NCBI RefSeq assembly: GCF_039555335.1
Contig: NC_092646.1
Location: forward strand, 20,729,029 to 20,793,028
Source: Amphiura filiformis
Lineage: Eukaryota > Echinodermata > Ophiuroidea > Amphilepidida > Amphiuridae
Direction of reading: 5' to 3'
DNA: 64,000 bases
Made by a program: the position numbers and the translations under genes. Shown in pieces: positions 1 through 64,000 of the stretch. The number at the start of each line of letters is the position of its first letter. The first letter of the stretch is position 1. Below the pieces are notes generated by a model. The model did no database searches. It was given only the letters and a program-made list of their open reading frames with translations, and was not told where the DNA came from.

Positions 1-174
1 TGCTAATTTTTACATTGAAGAAGAAAACTAAACACCTCCTCCCTGAATCCCTCATCAATTCATGAAAATCCTCTGGACGAGAACCAAAACATTAATTTTA
101 TATATGGCCAAGTTATAATATTCATTTCTATCTCAAATTACATGATATGAAAGACAGGGGATATAACAGTTCAT

Positions 175-411
175 TGGCTTAGGAAGATTTTCAACATGGG
201 GGGAGGCTGAAACTTGAAAATAAAATGTTTGCCACACTGGGGGGTTTCGCAGTCAGAAAAGACCCAAAAGGTCACAAAGACCCATTTTCCCTCTATTTTA
301 TCACAATGTTTTAACTTCACCTAGGTTTATTGGGGGCTGAAAGGTATTCCAGCCCGCACCAAATTTATTGAGGGGGCTGAGCCCCCAAGCCACCCCCTTC
401 CTAAGCCTATG
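175..411. mobile_element. Short hAT-like MITE with 8-bp target duplication
   Basis: The ends are inverted (GGCTTAGGAAG near the left end, CTTCCTAAGCC near the right), and an exact 8-bp direct repeat CAGTTCAT flanks the element (167-174 and 412-419). Eight-bp duplications are typical of hAT transposons. The 237-bp interior is C/G-run rich and has no coding capacity. Assignment rests on duplication length only; the termini could be read three bases further out (CAT...ATG) with a 5-bp duplication. Confidence 0.6.
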
Positions 412-716
412 CAGTTCATGAATGTGTTACTAGTACAGTGTAGTATATCACAGACATAATGTATTATACTTTGTACTTATAAGATCATACTTTTTCTGAT
501 ACCAATTCCAAACATCTTGGACAAAAGTGCAGTGCATAGTGAATGAGTGATTTCACTGATTTGTGAACACACACCTCTAATGGTACGTGTACATATACAT
601 ACATGCATCACAGTACTACCAGTGTAGTGCCCTAATAAGTGTACATATAGCTCAAGAAACCATTAAAACCATGTATTTATAGATGTGGAAATAATTTTAC
701 ATTATACAAGTTGGGT

Positions 717-801
717 CAGGGGCGGACTTCATGTATTTTTGCAGAGCGGCGCTTGACTTGGCTCTAGCTCCCTCTATTGAAAATTCCTGGATCCGCCCCT
801 G
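717..801. mobile_element. 85-bp hAT MITE (CAGGGGCGGA...ATCCGCCCCTG)
   Basis: Termini CAGGGGCGGA and TCCGCCCCTG are inverted repeats of the hAT type. The flanks AGTTGGGT (709-716) and AGTCGGGT (802-809) are an 8-bp target duplication with one mismatch. The interior shares sequence with the larger insertion at 7549-7725, so both belong to one non-autonomous family. Confidence 0.75.
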
Positions 802-945
802 AGTCGGGTCAAATGGTCTTAGAGTCAAGTCCGAGTCACCAGAGTCTTGAGTGAAATCATTGAAGTCTTGAGGCAAGTCATTTGGAGTCGAGTCGAATCC
901 AACTCAACTCAACTCCAATGACTCGACTTGTTACAAGTCTTTTTA
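802..945. repeat. GAGTC-rich repeat tract
   Basis: Dense GAGTC, AAGTCC and CAACTC words in both orientations, including a palindromic GACTTGTTACAAGTC near 922-940. It resembles the subterminal GAGTCC arrays of the hAT elements at 6732-10151 and 35508-37915 and may be a decayed end of a relative. No boundaries can be set. Confidence 0.4.
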
Positions 946-1246
946 GCAGTGCTCCTTCCCATTCAAAACAAACGAAGTTTAATGTTTAGGAAAGAGAACC
1001 ATAATCTTTATACTGATTTCCAATTGTAGATCAGCGTTGTGGGTTGATTTGATCTTGGGCAACTAATGTCATAGGTGACTTCCACTCTGGTACGATATCC
1101 AATTGCCAGGAGTAGATGATGCTGGAGGGGGGGGGCACAATTTTTCCGGGCCATCCGTCTCTGGTTTTTGCGGTAAAACAAAGAAAATTGCTATTTCATT
1201 CCAGTGCCTGTAATTATCATCAACTGGAATAGCCCATTGCAACAGT

Positions 1247-1516
1247 AAGGACCATTCACAAACACTTGTTAAAAGGGCAGCCTGATGCAAAAAGGGGGGC
1301 CCTGAAAATTTTTGAACCTCCTAGGGGGGGCTGAAAAAAATGACCAAATTTTCCTGGAAAAATTTAGTTTATATGCTTTTCTATGGGGTTGACTCATAAT
1401 TTTCATGTCATAAAGGGGGGCCTGAAATTTTGAGGTCTGTAAAGGGGAGGGCCCGAACAATTTTCGTGATGAAATTGTTTTGCATCGCCCCCCCCCCTTA
1501 CAAGTGTTTGTGATTC
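1247..1516. mobile_element. MITE with ACAAACACTTGT inverted ends
   Basis: The left end CACAAACACTTGTTA and right end TTACAAGTGTTTGTG are inverted repeats. The interior (runs of G, then a segment reading TATGCTTTTCTATGGGGTTGA) matches the two elements at 54058-54272 and 54418-54613 in inverted or shuffled form. Those later copies have clean GGGACC/GGTCCC ends with a TTA duplication; this copy is older and its duplication is not clear. A half copy of the same end lies at about 58472-58498. Confidence 0.6.
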
Positions 1517-2136
1517 AGATTCAGTGCCTAAGCTTACAAGAATGTTTTAAAAGCTAAACAATATTGTCACATGGAGAGCACACAACAACATTTCTATTAC
1601 TGCTGTTTGTTTGTATGTTGCAGTATTTTGCGGCTTTCGCACTAGCCAACCACTTGTACTGATCATCACGTAAAATCTGGTAAAAGGAACTAGGTGATGT
1701 GGACGGGCTGTCCACATCATACAATGCTACACCGCTTGTTCATCAATCGAATGAGGTGCCGAATTGATGGTGCCGAATTGATGATGACATACTTCAATTA
1801 GCAATCAGAACCCTATACTTCCTGTTTACATGCCAAATTGTTTGTTACAGGCCAGTACGCAGAATTTTTGTGGGGGGGTTGTGGATTTGGAAAAAGTGGA
1901 CCTTTTTTTCAGTGGAAGTTAAACAAATATTTGACCTTTTTTAACCAAAAAAAAAAAAAAAAGCATTGTAAATTGGGATTCTAGTGACTTTTCCAAATTG
2001 AGGGGGGGTAAAAATGCTGTTTTGTCAAAATAAACATGTTGTTGCATCTTCCATTTATTTATTAGATGAAATCACAGTATTAACAAATGCCCAGTAAGTC
2101 CTTAAATCAAATTATGGTACAAATTACAAACTTATA

Positions 2137-2291
2137 CTATAGAAAAATTATCAAATTCGTGGACATCGTGGAACATACTCTTTGCGTGGCTGTGCGTAGT
2201 AAGCAGTTGTACGCAGATAGCCTCGCTAATATGGATGCGTAGAGTCGTGGTCAAGCGTACGATGTCCACGAATTTGATAATTTTTCTATAG
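2137..2291. mobile_element. MITE with perfect 33-bp inverted repeats
   Basis: Positions 2137-2169 and 2259-2291 are exact reverse complements (33 of 33), beginning CTATAGAAAAATTATC. The loop is about 89 bp and non-coding. The perfect arms point to a recent insertion or to maintenance of the hairpin. No unambiguous target duplication beyond TA-like flanks. Confidence 0.7.
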
Positions 2292-2810
2292 TTGTACATA
2301 CCAGGTCTTTGTGCTATTTGTTCACTCTGTAAAATCACATTCTCCTCACAACTGTGGCATGTGGCTAGTTGCTGCATTCTGCAATAGTTCACACTAACCT
2401 AGCTGTTGGCAAAAGTACAAGAAACATGACTTCAGGTCAAGCTAAAATCATATAAAAAACAAAAACCTTTTTAGTCCTAGCCCAATTTTAATAGTCGTTG
2501 AGTAGACCAGAGTCAGCACCTATGTTAGGCCTATATTGATGTCATGACATGGGTCTGAAGAAATCCCAACTCACACTTGCGTAAATTCACATTAGGGTGC
2601 GCCAGTCACACAATACACAACACGGACGTTGTGTCCACGAAGCAGGAATCTCTGAGGTCTCTGGACTTAGGACCAGACTCTGGTGGGTTAAACCGGTTTT
2701 AGGGGGCCCCAACCGTCCCACTTCCCTCAGAGATAGACTAATTATAGCTTAATAAACGCGTATCACTTGTTGGGAGTGAAATTGTACAAAAGAATGCATG
2801 CATACTGATT

Positions 2811-2880
2811 ACTGAGATGTTGATGCGTCTAATGCATGAGCCCCGAAGGGGGAGTGCATCAGACCCATCAACATCTCAGT
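2811..2880. repeat. Hairpin/inverted repeat
   Basis: ACTGAGATGTTGATG (2811-2825) is the reverse complement of the segment ending at 2880, with a GC-rich centre (AGCCCCGAAGGGGGA). The right arm ends directly at a TAGGCCTA octamer (2880-2887). Confidence 0.6.
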
Positions 2881-2981
2881 AGGCCTACAATTGCATTAAG
2901 TGATTAAATACGCATTTTAACCTATTTCATACACAAATAAAAAAATATTATAAAATCCTGTGATTTTTGTAATTTTTATAA

Positions 2982-3360
2982 GGCCCTTCGCACTTAATTA
3001 TTAGTTTCCTGTTTACCGCCCGCGTCCAAAATTGAAAATCTCAAAATAATTAATTATTTTATTTTTATTTCTAATTTTCTCCTTTAAAATAACTTTCAAC
3101 TGCATCAACTTGCCATTTTCTGACTTTAATAATATCAACAATAATGATGAATAAACTAAGAGTACAACTCTTCCTTGACTTATTAATCAAATATTGTTGT
3201 GAAATAATTAAATGCCCGCCCTAGTCAAAATGAGTTGAAGGTTGCTTGTAATAGTTCAAACTAAATAAAGAAAATAAAAGATAATTAATAATTAAAAGTC
3301 ACCTCGTCCCTTTTTCAAAATCTTGTACAACAGGAAACTAATAATCAAGTGCGAAGGGCC
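2982..3360. mobile_element. Harbinger-like MITE with TAA duplication
   Basis: Ends GGCCCTTCGCACTT and AAGTGCGAAGGGCC are inverted repeats that continue into ATTATTAGTTTCCTG. TAA flanks both sides (2979-2981 and 3361-3363), fitting the TWA target duplication of PIF/Harbinger elements. The 379-bp interior is AT-rich without a transposase. Confidence 0.7.
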
Positions 3361-3623
3361 TAACAAAATTGTCATTAAGATGTTGGAAAATAGAAACAAA
3401 TTTTATATAAATGCCTCGACCCGCAAGAAAAATGAATGCGTCCAGAAGCACTGCGCATACTTCGCGGAGTACGTGCCCTTGCAATTATACAATATTTATG
3501 CATAGCTAGTAATTGTGTTCTGTTTTCAAATTAAAAGAAGAAAATGTGATGTAAATTGAATTAAAAAAGTGAAAAGTGACGCGGTTATGAATGAGGTTAA
3601 TGACTTTGCATAAGTTATTTTTC

Positions 3624-3727
3624 GGGTATTGTGAAATATCTAAACATTAATTAATTGTGCTTTGGACCTCGGAATATCCCTCGGGGCACGGTTCCAAAGC
3701 ACAATGTTTAGATATTTCACAATACCC
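3624..3727. repeat. Long near-perfect hairpin
   Basis: GGGTATTGTGAAATATCTAA on the left pairs with its exact reverse complement ending at 3727. The stem continues through ACATT and, after a 6-base bulge, TTGTGCTTTGGA. A hairpin-type MITE is the likely origin. Confidence 0.6.
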
Positions 3728-3774
3728 TCAAAACAACTGATATGCAGTCATTAATCTCTAAACTAAGTGTTAAT

Positions 3775-4395
3775 GGGTACATAGGCCTACACTCAAGTGT
3801 TTACGGATATATGCGCGCAAGTGAATATGGGTATGCACGCGCACATATTTATGGGTAAGCACACATTTTGTGTACGCATGTGCATGCGCAAGTGTTTGTT
3901 GACTACGCACACACAAGTGACTCCACTTTGCAGGTACGCATGTACGCAAGTATTTGCGGGTACCCGCGCGCACGCAACTTGTTATGCTAGTGCTACTCAC
4001 TGCAAGCGATATGCTAGCCCGAATGCAAAGCAAAGTTAAGGCAAGTCTAACATGCTATGGCATGCTAGAGAAATACTTCACTTTAGTTCAAATCAGTCTT
4101 CAACACACCACTATGTACTGTGGCTCAAGAGCCACGATTTATGGGCTGCAGGCAGTGACTTCTCATTTGAACTGTATGCGTCACATGCGTAGACTAGTAC
4201 GGCCATAAACACTTGCAAACGCATGTGCGTACCCATAAACAATTGCGTTTATTAACACTTGTGTGCATACCAATAAACGCACACGTGTGTGCGTACCCAT
4301 ATTAACACTTGCAAACACATGCGCACGTGTACTGTACCCATAAAACAGTTGCAAACGCATGTGCGTGCGTAGTTGCGTACCCATGCCAAGCATGC
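3775..4395. repeat. Minisatellite of GTTTATGGGTAYGCACAAGT-like units, in inverted halves
   Basis: The left half (about 3775-3990) repeats words such as AAGTGTTTGCGGGTAC and GGGTATGCACGCGCA. The right half (about 4196-4392) repeats the reverse complement (GTACCCATAAACACTTGCAAA). About 200 bp of unrelated sequence separates them. A short third tract of the same unit lies in a GST intron at 61725-61850. Confidence 0.65.
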
Positions 4396-4399
4396 AAGC

Positions 4400-6720
4400 A
4401 ATCTCCCGTTTCATGGTTTATTTTAGTCGAATGACGGAATCCCATTATAGGTATATTATTCATTGTATAGCTACTTTACTTACCGAACATTCATGTCAGA
4501 AGTACTGTCATCATGATCAGCCCATGCCGCCATGATCATGTCTCATGATGGCCATGTATGCTGATTTTTAAGCCATTTCAAATGCAGCCATCGATCGGCA
4601 TCCTGGAATGGCCGGGGATCATGCCGTAGAGTCTTCTTCCTGGTCTTCTTCTGACACATGGACATGTCTGATTAGCATGATCAGTGTATGAGTATCTGGA
4701 ACTCTTGCAGTTATCTCAACTAACTATACACACAATCCATGCATGCATGGCATAAATAATGGGTACATTTCTGCACCCTTGGCCGGCATTACGTCCTGAA
4801 AGGATCCTGCTGAGTATCGACGTAAACGTAAACCCCCGGCGTAAACCGTAAAGTCGCCATTGCAATTCACGCAATGATTGCCAATAACAATGTTTTACAT
4901 GTGAGCTCGACAGTCATGTACTTGCATGTCATTGAATTGTATACGAAAATTGTCAGTTGCCGGTTCGCTTTCTGCAGTGATTTGACGACCTTTTATGGGC
5001 AAAATCTCTCAAAATCAAAGAGTTGCGGTGTGCCCATTTTGATCTATGTCCGAAAATCTTTACATATACGAAGTTTTAAGTCATGAACATCAGGCAATGT
5101 TGACTTTTTTTGGAATTTAAAAACTGTGTTTTCCGACGACAAAATGGCGGCGTTTTTACCAGAGTTTTTCCGATCCAGACCGGCCTGGCAAAATCTGATC
5201 ACGATTATCGATTAGGACCAGGGAATAAATAAAGGGTTGCCAGTCATCAAGAAATCCTCCGTCCCCCCCCCCCTGATTTTTACAGATGATGGTGGATGCG
5301 ATATCGCTATTTTGACGTCGCCATTGGATTAACACATAATCATGAAATCTTCACAAACAATTCTAAATTTGTTATGTGGTGTCAAAGCAAAATTATCTTA
5401 CTCTAAAACCGTTGGGGTTCTGCAAAGTACCCCACTGCAAGTATGTTAATTGTCCATTTATAATCGCTAACCGTGTATTGTGAATGGGGCTGTCAGCCCT
5501 GTATCTTCGCCAGCCTCGTACGTCCGTGTTGCGTGTCCTATGCCGCCTGGATTTTTAGGCATATTGAAAAGCGCCCTCTATCAGGAGTATCCCAACCATG
5601 CCTCAGGGGTCGACGCTAAGTCAGGTCAGGTACCGCGTGAGCAAACTCAAAATAGCGCAAACAGCGCGAGCGTACACAAAAGAAACTTCTCGCGTAAGAT
5701 AAGCGATGTCGCCAGGTCTGTACGCTGTACCGGCGTCAGCTGAATTCGACTACGCTTAGAGGGCACAGGCATGGAAATTTCCAATCTGTGTATTAATAAT
5801 CTAAGGTCCCAACATTGACAAGGTTGCATACTTTACTTTTAAATGATTCCCATGCTTCAAAGTGAAAGATAGCACTTTCAAATCTTATTCTCACCCTTAC
5901 TATTTTACATCCCCATCTAGTATTATATGCACTTGTGTACTTCCCGAACACAATTATATGCCTCAAAGTTTTTTCACACGCGTAAAAACAAACATTTCGC
6001 ATGATGATAAATTACGCGAAAGTAAGCAACACTGGCACGAGACAGAAAGATCAAATGATTGACATGACTGTGACGCTTCAAAATAGGTTGACATTTAAAA
6101 AAGGCCGTTTTCGTTTACATTTCATAATGACTTGCGCGAAAAAAACCCTCGGATTTCGCGGAGCAAAAGGAAATAAATCGCGGTACGCCGCGAAAATCGA
6201 TGCACCCTGGTAATAAGCGGGTGAATACGTTAAGGGGGAATAATACCCTGATTTTCATCAGTATGATTTATGAAGTACATAAATATGTTCAAAATCATCA
6301 CCTCATGTCTTGAACTTATAAAATATATCTACATACAAAGTGTTTTTAAACTATTTTAGTAAGTCATTTTAGCCCTATATATTTTTTGTTTACTGTATCC
6401 TATAGTAACTCAGATGCGTGTTTCATAACAAACCATAATTTATTCTATTCAACATGTTCAAGTAGGGTACATGAATAGAATACATTAAATCCTTTGTTAT
6501 ACTCTCTATAGAAAATCTAGTGGTGCATGCAAAATATATAACACTGAATAAATTAAATAAACACTTACACAATGGATGCATAGTCATTAGTCAATTTAAT
6601 ACTTAATGTGTTGTTAGGAGAGAAGAAAAGGCTATTAGGTCACCGTATGTCAGGTTATAGGTCAATTGGTTCAGGTCAAATTTAAGCATCAATTTTGAAT
6701 ACACATGTGAGAGTCTGTGA
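4400..6720. other. Intergenic sequence without recognisable gene
   Basis: Mixed-composition sequence with only short open frames that lack domain similarity or splice context. The stretch around 5480-5760 is locally less AT-rich and open for 87 codons on the plus strand, but nothing recognisable is encoded. 6230-6680 is very AT-rich. Confidence 0.5.
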
Positions 6721-7548
6721 TATCATAATGACAGACTTGTACCCGAGTCCAGCTTGTCCGAGTCCGAGCCGAGCCGAGTCCATTTGTATCCGAGTCCGAG
6801 CCGAGTCCGAGCCAAGTCCGAGTCTTTTTGTGTCCGAGTCCGGACTCGAGTCCAAGTCCGGGGGTGCCGAGTCCGAGCCAAGTCCGAGTCCAACAAAAAT
6901 AAGACCCAAGTCCGGCTTGAGTCCGGACTCAGCGAAGTCCATGCCCGGAGGTGGTGGGGGGGGGGGAGGTCATTCAACTTTAATGTGACACTGGTATCTG
7001 CCTACTGGCATTGCATAGTAGGAGCCTATTTGTATAAAAATGGGTCATTTGGTATAACAAAATGAAAAAGGATAATTGGGTATAAAATTTTGAAAGAAGG
7101 GGGTCATTTGGTATAACATTTTGAAAAAATGGGTCATTATTTTCAAAAAGTGGAGCAAAATTATATATTTTGTTTCTAATTTGAAAATTTACAATTCAAA
7201 TTTGCTGAAAAAAAAAAGAATATTTCAAAGTTTCTGCATAATGATGATAAAATTGTAGAAAAAGAAGGTCATTGGCCAAAGGACACTCACTACACTACAC
7301 CACACACCACTCTCCCTATACACACCCACCCACCCTACCAAACCCCACCCCATCCACAAAGTTAACATTTCAAAGATTCAACCCAACTCAACCAACCAAC
7401 TGTACACACACCCCTTCAAGAACCCATACATGTACCCATGAACAGGTAACCATGGTAACTCCTGAAGGTAAAAACTACATGTATCAGACCACCTGTATCA
7501 GACAGCAGCCATGTGATGGTATTTTGTGTGTGTGTGTGGCACACTACA

Positions 7549-7725
7549 CAGTGGCGGATTTAGAGGGGGGCGCACCCGGCGCGCGCCCCCTCTATTTTTG
7601 CAGATCGGCGCCTGACTCTGTGTATTTTTGCAGAGCGGCGCCTAACTTTGTGTGGGCGCCGAGCCGTGGCGGCGGCGATGTTGGCTCGGCGCCCCCTCTA
7701 TTGAAAATTCCTGGATCCGCCCCTG
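7549..7725. mobile_element. 177-bp hAT MITE nested in copy 1
   Basis: Ends CAGTGGCGGATT and GATCCGCCCCTG are inverted. The second copy of the host element (near 36308-36320) has the uninterrupted sequence, which gives an empty-site control. The direct repeat visible here is CTACA (7544-7548 and 7726-7730), five rather than eight bases, so the 3' junction may have lost bases. The interior matches the MITE at 717-801. Confidence 0.75.
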
Positions 7726-7977
7726 CTACATGTATGTAAACTCACAGGGAACTTGCACCAAGGGACTAGAGAAGTGTCACTAGGCTGTGTACAGCATGTA
7801 AATGAATTGCAATGTATTCAAATACATTATAGAAAAATAACATCATCATCATTATCATCATCATCATCATCGTTGTCATCATCATCATAATAATAATACT
7901 AACAGAAATTCTTTAATTCTAAACATCTTGTCAAAATTGTCCCACACAATGTGCAGTGAGTATAGTGCAGACTTGTA

Positions 7978-8156
7978 GTACCCGTACCCGTACTCGAGTC
8001 CCAATTTCCGTACCCGTACCCATGGCTCCATACCCGTACCCGTACTCATGCCTTATTTTGACTTCGGACCCGTACTCGTACTCATGGACTGGGACCCATA
8101 CCCGTACCCATGGACCCGTACCCGTACTCATGGCCCAGGGTACGGGTACGGGTACC
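7978..8156. repeat. CCCGTA/CCCATA hexamer array inside the hAT element
   Basis: About 180 bp of imperfect TACCCG hexamers interrupted by CTCATG and CCATGG words. The paralogous array at about 36568-36766 has slightly different unit counts and substitutions (CCTGTA), so the array has evolved since the copies separated. Confidence 0.7.
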
Positions 8157-10159
8157 CGATGATACAGTACATGGCTAAATGCATGCAGGAAAGTAAGAGC
8201 TAGAGTAGATCTACTCTCACTTCCCACTCATGAATCCCACTGCACTGTGAGTCCTATGATCATAATCAAAGCAAATCTATGTTACATGGGATGGGGATGG
8301 GTGGAAAGTAGCACATTGAGCCAGATAGCAAGTGCCCTAAATTTTAGCCTGGCCCAGGGCCATGAAAAAGGTAAATATGGCCCTGGCTACACAAAATGTG
8401 TATGCTATGTACAGTGTTACCTACACATACTGCAGTTACTGTCCGTTTTCCTATACACAATACACAGTGCTCTCACCATTGACGCGTGACCCCTACAAAT
8501 GATGTATGTTGGGAGAATGGACACTTGCCTAGTTAACATCACTGTGTGAAAAATAACCAGCCAATATTTTATTTATTCTCCAAAACTTCTAGCAAATATA
8601 TTTCTCTAACATGACCTAAAATTACAGCTAGGTTAGATGTTCAGAAATGGTCGTACTTTTGTAAAATATGAGTGAGGGCAAGGCATAGCTAGCCAACTCC
8701 CCATGTTATTTGAATGGAGATTTGACCGAAAATATTGGTATCGGACCGCTCACTTCTGAAGGATGCCACAAAAAAAACCGGTAAAAGCTACATTTAAATT
8801 ATTCTAAATAGGTTCTAGAAAATAAAGTTTTGTAACATGTCCTAAATTTTTAGCTAATTTAGGTGTTTGGAGAGGGTCGTACTTTTGTGTTTTAGGAAGG
8901 ACATGTAAACGACAGATAACACCAAAAATATGAAGAAATTATATCTAAACCGTGTTAAGTCAAAAATCATTATGTTGCTCATTTTCAAGAATGCTGGTTT
9001 ACAAAAAGCACGACATTGTCTGATTTCGTGAACAAAGCCACACATAACATTGTTTCCTTTCGTTTCCTTTATAATCGGTTACCCAACTGAAGCTATGAAT
9101 ACCAGCTTTATTGCGATATCGCACATGAAAACAGTCACTTGTGCACAACCAGAGAAGATCCGATTTAATCAGTTGAGCTGTTTCAATGAGTGTTATCTTG
9201 GTTTAATAGCTTTTAATGGGGTTAAGTCCTGCAAAGGTCGAGATGAATTCTACTGTAGACATGACTGCATCATGATAAGCTTACACTGTGACAGCCTCCA
9301 GCCTGATGTAGGCCCTACATGTACACACTTGACTTGATGCATGTATTACAATACTACATGTTGCATTCACCATGTTCACACTCTGACTGATACAGAAAAT
9401 AAGTCAGCAAACTGGAAAAACATTTCAAGAAATTGTCTTTTGAGGTGAATTTCAAGTTATCATGTTCATAGCTTTTGTTCATCATTTTAATATTCCCCAC
9501 CCTAATAAAGTGCACACATGAAGAACTATAATGTGACTGGTGTGAGCAGTGAACACTTTCCGCCATGCACATGTATAGTCACATGAATAGAGAGTTCTTT
9601 ACCACATCTGTAAACACTGAGAGGAACTTATAGGCAAAGTATTAACAAATCTTGGATATAATTATCCTGATGTGCATAATTAATGATAATAATTATATTA
9701 AGCTAATGGATAATCTGGTGTGTGCCAGGGATGTGTGGATGTGCATGAAAGGCTCCACTTATTTGGAAAATTGACAATTAATTAAAAGTCTAAAAATTTT
9801 AGATCAAATTTGAGATCCAATTGATGTTTCATGTTTTGAAATAAATAACAACTTGAATGCTATATCACTACTAAATGTCAGCCCCAATTAATTAGGAAAA
9901 TGGCCAAATAAGTAAAGTCAACAAATTTGAGATCTATTTTGACATTTTAGATAAGCATTTCACATTTTACAAGGATTTATAAATTGACTGGACTCGGACC
10001 GGACTCGGCTTCGAGTCCGAGTCCTTTTGTGTCCGAGTCCGAGCCGAGCCGAGTCTTTTTGTGTCCGAGTCCGAGCCAAGTCCGAGTCCAACAAAAAGTG
10101 GACTCGAGTCCGGACTCGAGTCCGAGTCCGGACTCGAACGATACATCACTGCATAATGA

Positions 10160-12273
10160 GGCATAATTTTGATATTCTGTCTTTAACTGGATATATATCG
10201 AGAAGTGCAAGGTGGATATACTAATATACTTTGGGATGTAAATGGTGAGTACAATTTAGAATGCCTAGTTGAGATGGATTTCACAAATAAATATATAAAA
10301 TGTGACCGTCCACGGCGAATGAGCCGTAAATTCCTCCCTGGTCAATTTTGTTTTATTTCGTGTTTAAAAAATAAACATCATAAACTTAAAAATGGTATAT
10401 CATTTGACTTCAAACGATATCCAGAAGCGGGGTTATGGTTTGTTAAACTTTGCTCCTTCAATTAACAAAATTATAGCTTTTTACGTTTTTACATGTGTTT
10501 CTTTTTCCACATTGTTGGCAATAAAAATCAATTTGTGCTGCCGGGTCACAAATAGTTACCAAAATCAGAAAAGTTAAGCTTACGGAAAACTACCCAATAT
10601 GGTGGTATAGGTGACAAGAAATACAATTTGTTCAACATTGATGTAGTATGGTCGTGGTAACCTGTTACCTGTGGCTTAATTAAGTTTCAGTGAAATAATG
10701 TCGCAAGTTAAAAATACAAAATATAGCTCAACATTGAAAATAGAAGCATTTTAACCAGTTCCTTTTTGATAGTTGTGGAGCACCAAATTCATGAAGTCAT
10801 AAAAGAAATCAGGAACCACTTATTCCCATTTTACATATCAACTTTATTTCCCTAATGTGTTAGCAACACATATCCAAAATTATAACGAAATCCGTTGATA
10901 GTAAGCTTTCCAAAATGAAGTGAATTTAAATCATCAGTGATGTACCACCATTTGGCTTCTACTTTTAAAAGCATGTAAGCTACGTTGATACCGATGCCAC
11001 CAATAAAACGAGAAGATTTGCCCCTTCATTTTGCATACCACTTTGTCATTTTTGTTTCTTCACAAAATGCAAAAAATGCAAACAAAAAAATCAATGGGTG
11101 TAGTACCCCTTAATGTGTAAGGATCGATTGAAAATACATTTCTTTTCTAGTTGGCCTATGTACCTTTTATAGAAAACACATAATTATTTGAAGCTCGTAC
11201 GTTTTTAGAGAAATTTTGTGACGTGCCTTCGGTAATTTAATTTCAATAGTATTTACCTTTGTTTACAATTTAAGGGCAGAGTAATGGGAGAGAACATGGA
11301 CCTTTTCGAGCTTCATTATTTCTGAATTGTATGACCAAAGTATATAAAACTATACATTTTTGGAAAGGAAATGAGTCAAGGAATCCCATGGTGACGTCAG
11401 ATTTGTTCAAAAATCTCAAGTTTTTGAAAAAAATCACAAAAAATTCACTTTTTTAACCCAATTTTTTTGTGACAACTTGGAAAAAAATCCGTTCGGAGTA
11501 AAAAAAATTTAGTGAGCTTTTCATGAAGAAGAGACATGAACTTAGGGAAGGTTTTTTTATTTTTTTTTGAAATTCGTCTCTTTTTTCAAAATATTGAAAA
11601 AAACATGTGGAAAAAAGCCATTTTGTCACTCTATTAAGCTAAAAATTGCACATAATGGTGTATATATTTTTGTTTAAAACAAATATTTTGAAAAAATGAA
11701 AAAACCTTCCCTAGACTTTGATGTACTCTAAAGGATAGTGCAAAAAGTTTACCCTTTGCTTGCCTATTTTTCGAGGTATCTTGTCACAAAAATCGCGCAA
11801 TATTCTCAAAAGTGAACTCTGAGAAATCGACGTTTTAGTAAAAAAATGTCAAAATTATGCACAAAACGTCCTTAAATTTTAAAACGGTAAGACTTTCACA
11901 CTTGTAAAAGCTGTATCTGGTGCATGGTCTAAATATGCATCTTTTTGCACCAATGAATCTATAATCTCTGCTTTCAGTGCGCCAAAATTCAAAATAATTA
12001 AAAAATCTAAGTGACATTTTGACTGCAAATTTTTGTTTTTTTTACACCACATTTGCTGACGTTAACAACATACCGAATGCGCCGTAGCAGTACTTCCAGT
12101 GGTGGCACCCCAGCAAACACACAACGTTTTACAGAAAATGTTTAAATGCTGGGTATGGCTCAATCCCGACGCTCAATGTAACTTAAAAACACACTAGGAA
12201 ATTTTGTTATTCCAGAAATAATTTCCATATTCTCAACAGCGCTCTCAAAACCCGTTAATCCAACAGCCATTCA
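10160..12273. other. AT-rich sequence without recognisable gene
   Basis: No domain or splice-supported exon was seen. At about 11060-11116 there is a degraded 3' end of the TTAA MITE family (word GGGTGTAGTACCCCTTAA, complete at 33541-38107). From 11300 to 12050 the sequence is A/T-run rich and resembles the interior of the TTAA element at 49300-50410 only in composition. Confidence 0.45.
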
Positions 12274-12538
12274 ATTGTATTCTATTAGAGAATGAATTTG
12301 GAGAAAACCTTCTGATAATTACAAACACTCGCTGAGCAGCAAGACCTTCCTCTAAGCTTTTAATCCGATAAGCTGATTATCTATTTGTTTTCATGAATTG
12401 GAAGACATTCTTTGATGTATTACTGAGCTCAATCATCTGAAATTACTGGAGCGTGAGCCATCCAGGCTGGAGGCTCAGCATAGTATTTTATTAACAGAAG
12501 GTTTTCTCCAAATTCATTTCTCACATTCAGAATACAAT
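12274..12538. mobile_element. MITE with ~41-bp inverted repeats
   Basis: Left arm 12274-12314 (ATTGTATTCT...GAGAAAACCTTCTG) pairs with right arm 12495-12538. A second, interrupted copy starts at about 40924, breaks at about 41060 and resumes at about 41781-41820, showing that another sequence of about 720 bp inserted into that copy. Confidence 0.7.
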
Positions 12539-13030
12539 TTTATTGCAATTTATATTGCCCTGCCTCTTCGCAATTAATACAGCCAATTAAATAATACAGC
12601 TTACATAATTCAGTATTTTTTTAAACAATATAACTTTTATTGCTTTAATTACCATGATTACAAATTTTTCAAATAAAAGCTGAAAACATATTTATGCTTA
12701 ATTTATCTTCTTTATGTCAACAAATTGCCCAAGAACAGTTCATTTTAAAATGGAAATGGCTCGGTATGAAAGTTTCTGATTGCAATATTTGATTGATTAC
12801 TTTATACGATTGATATTTAATCGTCCACAAAACAAACTTTATAAATCTAATGATATAGCTTGATATGTATTTAAGTATAATTATGAAGCTGAGAGGAAAA
12901 GTCGTCCATCATTTGAATATTTTGACCTTTCGTATTGAAGATATACACCCCCCAAAAAAAAAAAATAAAGTCTTAAAAATATCCCTGGCGCATGACTTAT
13001 AGCCTGGATTGAGAAAACACTCGCTTGCGG

Positions 13031-13526
13031 CAGGGGCGTAGCAAGAGCATCAGGGGGCCCATGGACAAGGAGCAGTACGGGCCCTTTTAACCAAGGCGGG
13101 ATTTACCTTATGGGGGCCTGGGCCAGGCCAAAATTCGGAGGCTCCGGGCTCACGTGCTGAGGAAGGCATGTGCACTCAAGTCAGTGGCCAAGTTTTGGTT
13201 TACATAATATAGAGGGGGAGTAACATATTTCGTTCCGATGTTGCGCAAAGCACACGAAAAAATTTAATTTCAGACTATTTTAGCTCCAGATCAACATGGG
13301 TTTTGCTATTTGAATGTGCGCGAAGCGCTGCTGTTGTTGCAGTTAAAAGAATGATGCATAGGGCAATGTTGGGGCCCTTGACCCGGGCCCATCTGGCCCA
13401 ATGGTAAATCTGGTCCTGCTCTCCATTATCAGCCCTTATTTCATTTTCGCTTTTGTACTCGGGGCCCCTGACCTCCCGGGGCCCATGGACGTCGTCCACC
13501 CTGTCCTCCCGCTTGCTACGCACCTG
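13031..13526. mobile_element. hAT MITE (CAGGGGCGTAGC...GCTACGCACCTG)
   Basis: Inverted ends CAGGGGCGTAGCAAG and CTTGCTACGCACCTG. The 8-bp direct repeat CGCTTGCG flanks the element (13022-13029 and 13527-13534), with one extra G on the left. The roughly 496-bp interior is GC-rich with GGGCCC words. Short frames within it are not transposase. Confidence 0.7.
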
Positions 13527-13534
13527 CGCTTGCG

Positions 13535-15176
13535 TGCCGCAGACTCCCCGGGCGCAGACTTCGGTTCATGCGCTAATATAATATGAGATGTGGTTATTTT
13601 ACGTCTAATTAAAATATAAAAATTGGACCAGTCTTCTTTTTGTCATTAGACATTACTAAATATCAGCCGCAAAAAAGAAAGCAACGGTGAAATAGTCTTC
13701 AAAAACAGTTCTGATGATAAAAATAGTTCTGATGATTTTGTAATAACCATTTCAGGCACTGTCGTGTCTCAGGTGTTTTTCTTCTTTTCTTTCTTGCTTT
13801 TCACAGGCACATTTCTGAAAGAGAAATGGGTCAAATTACAAACTACCCACTATCCACTGCACTGTCAGCACTTTATGGATATTTAAACATCTCAAAAATG
13901 TAACTCCCCCCCCCCCCCTTAAATAATGGTCATTATTCAAAAACGGGCACCTCATTTGTAGCAATTGTCTAAATATTGACGTCACAGTGTACATTTAAAT
14001 CAATGTAACCCAAGATTTGAAAGTTGCAGTATTTATTAAAAATATTGAATTGTATTCTGTATAATGGAAGGAAATCTGCTCAGCTCTCATGGGAATGTTC
14101 GTTTTGTTTCATGCATTTGGGGGTCAAAATGTCGGGAAAATCATTTTCCCGACATTCCCAGTCAATATCAATTGTCAGTTATTCAAGCAGAATAAAGCCA
14201 CACCCGATATTAACTAATATGAAAGTGAATATTATAACAACAGTAACAAGAGACACTTGTAAAAACCATTCACATGAATTTACAACTAAAAACGTCAATG
14301 TGTGTAATGATATAATGAGTGTTTTTGTATTGTTGTAATCTGGACCTCACTATATTAAATTGAATGGTGTTTTGTTGTTTTTTCTGGGCTATCGTGTCAA
14401 TTCTGCTTCCAACGCATTTTACAGATTTGTAATACAATAGGCCGTTTTTGAATAATGGTCATTATTTAAGGGGGCTAGTTAATTATTTTGAGACGTCTAT
14501 AAGAAGTCAATAGTATTCGGACTGCACCCGGGACTGCAAGAAAGTGGTTTATTATTTCACAGGTTGGTTATACATTTTTTGTTCTTTTTCCTGGAATTAT
14601 AGAAACCTTGGTTTCATAATTACTAAATTGTTGTGCTGATAGTGCAGTGGATAGTGATGGGCTTACAGCTTTACGCAACATGTAATAATAAATCAAAGGA
14701 AAAAAAATATACATTGCTAATAATTTTAATTGATTACATATTGTTATTGGACTCTTCCAAGGCTAATGATTCCGATATATTGATTAAAACGTAGCCGAGC
14801 ACCGTAAAGTCTAGTCTCTATGTAACCGTGTATGTATAAAATTAAGAAAATGCAAATAAAGGCAAAAGAGATAACTAATTTTTATCCTATCAACAATGAT
14901 TTTTCGATTTCTTACGCAGTAAAAATAATATCAACTTTACTTTTTTCGCCTATATAAAGCAGTTATTCCTGCATGAAACAAGAGTTGGTGGGCTGAAAAG
15001 TCTGGAATTCCAGACAAAAAAGCTATAAAAATTTCAAAATCCTCTGGAAGGGGGAGTACATTTTTTTCTGGAATATATGGGAGACCGGGGATGGTTGTTA
15101 CAAAAGTTACATTTTATGCTTTATCAACTATAGTCGAGGATATCGACCATTGACGACCCAGTATAAGTGCGAAATT
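13535..15176. other. Intergenic sequence without recognisable gene
   Basis: A 104-codon plus-strand open frame at 14024-14338 has no recognisable domain. Near 13905-13935 and 14445-14480 the words TTAAATAATGGTCATTATTCAAAAACGG and its reverse complement bracket about 560 bp, suggesting a degraded inverted-repeat element. Confidence 0.4.
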
Positions 15177-16014
15177 GCATCACCCATCAGTGGCGTAGCC
15201 AATGGGCAAAGCGTGTGAAGTCTTCCTTCTTGTCGCCCCGGATGCTAGCCGCTTTGATATTTTTGTATGCCTTTTTTTGTGTCCGTTTTTGACCTTTTCT
15301 TCACATTTGCCCCTGAAAGTTGTCTTGTTCCCCGTATATAGCATCTGAAAAAGTTCTGGCTGCACCTGCCATGCTCCCCCTCTTAGACTGGGTCAATATT
15401 TCATAATAGCGAAAAATGTGAAAAATCATGAATTAAATGTTGTTAAATAATGTTAGACCCAACAAGTTTTCAAGTTCCCCTTGACAAACCTGATGATGAA
15501 CACTTAATATGTTAATTCTTTACAAACTTGGTATTTCCCGTGATTTTTTAATAAAAGCTGTAGAACGTCGGGTAATATAAACTTTTCTGAATCAATCCAT
15601 TTAGTGCAATAATCGTAATAAATCGTAGTATATCAATACTGTCAATAATTATTAAAACGACCTTTAGACTAAGTTTTGCTTGAAAAGATGTATTACTAGG
15701 ACGTCATTGCATTGGACAATTTCGGCGCCCGGGAATTTTCAATATCACGTGCTGAGAAACGGCTGTATTAATTCGTTTTATATGGTCAATATGAGTTTGT
15801 TTCAAATAAAACCACGTGATTTGTGCTTGATTATATCAGGCGGATTTATCCTAAATCTTCTTCTTTCTTCTTTAGTAGAACCGAAAAACGCTATGGTGCC
15901 AGACGCTTGCACCAATTTCGACCATTATTATTATATTTTGATGGATCCAAGTGTGTGAAAGTATTGGATCCAAAACATAATATTGATAAAATTGGATGCT
16001 TTACGCCCAATATT

Positions 16015-16095
16015 TATTGGTCTCGCTATGAGTTTTAAAATATTGGACTTGACTACGTCTCGTCCAATATTTTAAAACTCATAGTTCGACCAATA
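16015..16095. repeat. Long hairpin
   Basis: CTATGAGTTTTAAAATATTG and its reverse complement form a stem of about 34 bp around a short loop (TTGACTACGTCTC). The outer stem TATTGGTC/GACCAATA is separated by a 2-3 base mismatch. Confidence 0.65.
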
Positions 16096-17639
16096 GAAGA
16101 CCCAAGTATAGATAAAATAATCAAGTGCCATTTTGACGAAATTGAGTTATTGGCAGATTATAAGTCACTGGGGGTCAAACATTTTTTTCCTGAAAAGTAG
16201 GGGTCACGTGAGGGGTCAAGTGGGGTCAAAATTTCAAAGTGGTCCGATTTGTTTCAAATTGGTTCCAAATTATTCGATAGGGTACAAGGATTACAAAAAT
16301 ATACAGTTTGCCATATCTAACGTGCTTAGTTTAGCAGTTCAAGGTCAATCAAAAGTCAAACGAGGTCAAATTTTCAACAACATCTGATTGCATAAATGAT
16401 ACACCAAATTGTTCCTCTCAATATGGGCATTTTAAAAATGTATACTTTTAACTATTATTAGCTTTGAATTTTGTGAAAAATGCAATTGTTTAAATCTGAC
16501 CCATGGTTTTAGTAGAAAAAGTAGTCAAGTACAAAATACTGATTATTGATTATAGAAAATCAATAAATGACAAATCGTTGATTGATAGCTAAATTAAGTA
16601 CAATATCCATATCAATTCATTACCAGGTGGTGGCCGCATTGCATTCTCTAAATTCAGTAAATTTTTTAAAACGCTTGAAATATCACAAACAAATAGGCCT
16701 ATGTTGATAAATAATATAAATACAAGCTAAAACCGTTGGGGGTCGATAATGAACCCCACAAAACTAACCGACTATATTGGAAAATGCCATACGACCGGGC
16801 GGTTTCACAAGTTGCCGGCTCGATCATGTCATCCGCCGCCTGTTCATTACAGCAAGTTTTATACCAAAATAACTAAGTTTGTGGTCAATAGAAACAATTC
16901 ATAAATTTAAACCCATTTTATTCAAAACTGTTAATATTTTGGCACTAAACTACTTAATCCACTAATAACTTCTACACAGATAGTGGTCAAAGGTCACGTA
17001 AGGGTCATTTTGTGAAAATATAAAAAATGCTACTCCTACTTTAAACTGCATGTTATGACCACCAAACGTGATCTGAAGAACCGCTGACCCAAGCTTCAAA
17101 TAAGTTGTACCACAGATTGGGGTCAAAGTTCATGTAAGGCTTAATAGGAGTCATTTTGCGTGAATATTTGCGTAAAATGTAATGAAGCAGCTATCATTAG
17201 AGGCAGCAATTTGGCAGATAACTTGTTCCGGGAGACAGCTTGTCTGCTATTTTGATAACAAGCATATTGTTTCCAAGAAAGTGAAGTAAATAGTGAAATT
17301 CCCGAAGTATTATTAAAACAGTATCTTAACCACAGTAATGACCAAACTGGACATGTCTAAGATCGCCCAGTGGAATAGCCCATTTTGTGGTTAGTTAAAT
17401 AGTATTTAGATCACAGGAAATTATGGTGTCCCATGATGCATTTATGAAAATACACACTAAGGGTATGTGGTAAATGCTACATAGTTGCCTCTGATTGCGC
17501 AATAATGGTGAATACTTGTGCGGTGGCGGTTTGGTGGTCAAATGTTATTCCTTCCCATGATGTATTTATGAAAATCAATACATACACACTAAGGCTACAA
17601 TTTAGATGCTATAGTTTCTACCAAAATTGTGAAATATGT

Positions 17640-19475
17640 CCGATTAAGCTAAAACTTAGTACAAATAATCCTTGATATAAGGGGATCATGAAACATCATC
17701 TGAGGTCATCCAAGGTCAAAGGTCAAATGTTAAAGCTGCTCCGATGAGGCTGTAACTCTAGGAAACAATCCCCGGCAATTGGGGAGTATGAAACGGTAAA
17801 GGTCATCTGAGGTCAAAGGTCAGGTCCAATTTAAAGTTGCTCCGATTGGGCTATATTTGGAGAAAATGATCCCTGACACTTGGGTAATATGAAACCACAA
17901 AGGTCATGTGAGCTCAAAGGTCAGGTCAAATTTAAAGTTGCTCCGATGGGGCTGTAACTGCGGGACAACAATCCGCGACATTTGGGGTGTAACTTGGGAA
18001 AAATGATCCCTGACACTCGGGGAGTATAAAACCACAAAGGTCATCTAAGGTAAAAGGTCAGGTCAAATTTAAAGTTGCTCCGATTGGGATGTATACTCTG
18101 GTTGCTCTACGAAAAAAGGAATTACTATCGAAACCACTTATCTATCCTTCCCCTGCTGATGCCCTATTATATAGCAATCAACATGGTGTGAAAAGTGTGC
18201 CAGCAGATTCCATAATACCATTATTACATAACAATTTTCTATCTTTTGGCGTGTCTACTGTGGTTTATCATTGGGGTGGGCTTGTCCAGCTGGGAGTGAA
18301 TTTGACTAAAGGGGGTATTACTAGTAATTGGTCCTGGATAAACACCCCTTTTTCATAGAGCAAGAGGACTATAACTCAGGGGAAATGATCCCTGACACTT
18401 GACAAGTATGAAACTGCAAAGGTCATCCAAGGTCAAAGGTCAGGTCAAACTTAATATTGATCTGATCATGCTGTAACTCAAGGAAAACAATCCCTGACAC
18501 TTCCGCAACTATAAAACTGCAAAGGTCATCTGAGGTCAAAGGTCAGATCAAATTTAAAGTTGCTCCGATTGAAGTGCAACTCGGGGAAATGATATGATCC
18601 CTGACACTTCAGGAGTATAAACTGCAAAGGTCATTTGAGGTCAAAGGTCAGGTCAAATTTAAAATTGTTCTGATTGAAGTACAACTCGGAGAAATGATCC
18701 CTGACACTTCAGGAGTATGAAACTGCAAAGGTCATCCAAGGTCAAAGGTCAGGTCAAATTTAAAATTGCTCCGATTGAAGTGCAACTCAGAGAAATGATA
18801 TGATCCCTGACATTTCAGGAGTATGAAACTGCAAAGGTCATCTGAGGTCAAAGGTCATCTGAGGTCAAAAGTCAGGTCAAATTTAAAATTGTTCTGATTG
18901 AAGTGCAACTCGGAGAAATGATCCCTCACACTTCAGGAGTATGAATCGGTCATCTGAGGTCAAAGGTCAGGTCAAATATAAAATTGTTCCGATCGAACCT
19001 GCAGAAAATGATCCCTGACACTTCGGAAGTATGAAACCGTAAAGGTCATCCAAGGTCAAAGTTCAGGTCAAATTTGGAGTTGCTCTGATCGGGCTGTAAC
19101 TTGCAGAAAATGATCCGTGAGTATGAAACCGTAACGGTCATCTGAGGTCAAAGGTCAGGACAAAATGTAAGTTGCTCTGATCGGGCTGTAACTTGGGGAA
19201 ACCCTAAAGGTCATCCAAGGTCAAAGGTCAATTCAAATTCAAAGTTGCTCCAATCAGGCTGTAACTTGCGGAAAATGATCCCTAACACCTGGGAGTAAAG
19301 GTCATCCGAGGTCACTGGTCAGGAAAGGTCAAATGAGGTCAAATGTTAAAGAAGGTCCGATTGGGCTAAAATGTGATGCAAATTATCCTTGAGTTGAGAG
19401 AGTATGATTAGTCAACCTGAGTTTACCCACGGTCAAAGGTTAAATGAGGTAAATTAAAGGTCACCGCCTGATATT
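17640..19475. repeat. Tandem minisatellite rich in AGGTCA nuclear-receptor half-sites
   Basis: Degenerate tandem units of about 105-120 bp. Each contains a form of AAAGGTCATCTGAGG, TCAAAGGTCAGGTCAAATTT, a GTTGCTCCGATTGGGCTGTAAC segment and AATGATCCCTGACACTT. Over a dozen units are visible. The unit core reads AGGTCAAAGGTCAGGTCA, which includes AGGTCA-A-AGGTCA, the DR1 consensus recognised by RXR/HNF4/COUP-type receptors. More decayed copies extend back to about 16195. A related array in the opposite orientation lies at 41930-42720. Confidence 0.8.
18089..18358 (+). other. 89-codon open frame interrupting the minisatellite
   Basis: Non-satellite DNA of about 270 bp lies between satellite units and is open throughout on the plus strand. 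The start overlaps satellite sequence, so it is not a gene start. The encoded peptide (ending in NWSWINTPFS) is not recognised. It may be a captured exon or transposon fragment; function cannot be assigned. Confidence 0.3.
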
Positions 19476-19637
19476 CGTGGCTCGTGAGCCACACTAGCTC
19501 TAGTTGAATTTTCTATCATATAAGGCATAATGTTGTTAATGCTTTTGAGGTCTGTACATAACGTGTCCAATATGATATGATCCAAGCAAATGTACCTATT
19601 TTCAAGCAAAGCATAGGCCTAGTCCAAAGGTCGAGTT

Positions 19638-20327
19638 ATGTACGTCATCCACCAGTGGAGCTCCTGCGCCCCTCCGCAGAACTTTTATTAATAAAATAAG
19701 AAAATAATTTACTCCGACCGTGGATGTTCTGCGCCCCCGAGCGCAGAAATGATCCACCAGTATTAGGCCCTATAATAAGAAAATGTATTATATTGCTTCC
19801 GAGCGCAGTTACTCCAACAGTGGATGTTCTGCGCCCGAGCGCAGCAATGATCCACCGTTACATATAAGGGACTGCGCCCGGGCGCATGAACTCCGACCGT
19901 GGATGTTCTGCGCCCGAGCGCAAAAATGATCCACCGTTATTATAATACGAAAATCTATTATTTTACTTCCGAGCGCAGCAACTCCGACAGTGGATTCTCT
20001 GCGCCCGAGCGCAGCAATGATCCACCGTTACGTATAAGGGACTGCGCCCGGGCGCATCAACTCCGACAGTGGATGTTCTGCGCCCGAGCGCAGCAATGAT
20101 CCACCGTTACGTATAAGGGACTGCGCCCGGGCGCATCAACTCCGACAGTGGATGTTCTGCGCCCGAGCGCAGCAATGATCCACCGTTATTATAATACGAA
20201 AATCTATTATTTTACTTCCGAGCGCAGCAACTCCGACAGTGGATTCTCTGCGCCCCCGAGCGCAGAACATCCACTACCGGAAGTTCTGCGGAGGGGCGCA
20301 GGAGCTCCACTGGTGGATGACGTACAT
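19638..20327. mobile_element. GC-rich palindromic array bounded by perfect 47-bp inverted repeats
   Basis: Positions 19638-19684 and 20281-20327 are exact reverse complements (47 of 47), beginning ATGTACGTCATCCACC. Between them lie tandem units (79 bp between the units at 20061 and 20140). Each contains the palindromes CTGCGCCCGAGCGCAG and TGCGCCCGGGCGCA plus the words GTGGATGTTC and ATGATCCACCG. Every unit can fold, and the whole segment can fold end to end. The composition is sharply different from the AT-rich surroundings. No protein is encoded; a non-autonomous foldback-type transposon is the best description. Confidence 0.75.
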
Positions 20328-20645
20328 ACATGAAAGGTCCTGTAAAGAATTATTGACAGTATTGATACTACGATTTATTACGATTATTGCAATAAATTGA
20401 TTGATTCAGAAAAGTTTATGGTACCCGATGTTCTATAGATTTTAATTTAAAAAATCACGGGAAATACCAAGTTTGCAAAGAATTAAGTGTTTATCATCCG
20501 GTTTGTCAAGTAGAACTTGAAAACTTGTTGGGTCTAACATTATTTAACAACATTTAATTCATGATTTTTCACATTTATCGCTACTTTGTCAAATATTGAC
20601 CCGGTCTAAGAGGGTGAGCATGGTGGGTGCAGCCAGGACTTTTTC

Positions 20646-21131
20646 CGGGGGGCACTTCAATATGAAATGGATATAGGTGTAGGGCTGGCACTTTCGCACT
20701 AAGGGGCATTCGGTGAGAGCAAAATGTAAAAAATATGGGGTCAATGGGTGAGAGCGTGATTTTTGGCATTCGGTGAGAGCAAAATGTAAAGAATATGGGG
20801 TCATTGGGTGAGAACAATACCTTTTTTGGAAATGGAACCTTTGGGTGAGAGCCGAAACAGCACCACAGAAACATCAAACACGAATTTTGAGTTCTAAATG
20901 GCTTCAAATTTCTTTGTTTTTTCAAAATAAGTAACAAAATCAGTGATAAATGAAAGTTGCTGTTCAAATAAAATAAAAAATAAGGGTCTTTGGGTGACAG
21001 ATCAAATGGAAAAATAAGGGGTCTTCGGGTGACAGAGCATGTGTTCTTACAAAAATATGGGGTCTTTGGGTGACAGCGACGCTTAACAGCCCTACATACG
21101 CGTCACCTCCAAAGTTGAGTGCCCCCCCCGG
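20646..21131. mobile_element. Insertion in the right arm of the large inverted repeat
   Basis: The intact left arm reads AACTTTTTCAG where the right arm is split. GGACTTTTTC occurs on both sides of the insert (20636-20645 and 21132-21141), a likely target duplication of 8-10 bp. The insert has inverted GGGGGGCACTTC/GAGTGCCCCCCCC ends and internal repeats of GGGTGAGAGC and GGGTGACAG. A partial relative occurs at 31840-32056. Confidence 0.65.
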
Positions 21132-21711
21132 GGACTTTTTCAGATGCTACGAGGGGAAAAAGACAACTTTCAGGGCCATCAGGGGCAAATGTGAAGAAAA
21201 GGTAATCAAAAATGGACTAAAAAGTACAAAAAAAGGCATACAAAAATATCAAAGCGGCTAGCATCCGGGCGACAAGAAGGGAAGACTTCACACCCTTTGC
21301 CCATTGGCTTCGCCACTGATGGTTGATGCAGTTGTCCTCCCTAAACATGGGCATTGCATCCCCATCAGAATACACAAAACACCGTATACTATATGTTGGT
21401 CAATAGATGCCAAATTGCCCCCCCCCCATTTCATTTTGCAGCCATTGTTTCTCGTTAACCCCCTTAGCACTACCTGTCGATCTAACATTGCCTCTGATTG
21501 GTCAATTACATGATATCTTCACTTTAATCACCAATCAGAATGAAGCTTTGTAAATAATTCACCCCAATTTTTTTGTGTAGTGAAATTATTCTAACAATGT
21601 TGCTGATTGGTCCAATTGATAATGAAAACTTCTTTTTGGCCAATCGGCAGGTAGTTCTCATGGGGTTAATTTGACTTACATTTCATATCTCATGGGGTTA
21701 ATTTGACTTAC

Positions 21712-21781
21712 ATTTCATTATCTTTTCCAACTATCACAACAGTCTTGTCATGGAGAGCGAGTCGATCTTCGGGCGTAAGAT
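21712..21781 (-). CDS. Secreted-protein exon 2
   Basis: 70 nt between a GTTTACAG acceptor and an ATGTAAGT donor. It continues the exon 1 frame with 23 codons (starting DLTPEDRLALH) and leaves two bases for the next exon. Confidence 0.5.
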
Positions 21782-22352
21782 CTGTAAACAATAAATAAAA
21801 TGTCGTTCAAATGAACAGGGAACAAACCAAATGTGCTTTCGTAAGGAGAGTTGAAAACTCCAACCCGAAACCTTGACCGATATTTTAACTGTATAGTCAT
21901 GATAGTTATTGTAATCGGACTTTTTCAGGTTCAGGGGTCCCGAGTAAAAGCGAAAATGAGTTTAAAAGGCTCGTAAAAGGCCCGAGGTCCATAACGAAAG
22001 CACTTTCGTTTATAGGGTGTCATCGAACTTTTGGTTTGTTCCCTATAAGAGGTTTCGATTTCATACGCCAATGTTTAGAATTATATGAAAACGGGTGTTT
22101 GTAAATAGTGGAATTGATTGAAATGAATTAAACTGGTCCAAATGGGGTCAAATTTAATAAAGCAAAATTAGTCATTAAATTTTAAAAACAAATACTATAA
22201 TTAAATAGATAGTCATACAGTAGGCTATGATAGGCCTATCTCTTACCTGGAACTGGTTCTTGTTCTGCTGAAGTTGGCTCATTTTGTGCGCTGGTCAAAA
22301 TAATAAGAGTTGTTACCAAAAGTAGGCCTACCACACACAGTCTAGCGTTCAT
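21712..22352 (-). CDS. Start of an unrecognised secreted protein (two exons, 3' part missing)
   Basis: On the minus strand an ATG at 22352-22350 opens a 35-codon exon (22352-22247) ending at a canonical donor (CAG|GTAAGA). It encodes a textbook signal peptide: NARLCVV, a hydrophobic core GLLLVTTLIILT, then a likely cleavage site near SAQ/NE. An acidic segment NEPTSAEQEPVP follows. The next exon (21781-21712) has a TTTACAG acceptor and a GTAAGT donor, and it joins in phase 1 to continue DLTPEDRLALHDKTVVIVG. The reading frame stays open across the junction and phase 2 is left for a third exon, which I did not find. A 34-bp direct duplication spans the second donor (about 21671-21720). The family is unknown. 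Confidence that it is a real gene comes from signal peptide, splice sites and phase agreement together. Confidence 0.55.
22247..22352 (-). CDS. Secreted-protein exon 1 (signal peptide)
   Basis: 106 nt, from ATG to the CAG|GTAAGA donor, ending one base into a codon. It encodes the signal peptide and the first acidic residues of the mature chain. Confidence 0.55.
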
Positions 22353-22496
22353 GGTAGAAAATTATGAACGAAAACTAGCGTAATTCAACAGTTATCGCTT
22401 CGATACTGGATGTTATCAGCAAAATATTGTTCAATTATGTTAGTTATCAGAATATTATTGTTTTTCAGTAGTAAAACAAACAAGGTTGCCGTTAGT

Positions 22497-22585
22497 CGCA
22501 GTCCCAGTCGGTTTGTGCCCCTTCGTCACTAACAAACTGGTTTGTTTAGCTACGAAGGAACACAAACCGGCTGGGACCGAGGCTA
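22497..22585. repeat. Imperfect hairpin
   Basis: GTCCCAGTCGGTTTGTGCCCCTTCGT pairs with a near reverse complement ending GGCTGGGAC. It lies upstream of the minus-strand secreted-protein exon, so it could be part of its 5' flank. A MITE hairpin is more likely. Confidence 0.5.
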
Positions 22586-23081
22586 GCCTATATGGGTTGC
22601 CGTGGGATGTAAATTATTGATATTGGTCACCTATAATACTACAGGTGTTTGGAAATATATTGGTGGATCATTATACAGGGTGGTTAAAACAACAATGACA
22701 AAATATAGGCCCTATAAGGTTTTTATCTATAATTCCTGCTTTCTGTAACATGTGGAGTGGTCTCAAGGATGCAGAACGTGGGAGAGCGGGGAGCACCGCA
22801 CCCCGGCACCGCACCTGAAAATGACTATCAATTAACACTGAGGAACTGAGAAAAGAGGAAAGGGAGAAAAGTGGAACATGTGAAAGGCGTCAAAGAAACA
22901 GAAGAACGTAGAGAACCTCTCAGTGTGTCCATTCTCCTGGAGAAGAAGACGAAGAAGAAGCAGGAGAAGTAGAAGAAGATAAATAGAATTTAATAATTAC
23001 TGATTCCAAAAACAACTGTCTCTCCGTGTCCTCCGTGTCGGACTGTGTGGGCACGTGAGGTGGGCGCACGTATCACATCTA

Positions 23082-23356
23082 CCGTAGAATTCCGTCTACA
23101 AGCATATACGACGTATATGCCTCTAAACGAGGTATTTTTTGACGAAAGAGACGAAAGGCAAATACCCTCCACAAACACATTACAATAGATTGGTCTTACA
23201 ATAATACGTGTTTGTACAGTCGCCTATATCAGTAATATAGTTGTTCAAACTTCAAATAATGTTTTTGTGGAGAGTTTCTGCTTCTCGTCTCTTGCATTAA
23301 AATTTTAAAAAACACCGTTTAGAGGCATATATATGCTTGTAGACAAGGTTTTACGG
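23082..23356. mobile_element. Mariner-like MITE with TA duplication and ~85-bp arms
   Basis: Inverted arms run from CCGTAGAATTCC to the reciprocal TTTTACGG and share ACAAGCATATA, ATATGCCTCTAAACG and GAGACGA words. TA flanks both ends (23080-23081 and 23357-23358). The centre has no transposase. Confidence 0.6.
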
Positions 23357-23596
23357 TATTTGATCCCGCAGAAAAACCTCATTTGAACCTAGCTCTGATT
23401 TAAACCCATCTCGCTCAGTCAGTGTTGCCGATACCTTAAGCAGTGAAAAGCAAACGGCGTGGCGAATCAACATTGACCTCCCATTCTGAGCAAAATGTCC
23501 CAACGTCGGCAACCCCAGTGGGCACAGGTTAGGATTTCGACGTTGAATCAACGTTGATACAACGTCGAAGTTTCAACCTGACCTGATTTCAACCTA

Positions 23597-25190
23597 CAAT
23601 CCAGGAAAAACATAGTTGGCACACTTGCACTAAACAATGGAAATGCGTGCCCTATCAAACTTGGAGAGGCTATGCAATATAATTATGTGAAGTACAGACC
23701 CCCCCCCTATATCTCACCCTTCCCCACTCCCCATCTTTCAATGTTGGAGGGTCTCACGGACCTGTTGACAACATGGCTTGGTCCAACATTGAATTGGGGG
23801 AGCGGGGAAGAAATATAATGATATGTATATATATATATCATGATATGTTGACTACGAAAGCTCCACGACATTGGAGCATCTGAAGATACAGTTAAATGGT
23901 TTGCTTCGTATTTGTCATGTAGAAAGCAAAGAGTTACTTTTAAGGGTATTGTTTCTGATTCACTAGAAATGAAAGTTGGTGTTCCCCAAGGCAGTATACT
24001 GGGCCCATTATTATTTCTCATTTTTATCAATGATATGCCAAATGTAGTATCACATGGGAAAATATCCATGTACGCAGATGATACCACGCTGTCTGTAAAT
24101 GGTACTGATACTGATATTATTTCTAAAAAGCTCACTGAAGATCTTTCTGCGATTAAGGTATGGTTAAATGTTAACAATTTGTTTCTTAATACTGAAAAGA
24201 CAAACGTTATGCTCATTGATAGTGAGCCTAAGTTACGTAATGATAAATGTTCAGTTTCAGTTTCCATTGATGATTGTCAACTTGAAAGAGTTCATAGTGC
24301 CAAATGTCTTGGTGTAACGATTGATTCTAAATTACTCTGGCACAATCATGTTAACTCTGTTATACAGAAGCTTTTTTGTAAAATAGGACTCTTAAGACGT
24401 CTTAAAATATTTCTTGACGTACGCGCTCTTAATATTTTATACAAAGCTCTTATTCAACCGCAGTTCGACTATTGTAGTGTAGTGTGGTTTGGTCGCTTCA
24501 ATGTGCGTAAATTAAGTGTGTTACAGAAGCGATGTGCAAGAATAATATTACGTGCCAATTACCTTACGTCTTCTGATATAATGTTTCCTATATTAGGATG
24601 GGAATCACTTCCGAATCGTGCAATGTATTTCAAATCTCTGTTAATGTTTAGCCTAAATGTCTAAACGATATGGCTCCACAGTACCTAATCAACAGGTTTT
24701 CTTATATACACGAAAAGCATAATGTTAACACCAGACAAGCTGCGACAAATTTATTGGCTCTACCGCCTTGCATGAATGGTTATGATACTGAATATTTTAA
24801 ATCGTCTTTTTCGTACAGTGGGGTTGAAGTTTGGAACAAGCTGAGTAATGAATTAAGAAACTCAACAAATATGCCGACTTTCAAGCAAAGATTCAAGTCC
24901 TAAAATGTTGTGCATATACTTGTAAATGATGTGTTTTTATTTACTTTGAAAATTGTATGTATTTTTGTATTTTAAATTTGTATCTAAGAGTTGTATATAC
25001 TATATAAATTGTATGTTGATAATTGTTGCTTTTAAATTATTGTATATATGTGTAGCAGGGTCCCATGTTAGACCAGCTATTTGGCTGAATTGGGCTACCC
25101 TGGATAAATATGATTAAAATAGATAAATAAATATACCAAAAGACAGGCAAAGTGTGCCAACCTTTTCCCGGGCCTTTTCCTGGATTGTCT
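23597..25190. mobile_element. MITE split by a LINE insertion
   Basis: CAATCCAGGAAAA...TTGGCACACTTGC at 23597-23630 is mirrored by GCAAAGTGTGCCAA...TTTTCCTGGATTG at 25150-25187. The reverse transcriptase fragment lies between them, so the two halves are the ends of one element that received the LINE. The exact insertion point is unresolved. Confidence 0.5.
23852..24903 (+). pseudogene. Reverse transcriptase of a 5'-truncated, frameshifted non-LTR retrotransposon
   Basis: The open frame 23852-24664 encodes the middle and thumb of a non-LTR reverse transcriptase. It has the fingers/palm motif GVPQGSILGPLLFLIFINDM, the catalytic YADD box (YADDTTL) and downstream segments typical of CR1/Jockey-type elements (NTEKTNVML, LGVTID, QKRCARIILRA). 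It begins abruptly after an AT-dinucleotide tract, so the endonuclease domain and RT N-terminus are absent (5' truncation). The frame ends at 24664. The expected continuation (KCLNDMAPQYL, then NTRQA and FKQRFKS) runs in another frame to 24903, so a small insertion or deletion near 24650-24660 broke the gene. The 3' UTR ends in an AAATA-rich tail near 25100-25135. The open frame on the opposite strand is a shadow. Dead copy. Confidence 0.9.
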
Positions 25191-25950
25191 GAGTCAAATC
25201 CTAAATATTGCATCTGTTTTCCGTTTTTACTAAATAACTCTAGAACGGAATGTTGTATTAACTTTATATTTCACACAAAAACATGTAAATGATAGGGCTT
25301 TACGATAAGTAAAAAAATAGAAAAATTTATTTGTTTCTTTAGGGTGTGGTCATTAAAAACATCGCTAATGCCTGGTTTTGCGTCATGGCTTGGGTCTGAA
25401 ATTAGGTGAGAACTTTTTTTCAAAAAAGAAAGAATGGTTTTAAATGCAGTATTACATCAAATTGCTTCTAATGCAAATGATAAGTAAAAAGAACTGAATG
25501 AACAATTTTCAACCCGCTATTATTACTTCAAATTAATGTAATTGCACCCGTATCATAGATAGGGCAATGTTACGTATGTGGTCGAATCCAACGAAAAGTG
25601 TACACGGCATGTTCAGGGTCATAACTTAAAAGTATTAATCAATTGGCATTCGTTTTTGTATCGTGTTTATTCGCCTTGATCATACGCTTCGCGCCATATA
25701 TAATAAGACCCCCTTCTGTGAAAAACGTAGACACAGAGACCCCAAAACATGCTATTTTTACCCATTTTTTCAAAATATTTCTTAAAGTACTTTTAAAAAC
25801 ATCTAAATCAGTTATGAAAAGAAGTCATTGGATTGAATCTAAATTGATTTCCTGAAAGGTGTGTATTCAAAGATTGCCTGTTCAATTTTTCACATATTTG
25901 TACATAATTATGAATTTTTTGTGATAATTTTTTGAGTGGTATTTTTTACA

Positions 25951-27819
25951 TTACCTACGAATACAATTTTTCATAGCACTAGATATATCTTTAAAAATGG
26001 AAATCACTAATAAATGCGCAATTGATACAAGCTTTGATATGTCCAATATTGAAATGCATTGCATTCGGACATCTTTATTATTGTGTTTAGCTGCCAGAAA
26101 TTCTAAATGGCACAAAGGTAGGTTTGGTAAAAAATATGCATTACCTCCGAATACATGTTAAAAGCTGTGCCATTTCCACAAAGTGAGAGAATAGTAAGCA
26201 ATAGTTAAGCAATAGGTGCAGGGTAATACACTCTTTATTTCTACCAAGTTTCAATAACCTGCGTTTAAATATTTCTGAGATGTCAACAATAAAAGCAAGT
26301 ATTCGTAGGTAAATTTCGGTAACCGAATGTTACCTACGAATACACTTTGACATCATGACAGTATTGTGAAACACCGCCATTCATGCCAATGCCCATATTG
26401 GTACATAACGAAGGCCTGTATGTTTGCTCTCAAATCATATGTCAATGAAAGTTGCGAATTCACATACATGCCCACCATGCAAAACTGAATACGGCTTAAT
26501 TGGTGAAAAATATGTACTGAAATAGACGACGGTCTGCTCATTTGAAAGAAAAATCAGATTCAAAGAAGATTAGAAGGGGATATACTTGGATTTGTCAACT
26601 GTCATGTGTGCTTCATTTTAAATGTTTACCGACCTTCTGGTTTCTGAGTAATTTGTGTCCAAATTGATTTATTCGAAGGTAACTTTTGATGTTTTCGCTA
26701 AGGTTACCTACGAATACCATGGAAAAACGACTGTTCTCATTGTCTCATGATCTAGACAACACATTGATGGACCCTGGTATAAAGGTCATAGTAGTTGCCC
26801 TCAAACGAAAGGCCACAAGACGTAACTGACTCCAAGATGGACTTCACAAGTCTGCAATAACGGTTTTAAGCGATTTGTGTGCAATTAAGCAAATTAAAGT
26901 CACTTTAGTGCCTTTGTTTCTTACTTCAATCCTCTTTCAACCGCTGTGAACCGACATTATTAATACATGATAGGGTCTAAAGTATCAATAAACGCACATA
27001 AAGAAAATAATACATTCAAAGTGCTTTATAAAATGAAGTTTTGATTGCGATATCCACCAAAAGTCTAATTCTTACCTACAAATACTGAAATGTTACTTAC
27101 GAATACAGCATAATACATGACATGTGTAATGAAGTGTCCCTACAAATGGAAATTAATTGTCAAAAACTTTAAGCGGTACCGCAGGACACTATTATTACCC
27201 ATATACGGTTTCATTCAACAATTATTTATTATGTAAAATTGCTGATTAACTACTTGTATATCAAAATGAAGTGGTCAAAATCTTGCTAAAAGCATCAAAA
27301 TGTTTTTGATCTAAGGTAATAGCATTTATTCATTTGGACGTACCATCTGAAAGAGATCTAAAAACTACCATTTTATTAATTCATTACCAGAATAGCAAAA
27401 TTTAAACCTATAAACTCAATATAGATATTGTTAAATCGCTCATGTTACCTACGAATACCCGGGTTTCTTCAACTTTTCATTGTATAAAGCGTTAGGTGTA
27501 TGCGTATAATTCCTAATATTCTTGAAAACATATATCATACTCGTTCTTATACAATGTGTAAATTGATTCATACTCATTTGGTAAATAAAATACAGAAACT
27601 GACCTAAACTTCATTTTCAAATATAAACTAGCATAAATTGACTAAGATCATATTGATCGCGTTATAAAAATAAAAACAAATATTTTCTGGTTGAGCTAGC
27701 ATTTTCCTGACACCCTGTGATCTACATTACACGAAAAAAGCGTTAATGGGAATATTCCATTTGTTTTAGGCTGATTAGTATTGCGATAGTGAAAGCATCC
27801 TAGTGGTATTCGTAGGTAA
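25951..27819. repeat. Dispersed 14-mer TTACCTACGAATAC, about ten copies in both orientations
   Basis: Exact or one-mismatch copies on the plus strand: 25951, 26141 (CTC variant), 26330, 26704, 27072 (ACA variant), 27093 (CTT variant), 27445. In reverse orientation: 26299, 26669 (variant) and 27806. Three pairs sit 21-35 bp apart. The intervening sequence is AT-rich, non-coding and not obviously repeated, so this is not a simple tandem array. Nothing else recognisable lies between 25190 and 28200. Confidence 0.7.
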
Positions 27820-28204
27820 CATTGGGTTTTGATATCACATTTACTATCACACGTCCTGGATTTATTTTTCAAGATTAGTAATGGCACTTTTGGTTCCTAT
27901 AAGGCCAATATGTCATCAATCAATGGGCAAAAGGAAAAAATTGTGGAGACATCTTTATTTCGGACTTTTATTTTTGGCCCGTGGACAATTTTGGTTGGAT
28001 TCGACCATGTACGTCTATATTTATAAAAAAAAACACACCATCAATGCGGCAATTATGGTGATATTTGTACAGTGCCGTAAAATAAAGGTAGAAATAGAGA
28101 AAAAAGACGAACATTGGCAAAGATTAATAGAATGACAAATATAATATGATGAAGGATATTGTAAAATGATAATAATAAAGAAAAGAAAAAGAAATATAAA
28201 TATA

Positions 28205-28275
28205 TTCAGGGGCTCGAACCCGGGCACCTGCGCCTGTGTCAGATGCCCTAACCATTGCACCACAGAGATCTGTAT
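28205..28275 (-). repeat. tRNA-derived sequence (SINE head or tRNA pseudogene)
   Basis: On the minus strand an A-box-like TGGTGCAATGGTTAGGG and a B-box GGGTTCGAGCCC are correctly spaced for an internal pol III promoter. Anticodon-arm pairing is poor, so a functional tRNA is unlikely. The head resembles the SINE at 57369 (GGCGCAATGGTTAGGGTA). Confidence 0.55.
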
Positions 28276-28290
28276 CTTCAACAGGCTTAA

Positions 28291-28544
28291 CCCTAACAGG
28301 ACCAAGTACTACAAAATACTACTTGATATATGCGCTGTTCGTGCGTGCATCCCACGTGGTGTGATGACGCAATCGCCCAAAGTGATATATGGGCACGGTT
28401 TTGCTGGCCCGTGAAGCCCAAGACCCTTGGCAAGGTGTCGCCGACCCAGTGCTTGGCATGCGAGGGGTCTCAGTCGGGTTCGAATTCCACCCAGAGCAAA
28501 CAACTTCTTCTTCCCGTCTCGAAAAAGCCCTGAGGGGGTTAGGG
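28291..28544. mobile_element. piggyBac-like MITE with TTAA duplication
   Basis: TTAA at 28287-28290 and 28545-28548 flanks a 254-bp element. Its ends are CCCTAACAGG and GGGGGTTAGGG, matching the CCCTA start common in piggyBac elements. No transposase. Confidence 0.7.
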
Positions 28545-29489
28545 TTAAACTATAATATAGTGCTATTCAAGATGTATGTATATAAATAGACGATATACAG
28601 TCCAAAAATCACATTTTTACGGCATTTGTTTCATTAACTGTATATTTATCATATAGCAGGTGTTGGCTGACATTGTGCTCCACATTTAGTTTATTTTTGT
28701 CCGGGATAAATGACTTCGGGACGAAATCGAACGGTACGTCTTTGAAGAGTAAAGAATTTTAATATAATATTACTTATACTTTTCTTTTACAGATGTGTAT
28801 ATCGTTCGTTTTTGTTCCGAAATCATTTTATATTTTTAATCAAAAGTTTAATTGAATATACAGAATTGATTTCGTTGACATCATCCGTAAGTGCTTTAAC
28901 CCCCTGGACACTACTGGTCATCTAAAATCATTTCTGATTGTTTGATAACTTGAAATGCTCATTTCAATTGCCATTTATTTAAAGGCTTTATTAAACTATT
29001 TATGGTCAAACTTGCATTTGCAGATGATCTTATTAACATCCTCCTTGATTGGTTCAAAATTGGACACAATAGTCATTTTGGCCAATCGGTAGGTATTTCT
29101 CATAAAAACCCTGGGTTGGATACTAATAATTATAGTAATATTTGTATTGCTGTAACGGATTTCGCTATTGCCTTTTTATTTAGCCCCAGTTGATCAAGTC
29201 CGGTCCATCATCATGAATAATTTGTGAAGCTACGTGAAACAAATCAAGTGTAACATTATGTCAAAACGTATTATTTGCCCGGGATATTGTCCAAGGAAAC
29301 GGAACAAGCATCACAGGATATATAGATTTTGTGGTAAAATTACAATTTATCTATTGCTTTTGTGTGTTGTCATTGTCATAATATTTCAGGAAATTTGAAT
29401 TTGTTTTCAATAAAGAAAACTAGTGCATTATGTGGTTCAATATTTCCAAATAACAAACAGTTTACTCATTCTGTGTTTAAAGAGCATTT

Positions 29490-30030
29490 CATGATCCACA
29501 GCCTCATCTCCCCACTTTTTTAATAAAAAAAAAGGTTGAAATTTTTATTGGAATACTCTGGCTACAAAATAGACGAGTCAATTTACGTATGAGCTAGACA
29601 GAAATGGACCACTCTCCTGAACAACATATCCAAAAAGGAGAAAAAAGAAATAGGGGGAATGGTAATTTGCCTACATTACCCAAAATGGCTACTATTGAAA
29701 GGGCATTTAGTGATCCACAGCCTCATCCCCCACTTTTCTTTTTTTTAAAGTTGAGATTTTTATACCACTGGATACCTCTGGCTACATGTACCAAAACTTT
29801 CTTGTAGATTAATTCGTTTAGTAAAAATATCGCCAAATTTGAATTTCGTTCTGGTATACCAGAACGAAATTACAACAGTGGCCTATGGAGCAGTGTAATA
29901 CACTAAATCATGCATAACTCGCTAGCGCAAAATCGGAATCAACTGAAATTTTGGGAATAAGCTTTTTTCGTGGATATCTACCGAAAATTGTCATAAAAAG
30001 AGGATGTTATGATCACGAAATCCTCCTTTA
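29490..30030. repeat. Interspersed repeat family with a perfect 30-bp palindrome
   Basis: Contains AGCATTTCATGATCCACAGC, a pyrimidine run, CTCTGGCTACA, AATTCGTTTAG and a palindrome at 29842-29871 (half-site AATTTCGTTCTGGTA). The same modules recur in rearranged order at about 55240-55830 and 56280-56405. The head (GGCATTTAGTGATCCACAGC) is duplicated within the locus near 29700. Confidence 0.6.
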
Positions 30031-30060
30031 AATGTAAGGCTCAAATTTCATAATTCTTTT

Positions 30061-31620
30061 AAAAGGGCTCGAATAGTAACGTTTACACAGTGTTTTTTCT
30101 GGGACATGAGAGCACGTCAGACATATCGCATTGAATTCTTAATACGAGGAATGTCCTTCTGATATCAAATAATTTTGATATTTTGAAATTCGTGATATAA
30201 TACAAATTTTATGGCAAATTATTAAATTTTAATATTTTTTATTTTTGATGTCCCAGAAAAAATAATGTGCAAACGTTGCTATCCGAGCCCTTAATTAAAT
30301 CTTAAATGTCACAGCTATTGCGGTAAATGATATAAAACTACATTATTGATGCTCATGAAATAAATATAATTATCGGCATCAAATAGGAATGGAAACAAGT
30401 ACTTTGACAAGACGCGTCCTTGATATTTTCATTTTCATTTGGTGACCCACATTTTCTCGCACCCAAATTAAAGTAATTTGTGGCTTTCAAAAAGTCATTT
30501 TTAATTATCGGAAAATCTAGTACCAAGTGACAATACAATCAGGCAAGGCTATTTATTTTCCGCGTATAAGAAAATCTGATTTGATTATCGGAGAAACCGA
30601 TTGAAAAGGACAAAATTTACACGCGCTATCGAATTGATCTTTTGTTTGTAAAAATGCGAATAAAACTTTTGTATTAATTTCTTTTAAACTTCTTTTTTGT
30701 TTTTATTGTTTCACGAATGTAATATGACGTTGTGAGTGGGCAATCATCATTGTACAGTGTGTTCCAAAAAGGGGTTGTTCTCCATTCCACTTTCTCGTCC
30801 TTTTTCCACTCTTTCCACTCGGTGTTCATTTAGAGAAGACATACAGTACGGTATCGAATTCAATTTTGAATACGAGGAATGTCCTTCTGATATCAAATAA
30901 TTTTGATTTTTTTTTAATTCGCGATATAGGCAAAATACAAATTTTAGGGCAAATTATTAAAATTTGATATTTTTTATCCCAGAAAAAATACTGTAAAACG
31001 TTGCTATCCGAGCCCTTAATTCAATCTTAAATGTCACAGCTATTGCGGTAAATGGTATAAAACTACATTATTGATGCCCGGTATTGATGCTCATGAAAGC
31101 AATTGATATAACTATCACAATAATTATTCACTATTATGGACCACAATGGCCTCACCCCAATGGCATAGTTCAATAACCTCAAACAACCATAGTGCAAAAT
31201 TTGACCTCAAGTTATAGAGTATGAGTTTTTGTCCCCAGATTTTCAATGGTCATTCAAGGAATGTACAAATATATTGGGGTTAAAGAACTGTGCCTTGATA
31301 GATGAGCATGTTGTGGATCCTAGTGTATTGGTATCAAATAGGAGCGGAGACAAGTACTTTGACAAGACGTCCTTGCCATTCCAATTTTCATTTGTGGCCC
31401 ACATTTTCTCGCACCCAAATTAAAGTAATTTGTGGCTTTCAAACAGTCATATTTAATTATCGGAAAATCTGGTACCAAGTGACAAATACAATCAGGCAAG
31501 GCTACTTATTTTCCGCGTATAAGAAAATCTGATTTGATTATCGGAGAAACCGATTGAAAAGGACAAAATTTACACGTGCTATCGAATTGATCTTTTGTGA
31601 ATAAAACCTTTGTATTAAAA
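30061..31620. repeat. Imperfect tandem duplication of a ~600-bp repeat block
   Basis: 30061-30680 and about 30850-31620 share long collinear stretches (CTTAAATGTCACAGCTATTG; GACAAGACG...; ATTATCGGAGAAACCGATTG). The second copy carries an extra segment at about 31100-31325 absent from the first. That segment matches 47050-47240, so it is an independent repeat inserted into copy 2. The block also includes the GAATACGAGGAATGTCCTTC family found complete at 38186-38845. Confidence 0.65.
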
Positions 31621-31839
31621 GGTCCAAATTTTGAAAAGAAAGTCCACTTTATCAAAATCCGCCCCGAAGTCCACTTTTCCAAAATCAAATAAATCTTGGT
31701 TACTGGCCTGGGAACAGGTTAAAATACTCAATATAATAGATTTCGTCGTTTTTCGGAAATTATTCGAAGTAAGGAAATTTGTCAGTAATATTGGAAATAT
31801 TATTGTCAGTTATTAAGCAGTTAAAGCGCATGAGGTGGT

Positions 31840-32056
31840 ACTCCCGGGGGGCACTCCAACTTTGGAGGTGACGCGTATGTATGGCTGTTATGACCCCCTT
31901 TTTCAGCGTCGCTGTCACCCAAAGACCCAATATTTTTTTACGAACACATGCTCTGTCACCCGAAGACCCTCTATTTTTTCATTTGATCTGTCACCCAAAG
32001 ACCCTTACTTGTTCAATTTTAACAGCAACTTTCATTTATCACTGGTTTTGTCACTT
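31840..32056. repeat. Fragment of the CCCGGGGGGCACTC repeat family
   Basis: Begins CTCCCGGGGGGCACTCCAAC, contains GTCACCCAAAGACCC repeats and is the reverse complement of the right part of the insertion at 20646-21131. It is fused at about 32056 to a 5'-truncated TTAA MITE. Confidence 0.6.
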
Positions 32057-32434
32057 ATTTTGATAAATTTGTGACTATTTTTGCACTTTTCTCAAAAAAC
32101 AACAATAGTTAACAAAAAAGTAACAAGAGTTATGTATATTATAGGGGCAAGGAATCCAGTTACCACACTGGAATTTCAGTGACTCACGACAAGCGGTACG
32201 TTATTTAGGCCTATGATAAGAAAAGAGGTACCGCTAGAAATTATGTATAGGCCTACCTCATTTCTTAACATATAGGCCTATAATGAACCACTTGTCTTGA
32301 ATCACTGAAATTTCAGTGAAGTAATTGGATTCCTTGCCCCTATGGTATACATAACTTTTGTTACCAGTGTGTAGTTATTTTCTGAGAAAAATGCAAAATT
32401 AGTCACAAAAGTTATCAGGGGGTGTAGTGCCACC
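32057..32434. mobile_element. TTAA MITE family member, 5' truncated
   Basis: Palindromic element centred on two inverted copies of GGGGCAAGGAATCCA; its 3' end GGGTGTAGTGCCACC abuts TTAA (32435-32438). Compared with the sibling at 33541-38107 it has TAGGCCTA at 32206, 32248 and 32273 where the sibling has TA or simple TA-rich sequence. Confidence 0.7.
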
Positions 32435-32865
32435 TTAATCGTAATCATTAAAACATTTTGTGGTGTGAGAATTACAAGATTCTGACTGACATTGTTGTGT
32501 TTGAAATACAACTATTTTAAGTTCACAGAGTCAGAAAAACAATAGAAAATAAACGAAATGTAATCGTAAGTAAGGTAGGTTTTTAAACAAGTTAAATATT
32601 TAAGAAACCTATAAAAGTTATCATTTTAATGTTGGGAAAATGAAGATTTCATCAATACCATTAACTCCAAAAACACTAAAATGTAATAGTTATCACTCTA
32701 TAATTTTCAGCCCATATTACAAAAATACACTCTCTTAGCATGCTGTGAAAAAAGTTCTAAAATAATTATGTCCCCTATGTATGGAACTCTTAACGATTCT
32801 CTAACGATCTAAAAAGATTATACAAAGGTCAAAAATGGTTCTGGAAAGGGTTGGATGACACTTTT

Positions 32866-33010
32866 TCTTTCTAAGGGTATAGACTAGGTATTGTTGGTCG
32901 AAGCATCCAAAAAAATATCGATTTTCATTATCTAAATCAATATATTATTGAAAAATAACACTTTGATGTTTTGCAAAAGTTCATTCTACAAATCATGTAC
33001 TTTGAAAACT
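32866..33010 (-). repeat. Copy of dispersed repeat (related at 47850 and 59805)
   Basis: The reverse complement carries AGAATGAACTTTTGCAAAACATC and TTTTTCAATAATATATTGATT, shared with 47850-48130 and 59805-60118. It ends with the GGTATTGTTGGTC word also seen near 60085. No coding potential. Confidence 0.6.
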
Positions 33011-34570
33011 AGCTTAATTTATTGTTCTTAATGATTTCTGTATGTTTTTGAAGAAGTTGCCAAACCCGTTATAGAAGCCCAATTGGGCAACTTCTGATGA
33101 TTTTGAAGACAAAATGGACCACAACTTTAAAACTATTATGAGTAGAACCCCTTGTGTTTTTGTATTATATTCTTTACTTCTTCCTCTTTCATTTCACACC
33201 ACTCGGGGGTTCATACCTTCGTAGCATTTAAAGATATATCCATTTCAGACCAAAAGGTTGGTCAGTCTGTCAAGTAAGTAAGATACACTAATGTAGGCTG
33301 ATACCATTTCATGGTTCAGCAAAAAAACAAAACTTCTTATTGATAAGTAAAAGGAAAAGTGACCTTTGCCATTTGGCCCAGATATTCAAGGTCAATGACC
33401 CCCACCGCCCAAGAAATCGCTTGACCTACTTTACAAGCAGATATAGCTAGAAATTAACCAATATATGATTGCATTCTAACAAGAAAGATGTATTTAGACT
33501 TTATAAATCAATTCCAGGTCATAGCATATCTATAGCTTAAGGGGGTACTACACCACTTGATAAATTTGTGACTATTTTTTGCATTTTTCTCAAAAAATAA
33601 TAACACACTGGTAACAAAAGTTATGTATATTATAGGGGCAAGGAATCCAGTTACTATACTGTGGGAATTTCAGTGACTCAAGACAAGCGGTGCGTTATTT
33701 ATGATAAGAAAAGAGGTACCGTTAGAATGTACCTCATTTCTTATCATAAATAACGTACCGCTTGTCTTGAGTCACCGACATTCCAGTTTAGTAATTGGAT
33801 TCTTTGCCCCTATAATATAGGCCTACATAACTTTTGTTACCAGCAGGGGCGGATCTTGATATGGTTATGGTGGTGCAGCGCACCACCCTAGAATTCCAAA
33901 AAATAGTGTGATCAAATATGTAATTATCATGTTACTTAAAAATCAATAAAACCCTACAAATTCCATTAAAAATGGCTATTCTGGCTTATTCTGTGAGTCT
34001 TAACCATGTATCATAGGGATTTTTAAGTTTTTGTCCAGTGCATAATTAGAAGTAAACTGGCAACCTCAAAATGGTACACATTCCAGTTTCGCTCCACTAG
34101 TTGCTATCTCTCCCACATAAACCCACTATGCAATGACTATAAAAGCTTTTCCATTAGCTTCTATGCGACCCCTACACTACACCGTGGTGCAGAAAATAGG
34201 TTCGCTCCACTTTTTCATAATCTTCAACACAGTTCAACATCTTATGTGGCCCACAGAGTCAAGAAGAATTTCCTTACTCAATAGTCAAAAAGTTGAGGTT
34301 TCTGTGGAGTCTAGACATCTGCAGCTTGTTTATCCACAGATATCGGAATATCTGTGGTTTATTGTAAGAAAGTTATTGTGGTTTCAAGGTTTTTGGATTA
34401 AGTTTAATGGAAGTGTCATGGTGTGTGATCATTCAGGGTGAGTCAGTGCCACAATTACCGTATGTCAAAATATTGTTCAAACTAAACCTGTATAATAATG
34501 TAACCTCATGCAGACCTACTAAGCACTAAGCAAGAACTTATTGCACCCTATATATTTTTGGTGTGCTAAG

Positions 34571-34794
34571 GCTGCGTTCACATAGAAGTATACTATTCGG
34601 GTATACGGTGCACGTTTTGCAGGTGCACGCGTATAGCTTAAATCGAGCAATGCAATTCCATAGCACCGGGTCACATAAGGCTACGATCAGATAGAAGTAT
34701 ACTATTCGGGTATACGGTGCACGTTTTGCAGGTGCACGCGTATAGCTTAAATCGGGCAATGTAATTTCATAGTACCGGGTCACATAAGGCACTA
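34571..34794. repeat. Two tandem ~112-bp units
   Basis: Two near-identical copies share AGAAGTATACTATTCGGGTA and the sequence through CCGGGTCACATAAGGC. Third, inverted partial copies (CGTATACTTCTATGTGAACT) lie at 35100-35195, so the block can form long hairpins. Confidence 0.7.
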
Positions 34795-35314
34795 TTCGAA
34801 AAGGCCGTATACCATGTATACCTGCGTATAGTATAGTATAGTGGGAATCGTGCGTGCTCGATTTTAGTGCAGCGTATACCGTCCTAATTTTAAAACTAAA
34901 CCATATGTGGGTAAATTCATTTTTTGTAATAGATGCACTATCTAATTCTGCACATTATGACACCTCATTCAATGCAATGTGACCTCCAGAAGTAAAGTTA
35001 CAAGCATTTGATTAGACGAAGAAAATTGGTAAACTGACCTACAAATGTATACTCGCTATTAGCTATACGAAATACGCTCATTTGACCAGGCTGAGTTCAC
35101 ATAGTATATTGCTATATGAACTCAGCCTGATCGAATGAAGCGTATTTCGTATAGCGAATACCGTATACCGTATACTTCTATGTGAACTCAGCCTAATGCA
35201 TGCATCATACACCAAAAATGCTATTGAAACTAGTATAAATATACCAGCTAGCATGACTAGTGTGTAGCTCAAGATATACTAGTATTCTGCAAGCCAAATT
35301 TATTCAATTTCAAG

Positions 35315-35372
35315 ATGACTTCTGTCGAGTATTTGTTTCAAAATCGCTTTTCTACACATGATGACAATATAG
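35315..35372 (+). CDS. Possible first exon of a hAT-encoded protein
   Basis: ATG followed by 19 codons (MTSVEYLFQNRFSTHDDNI) and an exact GTAAGT donor. It lies inside the hAT element 33844-38031, shortly after a TATA-like stretch (TATAAATATACC at 35235). The downstream exon would have been displaced by the nested element that inserted at 35508. No family match can be claimed from 19 residues; chance is a real alternative. Confidence 0.25.
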
Positions 35373-35507
35373 GTAAGTTTTATTTGAAGAATCAAGGATC
35401 TTGTTTTTAACCTATTTATGTTCAGGTTTTTTTTTTTAATTTACCCTAAAAGTATGCACCAAATCGCACCATTTTAACTTTACTTTTCAAAATTTCTCAA
35501 TTTCTGA

Positions 35508-37915
35508 CAGACTTGTACCCGAGTCCAGCTTGTCCGAGTCCGAGCCGAGCCGAGTCCATTTGTATCCGAGTCCGAGCCGAGTCCGAGCCAAGTCCGAGTC
35601 TTTTTGTGTCCGAGTACGGACTCGAGTCCAAGTCCGGGGGTGCCGAGTCCGAGCCAAGTCCGAGTCCAACAAAATAAGACCCAAGTCCGGCTTGAGTCCG
35701 GACTCGGCGAAGTCCATGCCCGGAGGTGGTGGGGGGAGGTCATTCAACTTTAATGTGACACTGGTATCTGCCTACTGGCATTGCATAGTAGGAGCCTATT
35801 TGTATAAAAATGGGTCATTTGGTATAACAAAATGAAAAAGGGATAATTGGGTATAAAATTTTGAAAGAAGGGGGTCATTTGGTATAACATTTTGAAAAAA
35901 TGGGTCATTATTTTCAAAAAGTGGAGCAAAATTATATATTTTGTTTCTAATTTGAAAATTTACAATTCAAATTTGCTGAAAAAAAAAGAATATTTCAAAG
36001 TTTCTGCATAATGATGATAAAATTGTAGAAAAAGAAGGTCATTGGCCAAAGGACACTCACTACACTACACCACACACCACTCTCCCTATACACACCCACC
36101 CACCCTACCAAACCCCACCCCATCCACAAAGTTAACATTTCAAAGATTCAACCCAACTCAACCAACCAACTGTACACACACCCCTTCAAAAACCCATACA
36201 TGTACCCATGAACAGGTAACCATGGTAACTCCTGAAGGTAAAAACTACATGTATCAGACCACCTGTATCAGACAGCAGCCATGTGATGGTATTTTGTGTG
36301 TGTGTGTGGCACACTACATGTATGTAAACTCACAGGGAACTTGCACCAAGGGACTAGAGAAGTGTCACTAGGCTGTGTACAGCATGTAAATGAATTGCAA
36401 TGTATTCAAATACATTATAGAAAAATAACATCATCATCATTATCATCATCATCATCATCGTTGTCATCATCATCATAATAATAATACTAACAGAAATTCT
36501 TTAATTCTAAACATCTTTTCAAAATTGTCCCACACAATGTGCAGTGAGTAGGCCTATAGTGCAGACTTGTAGTACCCGTACCCGTACTCGAGTCCCAATT
36601 TCCGTACCCGTACCCATGGCTCCATACCCGTACCCGTACTCATGCCTTATTTTGACTTCGGACCCGTACTCGTACTCATGGACTGGGACCCATACCTGTA
36701 CCCATGGACCCGTACCTGTACTCATGGCCCTAGGACCCATACCTGTACCCATGGGTACGGGTACCTGATGATACAGTACATGGCTAAATGCATGCAGGAA
36801 AGTAAGAGCTAGAGTAGATCTACTCTCACTTCCCACTCATGAATCCCACTGCACTGTGAGTCCTATGATCATAATCAAAGCAAATCTATGTTACATGGGA
36901 TGGGGATGGGTGGAAAGTAGCACATTGAGCCAGATAGCAAGTGCCCTAAATTTTAGCCTGGCCCAGGGCCATGAAAAAGGTAAATATGGCCCTGGCTACA
37001 CAAAATGTGTATGCTATGTACAGTGTTACCTACATAAGCTTACACTGTGACAGCCTCCAGCCTGATGTAGGCCCTACATGTACACACTTGACTTGATGCA
37101 TGTAGGCCTATTACAATACTACATGTTGCATTCACCATGCTCACACTCTGACTGATACAGAAAATAAGTCAGCAAACTGGAAAAACATTTCAAGAAATTG
37201 TCTTTTGAGGTGAATTTCAAGTTATCATGTTCATAGCTTTTGTTCATCATTTTAATATTCCCCACCCTAATAAAGTGCACACATGAAGAACTATAATGTG
37301 ACTGGTGTGAGCAGTGAACACTTTCCGCCATGCACATGTATAGTCACATGAATAGAGAGTTCCTTTACCACACCTGTAAACACTGAGAGGAACTTATAGG
37401 CAAAGTATTAACAAATCTTGGATATAATTATCCTGATGTGCATAATTAATGATAATAATTATATTAAGCTAATGGATAATCTGGTGTGTGCCAGGGATGT
37501 GTGGATGTGCATGAAAGGCTCCACTTATTTGGAAAATTGACAATTAATTAAAAGTCTAAAAATTTTAGATCAAATTTGAGATCCAATTGATGTTTCATGT
37601 TTTGAAATAAATAACAACTTGAATGCTATATCACTACTAAATGTCAGCCCCAATTAATTAGGAAAATGGCCAAATAAGTAAAGTCAACAAATTAGAGATC
37701 TATTTTGACATTTTAGATAAGCATTTCACATTTTACAAGGATTTATAAATTGACTGGACTCGGACCGGACTCGGCTTCGAGTCCGAGTCCTTTTGTGTCC
37801 GAGTCCGAGCCGAGCCGAGTCTTTTTGTGTCCGAGTCTGAGCCAAGTCCGAGTCCAACAAAAGTGGACTCGAGTCTGACTCGAGTCCGAGTCCGGACTCG
37901 AACGATACATCACTG
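35508..37915. mobile_element. hAT-type element copy 2 (innermost nested element)
   Basis: Same termini as 6732-10151 (CAGACTTGTACC...ATACATCACTG), with its own perfect 8-bp duplication ATTTCTGA (35500-35507 and 37916-37923). It lacks the MITE at 7549-7725 and the 849 bp corresponding to 8426-9274 (junction near 37034/37035). It carries TAGGCCTA at 36549 and 37103 where copy 1 has only TA. Otherwise the copies are almost identical, indicating recent activity. Confidence 0.9.
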
Positions 37916-38185
37916 ATTTCTGAGGGGGCCACATCCCCCCTCAGACACCCCCCTGCGTCGCACAAGTGCTCCGGGCGGCGCTTCGCGCCGATTTGCACCA
38001 AGAGTAAAAAAACCACCACCAGCCGCCACTGGTTACCAGTGTGTAGTTATTGTTTGAGAAAAATGCTAAATTAGTCACAAAATTTATCAAGGGGTGTAGT
38101 ACCCCCCTTAAGATTCAGGTAATCAGGTTGCTATAAAATTAGATATCAGTGTTACTCCGGGTTTTACTATAAGATGCATAAAAGG

Positions 38186-38845
38186 GCTGGGGTATGAACG
38201 TTTGGACAGTATTTATTGTGGGACATTAGAGCACATCAGACATATCGAATTGCATTCTGAATACGAAGAATGTCATTCTTATATCAAATAATTTTGATTT
38301 TTGAAATTCGCAATGTAATACACATTTTATGGCAAATCATTAAAATTGATATTTTTGATATTTAACAGTACTCGAAGTAAACTTTATAAATCTGATGATT
38401 TATACTTAACGTATGTAGGTGGGATGAAAAGCCGACGATCAATTGAAAATTTGGACCTTTCGTATTGAAGATATGGATTTTTTTCCCAAAACACCAACAA
38501 AAATTAGGTCTTTTTGGGGAAAAAAATCCATATCTTCAATATGAAAGGTCAAAATGTTCAATTGATCGTCGGCTTTTCCTCCCAGCTACATATACTTTAA
38601 GAATATATCATTAGATTTATAAAATTTACTTTGAGGACTGTTATATATCAAAAATTTGAAAAATATCAAATTTATATAATTTGTCATAAAATTTGTATTA
38701 TATCGTGATTTTCAAAAATGAAAATTATTTGATATCAGAAAGACATGCTTCGTATTCAGAATGCAATTCGATACGTCTGAGGTGCTCTCATGTTCCATAA
38801 AAAATACTGTCGAAACGCTCAAAACGCTCATTCCAGGTCCCTTAA
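38186..38845. mobile_element. Long palindromic repeat, complete copy
   Basis: The two halves are reverse complements: TCAGACATATCGAATTGCAT, GAATGTC..., TTGATATTTTTGATA, GGGATGAAAAGCCGACGATC, then mirrored around about 38505. It is a roughly 660-bp full foldback element. Halves or fragments occur at 30100, 30880, 49070-49295, 50415-50840 and 51610-51675, making it the commonest repeat of the window. No coding potential. Confidence 0.75.
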
Positions 38846-39312
38846 ACGCTATAGAAAAATGCTTTTAGAGTTTGGTTCCATTTTACAATACAATAAACGG
38901 AATTTATATAGCGCCTTAGCATAAGTATGAACAAAGCGCTTTACAATGATCTTAAAAGTACAACTTACACTACATCTTAGGCTACAGTAAAATGTACAAC
39001 TTAATTAAAAATAAAAATAAAAACTTAGTTTGGAAACAAAAATTTAAAAGTGGCCAGACTATGTGAAGTACGAAGTTTTACAGGTATAATTTGTTCCAGA
39101 GAGCTGGCACAGAATTGCAGAAGGCATTATTCCCCATTACTCGTTGACTGCCGATAAAACGCCCAATAAAGACTTAGTCACCGGACCGCGCCGGCCAGTT
39201 AAAGTACATGCCCTATCACACCACTCCACACCATACATAAATTCTCCCAGTCACATTTCCAAAAATATGAAATTAAAAAAAGTCAAATTTTAATTTACTT
39301 CTTTTAAAGTTT

Positions 39313-39392
39313 GGCAGAGGCGGGGTTCGAACTCACGGCGCAACGCTTAGTACTCTATGAGCCTAGCGCCTTAGACCACTCGGCCACTTGTC
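39313..39392 (-). repeat. tRNA-Leu/Ser-like sequence, degenerate
   Basis: The minus strand reads GTGGCCGAGTGGTCTAAGG (A box and D arm of class II tRNAs) and GAGTTCGAACCCCGCC (B box and T arm). The anticodon stem does not pair convincingly. tRNA pseudogene or SINE head. Confidence 0.55.
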
Positions 39393-40172
39393 TTGTTGTT
39401 ATTCATTTGAAAGTAATATTTAAAAATATAATCGCAACTTCAACATAGGCCTACCACGTGACAAGCAAAGACAGAAAACGTATTATATTTTGGAATTTTA
39501 TCATTAATGTGTATTATAATAGAGCTACCATTATTTATATTGTTGAATTCTCAAGCGCATCATTTCGAATTGGGTTTTTATTCCTAAAGCCCGATACTGA
39601 CTCCACCTGTACATTTTAATTTCCTCGCGGGATGCTGAGATGTTTGAAAAGCATCGCAGCATCGCATACTGCTGCGAAGTGGAGTCAGGATCGGGCTTAA
39701 TGCGAACCACCAGCATCCATGGTTCGATGTAGAGATTATTCTTTCCTATTCAGAGGAAATTTTGTAATTACACACCTTATTGCCTTTTAACAATAACCAA
39801 TGACACTAGCACGTAATTCCAGTCAAGCACCAATCTTTAATCCTATTGTTGAAGAGGATAATAAGCTTATGTACTTATGTATAGCATTCGTAAAAAAGCT
39901 TAAGTCTTTGTTTGCTTTGGTTAAATCCTGTTCAAGTGGTGGGTTAAACAACAATTAACAATGAGAGGACATTCCTGAACCTCGTTCATTTGGCGATGAT
40001 TTGAAGTGACCGCCAATTATGACCATTTGATATTTAATACCAGCAATGTGGAAAAAAAATAATGTAATGCTAAAATAATGTACCCTTTTACGGAAGGAGC
40101 AAAGTTTAACAAGTTACAACTCCGCTTCTGCAGTACGAATGTTATTATTTCCTAGTCTTGAAAAAAAATTGC

Positions 40173-40242
40173 AGGCAGAGGTGGGAATCGATCTCGGTAC
40201 CTCCCGGTTAAAAAGCACTGTGCAAACCACTAAGCCAACTAA
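40173..40242 (-). repeat. tRNA-like sequence, degenerate
   Basis: The minus strand has TTGGCTTAGTGGTTTGCAC (A box) and GAGATCGATTCCCACCTC (B box). Spacing fits a tRNA but stems are incomplete. Likely SINE-derived. Confidence 0.45.
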
Positions 40243-40458
40243 ATATCTGTCGTGAGATGCTTGACATTAATCTTTGATATTGCTGAATGGAACAAATCGC
40301 GGAATTAAATCAGAAATAAAATCTAAAGAAAATATAGGTTAGAAAATTATCAAATAAATTTAAATTAAAAATTGAGACTTTATATTTATTTATTTCACAA
40401 GGCGGCATTACACAGACAAACACTGTATACGCTAAAAACTCGACTCTCATTACTAGAT

Positions 40459-40529
40459 GATGGCATAGCTCAGTGTTAGAGCATCAGACTGGTAATGTCA
40501 ATATCGTTGGTTCGAATCCGCCTGCCAGC
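40459..40529 (+). repeat. tRNA-like sequence, anticodon-loop GGT (Thr-like), with downstream ATTT tail
   Basis: The 71-nt cloverleaf has acceptor GATGGCA/TGCCAGC (6 of 7 pairs), D arm GCTC/GAGC, loop CTGGTAA, and T arm with GGTTCGAATCC. The anticodon stem has two mismatches of five, so it is probably not functional. A (TTTA)n run at 40581-40616 follows about 50 bp downstream, as in SINE tails. Confidence 0.5.
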
Positions 40530-40581
40530 AATGGTTATTATGATTTTAATGCTACGCTACAATTTGTTCCATTTGTTCCAT

Positions 40582-40617
<36 letters not shown>

Positions 40618-40923
40618 ATAATTTGATATATTTGAAAGGGGTATTTGAGCAATTTGAAATTTTTACCCCGTATAATCCTATGGGTAATTTTGAACCCACC
40701 CCTCCCAAATTGCCAAAACCTATGAGTTTAAATGATACATAATGATCAGTACGTCAATCATGAGTGAACACCGGTTGGTCACTGCATTTATTTGGGAATG
40801 GGTAGGCACTGCAGCTTGATTCACCATCCACAACATGATAATGTGTGCACTTGCTACATTATATACACTTGTAGGCCTATGTTGTTGTTGGTGTATAAGT
40901 AATGGGCCTTGCAATTGAAATGC

Positions 40924-41820
40924 CTCAAGCTTTTAATCCGATATGCAGATTATCTATTTGTTTTCATGAATTGGAAGACATTCTTTGATGTGTTACTGAG
41001 CTCAATGATCTGAAATTACTGGAGTGTGAGGTCAGAATAGTATTTTATTAACAGAAAGTATAGACAGGGATCGATATAATGGGATAGGCATCGTAGTATT
41101 ACGTAACACACCGAAAGATGTAGTTTAACTCTAGACAATAGGCGCCATATTGCAGGAGGGTTAGAGTTCATAGAGGAAACGTTAAAGGTTAGTAGATTAG
41201 GTCACCCAGGCACATCACTAATGTGCTTCACGAGTTGTAATACCGACAGGTAAAAACATTGATTTTGTAAAATTCTCCCGATTTTTTAAAATTACTAAAT
41301 AAGGTTAGTACTTCAAACCATTCTTTGATGAATCTATGCAATATGACGGTAATTTTGAAACATCTAAGAATCAATCTTAAACATCTTCATGATATTCATT
41401 TTTTGCGCATGGTCAAAGCATGCTCTTGCGCTATCCACAGACTATCCGGTGGAAACTTCAAAGCAACGATCATGCGTTAATATTTACAAAATGGCGAATG
41501 ATGTAGTTTAAGTCGAACAATAGCGTGACCGGCGTGACGTAGTTTTTGGCATTGTTCCTATATGCACTTTCACCCTCCTGGTATAGAGACCCTGCATGAA
41601 ATTATCGATTGGCTCCAAACAAAGGATTTGAGCCGGTGTCCTTCACCGTAGTTATGGCGGAGTGCAGTCCATTCAATCAAATGTTGTCATCAACCTATTT
41701 GATTGCAATCATGCTTTTGTTGAATGCATTTGAGTAGTCCGCCATATTTACGGGATGATATGTCACATGCAAGGCCTCTATTCTCCAAATTCATTTCCTA
41801 ATGTATGTGAGAATGATACA
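40924..41820. mobile_element. Interrupted second copy of the 12274-12538 MITE
   Basis: 40924-41058 matches the middle and right part of 12350-12500 (CTTTTAATCCGATA...TATTTTATTAACAGAA). The terminal part (TTCTCCAAATTCATTTCC) reappears at 41781. The intervening 720 bp is a later insertion with diverged inverted segments (GATGTAGTTTAA twice); no coding content. Confidence 0.5.
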
Positions 41821-41929
41821 GTAATGACATGATGAACATAGTCATTGATGCATCAGTTTTAAAATAGACTAGGCGGTTACCATATTTGGCGGTTCTCGCT
41901 TGGGCGCGATTACCAGGCTGATGGTGACA

Positions 41930-42720
41930 TGCCCATATGACAGTTTTTACTAATTTGACCTCAGATGACCTCTGGCGACCCCAAAATGACCTTCCAAAAT
42001 TTGGCTCTAAATGTTAACTGTACCCACCAAGTTTCATGCCCATGCGACAGTTCTTAGTAATTTGACCTCAGATGACCCCTGGATGACCTTGGATGACTCC
42101 AAAATGATCTAAACTTATAACTCTAAATGTTGACTGTACCCACCAAGTTTAATGCCCATACATGAGTTTTAACTAATTTGACCTCAGATGACCCGTGGTG
42201 ACCTTGGATGACCCCAAAATTACCTTCAAAAATGTTGTTTTAAATGTTGACTGTACCTACCAAGTTTCATGCCCATACGACACTTTAGTAATTTGACCTC
42301 AGATGACCCCTGGGAGCGGACCCCGGTGTCAGATGACTTTAAAACGAACATAAACATCTTCTTGACAGGACAGAACTACACCCACCCACCGAGTTTGAGC
42401 CCCGTACGACCTAGTTTCATGCCCATATGACAGTTTTTAGTCATTTTACCTCAAATGACCCCTGGGAGGGGGCCCTGGGGTCGGATGACTTAACAAACAT
42501 GAACATCTTCTTGCCAGGACAGAACTACACCCACCCACCGAGTTTGAGTCCCGTAGTACCTAGTTTCATACCCATATGACAGTTTTTAGTCATTTGACCT
42601 CAAATGACCCCTTGGAGGGGGCCCTGGGTCGGATGACTTAACGAACATAAACTTCTTCTTGCCAGGACAGAACTACACCCACCCACCGAGTTTGAGCCCC
42701 GTACGACCTACGACGGCCTC
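41930..42720. repeat. Second minisatellite array of TGACCTCAGATGACC units
   Basis: Four to seven units contain TTTGACCTCAGATGACCCC, GATGACCTTGGATGACC, GTTGACTGTACCCACCAAG and TTTCATGCCCATACGACAG. Later units switch to a longer form with ACAGAACTACACCCACCCAC. The half-site TGACCT is AGGTCA on the other strand, so this mirrors the array at 17640-19475, but the unit backbone is different. Confidence 0.75.
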
Positions 42721-42999
42721 ACATTAGCAGACAAAACCTAAATCTACAGAATTATATCCATTACTCGTCTCGAAAGAGCTCAAAATAAATAACTTAGAAC
42801 ATTTTCTTGATGTCCTTTAACATGTTTCCATAGTTAACCATCGTTAGCCATGGATATCTATGCTGTAGAACTGACCGGTGACTAAGTCCGATTTATTGGG
42901 ACGTTTATCGACCATCAACGAGTAATGCATATGTTGTGTGAGGCCTCCAAATTTTGGCCTGGCCCAGGGCCCCCAAAAAGATATATCCGGCCCTGCCCA

Positions 43000-43093
43000 T
43001 ATACATAACTTTTGTTACCAGTGTGTAGTTATTTTTTGAGACAAATGCAAAATTAATCACAAAATTTATCAGAGGGTGTAGTACCACCTTAAG
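43000..43093. mobile_element. 3' fragment of the TTAA MITE family
   Basis: CATAACTTTTGTTACCAGTG through GGGTGTAGTACCACCTTAAG matches the right end of 32057-32434. The left part is missing. Confidence 0.65.
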
Positions 43094-43956
43094 AGTATAG
43101 TTAATTCTAAAATGTCCGCTTTGCAACCATGGTAACAAAGGTGATAAACAACATTTTGTAATACTTGAAACTTTAACTTGAATTTCAATATCTGACTACT
43201 ACTATGCAAAGAATATTTCTCACCTCGGATGCAGCAAATACACTAGTGTGACTGTCATTGCATTGTATCCCCGATGATACCATTATGGGGACCCCGTTAA
43301 TTAGCTAATTAAATTAATCTGTTTCATTGTCAGTTTCTTGTAAATATAACAGTTGGGAATATATAATATAATTAAAATAAATTACGGCCAGAGATAATTA
43401 CTGTTAATATGAAGTCGCAGGAACAATTTGGACTCTAGGGACATCTTTATGGGCTATACTTTATGGTTTTTGTGCTATATATTAAAGTCGATTTCAGTTC
43501 CTACTCTTAACTAATGCCTTTATCTGTGGCGATATTGGAACCAAAAGAAAGTGCTTCTCGTATACTATACCCACATGAAATCTTTCCAGGGCGGGTGTCA
43601 AGTACAGATGACAAAATTCTAAAAATTCTAAAATTTAAGAAGTGTACCTTTTCAGCCCCATATTTGGAATCAGCATGAAAAATTCACCAAAATGAGTACA
43701 AACAAGCCTAGTATTGGTTCAGTGGTTCTTGAGATATCTTGAGATCTCAAAACTTGGACTTTTTATGTCGAACCCTATGGCTAGCAAGCAGAGCATTAAT
43801 ATAAAAAAAATCACAGCATAAAATCTTATTTCTCCTTTTAACATGTTCAATGAGAGGGACAAAAAATTCGCATTTATTTGCTTACTTCATACTAATATAA
43901 TTAGAAGTTAATTACTAAATTAATTAATTACTGGAAATAGAATGGAATATATTAAG

Positions 43957-44366
43957 CAGGGTTGTTGATTTTTTTTTTCTAAATAAAAAAAATCGGATTT
44001 GTTTTTATTTAAATCGATTTTTTTTTTCAATTTTTTTTTATTCCAAGAACTGCTGTACCCTATGATAAAGTCAAAAGAGTACCAGTGGAATGATAGTCAT
44101 GTGCACAATCCTACCACTGTACCAGGTATTTACAAAAATCAAAACATGTTTTTTTACACGGTGAAAATTTCAAAGAAAAAATTTGGTAAAATCATATGGA
44201 ACAAACCTGTTGAATTCTGCACCTTAAAGATGAATTTTTAGCAATAGATAAAGTGATATCATACTATTCATAGAGGTATTTTAATTGTATCCAAAAGTTG
44301 TAGAAGCATTAAGAATGAAGTAAAACAGTCAATTTAAATCGGCATGATTTAAATCAAACAACCCTA
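43957..44366. mobile_element. hAT MITE (CAGGGTTGTTGATT...AATCAAACAACCCTA)
   Basis: Inverted ends include GATTTAAATCAAACAACCCT and the T-rich left counterpart. Flanks ATATTAAG (43949-43956) and AGATTAAG (44367-44374) match in 7 of 8 bases. An 80-codon open frame inside is low complexity and not transposase. Confidence 0.6.
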
Positions 44367-45466
44367 AGATTAAGTTACATCAAACATTCTACATCCACTA
44401 AAAAGTCTGTAGGGGCCTTAATATATTATATTTCTTTATTACCAGGTAGTAGACTAGGTATCTTTACAGTGCAGAATATATGCATCATCACTTACTGACA
44501 TTTGAAATCAAATTCTGTTTTTTAAATAAAAATCTAAGTAAGTCAACAATCACGTTTTATGACAAAATTGGTATCATCGATTGTGAAACCCATTTAGACC
44601 AGGCTTTTCGATATGGATTTATCGAGCTGATCTAATTGTTGTTTAAAATCAGATCATAATAACTATTTTCCATATTTGAAGGATAATAGGTATTTTGATA
44701 ACATTGTTTTCATTGATCAATTAAGTGAAGTCCGAGGTAAACGGTGATATATCTTAAATGAAGTGAACGGCAATCACAACATTATGTCTTCTAATGTTAG
44801 AAAAATAATCATCAAAGACGGATCACATGGTTTTATTTAAAACAAACTCATATTAACCATAAAAAAGACATCTCTCAACACGCGATATTCAAATTTCCGC
44901 GCCGAAATTGTCTAGTCTATTTTGTATGAAAATGTTATAATAATGGCATTAATAGACACCTCAACATAAAAATAAGAAAATGTTTAATAATAATATGATG
45001 CCAATTTCGTACCGGTTTTTTTTTTTTTATTTGGTCATAATAGGCCTATATCACAAACATTGTACATGCATTGTTTTGTGACAAGACACTATGGGCGAAT
45101 TTCTCGACGGGTGGCTTAGCAATTGGCTTGTCTAGCCTCAAGGCTTAAGAGGTCGTAAGACCAGGCTTAACTGAAAACGTATTTCCCGAAGCACGGCTAC
45201 CATAGCCTCGAGGCTTCGTTAGCCCGTGGGCCAGGCTTGTAGGATTAGCCCTAGGCTTCAGTAAAATTTGCATTTCTCGAAATCAGTCTTCTGTAGCCGT
45301 AGTCTACGCAAGCCTGTAAGAGCTGGCTTACAGCGGCTTTTCTTGGCCCTGCCTCAGAGCAGGTCTTAGGTCGTAAGCCTTGGTCTATTTCAATTTACAA
45401 ATTATTTAAATTGTAATGCAAAGTTTATCTTTCATATTTTTGACGGTCTTTCATAACATGAGTAAG

Positions 45467-45894
45467 CAGTCGCGTAACTGGGGGAAGCGGAGGAGCTCTT
45501 CCCCCACCATGAAAAAGGTAAATTAGGCCTACTTCTGAGAGTTATTAATTAACCTCATATTTGGTCATTTTAACCTTAAAAACTCAATTTTTAAGGTTAA
45601 ATAAATTGCATTTATCCCACTTTTGTACCATTGGCCTATATGTCACCAGCTTTAATAGCTTAAATATGGCATTTCTACCATAATTTTTTTTTCAATCCCA
45701 CCTCCCCCATGTCAAAAGAAATCTACGCCAATGTTCCGGGGACACATTCCAAGCAGATCCCATAACTCCTCAGACCCACTCCACCCCTTACAAACCCAAA
45801 CAGCATGAAACAACGATGCCTGCCCCTCATTTATTATGTTTGCCCCCGCTTTCCCCACCCCACCCCCAAATGAAAATGTCTAGTTACGCCACTG
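45467..45894. mobile_element. hAT MITE (CAGTCGCGTAACT...AGTTACGCCACTG)
   Basis: Inverted ends plus 8-bp flanks TGAGTAAG (45459-45466) and TGGGTAAG (45895-45902), one mismatch. It contains TAGGCCTA at 45524. Confidence 0.7.
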
Positions 45895-46044
45895 TGGGTA
45901 AGTAATTGTTCGATTTAGTTGAACATTTCAGCATTTTATTTTAGTGTTCATTTGAGTTAGTTGAAGTAGCTGTTGCTATCATAAGACCTACTCATTTTGA
46001 ATGATGATTTTTTTAACAACGAATATAATTTTTTTTAAATTCTT

Positions 46045-46118
46045 TCATCATCATCATGATCATCATCATGATCATCATCATCATGATCATGATCATCATG
46101 ATCATCATGATCATCATG

Positions 46119-46186
<68 letters not shown>

Positions 46187-46188
46187 GA
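46045..46188. repeat. CAT/ATG trinucleotide microsatellite
   Basis: About 144 bp of CAT with periodic GAT interruptions in the first half and a pure tract in the second. It generates spurious poly-His and poly-Asp open frames. Confidence 0.95.
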
Positions 46189-47049
46189 AGACCTATATGA
46201 TACCACCTGTCCCTATCCAAGCCTTAATAGTTTGATACTCGTACTTTTCATAGGCCTATTACAATATTATTTTGGAGTGTCTATATTATACCAGGTTGGA
46301 CATCAATTTAATACAATAGAAGAAGGACAAAATTGGTAAAGATATAGTAAATATTTGACACGAAACAATAATGCATGCAGTATTAAAACTGAATTTACGG
46401 ATAAGATGCATATAATATTGCTATCTTCTACTTAAATAATTATAAATATTGTACCAACAGATAACTTCAGGTGGGATCTGAGAAGACTACTGATATCAGC
46501 AGTAGATAGCACGTTGGTTGCTTTCCTTTTTAGGGGAATCACAGATTCCTTTCCATTAGGCTTACAGTTTAGAGTCAAGAAAAAATCACGAGTATAAAGC
46601 ATAGACGTATCATTCATACAAGTTGGACTCATAAAAAGTCAAGTGGAAATAAAATAATACATAAAAGACACAAAAACAGACAAAATATTCTTGCATCAAG
46701 TTGTGCATGGTATAAGCCCAAGCACAAGACCGCGGGTCCAGGCTAGTCTTTGCGCCGGGAACATTGCGATAATGAGACGGCAACCTTGTTAGTACGGTAA
46801 ACCGTGAGGACCACAGCTTATGTACATCTACCTCCAACAGCCTATACAATTAAGTCGCTGGTTGAAAGGGACGAGGTTGTCAAGCGTTAAGCCTGCAAGG
46901 CCACTAAGACTAGGTTGAATTTGCGTTGAAGAAATCCGGCTAGAGTTAAGACTCGGGCTTCGAGAGCGGGCTAGGCTTAGTAGCCTCAAGGTCACCTTAA
47001 GACTACGGCTTAATAAGACTCCTGTCGGGAAACTCGCCCTATGACACAA

Positions 47050-47240
47050 GACACAATAGCCTCATCTCAATGGCACAGTCCAATTACCCCAATTAAAAAT
47101 CATAATGCAAAATTTGACCTCAAGTTGCAGAGTATGAGTTTTTGTACCCAAAGTTTCAAAGGTCATTCAATATGAATGTGCAAATGTATTGGGGTTAAAG
47201 AACTGTGTGCTGATAGATGCGCATGTTGTGGATCCTGTAG
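47050..47240. repeat. Dispersed repeat shared with 31140-31325
   Basis: TTTGACCTCAAGTTGCAGAG, GTATTGGGGTTAAAGAACTG and ATGTTGTGGATCCT are shared with the segment inserted in the tandem duplication at 30-31.6 kb. No inverted ends defined. Confidence 0.6.
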
Positions 47241-47849
47241 GCTAGTGAGAGTTGTGTGTAGGCTAAGAGTAGATATTTTTGAGCGAACCAGTAAAAAAAT
47301 TACACGTGTCATGCTATAATTTGTTTTAGGCCGTATAAAATTAATGTTTTTCATGAATTGATGAAAGAGGGAGTTTTTCATAAATCATTCGGAAAAAAAT
47401 TGAAAAATCTAAAATTTAAAAAAAAATCAGAAAAATCCCAGAAATTGAGGAGGGAGGGGACGTGAACCAAAACGTTAATTTTATACGGCCTTGTGTACAA
47501 TGTATGCTTTTCTTGAAATATTTTTCATCTTCCATTGGCAGGAAAACTGGTCAAGTCACAAGTTTCAACTTTACGGAAATCTATTTATATTGTTCATATA
47601 AGAGAAAATTTGTAGCATTTTCAATCGGTAAAGGAACTTTTGGGACACCCTGCATGTGTGATTTCGACATTAATGCTTATTAAATATAACTGGTAGCAGT
47701 TTGCCTATTAGACAAGGAAATTAAATCTCAAATTCTTTTTGCCGCCCCTTCTTCTTCCGCCGCCCCTCTTTTTGCCGCCTCTTCTTCTTCCCGCTACCCC
47801 TTCGTTTTGGCCGCCCCTGCTTTGACCCCGGGGCTGGCGCCCCCAAAAA

Positions 47850-48130
47850 AAAACGCGCATGAAATGGTAGTAAGCTTTGGCAAAAATTGCATTGATCATT
47901 TCATAGCGAGTGTGTAGAAGAATTCAAATATCACAGATATACATTTGTAGGTCTTGTGGTTCTTGAGTTATGTTGTATAGAGGGCTGAAACAACAACACT
48001 TTTGTAAAACGTACATAACTCATTAACAACAATAAATCAAGCAAGTATATGATTAGTAGAATGAACTTTTGCAAAACAGCAAAGTGTTGTTTTTCAATAA
48101 TATATTGATTTAGATATTGAAAATCGATAT
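47850..48130 (+). repeat. Copy of dispersed repeat R
   Basis: Starts ATGGTAGTAAGCTTTGGC and runs through GGTTCTTGAGTTATGTTGTA, AACGTACATAACTCATTAAC and TTTTTCAATAATATATTGAT; collinear with 59805-60118. Upstream at 47735-47820 is a CCGCCCCTTCTTCTTC-type low-complexity tract. Confidence 0.65.
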
Positions 48131-49069
48131 TTTGGTGATATTATGTGATATTTGTACTTTAAAAATTGTGATTGTTGAAGCTCGGATGAAAAGTATTGAA
48201 TTTGAAGGTATAGTTATCTAATATGCATGCAAGTGTCACAGAAATCGAATTACATCATCATGCGAGTATATAGGTGGGGGCCTTCGGGTGTGAGCCCCCC
48301 GGAAGAAAGGGACGGTGGAAGTGGTGCAGAAAAAGAAGGTGCGGCAGAAATAATTATTAAAGACCTCATTTGTTGAAATTGGTTGAGAATTAAAGAAACT
48401 GATATCTAAAACCTAAAGAAGAAACAAAATCAAACTTTCGTGTTCTACAAGTGAAATCACGGCGCTAACGTGCTAGAAAGCATGACGCTAGTTCTCTTGT
48501 TCAAGGACGTTTTGTGTACAAATCAATAGGGGATGCAATGGAGCAAACTGCAACTTTTTTTTTTTTTGATCGTCGTGTCTATATTTCAAATTCGAGCTAT
48601 TTGCTGCTGGTTCTAATTACGACACATCTGTCTTTATTTAGAATATACAGAGGTGAACATAACAGGTACCTTAATTTAATTAAATTGACATCAGGGTCTG
48701 TGAAGAGGGATCTGGTCCTGTATGTTTGATTTCGTTTTGCAACCATATTTGGGTTGCAATACCCCTTATGGTTAGGGTTAGAGTTAAGCTTTAGGGTTAG
48801 GGTTATGTCATATTGCGGCCCATTATATGGTTGCAAAAAATATATACGCCGGTCCTGGTCAAATGGCGGCGATTTTGAAAGGCAAAAATACAGAAAATTG
48901 CACAAATTCGTTTTGAGTAAAAAATAATGTACAGTCGATGTACTGAAAAATTACAATTTATGATCATAAATGTAATGGGATGCGTTTATTAACAATAACA
49001 ATTATATGCACGCTATGCAAGGACGATATTTTGCGGCAAATTATTAATGCCCCATTTAAGGAATCGGAT

Positions 49070-50840
49070 AGCAACGTTTGCACGGTTTGTTTTTGTGGGA
49101 CATGAGAGCACATCAGATATATCGAATTGCATTCTGAATACGAGGAATGTCCTTCAGATACCAAATCATTTTAATTTTTTTTTTAATTCGCTATATAATA
49201 CAAAGTTTATGACAAATTATTAAAATTTGATATTTTTAAAATTTTTGATATTTAACAGTCCTCGAAGTTTATTTTATAAATCTAATGATGTGTGCTTAAG
49301 GTGGCTGTGTACTCTCAGATATGCATGTAGTAAAAGTGCAATAACTTTGTAATTATTCTCGCAAGATATATAAAAGTATACATTTTTATGAAGGCAAGAC
49401 ATCAATAAATCTTAATATAAATACAGATTTGGGGTAAAAACAACAATTATGAAGAAAATCACAAAAAAGTGAGTTTTTGGCAATATTTGTTAGGTACATC
49501 ATAACAAAAAAACACTCTTTCCAAAATATTTTATTTTGTTTTTAGCTCAATCTTGAGGCTCCATTCCAAAAACGGTTTTTTATTTTTTGATATTGGCCTT
49601 ATTTTTTGAGATATTGACCATATAAGGCATCAAATTGAACTTTTTAAAATTCACAAACGCCTATTTGCACAAAATGATGCCTAAAATCATAAATAGACCA
49701 AAATAAAAAAAAAATGAGAAAACCGTTTCTTGAGTCGATCATGCTTTTTACGATGATCATATTTGCTTACCTATAGATGCTGTATTATTATTGAGTTATC
49801 GTGTACCTAAATCGTCATTTTACCGAGAAAATGAACATTGAAAGAATGGCCGTTGAAGTTTAAAGTGGTCACATTATGCACTTTCATCGAATCTTACAGG
49901 AGAATGCGGCAGTTTTCGTTTTTCTACCTTATATAACGTGAACATCGGGTAAATCCACAGCCCCTTGAGAAGTTTGAGCGAAATCCATTCATAACTTGAT
50001 ATTTAAATCGGGGAAAGAACTTGAAAAAAATCCACATTTTATCAGCTAAAACGGAGCCATTTGACCGCTAGGTTTTTGTGAAATCAGTGCTTCCGTGGTG
50101 CTTCCATAAGATGCGCCGCGCATGTAGATACGCGTTGCGTATGCGTAGCGTATTTGTGCGTTAACAAATTGCGCGATACGCAACGCGATTCGCGGTTGCG
50201 CGCGTGTACCCTGCTGGTACAACAAAGATTTTCTTTCCTTTTCAATTTCAAATACGAGTGGAATAGTGAAATAAAATCCTTAAAATATTGCAGTTGGAGT
50301 TTACAAATCTGGATTTTCATTCCTTGTATTTATAAAAAACATAACAAAGTACAACGCATCAAAAAAACTCAATTTTACGAAAGAAACCATGTCTAGAGTA
50401 CACAGCCGCGTTAAAGGTGTATGTATCTTGATGAAAAGCCGACGATCAATTGACATTTTTGACCATTTATATTGAAGACACATATTTTTCCCCAAAAAAG
50501 ACTTAAATATTTTTGGTATTTTGGGGAGAAAATCTATATCTTCAAAACGAAAGGTCAAAATTTTCATATGGTGGTCGGCTTTTCATCCCAGCTTCACACA
50601 CTTTAAGTAAGTACAATAGTACATACCATTATATTTATACAATTTACTTCGAGGACTGTTAAATTTCAAAAATTAATTTTTTATTAATCATTTGCCATAA
50701 AAGGTGTATTATATCGCGAATTTAAAAAAATCAAAATTATTTGATATCAGAAGGACATTCCTCGTATTCAACTGCAATTCGATATGTCTGATGTGCTCTC
50801 AGGTCCAACAACAGAATAAAATACATGAAAACGTCGCTAT
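49070..50840. mobile_element. Palindromic repeat (38186-type) split by a TTAA element
   Basis: The left half (49070-49295) and right half (50415-50840) correspond to the two arms of the complete copy at 38186-38845. The sequence between them is a separate element with its own duplication. Confidence 0.7.
49300..50410. mobile_element. 1.1-kb TTAA element
   Basis: TTAA (49296-49299 and 50411-50414) flanks inverted ends GGTGGCTGTGTACTCTCAGA and TCTAGAGTACACAGCCGCG. It sits inside the palindromic repeat, whose other copies are uninterrupted there. No transposase; 50095-50215 is GC-richer with GCGTTGCGTATGCG repeats. TTAA specificity suggests piggyBac-type, but the termini do not begin CCC. Confidence 0.75.
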
Positions 50841-50849
50841 CCGAGCCCT

Positions 50850-53300
50850 TAAGTGAATATCATGATTATAGTCTACCTACGTGATTTTTGTTGACACATT
50901 TGATTCAAATGATCAATATTTTTTCAAGGTATTTCCCCTTTTCCTATCAGATCGATGACAATGAAACAGATGCGATATCCCATTTACACTGTATAATCGT
51001 AAGTGTCAGACATTTGTGAAATTTACTATGATAACTCGATAAATAATAACACATTTAGCGGATATAAATACGCTAAATGTGTTAACAAAATGACTTTAGC
51101 GTTCATATATCAAGTTAAACAGAAAACACATATTGGCACAATTAGTATTTTTCAAAATAAATTTCTTTTAAGTGATTTTCATAAATTTCAAAATTCTACC
51201 ATTTTACAGCCCATGTTTACTATAATAATATTGTATAATTGATTAAAGGATTAGTTGAACAAAGTGTTAACAGGTGGTTATTAGTGTTATATTTTCGGAT
51301 TAGTGGAATTTATCAATAATACAAAGTGCAAAACAATAATGTTTTTAATTTTGTACTAACATTTGTTGTATTCTATAATACTCCAATAAATCTATTTGCC
51401 AAATGTGTGATGATTTTTATATATATTTTTGTAATAACAAGCAATTCAAATTAGTTACAAAAAGTAGACTGCTAAAAATTAATAAATATTTCGGTAGAGT
51501 ACTTAAGCTTTAGTTAAAGGGACATTTTGTGATCCACGGCTTCACCACCACCCCCACCCCACCCCCACCACCCCACCCTTTTCTATAAAAATAAAAAATA
51601 AAAATAAAAAGATGATGTATATCTTCAATACAATACAAAAGGTCAAACGTTTCATATGATGGTCGGCTTTTCATCCATATCAGAAAATATTAGGAAATAT
51701 CAGTATTTATTTGTAAATGCCACCAATGACATACCAGGAAATACTCATGTTGAAAGCTGAATTGAAAAATGTGTGCTGAATAGGTCTACATTTAATTCAT
51801 ACTTGTAACAAAGGACTCCCAATGGATATCTCACATTTAAGTTTTACGACAATCCGATAATCTATTCAGACGATCTTAAGAATGTTTGATGCTCAAGGGT
51901 GATCATATCAACCCAGAAAAATGTGTGCTAAATAGGTCTATATTTAATTCATATTTGTAACAAAGGGCTCAATGTAAATCACATCCAAGTTTCACGACAA
52001 TCCAATAATCTATATTCAGACGACCTTAAGAATGTTTGATGCTCAAGGGTGATCATATCAACCCAGTTTCATGATAATCCAACTATCTTATTATCAGTAA
52101 CTGTTACTTATTATCAGTAACTGATGACCTTGATGGTTTCGACGCTTAATTGTGATTACATGCACCACGTTTTATGACAGTCCAACAATCAATGGTCAGT
52201 TGACATCAAAACCTTTACACGACTTTGAACATTCTGACAATCCAACAATATAGCCCCTCCACCTATACTTAGTCGACCTAAAATAAACAATCTCATATCT
52301 TTTTCTGAATACACATCTTGAAGGTCATCACAAGAAAGTCATGCATATGCAAAATGAAGCAAATTCCTATTGCCAACTTGGTAAAATGTATAATCGGTAA
52401 CCCAATCTCGTACATCATTGTGGTTTCGAAATATTTCAATTGGTTCTATATTTGTTGAAATATGAGACGCAGAAACCCAAATCTAGAACAAACAATCATC
52501 ATTTATAAAGATATAGCTTTCCATGGTAAAGATATTGGACCAAAGACAAATTACACCTAAATTAAGTGTAAATTCAGGGTTTGCAGCCATGGCGGAAAAA
52601 CTGACCAATTATTAAAATTTGACTTTCATTGCCAGTTAGAACAACCTATTAAAAGGCTTTAGGGTTTAGCTATGTTTCATTTGGCAAAAGTTGATAATAT
52701 TAAAAAAGAGGGGAAAAAAGTGCTGTATTTTTGTGGAATATGGCATAGTGAGCAAAGCATCATTCTGTGGCACTCACTGATATCTATAACAATATTATCA
52801 AATAAAAATACTATTGGAAGAGTGCAGTGACGTTCAATGATTATTGAAAATTATTATCGATAATATCGCAAATAAAAATTTGCTCAAGGTTACTTAATGC
52901 GTCATAATTATTTCAGTTTTGTTTGTTTTATTGTCGAATTGTTATAGTTAATGGTTCATTTTGTTTGTTCTGCATTTTGAGAAACAACCAGTTTATATAT
53001 TCATCAATATGAGCTAATATGGTCCATCAAAATCAACCAATTTTGCTCTAAAAATTCTGCGCCAATATAAAATATAAAATATGACCAGTTGCTTCCTTGA
53101 CTCATTTCTTCTACTGTAAGATCAAATGCATATTACTCATACAGAAATAAACTACCCAGAAATGAAATAAACTGTAAAGCAAAATATAAAAATAAACCCA
53201 AAGGTCAAGCCTATCATATTAGCAATAAATTGCATTAAAAATCAAATGAAAAATGATTTTAAAAATAATATTGAAAAAAGAGGGCGACATGTAAACTTTG
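50850..53300. other. AT-rich intergenic sequence
   Basis: No gene seen. A tandem pair of about 150-bp units at 51767-52062 shares AATGTGTGCTRAATAGGTCT and GACGAYCTTAAGAATGTTTG plus GCTCAAGGGTGATCATATCA. A short palindromic-repeat fragment lies at 51610-51675. The rest is unique AT-rich DNA. Confidence 0.5.
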
Positions 53301-53401
53301 TAGCATAGCAGGCCTGTAGCATAGCCCATATTTGTGACGATAAAAACAGGTGGATACATACCAGGTATAGACGAATCCAATTTCACGCATTCCTACACCT
53401 C

Positions 53402-53640
53402 AATGGCAGACATAGCTGGGTCCCCGTCGGCTCATATCTCACTTAAAATGTGAAATGATGCGGCCTTGGAGGGTATTTTAAACTGCATTCTATCACCCGT
53501 GTTACACGTAGACAAAAGAATCATGACAGTTTAGAACACAAAAGAACTCTAACATCGATTTTTAAGCGGCTTTAATCCACCCGGGGCAGTCACAACACCA
53601 GTTTGGTGTTGCGGGGACCCAGTAATGGCCGACCAAATCC
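53402..53640. repeat. Small inverted-repeat element
   Basis: CATAGCTGGGTCCCCG on the left is mirrored by CGGGGACCCAGTAATGGCC on the right. An inner hairpin CAACACCAGTTTGGTGTTG lies near 53597. No duplication defined. Confidence 0.4.
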
Positions 53641-53956
53641 TGACAATGACTTGGCTCGTTGGATATAGTATTCAAACACCTGCCCTCTATAGATTACTAT
53701 GAGCATGCTATGAGTAATGTAAGTAAATATCGATTGTTCCTATGTGATTTGATAACCCCACCATATTTTGTTATTAGGGGGATGCATGGTCCATACAATC
53801 ATCTCCGGCAAATTCAATGCACCCCCCCCATGTTGCATGACGCCTGAACATGGGTTTCTATACCAAATTAATCCCATAGGCCTACTTGCATACATTTTAG
53901 CCTAAAACACTCTCTTTGCGCGAAGTTGTTCCACTTTTGCACCATCTTTCACATAG

Positions 53957-54642
53957 TGGCAAACTTTTTCGTGCCTGTGTAATGAAAACGAATCCCAAGT
54001 GAGGTAATTTTGACAGCATAAAAAAATCTTTTTTGTCACAAATCAATTCTTAATGAAATCCATTTAGGGACCGTCCACAAACACTTGTTAGGGGGGCTGA
54101 TGGGTCAACCCCATAGAAAAAGCATATAAACTCAATTTTCCTCGGAAAATTTGTGGTCATTTTTTTCAGGGGCCCCTTAGGAGGCGGGTCAAAACTTTTC
54201 AGCCCCCCCCTTTTTTTTTTTTTTTTTTTTTGCATCAGGTCCCCCTAACAAGTGTTTGTGAAAGGTCCCTTAGAAAATCTACTTCAATATTTACAAAATA
54301 AATGGCAAACTTTTTCGTGCCTGTGTAATGAAAACGAATCCCAAGTGAGGTAATTTTGACAGCATAAAAAAATCTTTTTTGTCACAAATCAATTCTTAAT
54401 GAAATCCATTTAGGGACCGTCCACAAACACTTGTTAGGGGGCTGATGGGTCAACCCCATAGAAAAAGATATAAACTCAATTTTCCTCGGAAAATTTGTGG
54501 TCATTTTTTCAGGGGCCCTTAGGAGGCGGGTCAAAACTTTTCAGCCCCCCTTTTTTTTTTTTTTTTTTTTGCATCAGGTCCCCCTAACAAGTGTTTGTGA
54601 AAGGTCCCTTAGAAAATCTACTTCAATATTTACAAAATAAAT
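53957..54642. repeat. Recent tandem duplication (346 + 340 bp), each copy carrying a MITE
   Basis: 53957-54302 and 54303-54642 are almost identical, differing mainly in homopolymer length. Each contains a TTA-flanked MITE with GGGACCGTCCACAAACACTT and AAGTGTTTGTGAAAGGTCCC ends (54058-54272 and 54418-54613), compatible with Harbinger-type TWA duplication. A long T run lies in each copy. Confidence 0.8.
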
Positions 54643-55035
54643 GATTGTGATACCAAATTTCAAGGTTGTGATGATCATTTATTTGCATAGACTGATAAAG
54701 ACCAGAGAGTTTCTACTTTTGACCATTATGTGGTCTTCTGGGTTTTACTTCACAAAAATTGGTAATCAATGAGAAATAAGAATAGACATACAGACACATC
54801 CGAAGACACAAAACTGTGAATTGGATTTAAAAGCAAGTCTGGTAGCAACGTAGTTTTTCCTGTCTCAGGATTTCCTCACAAAAATAATGCGCGAATATTG
54901 GGCTTGATTTGGGCGCAAGATGTGGCAACAGTTGTGGCAACCGTCATGTAAACATCAAGGCATGGCAAGGATTCTCGATGACCTGATGCGAAGGCTGTGT
55001 CGTCGGAAAACACTTGGAAACTGTGTGTAGCAAAA

Positions 55036-55153
55036 ATGAGCGTCAAAGTATATTATGACATTTTGTCACAGCCATCTAGAGCTGTTCTACTATTTTGTCG
55101 AGCAAATAAAAAGTTTATACCATTCACGCCAAAACCAATAGCTCTAAGAAAAT
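55036..55153 (+). CDS. GSTT1: GST theta exon 1
   Basis: Starts at ATG in AAAAATGAGC; encodes residues 1-39, including the SQPSRA glutathione-activating segment, and ends AAAT|GTAAGT in phase 1. Confidence 0.85.
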
Positions 55154-58100
55154 GTAAGTATGGTGTACTAGCTGTAACTTTGAAAGTGTCGAATTCTGCA
55201 TACTTGCACGGCATGCATGTATAAACATGTAGTGATTCTGTGTATACACTGCTCCATTATCCTTTCCTCCATAGACAATAGTACATTGTAATTTCGTTCT
55301 GGTATACCAGAACGAAATTCAAATTTAACGATATCTTCGCTAAACGAATTAATCTGCAAGAAATATTTTGTACATAAACATTATGTAGGCAGGGGTTTCC
55401 ATTGATATAATTATAAAAATCTCAACTTTTTTTGAGAAAGTGGATGGGGGGATGAGGCTGTGGATCACGAAATGCCCTTTTAAGTTAAAGGAGGATTTCG
55501 TGATCCAAGCATTCTCTTTTTACGACATTTTTCAGTAGATATCCACGAAAAAAGCTAATACGCAAAATTTCAGTTGATTCCGATTTTGCGTTTACAAGCG
55601 AGTTATGCATGATTTATGTGTATTGCACTGCTCCATAGACAAAGTGTTGTAATTTAAAATTAAAATTTTATGATATCTTTGCTAAACGAATTAACCTGCA
55701 AGAAATTTTTTGTACATAAACATTATGTAGCCAGAGGTTTCCACTGTCCAGTGATATAAAAATCGGGATAAAAATCTCAACTTTTTGTGAGAAAAGTGGG
55801 GGGATGATGCTGTGGATCACGTACAGAAAATTTTTGAAAATATTTAAAGTCAAATATGTTTTATAATTTTATATAAAGAACAAGATACCAGAACAAAATT
55901 CAAATTTCATGATATATCTTTGTTTATAGATTATTTCCTGCCCAATTTTGTGCCTATTTTTGCATTTTCCTCAAAATTATAGTGCATTGATGACAAGTAA
56001 GATATGTATATTATAGGGGCAAGGACTACAACTACTGCACTGAAAATTTTATTTCAGCACAGACAACAGTTGTGGAGTTACAGTCAAAAATGAGGGAAAA
56101 CCAATATTTGATCAATAAATCAATAACTAATTGCTTTGAATTGCTGAATTTTTAGTACAGTAGTTGTAGTCCTTGCCCCTATAATATACATATCTTACTT
56201 GTCACCAATGTGCTGTAATTTTTGAGAAAAAAAATGCAAAAATAGGCACAAAATTGGCCAGGGGTGTAGTACCCCCTTAAAACGAATTAATCTGCAAGAT
56301 AATTTTTTTGTACATAAACATATGTAGCCAGAGGTTTCCAGTAATATAAAAATCTCAACTTTTTTTGAGAAAAGTGGGGGGATGATGCTGTGGATCACAA
56401 AATGCCCTTTAAAAGTAAAATATTTTGTCCAGAAAAATTTTGAAAATATTTAAAGTCAAATACGTTTTATAAAACATCATTAAAAAACATGTACCAGTAC
56501 CGATATAAATTTATGTTATTAATATAGCAGCTACTGAGCTACATGTATTTTACAACTCTTTTTTTACAGTTGAAAATAAAAGTGAAGAATATGCCCAGAT
56601 CAATCCTATGAAGAAAGTGCCAGCTATTGTTGATGGCAACTTTAAACTTAGTGAAAGGTAAGTCTATCTATAGTAATAAAAAAGGTTACAGCCCCCTTTT
56701 TGAAGGTTTGTTACATGGTGAAAATAAGGTTTGCAGGAATGTGAGAGTTCAGCTTTTTATTGCCAAAATTTACGTATTCTGTTTTATTTTCAGCCCATTG
56801 GCGTTTTACCCCGATTCTACGCTGTTTTTCAGCTTTTTGAGTAATTTTCCTCTTTTTTTGTCTGAAGCCTCTCACACCCCAGATGGGTTTGCTATGTCAA
56901 ATATACAAGTTGCTATTTTGAATGATCTTGCTGGGGGGCAGGGGGAAACGTGACCCAGGCGCCACCCTTAGGGGTGCCAAATTGACCAATTCAACATCGA
57001 TTCTGCACCCCTCCAAGCGATGAAAGTCAAAATTTTCGTACAATTCGCACGCATTTCAGCACAGAATCAATTGAAAGAACATTTTAAGACCGATATTCAC
57101 CTTCTAGTAACCAAAATTAATTTATAGTGGTAGGCTTTATTTGCCCAAAATTATATTCAAAGCCATAATATTTTGGTTTGACCAGAAATCATAAATATTT
57201 GGATTTTCTGATAAACATCTCATTTGGAAGACAGACCATCACGATAATTAAGGTCAGGGCTTACTAACCCTAATCCCCGTAACCCCTGACCCTAATTTGC
57301 ATATCGTGATGTACTGATGGTGACATTGACCGATTTCTGGGATGATTGCCGGTCACATGATGACAGGGGGAGAGCGTGGCGCAATGGTTAGGGTACTTGC
57401 CTTTAGTGCATGGGGTCCCGGGTTCGATTCACGGCGGTGGCGATTTGCTGTGATATAAAAAAAAAAAAAAAAGTCTGAAATTATTTGGCAACTTGTGTAG
57501 ATTAAATTCAGGCTTCCGCTCTCCCCATGGTTCATTTAGAATTGGGTAAATGAATCATGAAAGTACTCCGTCCTTCGGAGGCGTCGGTCCCGTCGGTCCC
57601 GTGTACAGAGAGCCATACCTGTACATGTATCTCGCAGCCAGTTTCAAAAGAGTAGGGTGTTAACCCCTGACTGTTCCCAACCCGTCCCCGGTGTTCAAAT
57701 GGACCCCAATGGAAATAAGCTTCAATAGAGGCTTTCTTGGGTTATCCAGGGTTGTCAAAACCCGAACAAATCAAATAAAAAAAAAAGAGATATTATATAG
57801 GCATTGATCTGAAAATATGTGTCTGTGTAACTCAATACCTTTAAGTAACCTTTGACCCTACTGACCTTGATGACTAACATTTTAGTGAAGAATTTGGCTG
57901 TTCAAAGTATGCGGGCTATCATTTTTTCAGAAGGGGGGGTCATAAATTTTTGTAAAGAAAAATATGGGGTCATAACATTTTTGATGACCAAAATGTAGGG
58001 AGTCACAAGATGACCACAGATAGTGTGTTTATTATATTTAAAAAGACTGATTTCAATACAATTTTAGCCTCTTTAGGGGGTAAGGTGTATCGGTGGCAGG

Positions 58101-61100
58101 GGTCATAAAATTATTGTTGCCGAAATAGGGGGATCGCAATTTTATTGATGCAGACTTTTTTATGGGACCCCCTTCCGAAAAAAAAATGATAGCCCCATAA
58201 TCAGGCAACTGCTCTACACCTTGTTAAATATTTTGATACATTAATTGCATGTAAAATCAATGAACATATCAATTTCTCTCTTTCTCTTTTTTCAACCAGT
58301 GTGGCAATATTGATGTATTTGTCTGACAAATACAACGTCCCTGGTCACTGGTATCTCAAGGACCTTGATAGGAGAGCTAAAGTAGATGAGTTCATGAGTT
58401 GGCAACATATCGCACATTTCAACTTTACCAAACTTTTTAATTATGAGGTGAGCATATAGAAGTTGACAACAAACAAGTGTTCGTGAACGGGCCCTTAATG
58501 TGTACAAATGAAATTTAAATGAATCTTAGCCCTTTAAAAATAGTTCCTGTGGTTATCTAACCAGGAGCTGCTTTTTCCAAATGTGTGGCTCCTGGTCCAG
58601 ATCTGCTTATTTTGAGGCTTGGGTCCACCACTGTAGATAAAGTAAATGTTGTTATAATGTTAAAGATCTAAACTACGCAAAAAAAGTTTCTTTATGGTTA
58701 GGAAACTTGCCCACTGTTAAAATCTAGCAACTACTTTTGTACGTTTGCTAAATAATCGCATGCGGGTGATTGTCCTGCGCATTTTGACACCTCAATCACT
58801 ACCCTACGACACTCCTGAGGAAAGATATGAATGTTTAAGTAACACGAGGTCGAAAATTAAAATTGCAAAGAAGCCTATTCAATGGTTTTAGAGCTGATTC
58901 ACTGATCAAAGACGGTTTCATTATTCCCGCCTTTTCAATTTAAATTTAAAGCATGTTCCCTGATGCATGTTGGATAATTCGTTGCTTTAATATTGTGCAG
59001 ATGAATGATCAAAAACAAAGGCGTGTGGGTACTAAGACATTTACGTTTTGAGAGATGGGTTTGGAAAAGGGATTGAAAACAGGTCATGATTACAGCAGTT
59101 TGGAAAATACTGTATGTTCAATATTTTCCCAAAACAGAAGGAATTGAGACACTAGAGTGGCCCTCCAGAAGCCCTGATCTTAACTCCTTGGAGAACCTTT
59201 GGGATCAGCTCAAGAGACGAGTCAAAAAGAAGATAAAGGCAGATACAACTCTGGTGGGATTAAGTCATATCGTTATTAATGAATGGAACGGATTGAGCAA
59301 GGTAACATTCGACTCCTCATTAGGAGCATGAGACGCCGCGTGGCTGCTGCAGTAAGGGAAGCCAACGGTGGACACACAAAGTACTGCAAGAAAAAGAGAT
59401 TAATCTCAAGTGAAGTTGGAAGCCGCGGCAATATGATGCCTGAAATGTGCTCAGCAAGTAAACAAAAAAATGTTATCTGCATGTTTTTTTTTGTGTGTTC
59501 TTTTATGCTGAAAACTTAAATAGGCCTGTTTGCAATTTTATTTTTCACCTCGTGTTACTTAAACATTCATATCTTTTCTCAGGAGTGTCGTAGGGTAGTG
59601 ATTGAGGTGTCAAAATGCGCAGGGACAATCACTGCATGCGATTATTTAGCAAACGTACAAAAATTAGTCGCTAGATTTTAATAGTGGGTAAATTTCCTAA
59701 CCATAAAGAAACTTTTTTTGCGTAGTGTATTTCAGAGTCAATTCTCATAACTTAAGGTTAGCAACTATTTTAAACTGTTGCGATTTGGTAAGTCCCAGCA
59801 TCTTGCGAATGGTAGCAAGCTTTGGCAAAAATTGCATTTAACATTTCATAATGAGGGTGTAGAAGAATTAAAATATCATATACTTTTCGTAGGTCCTGTG
59901 GTTCTTGAGTTATGTTGTAAAGCGGGCTGAAACAACGACACTTTTGTAAACCGTACATAACTCATTAACAACAATAAATCAAATATATGATTTGTAGAAT
60001 GAACTTTTCCAAAACATCAAAGTGTTATTTTTCAATAATACATTGAATTGGATAATGAAAATCAATTTTTGTTGGCTGCCTTGACCAACAATACCTCGTC
60101 TACCCTTAAGCCACCGATTTCTTATCAGTAAATTTGGCATGACATATTGACCAATGACCTAAAAGCAAACTAAACAGAGCTCTATAAGCCGCTTATCACT
60201 TTATGTATGGTGCTAGATCAATTATAAATATTGACTCATGGGGTCACTTGTATTTCAAGTTGTATATCACTCACATACAAGGACTTTACAAAAGTACCCA
60301 AATTAAGTATTTTTCATTAGTGTAAAATAAACCCAAAGCAAAAACTACATGTTTGTTCTCCTCCTACCCCAGGCAAGTTTATTACTGTTATGAACTGCCG
60401 GTAGCAGGGGTAGCGCTAGAACAAAGCGCTTCAGAGTCCACAGGGACCCCCAAACTTACAGGAAATCTGAAAGTAGGGGGTCCGTAGTAGAGTTTGGCGA
60501 GTTAGAGTTGCACAAATGCAGCAGAAATAGTATGTCTGCAGTAGCGCTAGATTGAAAAGCTGGGGGTCTGCAGGGACCCCTGAACTCGCAGAAATTTTAA
60601 AAATACATTTAGGGGGTCCGAACTGTATTTTGGTGAGTCCGGGACCCCAAAATGCAGCCTAGCGCTACCCCTGGCCAGTAGCGATCAGTCAAGAGGTAGA
60701 GAAATGAAAAACAAACAAAAAATCACACATTTGGAGGAGTTTTTGTCAAAGTACAATTTCTCCCAGAATTTTACCTTCATTTGAACTGATTTTTGTCAGC
60801 ATCTTTGAGCCAAATTTTAAGCTACCCTTTTTGAGTAACTGTGTGATTAAGGTACCTTTTTAACCCATTTTTGCTTTTTTGATACCCTAAGCTAGAAAGT
60901 TGACAAAAAGACCCTTTTTACTTGCTTTTTTTGTTTTGTTTATCAGGTGATATGATATACAACTTGAAATACAAGTGCCCCCAAGACATTGGTGGGAACA
61001 GGCATGTTACGAGGTCTGATGGTCCTTGATTTTTATTTAGGTTTAAAAAATGTCAAGCATATCTAGTCATTAACAGTTGAAATCTAGGAGCTTCTAGGAG

Positions 61101-63094
61101 ACAAAACTTCAGCCAGGCACAAGTGACCTGGTGAAGGGGGTCGCTGTAGATAGTTGGTCCTTATAGCATTTTTACAGGACAGGCAAGTGTAGCCAACAAT
61201 TAGTGCTTATTAGTGCTTATTGAATGGATCAGAAATGACTGTTACTATGGGCTCTTCTTCCCGCCTTTACCAGATGAGCTACAGGGAGAGTGGATTTTTT
61301 TCCCTGCGGGTAGCCTGCGGGTAACCTCTTGAACCCAGGACCTGTCACACCAAATACAAAGACCTTTAACCAGTGTGCCACGCTGCTCCCACAGTTTAGC
61401 AGAATCATAGCACATTTTCAACATGCTTACTCATGTCATTTCAGGTTATTTTACCCAGTGTTACGGGATCAAAGACAGACCAAGGAAAGGTATCTTCAGC
61501 TGTTGTTGAGGTGGAAAAAACATTGACAAATCTAGAACAGATTTTCCTGAAAGACAAACTCTACCTATGTGGCAGTGATGTCAGTATTGCTGATTTATTT
61601 GGAGTATGCGAGGTAAGAGAAACGCACTTGGACACACAAAATGTATAAAGCAATGTAAAAAGCAATAAAAGTCAGAATGTTTTTAAATTTTTTAAACTTT
61701 TGTTCGCAAGTGTTTTAAAATCTGTTTATGGGTATGACACACATGTATGCACAAGTGTTTATATGGGTATGCACTTGTGTTTGCGGGTACTCACAAGTGT
61801 GCGAAAGTGTTTGAGGAGGTCTGCAAACGACCGCAAATGCATGTCTATCGTATGTAACATATAACATGCACAGTTGCATGGTTAAATTCTATGCACACAA
61901 AAATAGTATATACTCATCTGGAGGATATAGAATATTAATACTGGTATGAAACTACAGCAAATAAAATTCTCTGCATGTTCATATCAATTTCAATGTTGTT
62001 AACTCTCTCTCATACTTTTCAATGTTGTTAACTCTCTCTCATACTTGGACGAAATTTCTGAAAGTTTAAACTAACTTTCAGCACAAAAATTCAACTAACC
62101 TTGAATTTTCGATGTGTGACACACACCTTCATCAAAAGAGGTCCAATGATGTTGTGATGGACTTGCCCTTTTGTTGACCATTGGCAACTTTTGGTCGAAT
62201 GAGGGCGGTGCAGGAGGCCCTCCAGATCAAGAAGAAATCGCCAGAACTAAATCGTGATCAAGGACTGGAATTGCCAAACTTATACAACGCCTCATTCAAC
62301 CAAAAGTCGCCAATGGTCAACAAATGGGCAAATACATCACAACATCATACGATTTCTTCTGATGAAGATTTGTGTCACACAAAAATTCAAGGTTAGTTGA
62401 ATTTTTGTGCTGAAAGTTGGTTTACACTGTTTGTCACCAGCAGAGCCGTAGCCAGGGGGTGTGATTACCCCCCCCCCCCCAATTTGCAAAAGTATACAAA
62501 AAGTCCCCAAATTTCAGAATTTGCGAAATGAGATTTTTAAAGCTTTTATTGGTAAAAAAGATGGCCAAAGTTTGGAGAAGAAAGTCCACTTTTCACAAAA
62601 TTTACCTCGTCCCCCTTGAAAAAAGTCCAGTTTCAAAATCAGCACCCCCACAATAAATCCTGGATACGGGCCTGGTCACAAGCACGTACATGTATCATGT
62701 ACTTACATTCGAGTTTCGCTGGCACAGCCAACAAAACCGTGTGTATATGTCACTTAGGGTGATTGCATTATTACATCATGTGGGATGCATACATCACACA
62801 GTATTTTGTAGTATGGAGTAGTGTTGGGCTGTGAAAGATTTTGCAAAAAAACTCAAATGAGAAAATATAGCCTTATTTTGATAAATTGAATACTCAGAGA
62901 GCCTAGTGTTTTGTACTTTTCTTTGTCTTCAGGTGGAGCATGTTACGGCAACAGGCCATGATATTACAGAAGCACATCCTCTTATAGGAGCGTGGGTTGA
63001 ACGAGTGAGACAGAAGCTGAACCCTGATTTCGACGAAGTCCATTCAGTGATGCATAAATTAAGAGATAAAAATAAGACAAAATATGCTAAGTAG
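55036..63094 (+). CDS. GSTT1: Theta-class glutathione S-transferase, five exons, complete
   Basis: Exons 55036-55153, 56570-56657, 58300-58447, 61445-61612 and 62933-63094 (stop TAG) join in phase through GT/AG junctions into 227 residues, close to the roughly 240 of animal theta GSTs. The N-terminal thioredoxin fold contains YYDILSQPSRAVLLFCRAN, with the catalytic Ser of theta enzymes near residue 11-14, and INPMKKVPAIVDG, which includes the cis-Pro glutathione-binding loop; SESVAILMYLSDKY leads to the linker. The helical C-terminal domain contains RAKVDEFMSWQH and LYLCGSDVSIADL, the conserved N-capping/hydrophobic-staple region of GSTs. The family conjugates glutathione to electrophiles in the cytosol and has weak peroxidase activity. 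Introns are 1.3-3.0 kb and full of transposon remnants. The symbol denotes the family; orthology to a particular theta paralogue is not established. Confidence 0.9.
55290..55319. repeat. Perfect 30-bp palindrome
   Basis: Half-site AATTTCGTTCTGGTA followed by its exact reverse complement, in intron 1 of the GST gene. It is identical to 29842-29871, and both lie in the same repeat family. A degraded half is near 55885. Confidence 0.75.
55935..56276. mobile_element. TTAA MITE family member in GST intron 1
   Basis: Central inverted GGGGCAAGGACTACAACTAC words and right end GGGTGTAGTACCCCC followed by TTAA (56277-56280). It interrupts another repeat (CTTTG...AACGAATTAATCTGC). Confidence 0.65.
56570..56657 (+). 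CDS. GSTT1: GST theta exon 2
   Basis: Acceptor TTTTTTACAG; encodes ENKSEEYAQINPMKKVPAIV and on to LSE; donor AAAG|GTAAGT in phase 2. Confidence 0.88.
57369..57472 (+). repeat. tRNA-derived SINE-like sequence with poly(A)
   Basis: A box GTGGCGCAATGGTTAGGG and B box GGGTTCGATTCACGG, spaced as in a tRNA, then GATTTGCTGTGATAT and a 16-A run. Lies in GST intron 2 on the gene's strand. The anticodon loop is not that of a normal tRNA. Confidence 0.65.
58300..58447 (+). CDS. GSTT1: GST theta exon 3
   Basis: Acceptor TTCAACCAG after a CT-rich tract; encodes SVAILMYLSDKY through HFNFTKLFNYE, spanning the end of the thioredoxin fold and first C-terminal helices; donor GAG|GTGAGC in phase 0. Confidence 0.9.
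58671..59727 (+). mobile_element. Decayed Tc1/mariner element with ~210-bp inverted repeats
   Basis: Ends AACTACGCAAAAAAAGTTTC and GAAACTTTTTTTGCGTAGTG are flanked by TA (58669-58670 and 59728-59729). The arms pair for about 210 bp (shared GTACGTTTGC, CACTACCCTACGACACTCCT, AGTAACACGAGGT). Inserted in GST intron 3. Confidence 0.85.
59086..59400 (+). pseudogene. C-terminal remnant of Tc1 transposase
   Basis: LEWPSRSPDLNSLENLWDQL is the Tc1 signature around the third catalytic acidic residue (the Glu of LENLW), followed by KRRVKKKI. A frameshift at about 59280-59300 moves the rest (NIRLLIRSMRRRVAAAVREA, GGHTKY) to another frame. The DNA-binding N-terminus and the first catalytic Asp are missing from this 1.06-kb element, so it is inactive. 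Confidence 0.85.
59805..60118 (+). repeat. Copy of dispersed repeat R in GST intron 3
   Basis: Collinear with 47850-48130 from ATGGTAGCAAGCTTTGGC to TTTTTCAATAATACATTGAA. It extends to GACCAACAATACCTCGTCTA, which matches the inverted copy at 32880. Confidence 0.65.
60241..60983. repeat. Inverted-repeat-bounded block in GST intron 3
   Basis: GGTCACTTGTATTTCAAGTT at the left is mirrored by AACTTGAAATACAAGTGCCC near 60962-60981. A hAT MITE is nested inside. No coding content. Confidence 0.5.
60405..60673. mobile_element. hAT MITE (CAGGGGTAGCGCTAG...TAGCGCTACCCCTG)
   Basis: 14-bp inverted ends with 8-bp flanks GCCGGTAG (60397-60404) and GCCAGTAG (60674-60681), one mismatch. The interior has GGGGGTCC and GGGACCCC words. 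Confidence 0.75.
61445..61612 (+). CDS. GSTT1: GST theta exon 4
   Basis: Acceptor TCATTTCAG; 56 codons from VILPSVTGSKTDQ to SIADLFGVCE; donor GAG|GTAAGA in phase 0. Confidence 0.9.
61725..61850. repeat. Short minisatellite, same unit as 3775-4395
   Basis: Repeats of GTTTATGGGTATG...CACAAGTGTTT. Lies in GST intron 4. Confidence 0.6.
62062..62425 (+). mobile_element. Penelope-like retroelement C-terminal fragment between inverted flanks
   Basis: Within 62181-62396 the peptide EALQIKKKSPELNRDQGLEL followed by PNLYNASF resembles the conserved extreme C-terminus of Penelope-like element ORFs after the GIY-YIG domain (pattern EAIxIxKxxxxxNRDxGxxLxxxYxxxL). CTAACTTTCAGCACAAAAAT on the left is mirrored at the right (about 62383-62421), an inverted arrangement often seen in such elements. 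Upstream RT is absent. Lies in GST intron 4. Confidence 0.55.
62441..62674. mobile_element. hAT MITE (CAGAGCCGTAGCC...GGATACGGGCCTG)
   Basis: Inverted ends with 8-bp flanks GTCACCAG (62433-62440) and GTCACAAG (62675-62682), one mismatch. It abuts the Penelope-like fragment. Confidence 0.65.
62933..63094 (+). CDS. GSTT1: GST theta exon 5 with stop
   Basis: Acceptor TTGTCTTCAG; 53 codons starting VEHVTATGHDITEAHPLIGA and ending in a lysine-rich tail (DKNKTKYAK) before TAG. Confidence 0.9.
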   Translation: MEHVTATGHDITEAHPLIGAWVERVRQKLNPDFDEVHSVMHKLRDKNKTKYAK

Positions 63095-63775
63095 TACACA
63101 TGGGTCAAGTCCTGAGGGGTCTGTGGTTCAAATCCGCACCCAGGAAAAAAAGTTTTCTCTTCTTAGGGGGATGTCATTTATTTTTTAACTAAAGATTGTG
63201 CGCACATTTAGATCATAAGTTAAAAGAATTTTAAGTCACCAGCCTTTAATAATTTCATAATCCCCTCTATTTTTGTTGTTAAAAAATTATGACCCCCCTA
63301 TTTTTGATCTAAAAATTCTATGAACCTCCCCAGTATATTCATGCCCCCCCACCTCTCCGAAGAAAATATCCAGCCCCCCTAAGTTATTTCTTTCTCCCTT
63401 CTTTCCTACCCCAGTGCCAAAATGCACATAGGGTATTAGAGTTAACTATATTTACTATCTGCACCATCCATCTAATCTATAATTGTTTATAGCTACACCA
63501 ATCTTTTGAGAGCCACCAAAATGATTTATGAAATGATTTGGGCCACTTGACCAGTGACTCTCTATAGTGTGTGGTCTTACACTATGCAATGTAACTAGTT
63601 TTATCTGTTTATATTTGGCCAGTTTGGTAGGAAGTAAATAATGAAAGATAAGATTGTTCTCTGAATCTAAAAACTATTAGGTTCAGTACTCTGAATCTCA
63701 AAACTATTAGGTTCAGTGTTGACAATAATTTTCTGATATTTTCTTGAACCTTTGTATCCTTATTATCAAAATAAA
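63095..63775 (+). other. Probable GST 3' UTR with AATAAA signal
   Basis: After the stop codon the first clear polyadenylation hexamer downstream in AT-rich context is AATAAA at 63770-63775. Near 63661-63717 a 29-bp direct repeat (CTGAATCTMAAAACTATTAGGTTCAGT) occurs twice. 63160-63400 resembles C-run repeats seen elsewhere. The transcript end is inferred, not shown. Confidence 0.45.
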
Positions 63776-63812
63776 CATTAGTAAATCAAAGACTAAGTTT
63801 TTTGTGCTATTC

Positions 63813-64000
63813 CAGTTGAAATCCATACACCCCTATCATGCCTATGGAAGACATGACCTTAATCTACCACACAGGGAGTGTGAATTTCAGGTGGGGTTAC
63901 GGTCCCCGGTTACCCGAGTGGGTGACTCCATTTGCAATCTACACCTTGTGTGGGAGAGTAAGGATATGTCTTCCACAGGGGGTATGGATTTCAACCAGAA
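63813..64000. mobile_element. MITE with TTGAAATCCATAC ends, reaching the window edge
   Basis: GTTGAAATCCATACACCCC...TATGGAAGACATG on the left is mirrored by ATATGTCTTCCACAGGGGGT then ATGGATTTCAACC on the right. The right boundary may extend beyond the window. Confidence 0.65.

Follow-up and report, generated by a model that had tools for sequence, protein, structure and literature searches.

The locus raises the question of why a single short palindrome, TAGGCCTA, should recur so often in one stretch of DNA, and by what kind of process its copies arose. In the window (the whole 64-kb stretch analysed here) a string count finds 19 copies, against a chance expectation of 0.47 to 0.61 under Markov models of orders 1 to 3; in 100 dinucleotide shuffles the mean was 0.56 and the maximum 3, and in 40 order-3 simulations the average was 0.75 and the largest value 3. 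All 19 copies listed in the original prediction are present, 18 of them at the exact coordinate, the exception being the copy placed at 33828, which really starts at 33818. The strong excess that it announced stands, at 19 against about 0.5 by chance, and its four positions for the longer variant TAGGCCCTA are all correct (Table 1). These four represent three independent sites, 9309 and 37068 being a single site carried in two duplicates. The inserted residue is 4 bp in the 19 copies of TAGGCCTA and 5 bp in the four of TAGGCCCTA.

Among related words, TAGCTA (11 copies, 9.3 to 10.4 expected) and TAGGGCCCTA (0) show no clear excess. Nor is there an excess of one-sided scars in the window (TAGGTA 9 and TACCTA 15, expected 14 each), and TAGGCTA and TAGCCTA together, at 7 against 4.2 to 5.7 expected, show no clear enrichment there. 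Sequences of fish and sea urchin seem rich in both TAGGCCTA and TAGCCTA, which is a lead rather than evidence.

Table 1. Copies of TAGGCCTA and TAGGCCCTA and the repeats that carry them (window coordinates)
Feature	Position	Strand	Basis or remark
TAGGCCTA	2526..2533	.	string and shuffle counts; no counterpart in window
TAGGCCTA	2880..2887	.	right edge of 68-bp palindrome
TAGGCCTA	3782..3789	.	string and shuffle counts
TAGGCCCTA variant	9309..9317	.	common to 37068 duplicate
TAGGCCTA	16694..16701	.	string and shuffle counts
TAGGCCTA	19614..19621	.	short counterpart 15658-15692, minus strand, with plain TA
TAGGCCCTA variant	19764..19772	.	plain TA in tandem siblings 19890-20012, 20139-20263
TAGGCCTA	22231..22238	.	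string and shuffle counts
TAGGCCTA	22323..22330	.	string and shuffle counts
TAGGCCCTA variant	22706..22714	.	string count
TAGGCCTA	32206..32213	.	gained in palindromic repeat A; plain TA in both repeat B arms
TAGGCCTA	32248..32255	.	repeat A; absent in repeat B; less clean, extra bases alongside
TAGGCCTA	32273..32280	.	repeat A; absent in repeat B; less clean, adjoining substitution
TAGGCCTA	33818..33825	.	gained in repeat B right arm; plain TA in five other homologous arms
TAGGCCTA	36549..36556	.	young duplicate; TA at 7961 in other copy
TAGGCCCTA variant	37068..37076	.	common to 9309 duplicate
TAGGCCTA	37103..37110	.	young duplicate; TA at 9344 in other copy
TAGGCCTA	39446..39453	.	string and shuffle counts
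TAGGCCTA	40872..40879	.	string and shuffle counts
TAGGCCTA	45041..45048	.	string and shuffle counts
TAGGCCTA	45524..45531	.	string and shuffle counts
TAGGCCTA	46251..46258	.	string and shuffle counts
TAGGCCTA	53877..53884	.	string and shuffle counts
Young duplicated segment, copy A	6729..10151	+	TA empty at 7961 and 9344
Young duplicated segment, copy B	35505..37915	+	filled sites
Palindromic repeat A	32061..32438 (approximate limits)	.	three TAGGCCTA
Palindromic repeat B	33537..33843 (approximate limits)	.	one TAGGCCTA
Palindromic repeat C	55937..56280 (approximate limits)	.	more distant; polarity of 33818; no TAGGCCTA

Filled and empty sites

A counterpart spanning the site was found in the window for seven of the 19 copies of TAGGCCTA, and in all seven it is free of GGCC. 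Five comparisons (19614, 32206, 33818, 36549 and 37103) have no other indel alongside, and in each of these plain TA faces TAGGCCTA, a difference of exactly 6 bp with TA duplicated around the residue; the remaining two are less clean. At 19764 the difference from the tandem siblings, TA against TAGGCCCTA, is 7 bp. Alignment bears out this last comparison and the TA/TAGGCCTA pairs proposed earlier from the letters alone, 7961/36549, 9344/37103, 33700/32206 and 32348/33818 (then given as 33828), and the gain at 32248 relative to 33730 exceeds six bases, in line with what had been claimed. The empty counterpart of 19614, a TA at 15670-15671 on the minus strand in a 35-bp match (86%), is an addition to that list. 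For the 12 copies without a site-spanning counterpart in the window, insertion is assumed. Among the 63 indels of 3-14 bp recorded across 403 self-BLAST alignments, the most frequent class is AGGCCT, with five records at four independent sites. Within palindromic repeat A, the copy at 32273 occupies the mirror position of that at 32206.

The direction of change is readable at two sites. At 33818, TAGGCC is found in one of six homologous palindrome arms and the other five, including both arms of repeat C, are empty, so the change is a gain; at 32206, plain TA stands in each arm of repeat B. The opposite course, with TAGGCCTA as the ancestral state and a six-base deletion mediated by the TA-TA direct repeat in the copies that now have TA, finds room at 36549 and 37103, which lie in a young duplicate with no outgroup in the window, but it runs against the empty arms at both polarised sites, the more distant repeat C included, and leaves the excess of TAGGCCTA unexplained; we consider it the least probable of all the explanations weighed here. 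Loss by diverse deletions, which the original prediction had set against its own view, fails where polarity is readable, and the clean differences are uniformly 6 bp. Comparison of copies upholds that view, a repeated and young gain of GGCC (rarely GGCCC) at TA: judged from the alignments, GGCC seems to have been inserted repeatedly and recently at TA sites, with TA doubled.

Site preference and age

A palindromic target preference is present around TA, as 15 of the 19 TAGGCCTA sites lie in an R-TA-Y context against a background of 0.287 (p = 8e-6, an optimistic value because the context was picked after looking); among other TA-N4-TA occurrences the count is 159 of 501. Words one mismatch away from TAGGCCTA are not over-represented (12 against an expected 14 to 16), so the insertions are young. 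The two copies of the young duplicate, which host 36549 and 37103, differ by 12 substitutions over about 2,380 columns, and two gains against 12 substitutions put the rate at about one gain for every six substitutions (95% range roughly 0.02 to 0.6 gains per substitution). Three copies fall inside 75 bp (clustering p = 0.018), and across the 19 sites there is neither a hairpin bias (p = 0.17) nor an AT bias.

These data bear on two further readings. TAGGCCTA could be a palindrome that is selected or favoured by mutation, as a protein-binding site or through methylation or repair bias, and its palindromic form and strong over-representation would suit such a role; wherever copies can be compared, however, the gains in repeats are 6-bp insertions rather than substitutions, and one-mismatch words are not in excess. 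This reading is disfavoured by the alignments, and we hold it to be very unlikely. An assembly or library artefact, adding GGCC at TA in reads or contigs, would fit the exactness of the copies, the absence of decay and the lack of a donor described below, but not the preference for R-TA-Y, which other TA-N4-TA occurrences do not share, nor the presence of TAGGCCCTA at 9309 and 37068 in both copies of the duplicate, like an inherited change. We know of no library step that yields TA doubling plus GGCC, and an artefact appears just as improbable as a favoured palindrome.

Search for a donor element

Three inverted-repeat searches of the 64 kb found no convincing TA-GG...CC-TA donor. The first, for TA-flanked 16-bp inverted repeats at most 4 kb apart with a low-complexity filter, returned 139 hits, six of them with GG at both ends: the pair at 11543-11712, the GGGGCAAGG cores of three single repeats, one cross-pair of cores, and one pair within a Tc1-like element. 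The 11543-11712 repeat (GGGAAGG ends) was rejected as a donor, its flanks being T-TA...TA-G rather than R-TA-Y and one copy being seen; the GGGGCAAGG cores were set aside as lying inside larger palindromes that seemingly end at TTAA. In the second search, TAGG...CCTA pairs with a 12-base inner match were compared with 11 other end classes, and the GG-ended pairs were not the richest class in the window, CC- and CG-ended pairs being more numerous. The third search, for TA-GGCC...GGCC-TA with one mismatch permitted in GGCC, gave a best inverted match in the window of only 13/20 bases with exact GGCC at both ends; better pairs (20/20 and 17/20) have GACC and TGCC ends respectively, and the 20/20 pair consists of two copies of one repeat joined in opposite orientation. 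The Tc1-like element at 58669-59729 has AACTACGC/CACTACGC ends, not GG, with a DDE_3 fragment inside (10 open frames scanned), and a GG-ended element with a matching transposase was not found in the window.

Viral contigs contain at least 120 stretches with two copies of TAGGCCTA within 30 bases, and seven of 120 viewed by eye give the impression of phage contigs with palindromic or tandem repeats. Two repeat-derived 16-mers were also sought, the first in genome contigs (40 loci) and viral contigs (12), the second in viral contigs only (5). None of the 177 loci (the at least 120 viral stretches and the 57 16-mer loci) aligned to the window at 1e-4, and TAGGCCTA occurs once in the 57 16-mer loci (456 kb). 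In the open-licence literature, judged by titles and abstracts among the matches listed, there was no paper on TAGGCCTA as a recurrent insertion.

Comparison with known systems

Tc1 of C. elegans has CA ends, and its two-plus-two scar would read TACATGTA. The layout is like that of the sites described here, but TACATGTA, with 12 copies in the window, exceeds expectation only about 5-fold and has no link with R-TA-Y (4 of 12); as eight of the 12 lie in one or other copy of the duplicate, it was also rejected as a sister scar type. More generally, the sites resemble Tc1/mariner (IS630-Tc1-mariner) footprints in the TA target, the duplicated TA and the few end bases in between, and differ from them in a residue that is GGCC almost without exception, with equal contributions from the two ends, and in showing no clear sign of the usual mix including one-sided scars, which is not strictly required. 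The four-base residue falls within the range of 2-4 bp that PMC7913693 reports for Tc1/mariner scars, alongside 0-3 bp for ZB; scars of the pogo element Passer are put at 0-4 bp (PMC9976928), and the Sleeping Beauty scar is described as its 3-nt 3' overhang (PMC7827188). Stowaway MITEs of grasses share the TA flanks and the short remnant, with end fragments of 1-4 bp at empty sites in the datasets discussed in PMC1925063, but the scars described there are mixed and intact elements are also known, whereas here a single scar type dominates and the window holds no convincing element. An ISL2EU or PIF/Harbinger (PHIS) scar was considered for its GG ends, with which ISL2EU elements usually begin, but set aside over the target duplications reported, AT for ISL2EU and TWA for PIF/Harbinger (PMC4482050), whereas the duplicated bases here are TA.

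Origin of the insertions

The observed pattern is a repeated, young 6-bp gain at TA, with TA doubled and an R-TA-Y context. We give an even chance to the explanation that a cut-and-paste transposon with TA as its target and GG...CC ends, behaving like Tc1/mariner, left the copies of TAGGCCTA as scars on excision. A transposon with a GG left tip and a CC right tip would insert at R-TA-Y and duplicate TA, and its excision would leave two end bases per side, giving TA-GG-CC-TA. The two flanks would carry 2-nt 3' overhangs, GG on both, and since these could not pair mutually, repair would retain both and the scar would be uniform; a 4-nt self-complementary GGCC overhang would alternatively give a single uniform product too. 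TAGGCCCTA would result if the cut on one side fell one base deeper into the element. A few active copies could have left many scars, because an element that moves by cut and paste may stay few in number.

A transposase that targets TA would be expected to leave TA doubled in a symmetric R-TA-Y context, as seen here, and the lack of a one-mismatch excess fits a recent wave. Against excision stand the missing donor, the outnumbering of GG-ended pairs by CC- and CG-ended ones, and a Tc1-like element without GG ends; moreover, known elements tend to leave scars of several kinds, while one type without clear one-sided forms prevails here, and three copies within 75 bp are odd for independent transposon visits. 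Of the original excision hypothesis, then, the insertion pattern at TA held up; the transposon as its cause is presumptive, donor-like ends being few and one-sided scars unenriched, and its past presence, its ends and the repair route are what we infer.

GGCC may instead have been written at R-TA-Y by something other than ordinary excision, either break-and-add machinery at TA or the joining of ends left by germline-limited elements; jointly these are unlikely, though of appreciable weight. The main rival to excision is the former, a direct micro-insertion in which a staggered cut at TA, offset by 2 bases, would be followed by the addition of two, at times three, G at each 3' end and by joining of the ends, with no transposon involved and the G supplied by a terminal-transferase-like activity or by copying of a short template. 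The original prediction had offered an unspecified templated micro-insertion as its alternative, and we retain it in this form as doubtful but worth keeping. The lack of a convincing donor in the window, the very uniform product without clear one-sided scars, and the three insertions in 75 bp near the centre of palindromic repeat A, a plausible break hotspot, all speak for it, but untemplated addition should spread lengths, and TAGCTA, TAGGCTA plus TAGCCTA, and TAGGGCCCTA are not clearly above expectation; nor do the 19 sites have an overall hairpin bias. We know of no enzyme for such an insertion of GG at TA.

The other form, programmed scarring, in which germline-limited TA-flanked elements would be cut from somatic DNA in each generation and the joined ends sequenced, would account for many uniform, undecayed scars with no convincing intact element in the window. 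Nothing in the window bears on germline versus soma, however, and ciliate-type elimination restores a single TA with no four-base scar, so that this origin seems quite improbable.

If the density of the window, about one copy per 3.4 kb, holds genome-wide, scars of one four-base type would rank among the commonest small structural changes of this animal, of a kind visible only through the comparison of copies. Should a transposon be the source, the copies of TAGGCCTA would be the fossil trace of a highly active element, now vanished or hidden, and make its excision directly countable; otherwise, they would indicate a hitherto undescribed mutational process.

Results

Insertion of GGCC at TA in this stretch of the A. 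filiformis genome is real, specific, recent and recurrent. The flanks of the 19 copies of the 8-base word TAGGCCTA (TA-GGCC-TA) and of the four copies of the longer variant TAGGCCCTA (GGCCC at TA) were joined at TA and matched to the window, only junction-spanning matches being accepted. Seven of the 19 TAGGCCTA (19614, 32206, 32248, 32273, 33818, 36549 and 37103) have such a counterpart, and for each of the seven a GGCC-free counterpart exists, bearing out the original prediction of an insertion with TA doubled. No additional indel adjoins GGCC in five of the seven, including 19614, where the comparison is a 35-bp match (86%) with substitutions adjoining TA; further changes adjoin the insertion at 32248 and 32273. 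Position 32273 mirrors 32206 within one palindrome, both arms being filled when aligned to each other, so that arm-to-arm copying instead of two insertions is possible. The other 12 TAGGCCTA lack a junction-spanning counterpart in the window, and insertion is therefore assumed for them. Relative to two of its tandem siblings, the TAGGCCCTA at 19764 has an extra GGCCCTA, and two other siblings lack a larger stretch at that place; the variant is common to 9309 and 37068, and the copy at 22706 has no counterpart in the window.

To limit selection bias, all well-flanked indels between 3 and 14 bp were tallied across 403 self-alignments. Of the 63 records, the commonest class was AGGCCT (rotations and strands merged), with five records at four independent sites. 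Tandem repeats and 3-base changes made up other recurrent classes, along with an event that was listed twice and another that was found in both copies of a young duplicated segment.

This segment (6729-10151 and 35505-37915), the youngest pair compared, carries 20 substitutions in 2,408 columns, or 12 in about 2,380 (2,390 used for the rate) once the eight beyond 10151 are excluded. Apart from homopolymer and tandem-repeat changes, the latter including 10 and 4 bp within a CCCAT-type array, and differences of 182 and 850 bp, its multi-base differences are exactly two 6-bp gains of TAGGCC, at 36549 and 37103, both in one copy and with no outgroup in the window. The reverse course, loss of GGCC from the TA copies, is highly improbable; at 33818, the best case for polarity, TAGGCC stands in one of six homologous arms of three palindromic repeats (A, 32061-32438; B, 33537-33843; C, 55937-56280) and plain TA in five, among them the two arms of repeat C, the more distant copy. 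Plain TA likewise faces 32206 in both arms of repeat B.

The 182-bp difference is an insertion in one copy only (7544-7725) that resembles a recent hAT-like MITE: its inverted ends are of the GGCGGATC type, and a 5-base duplication, CTACA, can be made out by eye. The 850-bp stretch (8425-9274), absent at 37034 in the other copy, reflects insertion or deletion. Arrays of CCGAGTCC-type short repeats lie near the segment ends (6743-6891, 10012-10124, 35519-35600 and 37778-37855), and such words rank among the most over-represented 8-mers.

All 19 TAGGCCTA originally counted are present, 18 at exact coordinates and one at 33818, not 33828. For 64,000 bases with 63% A+T, Markov models expect 0.47 to 0.61 copies; 100 dinucleotide shuffles gave a mean of 0.56, 40 simulated order-3 sequences an expectation of 0.75, and neither set exceeded a maximum of 3. 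Among 73 TA-N4-TA words with at least three copies, the Poisson P of TAGGCCTA (~3e-24) is far below that of any other. Its flanks vary between copies, no 12-mer containing it occurring more than twice, and it thus does not belong to any longer repeat. TAGGCCCTA occupies three independent sites (9309 and 37068 being duplicates), its four copies comparing with 0.26 expected on both strands together, and the single TAGGCCGTA, at 47327, may be chance. One-sided scars number 9 (TAGGTA) and 15 (TACCTA) with 14 expected for each, TAGGCTA and TAGCCTA together 7 versus 4.2 to 5.7 expected, and TAGGGCCCTA has 0 copies in the window. Clear enrichment is thus limited to the two-plus-two product, rarely two-plus-three.

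TACATGTA, about 5-fold enriched, has 12 sites, eight inside the two duplicated-segment copies, and TAGCGCTA occurs at 60411, 60542 and 60660, all inside about 260 bases. Clustered TAGGCCTA amid other short palindromes were seen in viral contigs L089 (4561-4793) and L067 (3599-3997), for which no relationship to the window was found.

A purine precedes the first TA and a pyrimidine follows the second (R-TA-Y) in 15 of 19 TAGGCCTA, against a background of 0.287 for all TA in the window (p=8e-6, the context having been picked after flank inspection); the same context marks 159 of 501 other TA-N4-TA occurrences and 4 of 12 TACATGTA, a word that thus shows no link to it. Such symmetry is as expected of a dimeric enzyme acting on TA. 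Clustering is mild, with three adjacent gaps below 100 bases versus 0.60 expected (p=0.018), two of them in repeat A. Local hairpin energy (p=0.17) and A+T content (p=0.32) at the TAGGCCTA sites are not unusual.

Steady insertion with substitution decay predicts about 22 extra one-mismatch copies beside the 19 intact, and is rejected (P ~4e-6) because such copies are not in excess (12 observed versus 14 to 16 by chance). A single pulse could be no older than about 3.6% substitutions per site. The young duplicate, with two events only and polarity assumed, suggests a faster, more recent process: two gains accompany 12 substitutions (0.02 to 0.6 gains per substitution as the 95% range), at which rate the present TAGGCCTA density would take about 0.2% divergence (0.05 to 1.5%).

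Other annotated features of the window, the first two giving it a eukaryotic, animal-like character
Feature	Position	Source
Open frames matching theta-class glutathione S-transferase	58193-58456 and 61400-61645	
Reverse transcriptase fragment	23852-24661	
tRNA match	40459-40530	Rfam
Tandem arrays (~101-206-bp units) with AGGTCA-type direct repeats, which we take to resemble nuclear-receptor half-sites	17720-19274	

Discussion

The original prediction also proposed that the insertions are perhaps excision scars. Their recurrence and recency stand; a transposon origin is probable only, the donor candidates in the window being unsuitable. We give about an even chance to excision of a TA-targeting, Tc1/mariner-like transposon leaving TA-GG-CC-TA scars. 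Two 2-nt GG overhangs, both kept, would yield the TA-GG-CC-TA layout, and as GG cannot pair with GG, repair would have no shared one-sided product to prefer, which may account for the uniformity of the scar. In Sleeping Beauty, by contrast, the scar equals the element's 3-nt overhang (PMC7827188), and scars are reported as 2-4 bp for Tc1/mariner elements (PMC7913693), 0-4 bp for Passer (PMC9976928) and a varied 1-4 bp for Stowaway (PMC1925063). Among the open-licence papers searched, none describes TAGGCCTA as a recurrent insertion in its title or abstract.

The excision model predicts TA-GG...CC-TA elements, for which the 64-kb window was searched in three ways. The candidate at 11543-11712 has the wrong target context, another is an inner pair of a Tc1-like element, and the remaining ones are GGGGCAAGG cores in palindromic repeats, seemingly inner parts of TTAA-ended repeats. 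In repeats A, B and C this core sits in larger arms seemingly ending at TTAA. The Tc1-like element (58669-59729) is flanked by TA at each side and terminates in AACTACGC/CACTACGC; its inverted ends of about 220 bp are 92% alike, and it holds a DDE_3 transposase fragment. GG-ended pairs are exceeded by CC- and CG-ended ones. The unsuitability of the candidates counts against the excision model without excluding it. Breakage at TA followed by addition of a few bases would be an alternative source, which we regard as unlikely, and programmed excision in somatic cells is a quite improbable one. Selection or mutation bias and an artefact are both very unlikely sources as well. As for transposon excision, 64 kb is a small sample, and a few cut-and-paste copies could leave many scars, because such movement need not raise copy number.
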